Assembly (NCBI GenBank): GCA_017530965.1
Contig: JAFXLS010000143.1
Span: 1-33,079, forward strand
Direction: 5' to 3'
DNA length: 33,079 nt
Source: Fibrobacter sp.
Lineage (GTDB): Bacteria; Fibrobacterota; Fibrobacteria; Fibrobacterales; Fibrobacteraceae
Shown: in pieces, positions 1 through 33,079 of the stretch
Numbering within the stretch: the first letter of the stretch is position 1
How the letters are laid out: the number at the start of each line of letters is the position of its first letter
The notes under the pieces: generated by a model
The model's input: the letters and a program-made list of their open reading frames with translations, nothing else
Told to the model about the DNA's origin: nothing
Database searches by the model: none
Position numbers and translations under genes: made by a program

Positions 1-15
1 CAGCGGGGTAAGCGT

Positions 16-675
16 ATGAGTACGATCAAGTGTACGTTGGACAACCTGGCAAAAACCTTGGAAAAGGAAGTCCAGAAAGAAGTCAAGCAGGCAAAATTTG
101 CCGCCATGAAGGCGCTGAATAATGTTGCTTTTAAGGCGAGAACTAAGTTGATTGACGAATACAAGGAAAGCTTTGTCGTCAGGAATACGAACTTGCCGAA
201 GGCTGTTTCTGTCAAAAAGGCGACGAAAGAAAAGTTGACTGCAGAGGTTTCGTTCCCGAAAGACTGGATGTATATCAACACCAAAGGCGGGAAAAAGGAG
301 CCCGAGCACAGTAAGGTTCTTATGGTGCCGCTTAAAAACGGTGGCTTGAAAGATTACAGAACGCAATCCGGAAAAATCAAGCAGTCTAAAAAGCCTGCGA
401 GTTTGCTGCATTATGCCGACACTCATCCTAAAAAGACTAAGGCCCATGTCGCAAATCCACATCCGTTCGTGATGCGCAATAAGAAGGGTCAGACAATGAT
501 TGCGGTCCGTGACAAGGCAAACCGCAAGGATATGAAATTCCTTTATGTCGGGGTCCCGGCTGCAAACGTGAAGAAAAGATGGGATTTTGAGAACATTGTG
601 AAAGAAACGGCGAATAAGGAATTGCCAAAAGAATTCGAAAAGGAGTTCAAAAAGGCGATGGAAACGGCGAAATAG
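16..675 (+). CDS. Putative minor tail / head-completion protein (lambda gpZ-like)
   Basis: A very Lys-rich 219-aa protein. An N-terminal helical stretch rich in Ala and Lys (residues 5-45, including MKALNNVAFKAR) is followed by beta-rich sequence, an NPHPF motif near residue 148 and a Lys/Glu-rich helical tail. The layout (AxKALN..A.KAR near the N-terminus, basic throughout, about 200 aa) recalls the minor tail protein Z group, which acts in tail completion, but the resemblance is weak. It lies just upstream of the gpW-like and portal genes, where lambda has only the terminase, so a Z-like gene here would be displaced. A purine-rich GGGGTAAG stretch precedes the ATG and may act as ribosome binding site. 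The gene is followed by a phage-type promoter, so it belongs to the transcription unit entering from the left of the window. It could instead be another virion-morphogenesis protein. Confidence 0.45.
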   Translation: MSTIKCTLDNLAKTLEKEVQKEVKQAKFAAMKALNNVAFKARTKLIDEYKESFVVRNTNLPKAVSVKKATKEKLTAEVSFPKDWMYINTKGGKKEPEHSKVLMVPLKNGGLKDYRTQSGKIKQSKKPASLLHYADTHPKKTKAHVANPHPFVMRNKKGQTMIAVRDKANRKDMKFLYVGVPAANVKKRWDFENIVKETANKELPKEFEKEFKKAMETAK

Positions 676-685
676 CCTTAAAAAT

Positions 686-731
686 CTTGTGTCAAAATTG
701 TGGAAAAGCGTTAAACCGTCGTGTAAATTTG
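686..731 (+). promoter_or_regulatory. Phage late-type promoter A
   Basis: CTTGTGTCAAAA (686-697), 26 bases, then TAAATTTG (724-731), a perfect TAnnTTTG -7 box of the Bacteroidota type. The ATG of the gpW-like gene follows 7 bases later with no Shine-Dalgarno sequence. The same 12-mer and the same spacing recur at 2492 and 14459. No TTG lies at the -33 position expected of the Bacteroidota promoter, so the 12-mer probably takes its place as an activator site (inference). Confidence 0.65.
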
Positions 732-738
732 GATTTGT

Positions 739-978
739 ATGGCTGCATTGCATTCGGTAGAATTTTGTCAACAGATGGTGAGCGAGTACCAGCACGCTCT
801 TTCAAAAGTGCTTTTGGGCCAAAGTTACTCCATAAATGGCCGTGCACTTACCCGAGTGAACCACAACGAAATTTTGGAAGGCCTTAAATACTGGAATGAC
901 GAGCTTGCTAAGGCTAAAGCTGCCGAAGGTGGCGATGTTGGCACAATCCGATGCCGGAGGGTGATTATTCATGGCTAA
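739..978 (+). CDS. gpW-like head-tail connector
   Basis: A 79-aa protein with an N-terminal amphipathic helix, a short beta hairpin (GQSYSINGRALTRVN, residues 27-41) and a second helix (ILEGLKYWNDELAKAKA). This helix-hairpin-helix layout and size match lambda gpW (68 aa), which joins the portal vertex to the tail connector after DNA packaging. The C-terminal GTIRCRRVII resembles the basic end of gpW homologues. The position directly before the portal gene is the classical lambda W-B order, and the two reading frames overlap by 8 bases. No ribosome binding site precedes the ATG. The TAAATTTG box ends 7 bases upstream, which suggests a nearly leaderless message. Sequence identity to known gpW was not measured. 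Confidence 0.7.
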   Translation: MAALHSVEFCQQMVSEYQHALSKVLLGQSYSINGRALTRVNHNEILEGLKYWNDELAKAKAAEGGDVGTIRCRRVIIHG

Positions 979-2491
979 CTATAGCCCGACAATTCCGTGG
1001 AAAGGAGCCGATTTTATTGGCGATGCCCTGAAAACGTTTTTGTATTCTCGTGGTTCTGCCGATGCTGATTTGGCCGAAAGTCGCGATGTTCTTGAATATC
1101 GGTCGCGGGCGCTTTATCAGAATGCTCCTTTTGCCGGTGCTGCGGTCGATACGAAAGTTATCAACGTTGTCGGTTCGGGTCTGTCTTGCCGTCCTTCGCC
1201 GAAGTCGGAATTCCTGAGTGATGTTTCCCAGGAGAAAATCAAGGAATTCGGTAAAAAGGCGCGTGGGCTTTTCGAGCTTTGGGCTGCATCGAAAGACTGT
1301 GACGCCGAGCGCGACAAGAATTTTTACCAAATGCAGGAACTTGTAATGAAGACCAAGGCGATCTGCGGTGATTGCTTTGCGTTGAAATGTTGGCACAATG
1401 TGCCTTCTTCTGCCTTCGGTCTTTGCTACAAACTTCTGGAAGGGAACCGTTGCCGAAATCCGTATGACAAAAGCGATACTAGGGAACTTGCGATGGGCGT
1501 GGAAAACGACAAGGATTCCGTGCATATCGCTTATTGGTTTACCAAGTATCCGGATTACGATGTCGGCGGTTTGGGCAGGTATTGGGAGTCGGTGCGTGTG
1601 CCGACTTATGACGCTTTCGGTTTTCGGAATGTTGTGCATGTATTCAAGTCTGACCGTCCGAACCAGCGCCGTGGCGTTCCCTGGCTTGCTCCGATTATCC
1701 CGATGATCAAGCACCAGGAACGGTTCCAGGATGCAACCTTGATCAATGCCATCGTGCAGTCGATGTACACGGTGTTTATCAAGTCGGCTGAATCTACGGT
1801 TCCGAATAATTTTACCGGGAATGTTCAGGGTAAAGAACGTGTTACGCCTGAAGCGGGGCCTAAAGCTGCTGCTGAACTTGCCGCGGGAAATGTAATCGAG
1901 CTTGGCAAGGGCGAATCCATTGAAGTTGCCGATGCAAAAAGGCCTAATTCAGATTATCGCGATTACATGCGCGAAGTCTGCATGGAAATGGCTTCTCGCC
2001 TGAATATGAGCTATGAACAGGTGCTCAAGCACTTCGAAGGTTCTTACAACTCTGTGCGCGGCGCAATTCTTGAATCCAAGAAAATGTTCGATATCGAACG
2101 CGCAAATCTGGTATCCGATTTTTGCCAGCCGATTTACGAAGCGCTCATTTTCGAAAGCGTTATGCTCGGCGTGCTAGATTGTCCTGGTTTTGAAGATCCG
2201 CTCAAGCGTATGGCTTGGCTGAATTGCGATTGGATTGGTGACGCTCCGGTGATGCTTGATCCGCTCAAGGAAACCACCGCGCTTAAGATGCAGGTGGATG
2301 AACAGTACAAGACTCGTTCCCAGGCGGTTCTCGAAATGAACGGTGGTGAATACTTCAGGAATGTCGAGGAACTTGCGGAAGAAGCTAAATGGCGTGAAGA
2401 AAACGGCGTTCCTGAACCGGGTGCCGTCAACCGTTCTGTTTCCGTCTCTGAGGCTAAACAGATTATCGATGAAACTGAAGACGAAAAATAA
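971..2491 (+). CDS. Portal protein, lambda gpB family
   Basis: A 506-aa protein, close to the 533 aa of lambda gpB. It should form the dodecameric ring at the capsid vertex through which DNA is packaged and ejected. The N-terminal segment RSRALYQNAPFAGAAVDTKV followed by NVVGSGL (residues 42-71) is typical of the family. RRGVPWLAPII near residue 235 matches the central QxRGxPxLAP element, and the C-terminal region has the usual helical ASRLNMSYEQV and SYNSVRGAILE segments (conserved SxNYSSxRAA-like motif). GGAGGG lies 9 bases upstream of the ATG. The gene overlaps the end of the gpW-like gene and is followed after one base by promoter B, so the downstream protease can be transcribed independently. 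No frame damage is visible. Confidence 0.9.
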   Translation: MANYSPTIPWKGADFIGDALKTFLYSRGSADADLAESRDVLEYRSRALYQNAPFAGAAVDTKVINVVGSGLSCRPSPKSEFLSDVSQEKIKEFGKKARGLFELWAASKDCDAERDKNFYQMQELVMKTKAICGDCFALKCWHNVPSSAFGLCYKLLEGNRCRNPYDKSDTRELAMGVENDKDSVHIAYWFTKYPDYDVGGLGRYWESVRVPTYDAFGFRNVVHVFKSDRPNQRRGVPWLAPIIPMIKHQERFQDATLINAIVQSMYTVFIKSAESTVPNNFTGNVQGKERVTPEAGPKAAAELAAGNVIELGKGESIEVADAKRPNSDYRDYMREVCMEMASRLNMSYEQVLKHFEGSYNSVRGAILESKKMFDIERANLVSDFCQPIYEALIFESVMLGVLDCPGFEDPLKRMAWLNCDWIGDAPVMLDPLKETTALKMQVDEQYKTRSQAVLEMNGGEYFRNVEELAEEAKWREENGVPEPGAVNRSVSVSEAKQIIDETEDEK

Positions 2492-2537
2492 CTTGTGTCA
2501 AAACGCGTTTTTTTAATGAACTTGTAGCTTATTTTTG
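2492..2537 (+). promoter_or_regulatory. Phage late-type promoter B
   Basis: CTTGTGTCAAAA (2492-2503), 26 bases, then TATTTTTG (2530-2537, TAnnTTTG) and the protease ATG 5 bases further on. There is no Shine-Dalgarno sequence between box and start codon. The spacing is identical to promoter C at 14459. Confidence 0.7.
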
Positions 2538-2542
2538 AACCG

Positions 2543-3799
2543 ATGAACAAAAAATTGTTGAAAATTCTTTCCGGACAATGGGCTATTGAGCCTAAAGCCA
2601 TGGAGGCCTTGTGTTCTTCTGACTTTGGCGACCCTGCCTGGAAGGAATCTAACGAGCCAAATCACAAGAATAATGTCGATATCCAGAACGGTATTGCCGT
2701 TTTGCACATCGATGGCGCTTTGACGTATCGTTCCAACATCTGGAAAGCTTGGTTTGGCGTTGATACCTACAATTCTATCGAAAATGCGTTCAATGAACTT
2801 GTTGCCGACGAATCGGTGAAGGGTATTGTGCTTTCGATTGATTCTCCGGGTGGTGAGATTAAGGGCGTTTCCGACCTTGCAGACCGCATTTTTGCCGCTC
2901 GTGGAACAAAAGAATGCGGAATTGTCGCTCATTCTGCCGGCGCGATGTGCTCGGCGGCATACTGGATTGCGTCTGCTTGCGAAAAGGTTGTTGCGTCCAG
3001 TGTCGCGCAAGTCGGTTCTATTGGCGTTATGGGTGTTTTGAGTGGCGACGAAGACAAGTCTGTAACTTACCTGCGTTCGAGTCTTAGCCCGAATAAGAAC
3101 TTGGATCCGAATACGCCCGAGGGGCGCTCCGCTGTCGAAAAGAACTTGGACGCCATGGCTAAAGTCTTTGTTGAAGCTCTTGCGAAAAATCGAAATTCCG
3201 ATTTTGATTCTGTACTTGAACGTTATGGACAAGGAAAAGTTTTTGTCGGTCAAGAGGCTCTTGAAGCCGGTATGGTCGATGCGATTGATTCCCTTGATTC
3301 CGTTGTTGAAAAAATGATTAAACATCAAACCATAGGAGGCAACATGCCTACTAATCAAACTCCGGCTCAGACTCCGGCTGCTCAGGCCACTGTAGATGTG
3401 GATGCTGTGCGTCAAGAGGCTGTTGCCGCCGAACGTACCCGAATTGCGGGTATTTCCTCCGCCTTCGAAGGCCTTGGCCTTGACGGCGATTGCAAGAAGT
3501 TTATTGCCGAAGGCAAGACGGTTGACGAAGCAAAGGCGTTTTGTCTTGAGGCTTGCAAGAAGCAACTTGCTGAAGCTAAAACTGCGGCTCCGTCCGCTTC
3601 GGCTACTCCCGCTAATCCCGCTGCAGATCCTGCCGCTACCGCCGGCCTTACTGCAGAACAGAAGGCTCTGATTGCCCAGGGAATGGCCGCTGGTGCCGCT
3701 GCCGCAAACTCTGTCCAGGCTGGAACGGCTGAACCGATGTCTGACGCTGACAAGCGTGCTTTTGACGCGTTCGCCGCCGGTGCAAAAAACTTTCGATAA
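2543..3799 (+). CDS. S49 (SppA-like) capsid maturation protease with C-terminal scaffold region, lambda gpC-like
   Basis: A 418-aa protein. Residues 50-260 form an S49 serine-protease domain: VLHIDGALTYRS (53-64), IDSPGGE (99-105) and AHSAGAMCSAAYWIAS (129-144), where Ser137 is the probable nucleophile. Lys185 in SLSPNKNLDP is the probable general base by analogy with SppA. Residues 268-418 are Ala/Pro-rich with predicted helices, as in the scaffold part of lambda C/Nu3. Phage proteases of this type cleave scaffold and portal during prohead maturation. The ATG sits 5 bases after the TATTTTTG box of promoter B and lacks a Shine-Dalgarno sequence, so the message is probably leaderless. A strong internal start in the same frame lies at 3344 (separate entry). 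The decoration and capsid genes follow. Confidence 0.88.
   Translation: MNKKLLKILSGQWAIEPKAMEALCSSDFGDPAWKESNEPNHKNNVDIQNGIAVLHIDGALTYRSNIWKAWFGVDTYNSIENAFNELVADESVKGIVLSIDSPGGEIKGVSDLADRIFAARGTKECGIVAHSAGAMCSAAYWIASACEKVVASSVAQVGSIGVMGVLSGDEDKSVTYLRSSLSPNKNLDPNTPEGRSAVEKNLDAMAKVFVEALAKNRNSDFDSVLERYGQGKVFVGQEALEAGMVDAIDSLDSVVEKMIKHQTIGGNMPTNQTPAQTPAAQATVDVDAVRQEAVAAERTRIAGISSAFEGLGLDGDCKKFIAEGKTVDEAKAFCLEACKKQLAEAKTAAPSASATPANPAADPAATAGLTAEQKALIAQGMAAGAAAANSVQAGTAEPMSDADKRAFDAFAAGAKNFR
3344..3799 (+). CDS. Nested capsid scaffold protein (Nu3-like, internal start)
   Basis: An ATG at 3344 is in frame with the protease gene (codon 268) and is preceded by a full AGGAGG at 3334-3339. The parent gene itself has no ribosome binding site, so this internal site stands out. 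The product would be 151 aa: a Pro/Ala/Gln-rich start, a helical segment around VDAVRQEAVAAERTRI, and an Ala-rich C-terminal half ending in DAFAAGAKNF. Lambda makes its scaffold Nu3 from the 3' end of gene C in the same way. Separate synthesis here is inferred from the start site and the family precedent. Confidence 0.65.
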   Translation: MPTNQTPAQTPAAQATVDVDAVRQEAVAAERTRIAGISSAFEGLGLDGDCKKFIAEGKTVDEAKAFCLEACKKQLAEAKTAAPSASATPANPAADPAATAGLTAEQKALIAQGMAAGAAAANSVQAGTAEPMSDADKRAFDAFAAGAKNFR

Positions 3800-3811
3800 A
3801 AGGAGGTGAAA

Positions 3812-4498
3812 ATGTTTGAACCGATTGTTTTTGAAAACAAGAAAATCTTTGCAGGTGACACTCAGCCTCGCAATATCGGCTCCGGTATCATTTACGGTGC
3901 CGACCTTCAGGCCGGTTCTGTGCTTGCCTCCCGTGGCGTGGCTACCTCTGCGACGAAGGCAAAGAAGTCCGTAACCTTTACCGGAACTCCGGTTGCTACC
4001 AAGACTGTCAAGCTGTCTGTCAATGGCAACGAAGTAACCTACACGATTGCTTCTACGACCTTGGCTGATGAAGTTGCCGGTCTCAAGGCGGCAATCAATG
4101 CTGACAATGTTCTGAAGAACATTGTGGCTGCCACCAATTCCGCAGGCAAGCTTCTTATCGAATGGAAGGAAGCTGGTTCTGCCGGTAATGACATGGTGAT
4201 TGTTGTTACGGTTGGCGACGGTGCTGGTGTCGAAGCTGGTGCGGTTGCTGTCGAAACCATCGGCCAGTCCGTCGGTGATGAACTCTTCGAAATCGTCGAT
4301 TCCGACAGTGGCACTGCTGCGCTTCAGGATCCGGTCGGCGTCTTGCTCGAAGATACCAAGGCGGGTAAGTCTGGCGCTATCGCCTTTACGGGCGAAGTAG
4401 ACGTTGCCGAACTCAAATTCGCCGAAGGCGATTCCATCAACAATTTCTTGAAGGCTCTGCGCAAGATTGGAATTTTCCCGCGCACTGTCAACGAATAA
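3812..4498 (+). CDS. Head decoration protein, lambda gpD-like, with inserted domain
   Basis: A 228-aa protein, about twice the 110 aa of lambda gpD. Residues 1-45 (GDTQPRNIGSGIIYGADLQAGSVL) and 155-225 (VGVLLEDTKAGKSGAIAFTG, then ALRKIGIF near the end) are the two halves of the trimeric decoration fold that stabilises expanded capsids. Residues about 45-152 are an insertion resembling the domain at residues 115-200 of this phage's own tail sheath (VTFTG, VNGNEV, LKAAINA, GNDMVIVV). The ATG at 3812 is preceded by AGGAGG at 3801-3806. An in-frame GTG at 3806 overlaps that Shine-Dalgarno sequence and was rejected as start. Placement between scaffold and major capsid gene is the lambda C-D-E order. 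Confidence 0.8.
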   Translation: MFEPIVFENKKIFAGDTQPRNIGSGIIYGADLQAGSVLASRGVATSATKAKKSVTFTGTPVATKTVKLSVNGNEVTYTIASTTLADEVAGLKAAINADNVLKNIVAATNSAGKLLIEWKEAGSAGNDMVIVVTVGDGAGVEAGAVAVETIGQSVGDELFEIVDSDSGTAALQDPVGVLLEDTKAGKSGAIAFTGEVDVAELKFAEGDSINNFLKALRKIGIFPRTVNE

Positions 4499-4510
4499 AA
4501 GGAGGATGAC

Positions 4511-5539
4511 ATGCCTGATTATATGAATGTCGCGACTCTTACCAAGCAGGTAAACAATAACTTGCCTCCCAAGCGTTTTCTTTCCGGATTTTTCCAGGTG
4601 GAAACGCTTAAGACCGTGAATGCCGAACTCGACACTGTCGAAGGAACTCACGTTCTTGCTCCGTTCAAACGCGAAGGGGCCAAGCGCACCATTACGAAGC
4701 GCTCTGGCTACACCAAGCGACCGTTCCATTGCTATGAAATTGCTTTGGAACGTCCGACCGACGCGTTTGACGTGCTCAAGGCTCAGCCTGGTGAACCGGC
4801 GGTCCTTGTTGATCCGATGGACGCAAACCAGCGTCAGTCCTACATCTTGGGCAATGATACTGCTGACCTGAGCAACCGCATCAACCGCACGATCGAAATG
4901 ATTTGCTCCAAGGCTCTTTTCGAAGGCGGCTACGAAATTCTTGACGAAGAAGGGAAGAAAATCGACAGTATTTCTTTCGATGTCAAGGCAACCCACAAGA
5001 TTACCAAGAGCGGTAATTCGATTTGGACTGGCGACGGTGCTGACATCATTGGCGACCTGTCTGATCTCGATACGGTTGTTAGCGAAGATTCTGGCTTGGC
5101 TGTTGCCGACAAGATTTTCGGCGCTGCTGCTTGGAAGGCTGCTCGTGCAAACGAAAAGTTCATGAAAGACTTTGACCGTATCCATGTGACGGGCAATTCC
5201 ATGGACCTGGGTGGCGGTGTCAACAGCAACGGTGCGAAACTTGTTGGTTACCACAATGGTAGCCGCATTTGGGTGTACAACGATACGTATACCGTCAACA
5301 AGGCCAAGACGAGCTTTGTCCCGAAGGACAAGGTGCTTGCTATCGGCGAAGGTCTTGCTGCCAAGCTGTACTTCGGTTGCGTCGGTAATGTCAAGGACGG
5401 CTGGTTCCGTGCTGAACGTTTTGCCAAGACGATTTACGACGAAGACGAAGAAATCCAGAAGCTCATCATGAAGAGTCGTCCGCTTGCAGTCTTGCAGCAG
5501 CCGGATGGTATCGCCTGGGCCAAGGTCGTCAACCTCTAG
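4511..5539 (+). CDS. Major capsid protein, lambda gpE family
   Basis: A 342-aa protein, one residue longer than lambda gpE (341 aa). It carries family features: the N-terminal NNLPPKRFLSGFFQ, the TKRSGYTKRPFHCYEIALERPT region around residue 62 (where gpE has its aromatic, positively charged loop), a central strand TGNSMDLGGG, and the C-terminal MKSRPLAVLQQPDGIAWAKV. This protein forms the icosahedral shell in the HK97 fold and binds the decoration protein. AAAGGAGG lies 5 bases before the ATG. The spacing of 12 bases to the decoration gene suggests co-translation from one transcript. Codon use is GC-rich at third positions, as expected for a highly expressed gene in this genome. Confidence 0.9.
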   Translation: MPDYMNVATLTKQVNNNLPPKRFLSGFFQVETLKTVNAELDTVEGTHVLAPFKREGAKRTITKRSGYTKRPFHCYEIALERPTDAFDVLKAQPGEPAVLVDPMDANQRQSYILGNDTADLSNRINRTIEMICSKALFEGGYEILDEEGKKIDSISFDVKATHKITKSGNSIWTGDGADIIGDLSDLDTVVSEDSGLAVADKIFGAAAWKAARANEKFMKDFDRIHVTGNSMDLGGGVNSNGAKLVGYHNGSRIWVYNDTYTVNKAKTSFVPKDKVLAIGEGLAAKLYFGCVGNVKDGWFRAERFAKTIYDEDEEIQKLIMKSRPLAVLQQPDGIAWAKVVNL

Positions 5540-5549
5540 GAACTAAACT

Positions 5550-5924
5550 GTGAGTGCATTTTCCGAAAGTCTCAATGAAGATTTAAACGGCGTTTTTTTC
5601 GACGTTGAAGCTTTCGGTAATGCCGTGGTTTTAGTCCGTGGGTCTGACCGAATTCAGATGAATGGACTTTACGACGCGCAGGCGCTTGATAGTGGCGAGT
5701 CTCTTGGTCCAGATGTGACTGCTATTTCTCACCGCCCGAGGCTGGTTGTCCGCAAGGTCGATTTGCCTGGGCAGGTGGCCCGCAAGGGCGATGTCTTTGA
5801 AATTGAGATGAAATCCGGATTCCAGAAGTCGCTCAAGTTGAAAGCGGTTGATTTTGCCGACGAATCTGACGGAACTGTAACCTACCAGCTTGAACTGGTA
5901 AAGAAGGTGCCTGTCAATGGCTAA
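5550..5924 (+). CDS. Head-tail joining protein, lambda gpFII-like
   Basis: A 124-aa protein starting at GTG, with AGGA 8 bases upstream. Residues 60-105 (ISHRPRLVVRKVDLPGQVARKGDVFEI) match the beta-rich core of gpFII-like proteins, where a strand pair is followed by the VRxxDLxxxxRGDxxxI pattern. FII (117 aa) binds below gpW and forms the surface to which the tail attaches. The location just after the capsid gene and before a U-like gene agrees with lambda, and the stop overlaps the next start by 8 bases, indicating coupling. A distant relative of the same connector fold in another phage type cannot be excluded. Confidence 0.7.
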   Translation: MSAFSESLNEDLNGVFFDVEAFGNAVVLVRGSDRIQMNGLYDAQALDSGESLGPDVTAISHRPRLVVRKVDLPGQVARKGDVFEIEMKSGFQKSLKLKAVDFADESDGTVTYQLELVKKVPVNG

Positions 5925-6498
5925 TAGAACTCTTGATTGCATTAAGACTTTGCGAGCAAGTGTTGTGCAGACGCTTAAGACTGCGGACATTCCTGGAATC
6001 GGCCAAAATGTTTTCTCCGCCAGGCAGGAACGTGCCTGGCCGGAGGAATCTGGCTTTATTTGTGTCTATACGCCCGAAACGAATTTTGATGATAAACGGA
6101 CCTCTCCGCGCTTTTACTATGTGACCGGTGATTTGGTCATTGATGTGTATGGCCGTGGAGCTGTAGATGATTCGAATGATCAGTCCGAAATATACGATGT
6201 AAACGATTTTCTTGATGATGTAGCTAAGGCCGTTGCTGAAGCTCTTCAGCCTATCGAATGCCGCGTTGGCCCCTATTCGGGGCTTGTAAGAAGGCTTGTG
6301 CTCAAGTCGATTGCAAATAACTTGAGTTCTGCAGGCGAAGCGGACCGTGGCAATCAGCGAATGGTCTTTGGCATTGAGTATGCCGTGACAATTACGGTTG
6401 GTGGTCCTGCAGACGATTTCTTGAAGGCTGAAAACACGCTTTCGATGGGTAGTGGCGCTGGCAACAAGATTGAATTTGATACGAATGTTAGACCTTAA
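5917..6498 (+). CDS. Tail terminator protein, lambda gpU-like
   Basis: A 193-aa protein. The N-terminal helix (TLDCIKTLRASVVQTLKTA) is followed by alternating strands (GFICVYTPETNF, FYYVTGDLVIDVYGR) and a helix DVNDFLDDVAKAVAEAL, the layout of the gpU group that caps the tail tube and joins it to the head connector. The C-terminal half includes RMVFGIEYAVTITVG, a strand typical of the family, followed by a less ordered tail. GAAGGTG lies upstream of the ATG, and the gene overlaps the preceding one. It is the last head-tail interface gene before the sheath gene. The assignment rests on order and secondary-structure pattern rather than strong motifs. Confidence 0.65.
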   Translation: MANRTLDCIKTLRASVVQTLKTADIPGIGQNVFSARQERAWPEESGFICVYTPETNFDDKRTSPRFYYVTGDLVIDVYGRGAVDDSNDQSEIYDVNDFLDDVAKAVAEALQPIECRVGPYSGLVRRLVLKSIANNLSSAGEADRGNQRMVFGIEYAVTITVGGPADDFLKAENTLSMGSGAGNKIEFDTNVRP

Positions 6499-6513
6499 AA
6501 ACGGAGGATGCCG

Positions 6514-8070
6514 ATGAGCATTTCTTTTGGTGAAATTCCGGCGGACAACCTTGTCCCCATGTTTATGACCGAGTTCGATAACTCGAACGCGGCGAAGGGC
6601 GGTGCAATGCCCTGGAAGAACTTGCTCATTGGGCAGGCCGTCCAGGCTTACAACCCTGAAACACGCACCGAGTCTTTCCGTCCGAAATCGGACAACACTG
6701 GAACGCTGAAGCTGATTACGAGCGACGAACAGGCTGATGCCCTTTACGGTGCAGGCTCGCAGATTGCCCGCATGATCCGTGCGTTCCGCAAGAATACCCG
6801 CAACAGCGAACTTTGGGCTTTGGCTGTTGCCGATGGCTCGACCGCTGCCGAAGGCGAAATCGCGGTGTCTTTCGCGGGTTCCGCTACGGTCGCTCCGAAG
6901 TCCGGAGCAATTCGCTTGATGATCGGTGGCCAGAGCGTTGCGGCTGACGTGGTCGCTGGCAAGACTGCAGCCGAAGTTGCGACTGCCATTGCCGCCGCCA
7001 TCAACGAAAACCAGCAGCTGCCTGTTGTTGCTGAAGCTTCGAGCGCTACCGTGACCCTCACGGCAAAGAACGGCGGTATTTGCGGCCAGGGTATCGATAT
7101 CCGCTACAACCATTACCAGGGTCAAGAACTCCCGCAGGGCGTCCAGCTGGCCATTACCGCCATGACTGGCGGTGGCTCCGACACGTCTTACGTGACGGCC
7201 AATGTCGCCAACATCATTCGCGGCACCTGGTTCAACGCCATCGTTGCCGGTTCCGACGATGCGACGAACGTTGCCGAAATCAAGCGCATCCTGGATGACC
7301 GCTGGACGGCGACCGTACAGCAGACCGGCGTGTTGTTCTTCAGCCTGAACGGCTGTAGCGTGACTTCCGGTGGTGACACGACTGACTACGGCACTGCAAG
7401 CCTTGATGCTCTCGTGGAACGTGGCGGCGACCTGAATTCCCAGGTGATTTGCTTGCCGTCCCTTCCGGAAACGCCGACTCCGGGCTTCGAAGTTGCTGCC
7501 GCCGTGCTCGGCTGCGTTGCCCCGAAGGCCCTGAACGACCCCGCTCAGCCGCTTTCGAACTGGGCTGTCGCTGGCATCGTCGCTCCGCGTGAAACCGACC
7601 GCGAAGACCTCGAAGGCAATAACCTTCTCCTGAAGGCCGGTTGCGCCCTGTTGACCTGCGGCAACGATGGCACTGTGTATCTCAAGCGCATGGTGACCAC
7701 CTACAAGACAAATCCTGCAGGTGCGAAGGATACCAGCTACCAGCAGCTCGAAAAGGTGTTCACGCTCTCGTTCCTGCGCTGGGATTGGAATAATTACCTC
7801 GCTGGCCGCTACCCGCACGCAAAGCTTGCGGATGACGGTACGGACTTTGGCCCGGGCCAGGTAATCATGACTCCGAAGCTTGGCGAAGCCGAACTTTTGG
7901 GTCGCTACGAATACTGGATTTCGAAGGGCCTTGTCCAGGATTACGCCACCTTCAAGGCGAACCTTGTCGTGGCTCGCGATCCGGACGACGATACCGCGCT
8001 CCAGTTCCTCATCCCCGCCGACTTGATTGACCAGTTCTTCATCGGCAAGTCCAAGATTCAGTTCAAGTAA
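6514..8070 (+). CDS. Contractile tail sheath protein, Mu gpL-like
   Basis: A 518-aa protein. The N-terminal ISFGEIPADNLVPMFMTEFDNS and KNLLIGQA (residues 36-43), then LITSDEQADALYGAGSQIARM, are standard for Mu-type sheath proteins, which polymerise around the tube and contract to drive it into the host envelope. The middle carries an insertion domain (115-200). The C-terminal half has ALNDPAQPLSNWAVAGIVAP, LLKAGCALLTCGNDGTVYLKR and TTYKTNPAG, the conserved handshake and core region. Two ATGs compete: the one at 6508 directly abuts GGAGG and is too close, while the one at 6514 has 6 bases of spacing and was chosen. Strong GC3 codon bias suggests high expression. Confidence 0.92.
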   Translation: MSISFGEIPADNLVPMFMTEFDNSNAAKGGAMPWKNLLIGQAVQAYNPETRTESFRPKSDNTGTLKLITSDEQADALYGAGSQIARMIRAFRKNTRNSELWALAVADGSTAAEGEIAVSFAGSATVAPKSGAIRLMIGGQSVAADVVAGKTAAEVATAIAAAINENQQLPVVAEASSATVTLTAKNGGICGQGIDIRYNHYQGQELPQGVQLAITAMTGGGSDTSYVTANVANIIRGTWFNAIVAGSDDATNVAEIKRILDDRWTATVQQTGVLFFSLNGCSVTSGGDTTDYGTASLDALVERGGDLNSQVICLPSLPETPTPGFEVAAAVLGCVAPKALNDPAQPLSNWAVAGIVAPRETDREDLEGNNLLLKAGCALLTCGNDGTVYLKRMVTTYKTNPAGAKDTSYQQLEKVFTLSFLRWDWNNYLAGRYPHAKLADDGTDFGPGQVIMTPKLGEAELLGRYEYWISKGLVQDYATFKANLVVARDPDDDTALQFLIPADLIDQFFIGKSKIQFK

Positions 8071-8082
8071 AGGAGGCTCAAG

Positions 8083-8454
8083 ATGGCTTTTGAAGACGTG
8101 GGTGGAACCCACAAGCTCTATGTGAACGGCGTCCAGTTCAACCTCAAGGGCGACCCGACTATCGATATCGGCGGCGAAAAGCGCACGCCCATTATGGGTG
8201 TCGATGGCCGTATGCATGGCTACAAGGTCGAAACCATGCCCGCGAAGGTGTCTGGCACCATTACCGACACCTCCGACCTGGACCAGATTGAACTCCGCCA
8301 GCTGAAAAACGCCACCGTGAAGCTCGAAAAGCCGAACGGCAAGGTGTTCGTGATTACCGGAGCCGCCTTCAGTGGCGACCCGAGCGAATCCGGAGCCGAA
8401 GGCGAAATCAGCTTCGAATTCTCTGGCCCTCCGGGCAAGGAACTCATGCCGTAG
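8083..8454 (+). CDS. Tail tube protein, Mu gpM-like
   Basis: A 123-aa protein, the usual size for the Mu-type tube subunit that stacks in hexamers inside the sheath. LYVNGVQFNLKGDPTIDIGG and the central GYKVETMPAKVSGTITD show the strand pattern of the family, and the end EGEISFEFSGPPGKEL is characteristic (family pattern SFxFxGPP). AGGAGG precedes the ATG by 6 bases. The spacing from the sheath gene is 12 bases and codon bias is the same strong GC3, consistent with balanced high production of sheath and tube. The next recognisable gene begins only at 8739. The intervening space holds a folded RNA element and a small AT-rich reading frame. Confidence 0.9.
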   Translation: MAFEDVGGTHKLYVNGVQFNLKGDPTIDIGGEKRTPIMGVDGRMHGYKVETMPAKVSGTITDTSDLDQIELRQLKNATVKLEKPNGKVFVITGAAFSGDPSESGAEGEISFEFSGPPGKELMP

Positions 8455-8479
8455 TTTGATGCCTTTTCTACGGCTTATA

Positions 8480-8557
8480 TCCGCGTTACTTGGGGACGGA
8501 TTGCGGCGAACTTGATTGTGAACCGCTTTCCGGTGGGGATCGAAGCCCCAGCGCGGC
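8480..8557 (+). other. Candidate structured RNA element between tube and chaperone genes
   Basis: Direct inspection shows a closing helix CCGCGT (8481-8486) with GCGCGG (8551-8556), an inner stem GCGG (8503-8506) with CCGC (8523-8526), and a 5-bp hairpin TGGGG (8534-8538) with CCCCA (8546-8550) around the 7-base loop ATCGAAG. The last hairpin abuts the closing helix, as the T-arm abuts the acceptor stem in tRNA. The D-arm and a normal anticodon loop are not visible, so it is not called a tRNA. The span is also open in one reading frame from 8455. It may protect, process or attenuate the operon mRNA after the abundant tube gene. Confidence 0.35.
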
Positions 8558-8568
8558 TTAAATCTGCT

Positions 8569-8738
8569 TAAAAGGAGTAAAAATGACAGCGGATGAAAAA
8601 GATGCTTTAAAAGATTTTGTTGGTGAAACTCTTCAAAGATGCCATAAAGAAAATCTTATAAAAAAGGAATTTGATTGTGAGCGCATAGAAGATAAAATGC
8701 CGTCAACAATGAATTTAATCTATAAAAGGAGTAAAAAT
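8569..8738 (+). repeat. Duplicated 16-bp ribosome-binding block flanking a 52-codon AT-rich frame
   Basis: TAAAAGGAGTAAAAAT occurs at 8569-8584 and again at 8723-8738. Each copy provides a Shine-Dalgarno sequence: the first for an ATG at 8583, the second for the chaperone ATG at 8739. The interval reads 52 codons in frame with the chaperone (beginning MTADEKDALKDFVGE), AT-rich and unlike its neighbours. The product could be a 135-aa N-terminally extended chaperone, or the frame could be a small inserted gene that happens to read through. I do not recognise the 52-residue sequence. Confidence 0.5.
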
Positions 8739-8990
8739 ATGGATTACAAACTGATTGTTCCCATCAAAAAGGTGGATGGTAGCGAAATTGACCATGTTAC
8801 GGTCAAGGAATCTTTTACCGGTCGTGACATCAAGGCCATCGGAAACTGTAAAGGCGAAGGCGATGCTATGATCGCGCTCGTTGTGGCTGCGTCCGACCTG
8901 ACGGAAAACAACGTTCTGGGCATGGATGCCCGCGACGTGAAGGCTATTGGCGAACTTGCCCGCCCTTTCTTAGTCGGTGGGGAGGCCTAG
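8739..8990 (+). CDS. Tail assembly chaperone, zero-frame product (Mu gp41-like)
   Basis: An 83-aa protein. KLIVPIKKVDGSEIDHVTVKE opens with the beta strand typical of the P2 gpE / Mu gp41 type chaperones (family pattern L.pp...dG.....v.lR.p), then come GRDIKAIGNCKGEGDAMIALV and a DARDVKAIGELARPFL helix. Such chaperones coat the tape measure during tail assembly. AAAAGGAG lies 9 bases before the ATG at 8739. An upstream in-frame ATG at 8583 would add 52 unrelated residues, and the family alignment favours 8739. The frame ends at TAG 8988-8990, while the -1 frame continues to 9130 with a second conserved domain, so this is one of two products from the gene. Confidence 0.8.
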   Translation: MDYKLIVPIKKVDGSEIDHVTVKESFTGRDIKAIGNCKGEGDAMIALVVAASDLTENNVLGMDARDVKAIGELARPFLVGGEA

Positions 8991-9130
8991 GCTTTGACGA
9001 CGGCTTTGCCGCCCTGGCAGGCGTTTTTCACTGGTCTTATGACCAGATTATGGACTTGGATGCTGAAGCGTTCGAATTCAGCCTGAAAGCTGCCGAAAAG
9101 TATGCCAAGTGGATGAATCCAAAAAAGTGA
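8739..9130 (+). CDS. Tail assembly chaperone, -1 frameshift extended product
   Basis: Reading 77 codons in frame from 8739, slipping back one base at 8963-8969 and continuing to TGA 9128-9130 gives 130 aa. The added part contains GVFHWSYDQIMDLDAEAFEF, which follows the P2 E' pattern (FxWPxxEhxxMxhxEhxxW, h hydrophobic), and ends KYAKWMNPKK. Dual products from a -1 shift upstream of the tape-measure gene are established for lambda G/GT, P2 E/E+E' and Mu. No start codon with a ribosome binding site exists for the second frame, and that frame is open well upstream of the zero-frame stop. Both facts support frameshifting over a separate gene. The long product normally bridges tube subunits and the tape measure. 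Confidence 0.75.
8963..8969 (+). promoter_or_regulatory. Slippery heptamer C_CCT_TTC for -1 frameshifting
   Basis: In the chaperone frame the codons are CGC CCT TTC TTA, giving C_CCT_TTC, a formal X_XXY_YYZ site. After slipping, the tRNAs re-pair with CCC and TTT. It lies 18 bases before the zero-frame stop. A possible downstream stimulator is GTCG (8973-8976) pairing with CGAC (8996-8999). This is not one of the common AAAAAAG/GGGAAAG types, so efficiency is unknown. Confidence 0.6.
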
Positions 9131-9151
9131 CCTTTTGCGGGTCGCTTTTTG
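9126..9151 (+). terminator. Rho-independent terminator after the tail chaperone
   Basis: AGTGACC (9126-9132) pairs with GGTCGCT (9140-9146), with one T-G wobble, around a 7-base loop, followed by a T run to 9150. It overlaps the stop codon of the frameshift product. It separates the head/sheath/tube unit from the following membrane-protein gene. A second small inverted repeat, ATTCCA-TGT-TGGAAT, lies at 9157-9171. Confidence 0.75.
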
Positions 9152-9208
9152 TGTTTATTCCATGTTGGAATAGATGCAAACAATAAATTTTACTTATTGT
9201 GTTAAATT

Positions 9209-9243
9209 TTGACAAAAGAATAATATATATTATAGATAGAGGG
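9209..9243 (+). promoter_or_regulatory. Housekeeping-type promoter and RBS of the moron-like gene
   Basis: TTGACA (9209-9214), 16 bases, TATAGA (9231-9236), then AGAGGG (9238-9243) as Shine-Dalgarno sequence 7 bases before the ATG at 9251. This differs from the phage late promoters: it has a full -35 hexamer and no CTTGTGTCAAAA. It could therefore be read by the host sigma factor in the lysogen. Confidence 0.55.
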
Positions 9244-9250
9244 TAAGATT

Positions 9251-9718
9251 ATGAAAATAGAGTTGAACATAGGATCTGGACTGGATTTAAAAGTCGGGCT
9301 TCCGTCTCTCCGCAAGATTTATGTTCTTTGCGCTGTAATCCCCTTTATTCTTTTTTGGACTGGAATTACATCTCCATTATGGACTGATAATTTTATAGTC
9401 TACGTGTTTGCTTTGGCTCCGTATTATCTTTATATTATTCTTTTGAATAATGAATGGCTTGATGGCCGTTTTTTATGCGATACTAAAATCGGAAAATACG
9501 CTTCTAGGATTTGGGCGTTTAATATTGGCTTGTCGGCGCTTTCTAGTCTTTTTCTGTCTTTTCTTTGGACTCGTTCTGATTTGTTTTTGTTCGGAGTTTC
9601 CTTGATGGCGTTGGTGAATGTTGTTCCGGCGTTCGTGTCTTCGCTTGCGGCTCTGTTTTTGCATAAAACAAGATATGAACGATTTCCTTTGTGGGCACCA
9701 CCTGCTGGCGATGGGTAA
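9251..9718 (+). CDS. Putative four-helix membrane protein, moron-like
   Basis: A 155-aa protein with about four hydrophobic segments (residues 24-41, 49-65, 92-108 and 114-137), a short charged N-terminus and a soluble Pro-rich end. No family was recognised. It is AT-rich with codon use unlike the sheath and tube genes, sits between the tail chaperone and the tape measure (adjacent in Mu-type phages), and has its own upstream terminator, promoter and ribosome binding site. A late-type promoter restarts phage transcription immediately after it. This is the classical arrangement of a moron, an accessory gene expressed from the prophage. Membrane-protein morons often alter the host surface or exclude other phages; that role is only inferred here. 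A structural tail role is less likely because the gene is absent from this position in Mu-like modules. Confidence 0.65.
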   Translation: MKIELNIGSGLDLKVGLPSLRKIYVLCAVIPFILFWTGITSPLWTDNFIVYVFALAPYYLYIILLNNEWLDGRFLCDTKIGKYASRIWAFNIGLSALSSLFLSFLWTRSDLFLFGVSLMALVNVVPAFVSSLAALFLHKTRYERFPLWAPPAGDG

Positions 9719-9723
9719 AAAAG

Positions 9724-9766
9724 TTGTGACTAATTGAGTTTTTTTAAGGTTGTGTGATTATTTTTA
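9724..9766 (+). promoter_or_regulatory. Candidate late-type promoter D (degenerate)
   Basis: TTGTGACTAA (9724-9733) resembles TTGTGTCAAA of promoters A-C, and TATTTTTA (9759-9766) is identical to the box of promoter C. Spacing between them is 2 bases shorter than in A-C. The ATG of the tape measure follows 4 bases after the box without a Shine-Dalgarno sequence. It would restart transcription after the moron-like gene. Confidence 0.45.
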
Positions 9767-9770
9767 TCGC

Positions 9771-11411
9771 ATGGCCTTTTTAAATGTGTCGTTAAATTTG
9801 TTGTCCGGAAATTCGTTCGTAAAAGCTGCGGGCGATGTAAAAATTTTTAATTCCAATCTTAAAAATTCTGTCGGCGTTTTAGATGATTTGAAGAAAAAAA
9901 TTGGCTTTTCGCAAAAAATTACAGGTTTTGCATCTGCATCTACGCTAATCACGAATTTTTCGTCTGGTGTCAAGTCGGCTGTTATGAATGTCGAGCGGTT
10001 GGTTGACAAGATTGGTGAATATGCAAATCAAGGTGACCACATTGCAAAAACTTCTAGGCTTGTAGGCCTTTCTGTTAAAGATTATCAGGCTTTTGACCAG
10101 GCGGCCCGCCATGCGGGAATGTCTACTGAAGAAGTGGATAATACGTTGAAACGCTTTAACGTAAATCTTGGTAAGGCAAAAGCTGGGGATGGTAAGACGT
10201 TTAAGGTTTTTGACGCTATTCTTGGTGGTAAAAAGATTTCTGATTTCAAGGATTCTACGTCGTTGTTGGCTGCGGTTGCTGATGGTTATGCTAAACTAGG
10301 CACTGCTGAGCAAAAGGCAATGGTTTCCCAGGAATTGTTCGGAAAATCGGGCCTTAAAATGTCTGAACTGCTGAAAAATGGCGGTGAAGATCTTAAGAAG
10401 CAGCTTGAATCTGCTGTTCCAGGGTTTTCTGACCAAGGCGCAAAAGATGCTGAAGCGTTTAACGATGCTTTGCAGGATATGCGTGGAACAATCAAATCGA
10501 TAAAAATATCGGTCATGGAAGGTCTTTTTCCGACATTTACAAATTTATTCGATACGGTTCGGGAATTTGTGAAAGATAATGGTCCTAAAATTAAAGAACA
10601 GATTGGATTTGTTGTTGGTGAAGTTGTTGGTTTTGTAAAGGGTGTGCTGCCGTACATTCCGAAGGTGCTGGGTGTTGTTGTTGGCCTAGTTGATTTAATA
10701 GGGCCTGGGTCTGTGGCGGCTTTAGCTGGTTTTAGCGCTATTTTAGGTGCAGTTGTTCCGTTAGTTCCTGCTTTGATGGGTGCTGTTGGCGTTATTACCG
10801 GGCCGATGATTGCTGGAGTGTTGGGGGCTGTCATTGGTTTTATTGCTTGGGGTAAAACTATTTATAGCATTGTTGACAACTTAGATTTGCTAAAGTCCTT
10901 TATTGTCGACGATGTGTGGGGTGCAGTCAAGGATTTTGGAAATCAGTTTGTAGAAGTTGCAAAATGGATGTGGAGTGGTTTTAAATCAATCTTTATTGAT
11001 CCATGGTGGAATTTCTTTACTGCTCTTCCTAGTGCTATTTCAGATTTATGGGAGGGTTTTAAAACTGGAATTTCTGAAATAGGTAATTTGCTTTACGATA
11101 CTTTTATTGGCAGTGTCAAATCGGCTGTTTCTGGAATAAAATCTATTGTAAAAGGTATTCCTGTTTTAGGGAATCTTTTCGGCGATGATGACCAACCTTC
11201 GATTCGAGATATTTCTTCGGCTTCTGCAGCTTCGGGTTCTTCGTCTTCGTCGCTTGGTGCTTCTGTTGCTCAGGCGGTAAGCGAATCCCACACGACAACT
11301 ACCAGCCGCTTTGCGGTCGATTTCAAGAATATGCCGCGCGGTGTCCAGGTGACGGCTCCGGATCATGGCGACTTTGACTATTCTCGTGGTTATGTTTTGG
11401 CGGGTATGTAA
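9771..11411 (+). CDS. Tail tape measure protein
   Basis: A 546-aa protein from the ATG at 9771. The upstream GTG at 9750 was rejected because it lies inside the promoter D region, whose box ends 4 bases before the ATG. The first 150 residues are helical (SASTLITNFSSGVKSAVMNV, RLVGLSVKDYQAFDQAARHAG, the latter typical of Mu-type tape measures). Residues 275-380 are long hydrophobic stretches rich in Gly and Val that probably insert into the host membrane on ejection. The C-terminal RFAVDFKNMPRGVQV...DYSRGY element is conserved in Mu-like homologues. At the established 1.5 angstrom per residue the tail would be about 80 nm. The body is AT-rich, but the last 45 codons have host-like composition, suggesting replacement of most of the gene. 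It overlaps the next gene (TAATG). Confidence 0.88.
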   Translation: MAFLNVSLNLLSGNSFVKAAGDVKIFNSNLKNSVGVLDDLKKKIGFSQKITGFASASTLITNFSSGVKSAVMNVERLVDKIGEYANQGDHIAKTSRLVGLSVKDYQAFDQAARHAGMSTEEVDNTLKRFNVNLGKAKAGDGKTFKVFDAILGGKKISDFKDSTSLLAAVADGYAKLGTAEQKAMVSQELFGKSGLKMSELLKNGGEDLKKQLESAVPGFSDQGAKDAEAFNDALQDMRGTIKSIKISVMEGLFPTFTNLFDTVREFVKDNGPKIKEQIGFVVGEVVGFVKGVLPYIPKVLGVVVGLVDLIGPGSVAALAGFSAILGAVVPLVPALMGAVGVITGPMIAGVLGAVIGFIAWGKTIYSIVDNLDLLKSFIVDDVWGAVKDFGNQFVEVAKWMWSGFKSIFIDPWWNFFTALPSAISDLWEGFKTGISEIGNLLYDTFIGSVKSAVSGIKSIVKGIPVLGNLFGDDDQPSIRDISSASAASGSSSSSLGASVAQAVSESHTTTTSRFAVDFKNMPRGVQVTAPDHGDFDYSRGYVLAGM

Positions 11412-12643
11412 TGGCTGAACACGAATTTTTATACGCAAATTCCCTTCACAAGGTCCAAATCGATACGCCCCAGGGCGTTGTCGAATGTGTTGCAGCATCC
11501 TATGCGGGTGTGCCGTTCTTTGTCGAAGAGACTGCAAGTTCCGGCGGTCGTGAAATCGTAACCAAGCCGTTGCCTTTTTCCGATAGCCATGTAAACGAAG
11601 ACGTCGGAAAAAAGGTTCTCGGAATCACCTGCACTATCTACCTGACCGGAGCTGATTGCGAAACCAAGCGTGAGCGCCTGGAAGAGACGTTGAACAAAGA
11701 GGGTGCTTTCGAGTTCATTCATCCGCATTATGGCCGCATGAACGCCCGCTGCACGGCGTACAGTCTTTCGTTCAAGAAGGCTGAGCAGGAGTTCATTTTG
11801 GGCGAGCTTACGTTTGTTCCGGAACAGAAAGTCGAGAATCAGGCTCAAAGTGTAACGGACTTGCGTGGCGTTGCGATTGGAAAATCGGATTCCGCACTGA
11901 GTTCTGCAAAATCAATCTTCACTGAGATTTTCAGTATTGCGGGAAAGGCAAAAGCCGTCGTTGATTCGGTGGCTGATTCCACTACTAAAATGCTTGATGA
12001 CATCGAAAGTGCGCGAAATTCTATCCGCAGTGTGTCAGCGTTCGTGAATACGCTTTCTCAGATTCGCGAAAATGTTCAGCTGATTATGATGTCACCGTCC
12101 GACTTTGCGAATCGCATACAGAATCTTTTGACGCTGACCAAAGAAACCGTGTCCGATGACGACGCCAACGGATATGTAAACGAAAGCCTGGTCATGATGC
12201 GTTCGACAATGGCCAAGAGGCGGGATTCGGCCTATTCTTCGGCAGATGAATTGAGTTCTGAAGTTGACCGTTTGGCTCTCATGAGTGCTGCGGCAATGGC
12301 AGCCCGATCTGTGGTGGATTGCTCTTTCAAGAGTGCGGAAGAAGCTCGTGAAATGCAGGATTTGCTCAGTTCAGTTTTTGATGATGCTGCCGAACAGGCC
12401 GGTTCTGTCGAAGATTATGCGACTTTGATGGACTTACAGGCGACGGCGCTCAAGTATCTGCGTGACGAAATGTCGAAACTTGCAGTGGTCGTAGAATTGC
12501 CGTTGAGCGGGACCCGAGATATTCTTTCGGTATGCTTTGATTGTTACGGCAACCTGGACCGAGTTGACGAAATCCTGGAACGTAATGATGTCGGTGACCC
12601 GCTGGTAATGACCCGCGAAAGTTTGAGGGTGCTTTCCAAATGA
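11411..12643 (+). CDS. DNA circularisation / tail protein, Mu gpN-like
   Basis: A 410-aa protein. Residues 1-95 match the DNA-circulation N-terminal domain found in Mu gpN: ASYAGVPFFVEETASSGGR, the PFSDSHVNEDVGKKVLGI segment, and EGAFEFIHPHYGRM at residues 97-110, where the family has LxHPxxG. The domain name is historical. In contractile tails this protein joins tape measure, tube tip and baseplate hub. The remaining 300 residues are mostly helical with many Ala and Ser. The gene follows the tape measure through a TAATG overlap and overlaps the gpP gene through ATGA, so the three are translationally coupled. Composition is less AT-rich than the tape measure before it. Confidence 0.85.
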   Translation: MAEHEFLYANSLHKVQIDTPQGVVECVAASYAGVPFFVEETASSGGREIVTKPLPFSDSHVNEDVGKKVLGITCTIYLTGADCETKRERLEETLNKEGAFEFIHPHYGRMNARCTAYSLSFKKAEQEFILGELTFVPEQKVENQAQSVTDLRGVAIGKSDSALSSAKSIFTEIFSIAGKAKAVVDSVADSTTKMLDDIESARNSIRSVSAFVNTLSQIRENVQLIMMSPSDFANRIQNLLTLTKETVSDDDANGYVNESLVMMRSTMAKRRDSAYSSADELSSEVDRLALMSAAAMAARSVVDCSFKSAEEAREMQDLLSSVFDDAAEQAGSVEDYATLMDLQATALKYLRDEMSKLAVVVELPLSGTRDILSVCFDCYGNLDRVDEILERNDVGDPLVMTRESLRVLSK

Positions 12644-13710
12644 TCGAGGTTTTCGCCAACGGCCGTAAGTTTTCGGAGTGGACGGATGCCCGCGTGGTCC
12701 GTTCTCTTGACCATATTGCGGCGGCATTTTCGCTTACCTTGGTTGCCAGGAATTCGGATGGCGATCGTGTGCGTCTTTTCCCTGGAGATTCTGTCGAGGT
12801 GGCCGTCAACGGGACCAAGGTGATTTCCGGGTTCGTGGACCGTCTTTCGACATCGTTTTCCGCCGGTTCGCATTCGGTAAGTGTTTCCGGGAGCGAATGT
12901 TCTGCGGATATCGCCGATTGCTGTATTGATAACCCGCTGGAGTGGGAAAACAAGAAAATGGACGAAATCATCCGCATTGTCTGCGCTAATTTCGGTCTTT
13001 CTTTCTCAAATCGCATGAGCGTAGATGTTGGCGGTCCGTTCCAGAAGTTTTCCGTCGAGCCTGGAGCCAAGGCGCTTGATACGATCACGAAGCTTTGCAG
13101 GGAACGTGGAATCCTGTGCTGTTCCGACGGCATGGGAAAAGTGTATCTGTTAAAGCCTGATTCGTGTCCGCGTGGACCGGCCTTGAAGCAAGGCGAAAAC
13201 CTGATGGCGGCAAGCGTGGATTTTTCGCTTGTGGACCGTTTTTCGACCTACACGGTATATGGAACCGGCAAGGCGAAAAAGAAGGTGGTAGCGACTTCTT
13301 CGGATTCGGACGTTACGCGAAATCGCCCGCTAATTGTGGTGGATTCGAACGCTGTCGAAAAGGACAAGGTGCAGGCCCGCGCAGATTGGGAATGTCGTGT
13401 TCGTAGGGCTAAATCGATGGGGTTTCGCGCAACGGTACACGGCTGGGAACATTCGTCAGGTCTTTGGACTCCTGGTGTGATTTGTTCGTTCGAAGCTCCG
13501 GAGCTTTTTGTCGAGACTCCGCTTGATTTGCTGGTGTCTTCTGTAGAATATTCCTGGGGATCTTCGGGTGAAATGACGAATTTGACGCTGGTTCCGCCAG
13601 AAGTTTTTGAGCCACAGCCGGAATCCAAGAAGGTCAAGGCGGTAAAATCGGCTAAAAGTCCTAAAGCAGATCCGTGGAAATCTATCAAGAAGGCGGTGCA
13701 AGGGAAATGA
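12640..13710 (+). CDS. Baseplate hub protein, Mu gpP-like (GPD family)
   Basis: A 356-aa protein, close to Mu gpP in length. It starts at an ATGA overlap with the gpN gene. The N-terminal VFANGRKFSEWTDARVVRSLDHIAAAF gives the first barrel domain of the T4 gp27 / P2 gpD fold. SVEVAVNGTKVISGFVDRL and SVSVSGSECSADIADCCID (residues 47-90) carry the conserved GxxDx and GRS-like positions, and GPFQKFSVEPGAKALDTITKLC is a typical junction. The C-terminal region has VHGWEHSSGLWTPGVICSFE, matching the WxPG element of the family. The trimer forms the hub between tube and spike. The last 30 residues are Lys/Pro-rich and probably disordered. Confidence 0.88.
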   Translation: MIEVFANGRKFSEWTDARVVRSLDHIAAAFSLTLVARNSDGDRVRLFPGDSVEVAVNGTKVISGFVDRLSTSFSAGSHSVSVSGSECSADIADCCIDNPLEWENKKMDEIIRIVCANFGLSFSNRMSVDVGGPFQKFSVEPGAKALDTITKLCRERGILCCSDGMGKVYLLKPDSCPRGPALKQGENLMAASVDFSLVDRFSTYTVYGTGKAKKKVVATSSDSDVTRNRPLIVVDSNAVEKDKVQARADWECRVRRAKSMGFRATVHGWEHSSGLWTPGVICSFEAPELFVETPLDLLVSSVEYSWGSSGEMTNLTLVPPEVFEPQPESKKVKAVKSAKSPKADPWKSIKKAVQGK

Positions 13711-14201
13711 ATTTCGAGTCTTTGATTGAACCACTGATGGCGAAACTTCGGCTGATGGTGGGCCGTTGCGTGATATCGGCTAGCCGTTACAAAAACGGTG
13801 AGCTGTTGGCCGATATTGAGCTTGTTGCAGGCGAACGACGCCGAAATGTTGAATTTTTGCAGCAGTTCGGTTTTTCGAGTCGCCCCAAAGGTGATGTGGA
13901 AGGCGTTGCTCTGTTTATCGGCGGTTCCCGCGATAACGGCGTTGTAATTGCAACGCGTGGCGAATGCCCTGACCTGAAAGAAGGCGAAGTGCAAGTGCAT
14001 TCACCGTTTGGATCAAGCATTACCTTGAAAAATGACGGTTCTATTGAACTGGCTACGAATTCAAATAAGTTTCGATTTGTTGGCGATATCGAAGCTACTG
14101 GCGAAGTAAAGGCGATGTGCGATTCAACATTTGTAACATTGACGAATCATATTCACCCGACTGGCGTGGGCCCGTCTTCGAAACCGACTCCTGGACAATG
14201 A
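13707..14201 (+). CDS. Baseplate spike protein, Mu gp45-like
   Basis: A 164-aa protein starting at the ATGA overlap with the gpP gene. An upstream GTG at 13674 was rejected because it would add residues encoded within gpP. Residues 10-100 form an OB-fold-like N-terminal domain (GRCVISASRY, LADIELVAGERRRNVEFLQQFGFSSRP, GVALFIGGSRDNGVVIATRG), diagnostic of Mu gp45. Residues 105-150 are a short beta-helix stretch (VHSPFGSSITLKNDGSIELA). The end contains THVL-like TLTNHIHPTGVGPSSKP, where HxH can bind a metal ion at the needle tip, as established for P2 gpV and related spikes. This trimeric spike pierces the host outer membrane. Confidence 0.88.
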   Translation: MNFESLIEPLMAKLRLMVGRCVISASRYKNGELLADIELVAGERRRNVEFLQQFGFSSRPKGDVEGVALFIGGSRDNGVVIATRGECPDLKEGEVQVHSPFGSSITLKNDGSIELATNSNKFRFVGDIEATGEVKAMCDSTFVTLTNHIHPTGVGPSSKPTPGQ

Positions 14202-14202
14202 T

Positions 14203-14448
14203 ATGGCGTTAAACAAGACTACTCTAAAAAATGCTTTGAAGGCTGTTTTTGAAAGCCGCCCATCAAGTGACGAAGATGCTGCAGATGCTTTGGCAACTGC
14301 GATTTATGATTTTGTCAAAAGCGCCGAGGTGACGATTACTGCGCTCCCGAACGAAGTGTCTGTGGTTGGGTCTCCGACTGCGCAGGCCAATGCCGTACCG
14401 TTAACTTTGAAGGGTGGTGACGCCACCCATACCGGCGGGCTTTCGTAG
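14203..14448 (+). CDS. Small phage baseplate-region protein
   Basis: An 81-aa protein: helical N-terminal half (NKTTLKNALKAVFES, then ADALATAIYDFVKSAEV) and a beta/loop C-terminal half rich in Val, Pro and Thr, ending in GGLS. Small proteins with this layout (AxAIxxFVKSAEV.., then V.G..., ending in GxxS) are frequent between the spike and gp46 genes in Mu-like and other contractile phages, but I know of no established function. It begins 2 bases after the spike stop codon, with only a weak TGGA upstream, so coupling is likely. Its stop is followed by late-type promoter C, making it the last gene of the tape-measure transcription unit. Confidence 0.7.
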   Translation: MALNKTTLKNALKAVFESRPSSDEDAADALATAIYDFVKSAEVTITALPNEVSVVGSPTAQANAVPLTLKGGDATHTGGLS

Positions 14449-14458
14449 CAAAAAAAAT

Positions 14459-14504
14459 CTTGTGTCAAAATCGGCCTTTACTATGTAAGGGCTGTTTATT
14501 TTTA
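14459..14504 (+). promoter_or_regulatory. Phage late-type promoter C
   Basis: CTTGTGTCAAAA (14459-14470), 26 bases, TATTTTTA (14497-14504), then 5 bases to ATG 14510, identical in spacing to promoter B. There is no Shine-Dalgarno sequence. It opens the baseplate-fibre transcription unit. Confidence 0.7.
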
Positions 14505-14509
14505 TTGCG

Positions 14510-14927
14510 ATGAGCGACCTTGCTTTGTATCGCAGAAGTTCCGGTGATTTCCGACAGTCTTGAAAATGCGGTCGTGATATCGATTGGAACTTACGCCCGC
14601 GAACGAAAACTTGGTAAAGTTGCGAATCTTAAGCCGAATGTCGGTGGATGGTGGGGTGATGCCCTTGACGAGAAGGGAAATCTTGGCGGCTACCTGTATG
14701 AAGCTTTTCCTGGAAAACTGACCGAGGTAACGGCAAGGTCTGTCGAAAATCTTGTGAAAGAATCTTTGGCTTGGATGGTTGAGGACGGTGTTGCTAAGTC
14801 TGTCGGCTGTAAAGCTGAAATCGCCGATGAAGAAACGATGAATGTCACTATCACTATTCAGCGACCTGATGGTAGTGACGATGCTTATGCTTACGAAATA
14901 AAGTGGATGGCTACTGATGGAATTTAA
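14510..14927 (+). CDS. Baseplate protein, Mu gp46-like, with frame break near the start
   Basis: The conserved body (SLENAVVISIGTYARERKLG, NVGGWWGDALDEKGNLGG, then a helical wedge region) is a Mu gp46 / GP46-family baseplate component. The family usually begins with an MSDLAL-like segment. Exactly that (MSDLALYRR) is encoded from ATG 14510 at the position fixed by promoter C, but it is in the other frame and stops at 14563. The body frame is open from TTG 14520 to 14927. A +1 shift somewhere in 14520-14563 would join them into about 138 residues. Options are a real 1-base insertion, an assembly error, ribosomal frameshifting (TCT TGA at 14558-14563 is a conceivable site), or a TTG start. The gene overlaps the baseplate J gene by 11 bases. 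Family assignment is firm; the start is not. Confidence 0.75.
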
Positions 14928-16068
14928 GAGCTTGCAGGAACTTATCCGTATCGTCGAAAATGCTTTGGCGATTCAGTTTTACGGCCAGTCTACGGTGTTG
15001 CGCAAGACCGTGTTGAAGGTTCTTGCACATGTGCTTGGCGGGGCCTTGTACATGATGGTTTTGATTGCAAAACGGATCTGGAAAAACAGATTCGTCTCTA
15101 CTTGCGATGTGTCTGCTCTTGAAGGCTTCGGAACGGAATACGGAATTCCGCACAAGGTGCCGTTGAAATCTTCCGGAACGGCTGCTGTTACTTTGGAAGA
15201 AGGTGTTTCTACGGTCACTATTCCGCAGGGGACTGTTTTGGTCGATGAGGAATCGGGGATTGAGTATGAAGTGCCTAATGATGTTATAGTTGACTCTGAA
15301 CATGTTGGTATCCCTGTTGTTGCGTTGGATGTCGGTAAGGACTCTGACCTGGGCGAAGGCGTGCCTTTGGTGTTTAGGGATGGTGCAGTTGCTGGCGTCG
15401 CCTCTGTTGTGTCCGAGTTGATATCCGGTGGCGTTGCGTATCCTGTTGAAGTTGATGGTGATATCCAGGTGTGGGGTGAATTGGCGGAAGACTATCGTGC
15501 CCGCCTTTTGAATCGCATTCAGAATCCGGTGCATGGCGGTGCCGCGAACGACTATTATGGTTGGGCGACAAGGTTTTCTTTCGTTACGGATGCGTTTATA
15601 TTCCCGCATCAGCCTGAAACCAACTCGGTAAGCGTCGCTTTGGCAAATTATAATTCTGCAAACATCGTGCCGACGGAAGATCAGATTGCCGAAGTGAAGT
15701 CTTATATCGAAGATGATACCCGTAGACCGGTCATTGCCGATGTGCGTGTGTTTGCGGTGACGCCGGTTCCCGTTACGATTACCGCGTCGGTAGCTCCTTA
15801 CAATCAGTATGTGCGTGAAAGCGTTACGACTGCGATTAAACTGTATTTGCAAAAAATGCAACCTGGAACTTCTGTTGATTTCGAAACGTTGCGGTTGCAT
15901 GTGCTGTCGAATTCTACTGCGAAAAATTTCTTTATTCAGTCGGTGGCGAAAGGGGGTTCCCAGGTCCAGGTGCTCGAAATGGATTTGGATTTTTCTGGCG
16001 AAAGCCCGGTTGCCGAAGTTTCAAAAATTGAAGCTGGTGGAATCAATCTTCTGAACGGAGATGTGTAG
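14917..16068 (+). CDS. Baseplate wedge protein J, Mu gp47-like
   Basis: A 383-aa protein. The N-terminal helices include HVLGGALYMMVLIAKRIWKN. Then come the diagnostic GFGTEYGIPHKVPLKSSGTA (residues 69-88, family pattern R.A...GI.R.PA..A.G) and the strand TVTIPQGTVLVDEESGIEYE (97-116). After VPLVFRDGAVAGVA, EDYRARLLNRIQNPVHGGAANDY (residue 190 on) matches the family's ELR.Rl...q..P..GG...DY element. These are standard baseplate J features. The protein forms wedge heterotrimers with the gp46- and gp48-like neighbours and changes conformation to trigger sheath contraction. A GTG start of the next gene overlaps its TAG stop. No irregularity was seen. Confidence 0.9.
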   Translation: MEFKSLQELIRIVENALAIQFYGQSTVLRKTVLKVLAHVLGGALYMMVLIAKRIWKNRFVSTCDVSALEGFGTEYGIPHKVPLKSSGTAAVTLEEGVSTVTIPQGTVLVDEESGIEYEVPNDVIVDSEHVGIPVVALDVGKDSDLGEGVPLVFRDGAVAGVASVVSELISGGVAYPVEVDGDIQVWGELAEDYRARLLNRIQNPVHGGAANDYYGWATRFSFVTDAFIFPHQPETNSVSVALANYNSANIVPTEDQIAEVKSYIEDDTRRPVIADVRVFAVTPVPVTITASVAPYNQYVRESVTTAIKLYLQKMQPGTSVDFETLRLHVLSNSTAKNFFIQSVAKGGSQVQVLEMDLDFSGESPVAEVSKIEAGGINLLNGDV

Positions 16069-17270
16069 TGCTTTCGGTTCAGCAAATAAGTCCGCTGCGT
16101 GTAAACCAAGGTGGCTCGGTCTATGTCTTTGGATCGGGTTTTGATTACAAGTGCAAGGTTTTGGCTGACAACGGAACTCCTTTTCAAATTACCGAATTAT
16201 CCGTTCTTGATTACGACGAAACGTCTCTTGAATTTGTAGCGCCGAAAGAGGTTGGTTCTTACGATGTGCTTGTCGTTCGCGAAAATATCTTGTTTGGCCG
16301 ATTTTCGCTTACAGTCGTTGCTCTGAGCGAATTAAATGTTTGGAATATTGCTCGGCGTGATAATGTCGTGCGTGACGGTGTTGATTACGAAAACGAAGAA
16401 TTTCGAAGCGCCCTTTTGGGATTGCTGCCGCGCGGGTTCGCCTGGTTTAAGGGTAAAGCCGGAAATTGGTGGAAACTTTTTGCAGGTTTTTCTCTTGGCT
16501 TTTCTGCGGTGTACAAAATTCTGCGCGACCTTGTCTTTGAATCTAGCCCTGCAAAAACGACGTCCTACGAAACGTGGGAGCGTGAGCTGGGACTGCCGAT
16601 TAAGGGGGCTGAACGGGATTCTGCGTCTGGAAAACTTGCTGAAATTTATCGTATATCGCGCAAAAAAGGCGGTGTTACTGTCTCGTATTTTAAAAGCATT
16701 TCGTCACTTTTTGGACTGAATGTTAGTATCTACGAGTATTGGAAAAGTGAAGACCGTCCTAAGTTTGAAGGCGTTGACTTTGGTGATGACGATCCAAATT
16801 TTTGCTGGATGCTTGAAATTGAGGCTGAATCCAGTGATTGGCGTTATTGCACTTGTAATGACACGTGCAACGATTATTTGCAGTTTTGGTGGAATGAACC
16901 GGTAGAATCTCTGTATGATGCGATTAAACCGGCGCATACGAAATTGCTGTATGCTTACAAGGAAGTTGAACGCGAACTTGTTGTTGTTGATGATAGTAAT
17001 AATGTAGTCGTGGTAAATGATAATACACCTATTGTAGCATCTGTTTTGAGCGGCCATATTGTGAATCCTGTACCTATAGAGCTGCCGTCTGGCGAAAAGG
17101 TACTTGGCGTCCGCGTCAAGGACCTGCCGGACGCACAGAACGACGATGCGTACTTGCTACGCGACTCCGACGTTGGCGGCACCACGAAGGCCGCAGGAGT
17201 CGGAGAATCCGCATTCGACAACTTGTGGGAGAATACCCCTGCAGCCCCGGCAGAAGATGAAGGAGATTAG
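16068..17270 (+). CDS. Baseplate protein gp48-like with N-terminal IPT/TIG domain
   Basis: A 400-aa protein starting at GTG in a TAGTG overlap. Residues 1-85 read as an IPT/TIG immunoglobulin-like domain: QQISPLRVNQGGSVYVFGSGF, a variable middle, then LEFVAPKEVGSYDVLVV. Residues 115-300 are gp48-like: FRSALLGLLPRGFAWFKGKA, WWKLFAGFSLGFSAVYKILRDL, TSYETWERELGLP, then a region rich in Cys and Trp (DWRYCTCNDTCNDYLQFWWN). The gp48/gpI group completes the wedge and anchors fibres. Mu gp48 is about 200 aa and has no Ig domain, so the N-terminal fusion is unusual. From about base 17,070 codon use becomes GC-rich, and the last 60 residues (GVRVKDLPDAQ...) look exchanged together with the fibre gene. 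Identity of both domains is by pattern. Confidence 0.75.
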   Translation: MLSVQQISPLRVNQGGSVYVFGSGFDYKCKVLADNGTPFQITELSVLDYDETSLEFVAPKEVGSYDVLVVRENILFGRFSLTVVALSELNVWNIARRDNVVRDGVDYENEEFRSALLGLLPRGFAWFKGKAGNWWKLFAGFSLGFSAVYKILRDLVFESSPAKTTSYETWERELGLPIKGAERDSASGKLAEIYRISRKKGGVTVSYFKSISSLFGLNVSIYEYWKSEDRPKFEGVDFGDDDPNFCWMLEIEAESSDWRYCTCNDTCNDYLQFWWNEPVESLYDAIKPAHTKLLYAYKEVERELVVVDDSNNVVVVNDNTPIVASVLSGHIVNPVPIELPSGEKVLGVRVKDLPDAQNDDAYLLRDSDVGGTTKAAGVGESAFDNLWENTPAAPAEDEGD

Positions 17271-17276
17271 TGTACC

Positions 17277-20159
17277 ATGGCCGTGAATCCAGACAAGAAT
17301 ATCGTTGAACAGTCCTTGATCGCCCGCCTCATCGGCAAGATCAAGCGAATAGTGCTTGACATTAACGGTGCCGTTTCTGCCGAAGAAACTCGCGCCACGG
17401 CTGCAGAAGCCGCGGCAAAAACCGAAGTCGTGCAGGGCGAGAACTGCACAATCGAGAAAACCACCGCAGCGGACGGTCACGATGTATACACCATCAACGC
17501 AGACGGCAAGCCGCAGGTGCAGGCCGACTGGAACCAGGCCGACAGCTCCGAGGTAGACTACATCAAAAACAAGCCAAACCTCGCGCTGAAAGAGAACGTC
17601 GCAAACAAGAAACAGTCCATCGACCCGACATCCACTACGGAGTACGGGTCCAGCAAGGCCGTGGCAGATTTCGTCAATTCTTCGGTGGCTACCAATACCG
17701 CCAACTTCCTCGGCAGCTTCAGCCTGACCGACCTTAGCCTTACTTACCCTGCCACTGACGTGCAGATAGCCGCCGCGCTCAATAGCCATACGTGGCCTTC
17801 GGGAGTCACGCCGACGAATAACGACTACGTTTATGTGGAGATTCAGGACCCGCAGACTACTGGCATCGACGACAAGGTGGAGCGCTTCAAGTACAGCGGA
17901 CTCTTGGAATCGTGGGGCTACGAGTACACGCTTAACAATTCTTCGTTTACGGCACCCGAGATGGCTACGCTCGAGAGCGGTATCACGGCCAGCGACAAGA
18001 CCGCTTGGAACAGCCACGTAAGCAGTACGAGCAACCCGCACAATGTTACGGCAGCACAAGTAGGTGCGGAACCCGCATTCTCCGTACTGCCGATTGCGAA
18101 GGGTGGCACGGGCAAGACAACGGGCAAGGCGGCAACAAACAATTTGTTCTCCGACATCAATATCGTAAACACAAATCCTGACGATACGGCTAGAATAGTC
18201 TTCAAGTACGGATCTCCATCCGATAGTAACGGGATTTTCTTCGCAAGGGCTATTACAAGTCTTTGGAACTACATCAAGGACAAGATTCTCGGATGGTACG
18301 ACTGGACGAGAGTCGACAGCGGAACCGGCCGCTACGCCAAGATTTGCTCCATAGCCGACCCTGAAAGCGGTACTAGCTACATTATCGACGTGCTTGTCAC
18401 ACACATGACATCATACTACGCCGTAACGGGCCTTGTCCGCATTACCGTTAGTCACGGGAGTTCGTCCGTGCAGGCGTCCATCTTGGCATCTGATTCTTTG
18501 TTCTACGCTGTCGATTCGGGCAACCCGCCGAAGGTATACACCTACGTTGACGGCGACGGCAAGCGCACCTTTGTGTTCGATACCGCGAGCGCCTACCAGA
18601 CGGCTCAGGGGTTCGTGTTCAGGGCCGTTGGCGGTTTCTCTGACAAGTGGTCTTTCTTTGGAGACGTCGGCTGCAGTAACGATTCCGCCGACCTTGGTAG
18701 CATCGGGACCAAGCAGGACGCGCTGGACGTTACGTTCGTTTTCGCCACTTATGCCAAGACAGCTGGACACGCTGAAACGGCTACGAGTGCCGACAACGCG
18801 ACTAATGCGACTAACGCCGGTTACGCTTACCAGGCCGGCAATGCTGCCACTGTAAATTCTCACACGGTCGATAAGGACGTTCCGTCGAATGCGGTCTTTA
18901 CCGACACGTGGAAGGCTAACTCTTCCAGTTCGGAAGGCTACGTAGCTGCCGGTAGCGGCAACGCGAATAAAGTATGGAAAACTGATTCTAGCGGAAATCC
19001 TGGATGGCGTGACGATGCGAACACTACTTACAGCCAAATTAGCCGTGGTAGCGGAGCGGGGCTTGCACCGGGCCTTCCGAGCGGTTCGGGATCCTCCAAG
19101 TATTTACGAGAAGACGGTACATGGCAGACTCCGCCAAACGATACGTATTCAGCAGGTGATGGATTGACGCTCACTGAAATGAATCAGTTTAGCGTTGACA
19201 ACCCGTTCAATCCGAACGGTGACTATAGCTCGAATACTCTTAGGGCGAAAACGGCAGTAAGTGCTGATAATGCTACTTCTGCTGGAAACTACAGTTCCGG
19301 AGGCGGAATTGACAACGCTTTGCAAGGCAAGGCACCAAAGCTTCACATTGATACGCAAGGTATCTACGGCTTGGCGAAAGAAGGTTACTATGGTCATGTG
19401 AAATTAGCAAAAGGCAATATATCTGGGAGAGCTTACTCCGATGGCGAAGCTGCTTCTGTAGGACATAACCACGATGGAAGCTACTTGAAAAATCCTCAAA
19501 GCCATACATTGCAATGGGGCGGTACTAGCGTCATCGGAACATACAGTGGCAACAACATCACATTGACGATGCCTGCAAACCCGTTCAACCCGAACGGTGA
19601 CTACAGCTCGAATACTCTTAGGGCAAATACGGCAGTAAGTGCTGATTCAGCCCAATATGCCGTGGGAGCATCTAATTTTACAACTGATGGTAATATTTAT
19701 AGTCGATTTGCGAACATTGATTCTTCTATAACTTCATTACAAAATAACTTATCTACATACGCTGCTCTGGGATTTAAGCATTGGGTGTTCTCCAATGCCG
19801 GAGGGTCATCATTTACTCCTACTACCGGCGGTAAGAAGATAGACTATTGGGATAGGGGTACACAGACTACTAAACGTAAAGTAGGTATGCAGACTCTCTT
19901 TATAGGTGCTAATACTGGAAATGATATTTGGTGTGAGTTACGAGTAGTGCGTAAAAATAGTGCTGGGACATCAGTCACAGTCTCCTTTATATTGAAGCTT
20001 TTCAGCTATTGTTTTACTCCTATAACTATTCCACTAGATACTGCTCACTTTGATTACGAAATTTGGATTTATAAAAATTCGTCACTAGCAACGGGTAGCA
20101 TTACGGTAGTACAAGATGCTTGGCTATTGACGAGTAACTATGAAAATATAGATGCATAA
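17277..20159 (+). CDS. Tail fibre protein
   Basis: A 960-aa protein with modular fibre segments: [20 protein letters not shown] (residues 80-99), [20 protein letters not shown] near 240, [19 protein letters not shown] (262-280), a stretch of [19 protein letters not shown] repeats, and [11 protein letters not shown]. These motifs recur in tail fibres of many gut phages. Two copies of [16 protein letters not shown] lie near residues 643 and 769. The C-terminal 130 residues ([12 protein letters not shown] onward) are AT-rich and probably contain the receptor-binding tip. GGAG lies about 12 bases before the ATG. A small downstream gene may be its chaperone. Bacterial target unknown; in the gut, glycan or outer-membrane protein receptors are plausible. 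Confidence 0.85.
19200..19268 (+). repeat. Fibre-gene internal repeat, copy 1
   Basis: A 69-base unit encoding [23 protein letters not shown] (cited in two parts: [16 protein letters not shown] and KTAVSAD). It differs from copy 2 at a handful of positions, suggesting recent duplication or gene conversion inside the fibre shaft. Confidence 0.85.
19578..19646 (+). repeat. Fibre-gene internal repeat, copy 2
   Basis: Second copy of the 69-base unit, in the same reading frame 378 bases downstream. The sequence after it becomes markedly AT-rich, so it could serve as a recombination site for exchanging fibre tips. Confidence 0.85.
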
Positions 20160-20179
20160 GATGCATAATGAGGTATAAT

Positions 20180-20446
20180 ATGACAGCATTTGAAATTCAA
20201 AATGAAATTCAAAATAAACTAGAAGAAGATAGGACGATAGTTAGAGTCGTAACCTATGACTCTACTACACGACTATTTATCTTCGGCATAGCAGGTAAGT
20301 CCCTAGAAGATTTTCCTACATCTAGTGACACCGACTCCGAATTGGCTGCTTACTTGAATCAATATTTAAGTAATTGGAAATTTGAGGAAGTGAATAATGA
20401 AGTATGGAGTGGTATTGGGTTGGTGGGTACACTTAAGAATGCTTAA
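20180..20446 (+). CDS. Small protein after tail fibre, possible fibre chaperone
   Basis: An 88-aa acidic protein: MTAFEIQNEIQNKLEEDRTI, then a short beta segment VVTYDSTTRLFIFGIAG, a Ser/Asp-rich loop, and AYLNQYLSNWKFEEV. GAGGT at 20170-20174 supports the ATG at 20180 over the one at 20168, which overlaps the ribosome binding site. It is AT-rich, like the end of the fibre gene, suggesting the two were acquired together. Position and size fit a fibre-assembly chaperone. No motif proves it, and an unrelated small accessory protein is possible. Confidence 0.5.
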   Translation: MTAFEIQNEIQNKLEEDRTIVRVVTYDSTTRLFIFGIAGKSLEDFPTSSDTDSELAAYLNQYLSNWKFEEVNNEVWSGIGLVGTLKNA

Positions 20447-20457
20447 ATAGCATTCTT
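20435..20457 (+). terminator. Hairpin at the end of the fibre-chaperone gene
   Basis: AAGAATGC (20435-20442) pairs perfectly with GCATTCTT (20450-20457) around TTAAATA, overlapping the stop codon. Only three T residues follow, so it is a weak terminator or an mRNA 3'-protecting hairpin. A second small stem, TCTCC/GGAGA, follows within 25 bases. Confidence 0.4.
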
Positions 20458-20505
20458 TAACCTCTCCCTGGTTATTGGAGATTTCAGTAATAAAGGAGTA
20501 TATCA

Positions 20506-21693
20506 ATGAAACGAATCAACACGCCCACCGCGACCCAAGATCGTAAGTTTCGCGACGGCAATAGAACGACAGGCCTTAAGGCTACTCAGTTTTCGGCGGA
20601 ATGGTGCAATGATGTCCAGGAGGAACTTTGTAACATTATCGAAATTCTTTCAGGCCATGGTCCGACAGGGGAATCGCAATCTGAAGCTGCAAATGCTATT
20701 CTTCGTCGAAGTGTTAAGATTTATGACAAATCTAGCTGTAACTATGCGCTCTTGAAAAATGACTTTGCTAATGGAGGCTTGCCCGTTGTAGTCGATGCGG
20801 GTACGTCAGGCAATGTGTCGAGCAAGCGTTTCTACCTTCCGGACGCAAACTCCATCGACCTGCGGACGCCATCGCAGAACGCGGGCGTTTTTCGATTTTT
20901 CGACATTGATGTAGTCGAAAAAAAAGTCCGTATTCTCGTGTATTCGGAAGGCTCCGAAACGCCTGCAGAGACGGTGCTCGGCCTTGACTATTCCGGCGGT
21001 CTCGTAACCAAGCGCGTTGGTACGAAGGAATCTACGACGGATCTCGCCAGCGGCTTCTTCCTCAATGCAGCCAACCTTCTGCTGTCTAACCAGTATAACG
21101 AGGGCGGCTCCGCAAAGACCAAAAAGGTCAGGATCGCGTGGGATGATAGCGCCCACGACTACGACATCCTTGTCGACGATGGAAACATTGTACTTGGAAC
21201 TGGATTTCCAAAGGTCCTGTTCAACAAGTGGATGAGTGGCTGCAGCAACGATAGCCGTGTCGGCACGACGCAGAACGAAGCCGGAGTGATTGCTATTGCC
21301 CGCGAAATCAACGAGCTTAGCGGCTACTATGCCGACGAGATTGTTATCCGTCCCGGTTCCGTCGATTTCTACTCCTCGAAGGACGGCGCTTTCAAGAAGG
21401 TAAACCAGGCTGTGCTCCAGAACGAGCCGGTTGACTCTATACTTACCGTCGACGGTACGACATCGGGCAAGGTCGAGTGGATGAAGGCCCAATACTGGCA
21501 ATTGGGGCAGACTCGAAAGGTGAAGAACGTCAGCGGCAGCTCCGTCGTAGTGTCTGTGACAAGTGCTTACGGTGAATCGCAGGAGATCACCTTCCGAAAT
21601 AACCGCTACCGTGAATTTATCTGCGTCGGTTTCGCTTCGTCGAATCTAGGCGCTGACACGCTGGCGTACTTGCTGCCAGGAGACAATTATTGA
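20506..21693 (+). CDS. Phage tail-associated protein with conserved N-terminal motif
   Basis: A 395-aa protein. The first 60 residues (MKRINTPTATQDRKFRDGNR, TGLKATQFSAEWCNDVQEEL, then NIIE) follow a very common virion-protein start of the type RI.TPtA....F.DGN...G...T..tAeW.N.vQeEl.NvIe. It occurs in second fibres or virion-associated proteins of many phages. The rest alternates short beta strands with Gly/Ser turns (AGVFRFFDIDV, VKNVSGSSVVVSVTSAYG) and lacks catalytic motifs. AAAGGAG lies 8 bases before the ATG. Base composition is AT-rich at the start and GC-rich from about 20,770, a further mosaic boundary. A role as secondary fibre or baseplate-attached protein is inferred from position. 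Confidence 0.65.
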   Translation: MKRINTPTATQDRKFRDGNRTTGLKATQFSAEWCNDVQEELCNIIEILSGHGPTGESQSEAANAILRRSVKIYDKSSCNYALLKNDFANGGLPVVVDAGTSGNVSSKRFYLPDANSIDLRTPSQNAGVFRFFDIDVVEKKVRILVYSEGSETPAETVLGLDYSGGLVTKRVGTKESTTDLASGFFLNAANLLLSNQYNEGGSAKTKKVRIAWDDSAHDYDILVDDGNIVLGTGFPKVLFNKWMSGCSNDSRVGTTQNEAGVIAIAREINELSGYYADEIVIRPGSVDFYSSKDGAFKKVNQAVLQNEPVDSILTVDGTTSGKVEWMKAQYWQLGQTRKVKNVSGSSVVVSVTSAYGESQEITFRNNRYREFICVGFASSNLGADTLAYLLPGDNY

Positions 21694-21953
21694 TGGACAT
21701 CACTGGATTAGACATAGGTGCGTTTATGACCGGAATTGGAGCGATTATAAAATCGTTTCACTCCGACCGCAAGAGCGATTCGGATAAAAAAAATATTGAC
21801 GAAAGAATATCTGTTATCGAAAACGATATTCGACATCATGACAAGCGTCTTGATGACGGGGATTCGAATTTCAAAATTCTTGACCAGAAAATTGATCGCA
21901 ACAATGAACTTTTGAATCAGCTTATTGGCGAAGTTCGTGCTGGAAGGAAGTGA
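21693..21953 (+). CDS. Coiled-coil protein of the lysis region
   Basis: An 86-aa protein starting at ATG 21693 in a TGATG overlap with the preceding gene; an in-frame TTG at 21690 was rejected. The first 22 residues are mildly hydrophobic (MDITGLDIGAFMTGIGAIIK) and the remainder is a charged helix (ISVIENDIRHHDKRLDDGD, LDQKIDRNNELLNQLIGEV) with heptad-like spacing, so a coiled coil is likely. The size and the position before a tiny membrane peptide recall XhlA-type holin partners, but XhlA has its membrane helix at the C-terminus and this protein does not. AGGAG lies about 10 bases upstream. Function unproven. Confidence 0.55.
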   Translation: MDITGLDIGAFMTGIGAIIKSFHSDRKSDSDKKNIDERISVIENDIRHHDKRLDDGDSNFKILDQKIDRNNELLNQLIGEVRAGRK

Positions 21954-21954
21954 T

Positions 21955-22053
21955 ATGGAAGCTTTAGTGCTAGTGGTTTTCTTTGCGCTGATTCTGACGC
22001 TTGGCTGGATTTTCTTTGACGAAGATGATTGGGGCAAACCGAAAAACAAGTAG
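21955..22053 (+). CDS. 32-aa single-helix membrane peptide
   Basis: ATG 21955 to TAG 22051-22053, in the gap between two accepted genes. The peptide starts MEALVLVVFFALILTLGWIF, a single transmembrane helix, and continues with an acidic-then-basic tail (FDEDDWGKPKNK). GGAAGGAAG lies just upstream as ribosome binding site and overlaps the end of the coiled-coil gene, while the next gene follows after 9 bases with its own TAGGAG. Tight packing, a good ribosome binding site and a clean membrane helix argue for a real gene. By position it could be a holin, pinholin-like or regulatory peptide of lysis (inference only). Confidence 0.55.
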   Translation: MEALVLVVFFALILTLGWIFFDEDDWGKPKNK

Positions 22054-22062
22054 GAGTAAGAT

Positions 22063-22530
22063 ATGCCTGGAATAGTCCTTCGTAGCGCCGAAATCATCAA
22101 ACCGCTCCAGGTTGCGACCGGCAAACTGCATGGCGATTCCGTCTATGCTTTCGAGCGTGATTTTGAAATGTTATTGGATACTAGCCGTGGCGATTATCTA
22201 TGGCGGGTTGGCGAGGGGTATATTAGCAACTGTGGGTCCATCCCGTGGCTCGGCCAAAAGATTCTACGGGTGAAATCCTATGATCCGGATAATCCGTTGC
22301 AGAACGCCTTTTTCTTTCTGCATGACGACCTTTATCAAAAAAAAGGATATGAAATCTTTGATCGCGAAGACTCCGATGCGCTTTGCCGTGGCGGACTCCG
22401 CGAAGCTGGCTGCAGCCGGTTCCAGGCGTCGACTATCGACTTCTGCTTGATGATCGGGGCCTGGGGTCATTGGGGCGATAACGCTTACAGTAACTTTGAT
22501 TTTTTAAGTAAACTAGAAAAGGTTGGATAA
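22063..22530 (+). CDS. DUF1353 family phage protein
   Basis: A 155-aa protein. ISNCGSIPWLGQKILRVK (residues 50-67) corresponds to the DUF1353 element with TDxxSIPR..., AFFFLHDDLYQKKGY (85-99) to its HDxLY motif, and DREDSDALCRGGLREAG to the Dx.f...l...G segment. DUF1353 proteins are frequent beside lysis genes in phages; their activity is not established, though conserved Asp and His residues suggest an enzyme or metal-binding protein. TAGGAG lies 6 bases before the ATG. The DUF5675 gene follows after 2 bases, so the pair is probably co-translated. Family assignment is by motif pattern. Confidence 0.7.
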   Translation: MPGIVLRSAEIIKPLQVATGKLHGDSVYAFERDFEMLLDTSRGDYLWRVGEGYISNCGSIPWLGQKILRVKSYDPDNPLQNAFFFLHDDLYQKKGYEIFDREDSDALCRGGLREAGCSRFQASTIDFCLMIGAWGHWGDNAYSNFDFLSKLEKVG

Positions 22531-22532
22531 TC

Positions 22533-22919
22533 GTGAAACCTGAACTTGTGCTAATTCGGACACACTTAAACGAAGCCGAAGATGGAATTTTTGGCGAACT
22601 GTATCTGAATAATCATTTTGTTTGCTGGACACTTGAAAATCGATTAAAGATGATTCCGGCGGGTGGTTATGTTGTGCAAAATTCGCAAAGCCCGAAATTC
22701 AAACGTGAATTGCCTCTTTTGTACAATAAAGTTGTTCCGGCGAAGCGCGGGATCCGCATCCATGTTGGCAACACCGTGTCGTCGAGCAGCGGGTGCGTAC
22801 TCGTTGGTATGAAGTGCGATGAAAATAAGCTGATTGAATCGACTCCTGCAGAAACTATGGTTGCGATGATTTGCAGAAATTGCGAGTTTCTTTTGATTGT
22901 CGATAATTATCCAGACTAA
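22533..22919 (+). CDS. DUF5675 family protein, possible peptidoglycan-active enzyme
   Basis: A 128-aa protein starting at GTG. LNEAEDGIFGELYLNNHFVC (residues 12-31) followed by WTLENR is typical of DUF5675. RGIRIHVGNTVSSSSGCVLVG (given in two parts: RGIRIHVGNTV and SSSSGCVLVG, residues 72-92) contains the family's His-x-Gly-Asn and Ser-x-Gly-Cys residues, a layout like the H...SxGC signature of L,D-transpeptidases. Cys88 would be the nucleophile if the comparison holds. Such an enzyme could act on peptidoglycan. It is the last gene of the putative lysis group, and no classical lysozyme, amidase or transglycosylase occurs in the window. Family call is good; activity is inference. Confidence 0.7.
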   Translation: MKPELVLIRTHLNEAEDGIFGELYLNNHFVCWTLENRLKMIPAGGYVVQNSQSPKFKRELPLLYNKVVPAKRGIRIHVGNTVSSSSGCVLVGMKCDENKLIESTPAETMVAMICRNCEFLLIVDNYPD

Positions 22920-22965
22920 ATTTATACAAATTTTCCAAAAACGACTTAAGGCAAAGCTGTCTCTT

Positions 22966-22973
22966 TAGATTTG
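22966..22973 (+). promoter_or_regulatory. Candidate -7 box upstream of the three-gene cassette
   Basis: TAGATTTG fits TAnnTTTG. No CTTGTGTCAAAA lies 26 bases upstream and no clear TTG at -33. If used, the transcript would begin just before the GC-rich hairpin at 22980, placing that hairpin at its 5' end. Confidence 0.3.
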
Positions 22974-22979
22974 AGAATG

Positions 22980-23008
22980 CCGCACGGGAAACCGTGCGGT
23001 TTTCGTTT
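22980..23008 (+). terminator. Strong GC-rich hairpin with T run
   Basis: CCGCACGG (22980-22987), a GAAA tetraloop, CCGTGCGG (22992-22999), then TTTTCGTTT. It has the form of a Rho-independent terminator for the lysis region. It stands 28 bases before the Shine-Dalgarno sequence of the next gene, so it might instead cap the 5' end of the cassette mRNA. Confidence 0.8.
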
Positions 23009-23036
23009 ATCCAAACAAATCAAAAGGAGACAGTTA

Positions 23037-23536
23037 TGGCTACTTACGAAAACAACGACTACACCAGCAAGGGTGTGGGCACCGCCGGCCTTACTCTCGG
23101 CGTTATCGGCACGGCACTTGCCAGCGGCATGCTCAATGGCAACGGCCTCGGTGGCCTTTTTGGCAACCAGAACCCGACTGCTAACCCGGTTTACCAGTTG
23201 GCCCAAAAGGACAACGAAATTGCTCAGCTCAAGTCTGAAAAGTATGCTGACGCCAAGGTTGCCGCGCTGACCGAACGCGTGGCGAACCTCGAAGCTCGCG
23301 TTCTCGCCGACGAAAAGACTGACCCGCTGCGCGACCAGATCCTGGGTGACCGCATCGCAGGCCTCTCCGCCATCGTGAACCGTATCAGCGCTCCGTTCGT
23401 GCCGAACTACGCCGTCGCTCCGGGCTGGGGGCCCGCTTTCGTGTCCCCGTTTCCGCCCGTCCCTCCCGTCGCCGCCGGTAGCGGAACCGTCACCCCGACT
23501 CCCGCCACTTCCACCAGCACGTCGCAGGCTGCGTAA
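23037..23536 (+). CDS. Gly-rich, coiled-coil protein, first gene of a three-gene cassette
   Basis: A 166-aa protein. AAAAGGAG lies 7 bases before ATG 23037; an in-frame ATG at 22994 overlaps the hairpin and lacks a ribosome binding site, so it was rejected. Residues 10-45 are Gly-rich and hydrophobic (GVGTAGLTLGVIGTALASGM), resembling a glycine-zipper membrane segment. Residues 50-110 form a coiled coil (LAQKDNEIAQLKSEKYADAK, VAALTERVANLEARV). VPNYAVAPGWGPAFVSPFPP is followed by a Pro/Thr/Ser-rich tail. From memory, gut phages of Bacillota carry uncharacterised proteins of the same plan (Gly-rich start, KDxEIAxLKxEKY coil, VPNxxxxPGWG end). Codon use is host-like and strongly biased, suggesting high expression. 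Function unknown. Confidence 0.7.
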
Positions 23537-23549
23537 AAAGAGGTAGCTT

Positions 23550-23888
23550 ATGCATATTTCTCTCGAAAAGGCCGTAGACGGCTTCATTGGTTTCATGGCG
23601 GACCAGGTGGCAATGATCCCGAAAATGGGTGACCGTTTTCTGGGCTTCGCCGCTCTTGGCGCTCTTAAGAGCAATCCCGCTGCACTTGTATCCAAGGTCA
23701 AGCCCTGGATGGAAATGTCGGGAATCCTCGATTCCGACGGCATGGTGAACTTGGATTCCGCCAAAGCCGCTCTCGACATGGCTTTCGCCAACGTTCCGAA
23801 GGTCGGCTATTTCGGATTCTCGTTTACCAGCGAAGACGTCCCGGTCCTTCTTGCGAAGATGCAGGGCGCCCAAACGGAGGTTGCGTAA
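23550..23888 (+). CDS. Cassette protein 2, unknown function
   Basis: A 112-aa protein with AGAGG 6 bases before the ATG. It is mostly helical (LEKAVDGFIGFMADQVAMIP, FLGFAALGALKSNPAALVSK) followed by MSGILDSDGMVNLDSAKAAL and ends in a beta/loop element FGFSFTSEDVPVLLAKM. The order helix, GxLxxDGxVxLD, then a SFTxxDVxxLLxxM-like end matches, from memory, uncharacterised gut-phage proteins that occur next to the Gly-rich coiled-coil protein. It contains no transmembrane segment long enough to be certain and no catalytic motif. The next gene overlaps its stop (TAATG), so the two are coupled. Codon use is strongly host-like. Confidence 0.7.
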   Translation: MHISLEKAVDGFIGFMADQVAMIPKMGDRFLGFAALGALKSNPAALVSKVKPWMEMSGILDSDGMVNLDSAKAALDMAFANVPKVGYFGFSFTSEDVPVLLAKMQGAQTEVA

Positions 23889-24124
23889 TGAACGAACGCG
23901 TGAAAATGGTCCTGGAGCGTACCGAAAAAACGCTTTGCCGCCACCTTGAAGACCTGAATGATCAGGTGGAACAGGATGGTGGTCGAATCAAGGATCACAT
24001 GGTTCTCGATGGCATCAAGGATTCTGTCAAGACTCTTTACCGTATCAAGGAACTGATGGATCACGGCAACGGTGAAACTGTTGCTTCCAAGATGGCTGCA
24101 AAGACTATGCCTGGCATTGTCTAG
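23888..24124 (+). CDS. Cassette protein 3, small helical protein
   Basis: A 78-aa, almost wholly helical and charged protein: MVLERTEKTLCRHLEDLNDQ, then HMVLDGIKDSVKTLYRIKEL. It starts within the TAATG overlap. Small helical partners with an xxxLDxIxDxxKxLxxIxxL segment occur as third gene of the same type of cassette in gut phages (from memory). A strong terminator follows 17 bases after the stop, so the cassette is a closed unit of three genes. No enzymatic motif is present, and the protein looks like a binding partner of one of the other two. Confidence 0.7.
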   Translation: MNERVKMVLERTEKTLCRHLEDLNDQVEQDGGRIKDHMVLDGIKDSVKTLYRIKELMDHGNGETVASKMAAKTMPGIV

Positions 24125-24141
24125 TAGTCAATCTTTTTCTC

Positions 24142-24182
24142 AAGGCGGTCTGCAGCGAAGTGGACCGCCTTTCTTCTTTTTG
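24142..24182 (+). terminator. Rho-independent terminator of the cassette
   Basis: AAGGCGGTC (24142-24150) pairs perfectly with GACCGCCTT (24163-24171), followed by TTCTTCTTTTTG. It probably marks the end of prophage transcription. Confidence 0.88.
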
Positions 24183-24374
24183 TATGTGTATGCACGATTT
24201 TATACACTTTTTATTCTAAAAAGTCTAATTAAAAACGATGCCTAGTTAAACAGATATAAATTGATATAAATCAATAAAGACCGCGTAAATACTAGGCTTT
24301 TGGCTGTTTTTGTTGTTTTTGCTTTGTTTTGAGTGGTCTAGCTAAATAAAATAATCTATCTTGAACCTCAAAGT
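24183..24374 (+). other. AT-rich intergenic region, probable prophage right boundary
   Basis: No gene was seen. It holds GTGTAT/ATACAC (24186-24191 with 24202-24207) followed by T residues, an inverted repeat GCCTAGT/ACTAGGC (24240-24246 with 24291-24297), two tandem GATATAAAT copies around 24253-24270, and a TATCTTGA box (24357-24364) 10 bases before the next ATG. Phage genes end to the left and chromosomal genes begin to the right, so the attachment site is probably here. The left end is outside the window and cannot be compared. Confidence 0.4.
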
Positions 24375-25637
24375 ATGACATTTGCGAGATTTTTTGTTGG
24401 TATAGCTTTATTGTCTGCTGCTGGCTCCTTTGCGGCAGACCGTGTGGTGGGCGCAAACGCAACCTTGGATATTGAACCGGGTGCGAGATCTGCCGCATTG
24501 GGTTCTGCTACCATGGCTGTAGATGGCGATTACCTGGGGCTCATGTCCAATCCCTACCAGCTTGCAAATGTGAATTACGCCTGGGCATCTTTTTCCCATA
24601 CGGAATATTACGAAGATACCAAGTATGATTTTGCATCGGCTGTGGTTCCGTTAGGCGAAGGCCAGGGCTTGGGTATTTCTTTTTCCAGGTTCGGTGCCGA
24701 CGATATCCCTTACATTAAGGAGGGTGAACCCCTGCCCGAAGGCTCCGACTACAATACCCTTTCTATTGCCGACTGGGTATTCTCGGCCACCTTTGGTCGT
24801 AAGTTGACGAACCGCTTGGAACTGGGTATCGGTTTCCATGGCCTTTACCGCGATATGGATCAGACCGGTTGGGGTTTCCGTGGCGATGCAGGACTCCGTT
24901 TCCGCGCCGTCGATGAACTTTATGTGTCTGGCCTCTTGAAGGGCTGGACATCTTCGGCGACTAGCTGGGAGTCAGGGGAGTTTGAATACTCTTCGCCGGA
25001 ATTTTATATTGCCGCAAGTTACGGGTTGCCCATCTCTTATTTGTACGGCAGGCTGAACCTGTTCTGGCAGGGTGCTGAACTCTTGCACCGCGAAGCCCGC
25101 GATATGGATTTCGAGACAGATAAGAGTCGCGGTAAGCGCGTCTGGGAAAATCCCCTGGATTGGCTCTCGGGCGGTCATGGGGGTCTTGAATATGTCTTTG
25201 ACTTCGGACTTTCGCTTCGGGCGGGTCTTTCCAGCTTTACCACCTTCGAGAGCGTGACCGCAGGTGCGGGTCTAGTAATCGCGAAGTTCGTGAAAATCGA
25301 CTACGCCTTTGAATCTCACCCGGTGCTTTCGCCGGTGCACCGCGTCAGTGTGAGCATCAGCCCGTACTTGTTCTCCCATGCGCCTAAGCAGGGAACACCG
25401 GAGGCTGCGTCTAGCCGTAGGGCCATTCTGACCGAAGAACCCGACAATGATACCGCCTACGAAGAAATGGAACGGGAATCCTATGACGCTCCTTCTGCCG
25501 ATGCCCCCGCTCCTGTTGATGCGGCTCCTGTGGCTACAGAGGATTCTGCCCCGGTTGAACAGGAACAAGTGGAGGCTCCGTCTGCCGCCCCTGTTGGCAA
25601 GGCTGTAATCGAAACTGACGATGAAGTTCTCGAATAA
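24375..25637 (+). CDS. PorV-like outer-membrane beta-barrel protein
   Basis: A 420-aa protein. A signal peptide (MTFARFFVGIALLSAAGSFA, with cleavage near residue 20-21) is followed by ANATLDIEPGARSAALGSAT and NPYQLANV, the start of PorV/PorQ-type barrels (family pattern GARAxAMGGA, NPAGLA). Alternating strands run to residue 340 (LGISFSRFG, NRLELGIGFHGLYRD, GGLEYVFDFGLSLRAGLSSF, KIDYAFESHP). Residues 345-420 are rich in Ala, Pro and Glu and likely disordered, which is unusual for this family. PorV-type proteins sit in the outer membrane and in type IX secretion systems hold cargo; whether this one does is unknown. There is no Shine-Dalgarno sequence. A TATCTTGA box lies 10 bases before the ATG. 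Confidence 0.75.
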   Translation: MTFARFFVGIALLSAAGSFAADRVVGANATLDIEPGARSAALGSATMAVDGDYLGLMSNPYQLANVNYAWASFSHTEYYEDTKYDFASAVVPLGEGQGLGISFSRFGADDIPYIKEGEPLPEGSDYNTLSIADWVFSATFGRKLTNRLELGIGFHGLYRDMDQTGWGFRGDAGLRFRAVDELYVSGLLKGWTSSATSWESGEFEYSSPEFYIAASYGLPISYLYGRLNLFWQGAELLHREARDMDFETDKSRGKRVWENPLDWLSGGHGGLEYVFDFGLSLRAGLSSFTTFESVTAGAGLVIAKFVKIDYAFESHPVLSPVHRVSVSISPYLFSHAPKQGTPEAASSRRAILTEEPDNDTAYEEMERESYDAPSADAPAPVDAAPVATEDSAPVEQEQVEAPSAAPVGKAVIETDDEVLE

Positions 25638-25695
25638 AATGTGTTTTTTTCGTCATTTTTTGAAGATTAAGCGTTCTTTTCAACAAATATTAGTC

Positions 25696-25703
25696 TATAT
25701 TTT
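25696..25703 (+). promoter_or_regulatory. Host -7 box, leaderless-type start of the STAS gene
   Basis: TATATTTT ends 5 bases before ATG 25709, the same box-to-start distance as phage promoters B and C. No Shine-Dalgarno sequence is present. Confidence 0.45.
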
Positions 25704-25708
25704 CTAGT

Positions 25709-26362
25709 ATGCCGCAATTAAAGAACTATCGCGAAGTTGGAATTTTTGATTTGATGTCGGCCCCCTTGAATCCGATTGGGGCTTTTGATGCTGAACAGTT
25801 TAAAAAGGATGTTCGCGCATTACTCGCTGAAAAAACAGACGAAAAGTTCTTGGCGGTCGACCTGACTGGTCTTGACTTTGTCTATAGCGACGCTTATAAC
25901 GCTTTTATCCAGTTCCAGCAGGAAATGGAAGACCGGAAGGGTTTGTTCGCCGTCCTGACCAACAACCAGACCATTATTGACGGTTTGAAAAAGGCCGGTC
26001 TCGATAAGAACATCCGGGTTTTTGCTTTTGAAGCCGACATGATGTCGTTCTCTTTACAGGCAAGCAATCCCGAAGGCTCTGCCAACGTGGAAATCAACGA
26101 CGAACCGTCGTCTGCCGTTGCCTCCCAGAATGTGGGTTCCATCGAAGTGGCTCCTTCGCCGCACCTGGATCGCCGCACTACGGGTTCGCATCGCCGCTTC
26201 ACCAAGAGCTTCAATGCTATTGCGAAAGATGAGTCCGTTTCCAAGAAAAAGGGCCTCGATGTTCCCTTTGATGATGAACCTTCGTCGGCCAAGACCGTCG
26301 TTATTGTGTTCCTCTTGTTGCTTGCAGCTGTAGGCGGACTTCTCGCGTTCTTCTACATCTAG
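25709..26362 (+). CDS. STAS-domain protein with C-terminal membrane anchor
   Basis: A 217-aa protein. Residues 15-110 show the STAS fold pattern: PIGAFDAEQFKKDVRALLAE, the strand FLAVDLTGLDFVYSDAYNAF and VLTNNQTIIDGLKKAGL. In anti-sigma-factor antagonists the corresponding position (DfxxSxG) carries the phosphorylated Ser, and Ser65 in VYSDAY may be equivalent. Residues 120-190 are a Ser/Asp-rich linker and residues 195-217 (VVIVFLLLLAAVGGLLAFFY) a C-terminal transmembrane helix, so the STAS domain should face the cytoplasm as a tail-anchored protein. It starts 5 bases after a TATATTTT box without a ribosome binding site, and the next gene starts 4 bases after its stop. Role in partner-switch regulation is inferred. 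Confidence 0.7.
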   Translation: MPQLKNYREVGIFDLMSAPLNPIGAFDAEQFKKDVRALLAEKTDEKFLAVDLTGLDFVYSDAYNAFIQFQQEMEDRKGLFAVLTNNQTIIDGLKKAGLDKNIRVFAFEADMMSFSLQASNPEGSANVEINDEPSSAVASQNVGSIEVAPSPHLDRRTTGSHRRFTKSFNAIAKDESVSKKKGLDVPFDDEPSSAKTVVIVFLLLLAAVGGLLAFFYI

Positions 26363-26366
26363 TCCG

Positions 26367-27287
26367 ATGCCTGTTGAGTTCCAAGAATACAAGCGAAAGG
26401 GCAAATCTTTCAACAATCAACATAAGTTTCCGTTAATCCGGTTAACGCTTGTAGCGGTAGCCGCCTTTTTGGCATACTGGTCGGGCCTTGCCTCGAAAAT
26501 CGCCGATGCGCTCCCGCTGCCGGGCAACAACGAAGAAGTCCCCATTGAAACCTGGGATTCCCGTTGTTCCGCTTATGGCGGTACACCCTTTGAGTTGAAA
26601 CAGGGACTTGCCCAGTGTTCTTGGGTCCTGGTGGATTCCATTCCGCTGGGGCGCTTGCCTAATCCCTTCTTGCGTTACGTGGCCGGCCTTCGCAAATCCG
26701 AAAAGTCCAAGCTCCATTGGATAGCGCCGGTGGCGAATTTCGAAAGCCCGTTGCTGGTCATGCATGAAGATAGCGTGCCTTCGGTCTATTTACGTTATAT
26801 GAAACCCGATTCCAGCTACTTATGGGTGTCCAAGAGTACGGGCTGCAAGTTCCCGGGGGTGTGTCCGCGACTTCCCCTGGAGTGGTCTGCCTTGGCCATT
26901 GACGAGGGTTTCGACTTCGAAGGCCAAGAATCGCTGTTGGCGATGGATGTCTTTAGCGGCATTGGCGAAGCCCCCATTTATCCGGTGCTTACGGGCCGTG
27001 TGCTGGAATCCGGTCGGGATTCCTTGGGTTACTTTGTTGAAATCGACCACGGCTATAATGTGACCAGTAAAACGTCGGGTATGGGTTCCTTGAACGATTC
27101 CTTGTCGGTGGGCGATACTGTCGGCGTCTTGTCGATGCTGGGCAGGCTTTCTCCTAAAGATAGCGCCACCTTCTTTTTGTCGGTTCGCCTGAACGGCCAG
27201 TTTGTGCGCTGGAACGAATTTTACGCTTCGACCCATCCGGTCTCTCCGGATTCCCTTGCGGCATTTGAAAAGTTGAACGGTTTTTAA
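26367..27287 (+). CDS. Membrane-anchored degenerate M23-like protein
   Basis: A 306-aa protein with a short basic cytoplasmic start and one membrane helix (LIRLTLVAVAAFLAYWSGLA, residues 23-42), so the rest should be periplasmic. Residues 210-290 follow the LytM/M23 layout: PVLTGRVLESGRDSLGYFVE, IDHGYNVTSKTSGMGSL, VGDTVGVLSMLGRL, then FFLSVRLNGQFVRWNEF. The last element replaces the HxHFE metal site, and no catalytic His pair is seen, so the domain is probably inactive and could regulate amidases as EnvC and NlpD do. Two Cys-containing loops (residues 68-87, 166-171) could form disulfides. The 4-base spacing to the STAS gene and the absence of a ribosome binding site suggest coupling. The M23 relation is a pattern reading. 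Confidence 0.6.
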   Translation: MPVEFQEYKRKGKSFNNQHKFPLIRLTLVAVAAFLAYWSGLASKIADALPLPGNNEEVPIETWDSRCSAYGGTPFELKQGLAQCSWVLVDSIPLGRLPNPFLRYVAGLRKSEKSKLHWIAPVANFESPLLVMHEDSVPSVYLRYMKPDSSYLWVSKSTGCKFPGVCPRLPLEWSALAIDEGFDFEGQESLLAMDVFSGIGEAPIYPVLTGRVLESGRDSLGYFVEIDHGYNVTSKTSGMGSLNDSLSVGDTVGVLSMLGRLSPKDSATFFLSVRLNGQFVRWNEFYASTHPVSPDSLAAFEKLNGF

Positions 27288-27300
27288 TACCTTTGGTCTC

Positions 27301-28419
27301 ATGAACCGTCTTCGCTCTAAATACATGGTTTTTGGCTTGCTGTGGATTTTGTTTGCAGTGGTGTTTTTTGCCGGCTGCGAAAAAGACACTGACGGTCCCA
27401 TGGATGTTTTCAACAACGATTTTAGTTACGATGGCGAAGGCTTTTTTGCCTATGCAAGGCTGGATTCCGGCAAGACCATTCACCTGTCCAAGGATACCCT
27501 GTATTTGGACATGGGCAAAATGTATACGTTTTCGAACTGTGCCCTGCAAGCGATTCACCTGACATACGTCAAGTCCGATTCGGTTCTCTGGATCTCGCCG
27601 AAACTTACGATCCATGCAACGGCTGAAGATTGCCCTGCTCCCTATTACCGCCCCGATACGACTCTTAAGTTGTTGCTTTCTTCGGAACAGATTACCGGTA
27701 TCGGGATGATCAAGGTGAAAAACGATGCGGATACGGCGCTGGATTCCATCACCCTTCGTCGTGGCAGTATTTCGAAGGATACCTTTTACGTGTACATGGA
27801 TTCCTCCTTTGCGGATCCCCATGCTTACCCGTTGCGGACCAAGGACAAAAAGAAGGGAAAGGCTATACCCCAGATTCTTCGCGTTCTTGACTCCCTGACG
27901 CCCCGTGTATTTTACTGGCGTACTATGAAGTCGAATTGCACTCATCGCGTAGACATGTGCAAGAAGACTGTAGCCGATACCATTTATCCCTCCAGCTGGA
28001 ATATCAACGATACGAACCTGGTGCCGGTACATTATGTCTGTGCCGATTCCGATTCGGTGTACTGCATCAATTCCAAGTGGGAAAATGATTCGACGGAATT
28101 GGGTGCAGTCCAGGAACGCCCTGATACGATATGGCATTACAACACTTACTATACCGAGAAGATTCCAGAGTGCGGAACCTATAGTTCCTTTGCTGTCAGC
28201 AATTACACTGTAGGGGATAGGGTTCGTTTTATTCGTGAACTGTTTACTCCCGACAAGAACGAATCCTTCTGTGGCCCCAATTCCAAAAAAGACTGGATGG
28301 TCTACAATCTGTCGGGCAACAAACTGGTGGTCGATTCCGATACGCTTGCCATTTTGGATAGTTTGTCTAAAATCTGGAAAAAGGCGACGGTCGCTCCGGA
28401 TACCTTGAAAGAAAAATGA
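27301..28419 (+). CDS. Putative lipoprotein
   Basis: A 372-aa protein. The signal sequence GLLWILFAVVFFAGC ends in a lipobox FAGC with Cys26 as lipidated residue. The mature part is rich in Asp, Ser and Thr with many short DT/DS repeats (KDTLYLD, KDTFYVYMDSS, DSDSVYC), contains about ten Cys residues that may pair, and shows no known domain. Such Asp/Ser-rich secreted proteins are common in Fibrobacter. It follows the M23-like gene by 13 bases and overlaps the NUDIX gene by ATGA, so it is part of the same unit. Function not recognised. Confidence 0.7.
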   Translation: MNRLRSKYMVFGLLWILFAVVFFAGCEKDTDGPMDVFNNDFSYDGEGFFAYARLDSGKTIHLSKDTLYLDMGKMYTFSNCALQAIHLTYVKSDSVLWISPKLTIHATAEDCPAPYYRPDTTLKLLLSSEQITGIGMIKVKNDADTALDSITLRRGSISKDTFYVYMDSSFADPHAYPLRTKDKKKGKAIPQILRVLDSLTPRVFYWRTMKSNCTHRVDMCKKTVADTIYPSSWNINDTNLVPVHYVCADSDSVYCINSKWENDSTELGAVQERPDTIWHYNTYYTEKIPECGTYSSFAVSNYTVGDRVRFIRELFTPDKNESFCGPNSKKDWMVYNLSGNKLVVDSDTLAILDSLSKIWKKATVAPDTLKEK

Positions 28420-29129
28420 TTGAATATACCTATTCTCCTGAAATTGCCGAGGCTGACCGCCCCATAATCCTTGAATCCCGTATTTACAAGGATTGGCTTG
28501 AAAAGACCCAGGAAAAATTCATTGTGAGCAAGGTCCACTTTTCGTCGGTGGATTTTTTGCGCAAGGGGCGCCAGCCACTTTTTATAAAGCTTACCGCAAC
28601 GGCAACCCTTCCGGATGGGCGCCCTGTTCATGGAATCGTGTTGGTGCGCGGCAATGCCGTGGGCGTTTTGGTGGTGCTCCGCTGCGAAGGCAAAAAGTAT
28701 TTGTTGCTGGTGAAGCAGCCCCGCTTTGCCATTAGTGAACAGGCCTCCCTGGAAATTCCGGCGGGTATTTTGGACTGGACGGGTGATTACCGTAAGGTAG
28801 CCTTGAGTGAACTCGAAGAAGAAGCCCAGATCAAGGCCGACGATTCAGAACTCATTGACCTGATGGACTTTTGGTACAAGGGTAAAAGCGAAGGCTTTGC
28901 CGCCAGTTGCGGGCTCTTGGACGAACGCATTCGCCTGTATGCCATTGAGCGCGACGTAACGCCGGAACAGTTGAAGGCCATGGACGGCAAGGACCAGGAA
29001 TACACCGAAGAAATCGAATGGATTAAAACGGTGGTGTTGCCTTACGAAGAGGCTGCCCGGCAGTTTATCGATGGGAAGAATTTTATTGCGCTCTTCTTGT
29101 ACGAACGCTGGCTCGATGCTCAAATGTGA
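28416..29129 (+). CDS. NUDIX hydrolase, ADP-sugar diphosphatase-like
   Basis: A 237-aa protein. GVLVVLRCEGKKYLLLVKQP (residues 77-96) is the strand pair before the NUDIX helix, and LEIPAGILDWTGDYRKVALS with ELEEEAQI (112-139) is the NUDIX box. Compared with GX5EX7REUXEEXGU it keeps Gly, the E-U-x-E-E core and the final hydrophobic residue but lacks the first Glu and the Arg. The preceding EIPAG is typical of ADP-ribose and nucleoside-diphosphate-sugar hydrolases. Residues 1-70 form an N-terminal domain as in that subfamily. Activity on an ADP- or UDP-sugar is likely. The gene starts in an ATGA overlap with the lipoprotein gene. Its stop codon lies inside a long inverted repeat. Confidence 0.78.
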   Translation: MIEYTYSPEIAEADRPIILESRIYKDWLEKTQEKFIVSKVHFSSVDFLRKGRQPLFIKLTATATLPDGRPVHGIVLVRGNAVGVLVVLRCEGKKYLLLVKQPRFAISEQASLEIPAGILDWTGDYRKVALSELEEEAQIKADDSELIDLMDFWYKGKSEGFAASCGLLDERIRLYAIERDVTPEQLKAMDGKDQEYTEEIEWIKTVVLPYEEAARQFIDGKNFIALFLYERWLDAQM

Positions 29130-29189
29130 AATGTGGAATGTGTGATGTGAGATGAATAATTAGTCATTACACACTTCACATTTCACATT
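29123..29189. repeat. Long inverted repeat between convergent genes, probable bidirectional terminator
   Basis: AATGTGAAATGTG (29123-29135) is the exact reverse complement of CACATTTCACATT (29177-29189). Inside, a further imperfect pairing extends the stem to about 25 bp. The left arm contains the NUDIX stop codon, and the right arm ends 17 bases before the stop of the convergent gene. Repeated GTG/TGTG units suggest it may be a dispersed repeat element of the genome. Confidence 0.7.
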
Positions 29190-29205
29190 TCACATTAATT
29201 GATTC

Positions 29206-29418
29206 TTACCAATTGCCTAGGTTATTGATGGTCAATCCTAGGAAGAAAATCGTCAGATAGCCGTACCAGAGACCGGTAAGAACGTAGTTCAATTTACGCT
29301 TGTAGGCCTTGGGTTCTTTCTTGTTCTTTTCGCGGATGACAAGGATGTTCTTGCGCAAAAAATAAGCGCAACCAGCAAGACCGATTAAAGTAGCGAGAAT
29401 CAAAAGTACGTAAGCCAT
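29206..29418 (-). CDS. Small two-helix membrane protein
   Basis: A 70-aa protein on the complementary strand. The ATG at 29418 was chosen because a TATATTTG box ends 4 bases upstream of it and no Shine-Dalgarno sequence exists. The longer frame from 29454 would start upstream of the promoter. There are two hydrophobic segments, MAYVLLILATLIGLAGCAYFL (cited as MAYVLLILATLIGLAG then CAYFL) and GLWYGYLTIFFLGLTINNLG, separated by a Lys-rich loop (REKNKKEPKAYKRK), so both ends should be on the same side of the membrane. LAGC resembles a lipobox, but the following helix continues without a break. No family was recognised. It is convergent with the NUDIX gene and divergent from rimP. Confidence 0.6.
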   Translation of the reverse strand: MAYVLLILATLIGLAGCAYFLRKNILVIREKNKKEPKAYKRKLNYVLTGLWYGYLTIFFLGLTINNLGNW

Positions 29419-29422
29419 GCGC

Positions 29423-29451
29423 CAAATATAGCTTTTACCCCTCATTTTCAA
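29423..29451 (-). promoter_or_regulatory. Host TTG-N18-TATATTTG promoter
   Basis: On the complementary strand, TTG (29451-29449), 18 bases, TATATTTG (29430-29423), then 4 bases to the ATG. This is close to the known Bacteroidota form TTTG-N19-TAnnTTTG and supports that type of promoter in this host, with a leaderless start. Confidence 0.55.
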
Positions 29452-29580
29452 CAATCTCGGTTGCCTAAGGTCAAAAAAATTTCTCTATTTGGGTTGTCTT
29501 GACGTTCGTGGACCCGATTTAGGCTTAAATGAGCAGATTTCGGGGCCGTATGCGAACGCCGTTTATTATACGAGGTCTAT

Positions 29581-30027
29581 TTGGTAGCCCAGAAATTGGA
29601 TACACTTATCGCCCAGGCGTGCGAAGCCGCCGGCGTCACGTTGGTGGAACAGGATATGTTCCGTGCAGGCAAACGCAAGACGCTCCGCCTATACATAGAC
29701 AAACCCGAAGGGGTGACAATTGACGACTGCTCTACCGTGAGCCGCCACTTGTCCGATGCCTTGGACCTGGATCCTGAAATTATTGAAGGCGCTTACACTT
29801 TGGAAGTGTCGTCGCCGGGGTTGGACCGCCCCCTTAAGTCGGTTGCCGATTTTACCCGCAATATCGGACGATTCTTGCGAGTGACACGCAGTACCGGAAA
29901 GCCTGTGGTGGGCAAGCTGGTTTCTGCTGATGAAGAAAATTTGACGCTCACCCTTAAAGGCAATGCCGGTGACGTGGTCGTGCCCCGCAGCGAAGTGCTG
30001 GTGGCAAAAGTGGATGTACAAATATAA
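29581..30027 (+). CDS. rimP: Ribosome maturation factor RimP
   Basis: A 148-aa protein. LDTLIAQACEAAGVTLVEQD is followed by RKTLRLYIDKPEGVTIDDCS and VSRHLSDALDLDP (residues 25-65), then YTLEVSSPGLDRPLKSVADF (70-90), all diagnostic of RimP, which is needed for 30S subunit maturation. The C-terminal SH3-like domain (RVTRSTGKPVVGKLVSADEE) is complete. The start is TTG: GAGG lies 5 bases upstream and no ATG or GTG is found in frame back to the preceding stop. The order rimP-nusA-infB is conserved in bacteria, and nusA follows after 15 bases. The 126-base space upstream of rimP carries no gene. It includes a TTGACG hexamer and two TCTATTTGG copies (near 29484 and 29577), but no promoter could be fixed. 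Confidence 0.93.
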   Translation: MVAQKLDTLIAQACEAAGVTLVEQDMFRAGKRKTLRLYIDKPEGVTIDDCSTVSRHLSDALDLDPEIIEGAYTLEVSSPGLDRPLKSVADFTRNIGRFLRVTRSTGKPVVGKLVSADEENLTLTLKGNAGDVVVPRSEVLVAKVDVQI

Positions 30028-30042
30028 TAGGAAGGTCATTTT

Positions 30043-31212
30043 ATGAAGAACGAACCGAAAGTTAACTTGCTCGATGTGCTGAAAGAGGTGGTCGAAGCCA
30101 AGGATATGGATGATTCCGTTGTCATCAACGCTCTGAAAGAAGCCCTGGTGACTGCAGCACGCAAGTACTTGCACATCGAAAAGAAAATCGATGTGGATTT
30201 CGATACGGAAACCAATGAAGTTCATGTGTTCTTGCGTGTGGCCGTTGTGGATGACTATCCGGACTACGACCCGAACATGACCGCTTCCGAAGTGGAAGAA
30301 CTCGACAAGGGTTACATGCTGGTCGAAGAAGCCCGCGACTTCAACGAAGATGCTCAGCCGGGTGACTTCCTCGAAATGGAAATTCCTATTTCTGCATTCG
30401 GTCGCCAGGCCATTCAGACTGCAAAGCAGCTCCTGAACCAGCAGATTCGCGATGCCGAACGCCAGAAGATCATGGATACCTACCGTAGCCGTATCGGTTC
30501 CATGGTGAGCGGCGAAGTGCTTCGTCTTGAACAAAGTAACATCATCGTGAAGCTCGGCAAGCAGACCGAAGCTATGATTCCGGCTCGTGAACAGATCCGT
30601 CGCGAACGTTGGGCTCAGGGTAACTCCATTAAGGCCGTGATTGCCCGCGTGGAAGAATCCTCCAAGAACGGTGCCCAGGTGGTGCTTTCCCGTGCAAACG
30701 GCGACTTCCTCAAGGAACTCTTCCGTCAGGAAGTTCCGGAAATTTACGAAGGTACTGTCGAAATCAAGGGCGTTGCCCGCGAACCGGGTTTCCGCGCCAA
30801 GATTGCCGTGTATTCCCGTGACGAAAAGATTGACCCGGTCGGCGCATGCGTCGGCATGAAGGGTGCCCGCGTGCAGACCATCGTGCGCGAACTCGGCAAT
30901 GAACGCATTGACATTGTGCAGTGGAATCCGGATCTGGACACTTTCATTACCCGTGCCCTTACCCCGGCTAACGTGATCAAGCTGATTCACGTTCCTGAAA
31001 CCCGCCGCACGGTAGTGATTATCAGTGACGAAAACCTCGCTCTGGCTATTGGCAAGAACGGCCAGAACGTGAAGCTTGCTGCAGAACTCGTGCAGCGTAA
31101 CCTCGACGTGTTCGGTGAAAACGAATGGAACCAGAAGGACGACGAAACGAAGGCTAAGATTACCTCTCCGTCCGCTGCCGATTTGAACCAGAACCGTAAG
31201 GCTACTCGCTAA
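30043..31212 (+). CDS. nusA: Transcription termination/antitermination factor NusA
   Basis: A 389-aa protein. Residues 1-125 are the N-terminal RNA-polymerase-binding domain (LKEVVEAKDMDDSVVINALK, EALVTAARKY). S1 domain at about 140-205 (GEVLRLEQSNIIVKLGKQTE, MIPAREQI), KH1 at about 210-290 (KIDPVGACVGMKGARVQTIV, ELGNERIDIVQW), KH2 at about 300-360 (ALAIGKNGQNVKLAAEL). The protein ends soon after KH2 without the acidic repeats seen in E. coli, a normal variant. The usual role is pausing, termination and coupling to translation. AGGAAGG lies 9 bases before the ATG. Its codon bias is strong and GC-rich, fitting a highly expressed gene. infB follows after 28 bases. Confidence 0.95.
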   Translation: MKNEPKVNLLDVLKEVVEAKDMDDSVVINALKEALVTAARKYLHIEKKIDVDFDTETNEVHVFLRVAVVDDYPDYDPNMTASEVEELDKGYMLVEEARDFNEDAQPGDFLEMEIPISAFGRQAIQTAKQLLNQQIRDAERQKIMDTYRSRIGSMVSGEVLRLEQSNIIVKLGKQTEAMIPAREQIRRERWAQGNSIKAVIARVEESSKNGAQVVLSRANGDFLKELFRQEVPEIYEGTVEIKGVAREPGFRAKIAVYSRDEKIDPVGACVGMKGARVQTIVRELGNERIDIVQWNPDLDTFITRALTPANVIKLIHVPETRRTVVIISDENLALAIGKNGQNVKLAAELVQRNLDVFGENEWNQKDDETKAKITSPSAADLNQNRKATR

Positions 31213-31240
31213 TTTTTAAAAGGAACATTGGAAGCTATTC

Positions 31241-33079
31241 ATGGCTAATGAAGAACAAATTAAACCAGTAGATTGGGCGAAGGAACACGGAGTCAAGAGC
31301 GACCTCGTGATGAAGCTTTTGCGCGAGAACGGTGTCAAGGTCTTGACACAGGTGTCTAAGGTCAATGCCTCTGAATACGAAAAAATCGAGGCAACCGTCG
31401 ATGCCGAACGCCAGAAGGCTGAAGCCCGCAATAAGAACCTGAAAAAGGCGTCTTCCGCCGAAACTTCCAATGCCTCTTCTGACAAGAAGAAAGAGTCTGC
31501 TTCGGCTGGCGACGGCAAGTTGAAGGCTAAACTGATCAGAACCAAGAAGCCGGCTGCAAAACCGGCCGCAGCTCCCGCAGCTGCTCCGGCCGCACCAGCT
31601 GCAAAGCCTGCCGCCGTCGTGAAGCCTGCTGCCGCACCTGCTGCTCCGAAGGCTGAACCGGTTGCCGCTCCTGCCGCAGCTCCTGCTCCGGCCGCTGAAG
31701 CTCCGAAGGCTCCCGAGGTAAAGCCCGCCGCAGCACCTGCTGCTCCGAAGGCTGAAGCCGCTCCCGCAGCTGCTGCCGCTGAAAAGCCCGCAGCACCCAA
31801 GGCTGAACCGAAGCCCGCTCCCGCTGCTCCGGCTCCTGCAGAAGTGAAGCCCGCTGTGGCTCCTGCTGCAAAGCCTGCCGCACCGGCAGCTCCCGCTGCC
31901 CCCGCTGCTGCACCGGCCGCTGCCAAGCCTGCCATGGTTACTCCGGGCATGGAACTCAAGCAGCCCCCGATGAAGGCTCAGGTCTTCAAACCCGACGAAG
32001 CTATTCTCGCCCGTATCAAGAAGTCTCAGCAACAGGCTCAGGCAACCCGCGGCGGTCACCGTAACAACAACGGTAACCAGCAGGGTTATACGGGAACGTT
32101 CGGTCGCCTTTCCAACAACAATGGCGACAACCGTAACGGCAATCGCCGTAACGACAACCGCAACGGAAACGGTGGCCAGAACAACAACGGTGGCCGTACC
32201 TTTACGGGTCGTACCGGTGGCTTTACCGGCAGTTCCATGCAAGATGCCTTCAATGCTAGCAATGGTGGTGCCCAGGGATTTGGCGGCCAGAACCAGGGCG
32301 GCAAGGGTGGCAAGCAGCAGAACGGTCGCCATGGCAGCAACGACAAGAACCGTCGCGGCAATGGCAAGGACCGTCAGGACCAGCAGAAGGAAATCCAGCA
32401 GGAAGTCGTTCGTCAGAACGTTTCCCGCGTGATGGCAGACCTGTCCAAGAAGCCTGTCAAGAAAGTTTACCGCAAGGAGCATAACGACAATACTCCGGGC
32501 GAAGAAAAGAAAATCCTCAAGACTTCCGACTTTATTACCGTGGGCGAACTCGCTGGCCTTATGGACCAGATGCCGGCCCGCGTGATCGCGAAGTGCATGG
32601 AAATGGGCATGATGGTGACCATCAACGCCCGCCTCGATTTTGAAACCATCCAGCTCTTGGCTGACGAATTCGGTTACGAAGCCCAGCTGATGGAAGAATA
32701 CGAAGAAGAAGTGCTCGGCGTGGAAGAAGAATCTTCTGAAAACCTGAAGCCGCGTCATCCGGTGGTGACGGTGATGGGCCACGTTGACCACGGTAAAACT
32801 TCTTTGCTCGACTGGATTCGTAAGACCCACGTGGTGTCCGGCGAATCGGGCGGCATTACGCAGCACATCGGTGCATACGAAGTCACGACCAAGCAGGGTA
32901 AGGTAACCTTCCTCGATACTCCGGGTCACGAAGCATTCAGTGCTATGCGTGCTCGCGGTTCTCAGGTGACCGACGTGATCGTGCTCGTGGTGGCTGCCGA
33001 CTCCATGGTGATGCCGCAGACTGTTGAATCTATTGAACTTGCCAAGCGCGAAAAGGTGCCGATGGTCGTGGCAATCACG
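31241..33079 (+). CDS. infB: Translation initiation factor IF-2 (partial, 3' end outside window)
   Basis: 613 codons are visible and the frame is open at the window end. Residues 9-50 are an IF2N domain ([20 protein letters not shown]). Residues about 100-230 are an Ala/Pro/Lys low-complexity linker with many APAAPKAE-like units. Residues about 268-380 are Asn/Gly/Arg-rich ([27 protein letters not shown]). A second IF2N-like segment follows ([20 protein letters not shown]). The GTPase domain begins with G1 GHVDHGKT (513-520), G2 [10 protein letters not shown] and G3 [10 protein letters not shown]-2 brings initiator tRNA to the ribosome. Start ATG 31241 has GGAAG upstream, closely following nusA. 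In a genome with leaderless-type messages its N-terminal variants may matter. Confidence 0.95.

Follow-up and report, generated by a model that had tools for sequence, protein, structure and literature searches.

A family of putative late promoters with phage-specific control boxes in contractile-tailed Fibrobacter prophages

The window, by which we mean the whole stretch of 33,079 nucleotides from Fibrobacter sp. analysed here, encodes a contractile-tailed phage with genes for adaptor, portal, protease, head proteins, sheath, tube, tape measure, hubs, and baseplate wedge. The early half of this phage is found on two further contigs of the same genome, C70 and C13, whose ends overlap those of the window exactly, over 141 and 139 bases, respectively, the last 141 bases of C70 being the first 141 bases of the window. 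A search of the genome contigs with the portal returned only one relative. The phage in genome G084, which is a 99% relative of the window phage, encodes a tyrosine integrase (Phage_integrase) and a terminase of the lambda gpA type in addition to XRE/CI-type repressors, an SSB, a ParB-like protein, and SpoVG. The window phage is therefore temperate, integrates site-specifically, and is not a transposable phage of the Mu type.

The exact 12-mer CTTGTGTCAAAA occurs at positions 686, 2492, and 14459 of the window, always on the forward strand and always between genes. In all three cases 26 bases separate it from a TAnnTTT element, which is TAAATTTG at 724, TATTTTTG at 2530, and TATTTTTA at 14497, and an ATG follows at 739, 2543, and 14510, respectively. 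Positions, intergenic placing, and gaps are thus as the initial annotation had given them. The first putative late promoter (686-731, box 686-697, -7 element 724-731) precedes a unit at 739-2491 that consists of the head-tail adaptor (739-978) and the portal (971-2491), and not of the portal alone as had been proposed. The second promoter (2492-2537, box 2492-2503, -7 element 2530-2537) precedes the protease (2543-3799), a decoration-like protein (3806-4498), the major head protein (4511-5539), the head closure protein, the sheath (6508-8070), the tube (8083-8454), and tail proteins; this unit would extend over 2543-9718. The third promoter (14459-14504, box 14459-14470, -7 element 14497-14504) precedes the baseplate wedge genes at 14510-17270, two of which span 14917-16068 and 16068-17270. 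The first wedge gene starts with the ATG at 14510 and has a disrupted frame, the homologous frame being 14520-14927. All three units are on the forward strand. Two weaker sites complete the set. One of these, at 9723-9766 of the forward strand, has the box GTTGTGAC at a distance of 36 bp instead of 38 bp to TATTTTTA (9759-9766), and lies in front of the tape measure gene (9771-11411). The corresponding site in the closest relative copy, L083, has the 38 bp spacing, and in the relative G024 it reads GTTGTTCC with G024's own core. The other weaker site is located before the gene of the terminase small subunit (terS) at position 9946 of C70, where the box CTTGTGCC is found 38 bp from TAAAATAT.

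The pattern CTTGTGTCAAAA-N24..28-TAnnTTT has three matches in the 3.06-Mb host assembly, all on this contig, and the reversed control has none. The exact gapped pattern is thus absent from the rest of the host genome, where the initial annotation had asked for its frequency. A looser pattern, CTTGTGYC-N29..31-TAnnTTT, has four matches in the host genome, three of which are in this contig. The exact 12-mer is too strict a description; what seems to matter is an 8-9-mer with a constant spacing of 38 bp to the -7 box.

In Bacteroidetes, sigma-A promoters have a -33 element TTTG and a -7 element TAnnTTTG (PMC7366714, PMC9723704). The host genome contains 51 matches to TTTG-N18..20-TAnnTTTG compared to 20 in the reversed control, and TAnnTTTG is thus a reasonable -7 element here. 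The phage sites have the same -7 element, which is conserved at 38 sites, but the -33 TTTG is absent, the phage box takes its place, and the predicted leaders are near 0 nt. A TTG at about 19-23 bp before the TA, where a -33 element would be expected, showed no conservation in the 38 non-redundant sites. If the -7 box is taken as -12 to -5 (PMC9723704), a geometry borrowed from Bacteroidetes-type promoters, transcription is predicted to start at 736, 2542, and 14509, leaving leaders of 3, 1, and 1 nt ahead of the ATGs, and for the 9723 promoter at the A of the ATG at 9771, leaving 0 nt. The predicted leaders comprise at most 4 nt, mostly 0 or 1, at 19 of 19 non-redundant adaptor sites, and fall into two classes of 0-1 nt and 8-15 nt at terS. 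Because the late promoters are so near to the genes, most late mRNAs are probably leaderless (0-4 nt), as judged from the position of the -7 element. For comparison, only about 3.7% of the 5' UTRs of B. thetaiotaomicron are shorter than 10 nt (PMC7366714).

Relatives were collected from genomes of the same bacterial family and from IMG/VR by terminase alignment. About 40 related Fibrobacter-type phages carry a box at matching gene starts, in most cases placed exactly 38 bp upstream of the TA in a TAnnTTTG -7 element. These gene starts are those of terS and the head-tail adaptor, and sometimes of the protease, the tape measure, and the baseplate wedge. Counting non-redundant regions, the distance from the start of the box to the TA is 38 bp in 23 of 32 adaptor, 17 of 34 terS, and 5 of 9 wedge regions, whereas shuffled regions gave means of 1.8, 2.0, and 0.55, respectively. 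A logo of the 38 non-redundant sites shows conservation in an A/T-rich lead, in a TG, in a C, in an A/T tract, and in the -7 element. These 38 sites with their fixed spacing support the earlier proposal of a coordinated set of late promoters in which an upstream element stands in for the -33 box, and the reading of the sites as promoters is well supported by sequence. The dyad TTG-TGT-CAA that had been taken as the core of the motif is not conserved in the relatives and is therefore probably not the principle of recognition.

The search in related prophages, which the initial annotation had suggested, revealed that each phage has its own version of the box at the same gene starts. The letters vary among phages and agree inside one phage (CTTGTGTC, GATGTTCC, GTGTTACC, GATGTGACG, GATGGTC, and GATGAGACT). 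CTTGTGYC is found in the window phage, G084, G037, L209, and L202, GATGTTCC in G024, G089, G081, and L218, GTGTTACC in contig C45 of the window's own genome (G000), G053, L223, and L237, and GATGTGACG in G052, G108, L220, and L221. Smaller groups share GATGGTC (G054, L203), GATGAGACT (G088, L210), and GATGAAACG (L212, L213). Out of nine positions, the boxes of adaptor and terS agree at 7.4 within and 5.45 between phages (n=16, p=5e-5), those of adaptor and wedge at 8.0 and 5.4 (n=7, p=0.005), and those of adaptor and protease at 8.5 and 5.4 (n=6, p=0.003), all of these statistics being inflated by the relatedness of the phages. The match between terS and wedge boxes within phages is not significant (n=5). 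That the spacing is kept while the letters change argues in the same direction as the match within phages. Mosaic sites are present at the wedge of G024 and the tape measure of G037, and some phages with a TG-containing box (L217, L224, L226, L228) have differing boxes at two sites. The phages of a more distant group (G106, L231-L233) instead carry palindromes of the form TGACAAA..TTTGTCA, and some of these are located beside or after the -7 element. Scanning IMG/VR with the 12-mer returned mostly background; a start codon was at the predicted place in 9 of 19 matches with the 26-base gap compared to 3 of 62 with other gaps.

A control box that differs from phage to phage and agrees within each phage suggests that the activator is made by the phage and has diverged along with the box it reads. 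Box identity goes with the phage rather than with the host, because genome G000 contains both the window phage and the C45 prophage and their boxes are different; the reader of the box is therefore probably made by the phage. The best candidate for this activator, a good lead rather than a result, is a short domain of the early operon that we call WT-RAC after its consensus WTxxExxxLRxGxxPxGRSxRACRxFCxRxGIPFPGK. There is no such family in Pfam or PHROGs, and neither sequence nor fold searches found a relative in the PDB. AlphaFold2 predicts three helices (mean pLDDT 83), and WT-RAC-like repeats are present in HNH endonucleases. The domain is free-standing (58-86 aa) in G052, G054, and G088, and fused to a ParB-like protein in the other phages. 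The initial annotation had expected a gene for a small DNA-binding protein at the end of the early region. This is matched in one relative, G088, in which WT-RAC and its neighbour f81 form a two-gene cassette directly before terS, but not in the window phage, in which WT-RAC is the N-terminus of the ParB-like protein in a leftward early operon.

WT-RAC is present in 18 of 18 box phages whose early region is covered, and a search of palindrome-box records, among them several fragments, found none. When gene distances are compared with box distances, no other early gene in the comparison follows the box as closely as WT-RAC, which has a Mantel r of 0.67 compared to 0.50 for f81, 0.29 for f107, 0.24 for terS, 0.18 for SSB, and 0.105 for the XRE repressors, and retains a partial r of 0.66 given SSB. 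WT-RAC was chosen as a candidate post hoc, and in the dereplicated set the correlation with the box is modest (r 0.27, p 0.03, n 11). Three phages with the CTTGTG box have a near-identical WT-RAC on three different ParB bodies; the adjacent small genes are likewise similar between the window phage and G084. L217 has a clearly diverged WT-RAC, but the stretch RSIRACR-FCNRHGI and the TTGTGTCAAAA box are common to L217 and the window phage.

The explanation that we favour, with a probability of roughly 0.6, is that a temperate contractile-tailed Fibrobacter prophage uses these sites as its coordinated late promoters, which are switched on by a phage-encoded activator, most likely WT-RAC, at the phage-specific box. 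The activator would be made from the early operon of the phage and would bind the phage-specific 8-9-bp box, always in one orientation, at about -50 to -42. Once bound it would replace the missing -33 contact and recruit the host RNA polymerase to the TAnnTTTG -7 element, and transcription would begin 0-4 nt from the start codon, so that most late messages would be leaderless. The boxes would change between phages and yet remain matched inside a phage, since a single activator has to read all of them. This activator, or its DNA-reading part, would most likely be the three-helix WT-RAC domain. Activation, binding, the identity of the activator, and the transcription starts are what we infer here from sequence comparisons.

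The late promoters might also be driven by an activator other than WT-RAC, which could be f81, another early protein, or a gene outside the data. We consider this unlikely. In its favour, f81 adjoins WT-RAC in most phages and tracks the box too, and most early proteins are without known function. In addition, WT-RAC is discordant in G108, whose box is that of G052 while the sole WT-RAC homologs in the G108 genome are very different, and perhaps do not belong to that phage. However, f81 was not found in the C45 prophage and in L237, both of which have matched boxes, and its partial r with the box drops to 0.17 given WT-RAC, whereas that of WT-RAC is still 0.43 given f81. XRE, terS, SSB, and f107 all track the box poorly. 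The terminase small subunit was rejected as the reader, as G037 and the C45 prophage have nearly the same terS and different boxes, and an excisionase-like HTH protein near the repressor, which only five relatives have, was discarded as an activator common to these phages. In G088 an inverted GATGAGACT lies just upstream of the f81/WT-RAC cassette. That the early operon regulates itself through the box is suggested in G088 but unconvincing overall.

It is quite improbable that the boxes, instead of being activator sites, serve as operators for a phage repressor that silences the late genes in the lysogen. Some palindromes of G106 and L231-L233 lie beside or after the -7 element, as operators do, but the element of the TG-box group is not palindromic, is situated 38 bp upstream of the -7 element, and occupies the place of the -33 element. 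Furthermore, the correlation of the XRE repressors with the box is not significant, and they were rejected as its reader. Still less probable is an element acting in the RNA, in which box and hairpin together would be a terminator or antitermination site at the unit borders, as known from Q or N. The spacers of 9 of 45 sites fold into stable hairpins, some of which are followed by a T-run. One of these is GCCTTTACTATGTAAGGGC at 14474-14492 (forward strand) in the spacer of the third promoter, with -12.6 kcal/mol and a z of -4.6, followed by a T-rich run. However, the other 36 sites keep the -7 element and the 38-bp spacing without a stable hairpin, and a hairpin immediately ahead of the start codon is hard to reconcile with translating a read-through message. 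The hairpin was rejected as a conserved element because of its presence at 9 of 45 sites only, and the spacer hairpins are probably terminators of the preceding unit that overlap the next promoter. That the sites are ordinary host-type promoters read by a host factor, with upstream matches due to shared ancestry, is hardly credible. The phages are indeed related and their -7 element matches that of the host, but two prophages residing in one genome differ in their boxes, the host chromosome has almost no copies of the window box, and the boxes change while the spacing is kept.

The sites share a phage-specific upstream element at fixed spacing from a core element in front of several late operons, which is the sequence pattern expected of activator-dependent late promoters. 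The initial annotation had likened these sites to the Mu late promoters, and a Mu-like architecture is supported in so far as several coordinated late promoters have an upstream element where the -33 box would be. In the Mu promoters Plys, PI, PP, and Pmom the activator C binds over the -35 region or immediately upstream of it, and the core elements are poor (PMC4461284). As in Mu, there are several late promoters and, as far as can be inferred from sequence, one activator per phage. Membership in the Mu group is not supported. While the position of the box fits an activator site near -35, the dyad is not conserved across the relatives and the box of the TG-box group is not palindromic; the -7 element is of the Bacteroidetes type, the predicted leaders comprise 0-4 nt, and a tyrosine integrase is found in place of transposition. 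No Mor/C homolog (PF08765) above the cut-off was detected in nine host genomes (G000 and eight others), the single sub-threshold match being on an unrelated contig of G037.

In P2, 186, and P4 small phage-coded zinc-finger activators, Ogr and Delta, turn on several late virion operons. Unlike in these phages, the box described here diverges strongly between relatives, and the nine host genomes do not contain any match to Ogr_Delta (PF04606). Diversification of regulator and site from phage to phage is known from the Q/qut and N/nut systems of the lambdoid phages, which work on elongation at one or few places. In contrast, the box described here marks four or five operon starts, each time with a set spacing to a -7 element.

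We did not find any description of late gene control or late promoters in Fibrobacter phages in the open-access literature searched. A more far-reaching reading, to which we would give somewhat less than even odds, is that WT-RAC represents a new family of phage late activators whose DNA code is diversified and readable. Each Fibrobacter phage lineage would then have a private set of late promoters to which no WT-RAC but its own responds, co-resident prophages would be insulated from each other, and the virion mRNAs made from these promoters would be leaderless. If true, this would explain why two related prophages can share a cell without activating each other's virion genes. It would also predict that a class of virion messages lacks leaders, in a group whose relatives seldom use such messages. 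These phages provide one promoter design in dozens of natural variants, and the activator box varies in step with a small candidate activator. Because of this co-variation, a protein-DNA recognition code might be readable from sequence. As a post-hoc lead to such a code, an Asp at position 5 of WT-RAC, counted from the conserved Trp, goes along with C or T as the first base of the box in 5 of 5 dereplicated cases, and a Glu at the same position with a GATG box in 6 of 6.

The box, the upstream element that is specific to each phage and a candidate late-promoter element, can also vary inside a single phage. In G084 (L118-L120), a 99% relative of the window phage with boxes at the oriented positions 15565, 17371, and 29583, the first two boxes share an identical T-to-C change (CTTGTGCCAAAA), which the third box does not have. 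This may be a parallel change or gene conversion between the sites. Judged by their sequences, the wedge box of G024 (L122-L123) and the tape-measure box of G037 (L124) are mosaic sites. The former, at 40770, is of the window type (CTTGTGTCAAAA), the remaining G024 boxes being GATGTTCC, and the latter, at 15564, is GTTGTTCC, the remaining G037 boxes being CTTGTGTC. The genome of the window, G000, encodes a second, related prophage on contig C45 (L131-L133). Its box is a different one, GTGTTACC, and is present at terS, the adaptor, the tape-measure region, and the wedge.

In a more distant group (G106 with L121/L152, L231-L233, L235, and L238) the corresponding gene starts have palindromes, e.g. 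AGTGACAAATTTTGTCACT, some of which adjoin the -7 element or fall behind it. WT-RAC, the three-helix early-operon domain regarded as candidate reader of the box, was not found in the records searched from this group, several of which are fragments. These phages could possibly use a different control system.

In G088 (L138, oriented 19955-20437) the cassette of WT-RAC and its neighbour f81 precedes terS, and an inverted GATGAGACT is located immediately upstream of the cassette, where it might serve autoregulation. In the early region of G084 (L120, oriented 490-807 and 2951-4597) there are genes for a homolog of SpoVG and for a solitary ParB-like protein. In this ParB-like protein the WT-RAC N-terminus is retained while the body is swapped from phage to phage.

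Within 14510-14560, the baseplate wedge gene of the window opens in frame with the ATG at 14510 but then loses the frame through an out-of-frame deletion compared to its relatives, whose reading frames are unbroken. Either a defect of this copy or an assembly error may be the cause. From about 24200 to 33079 the window contains host-chromosome-like genes (STAS, M23 peptidase-like, NUDIX, and NusA). This right part looks like host chromosome, which places the end of the prophage near 24 kb.
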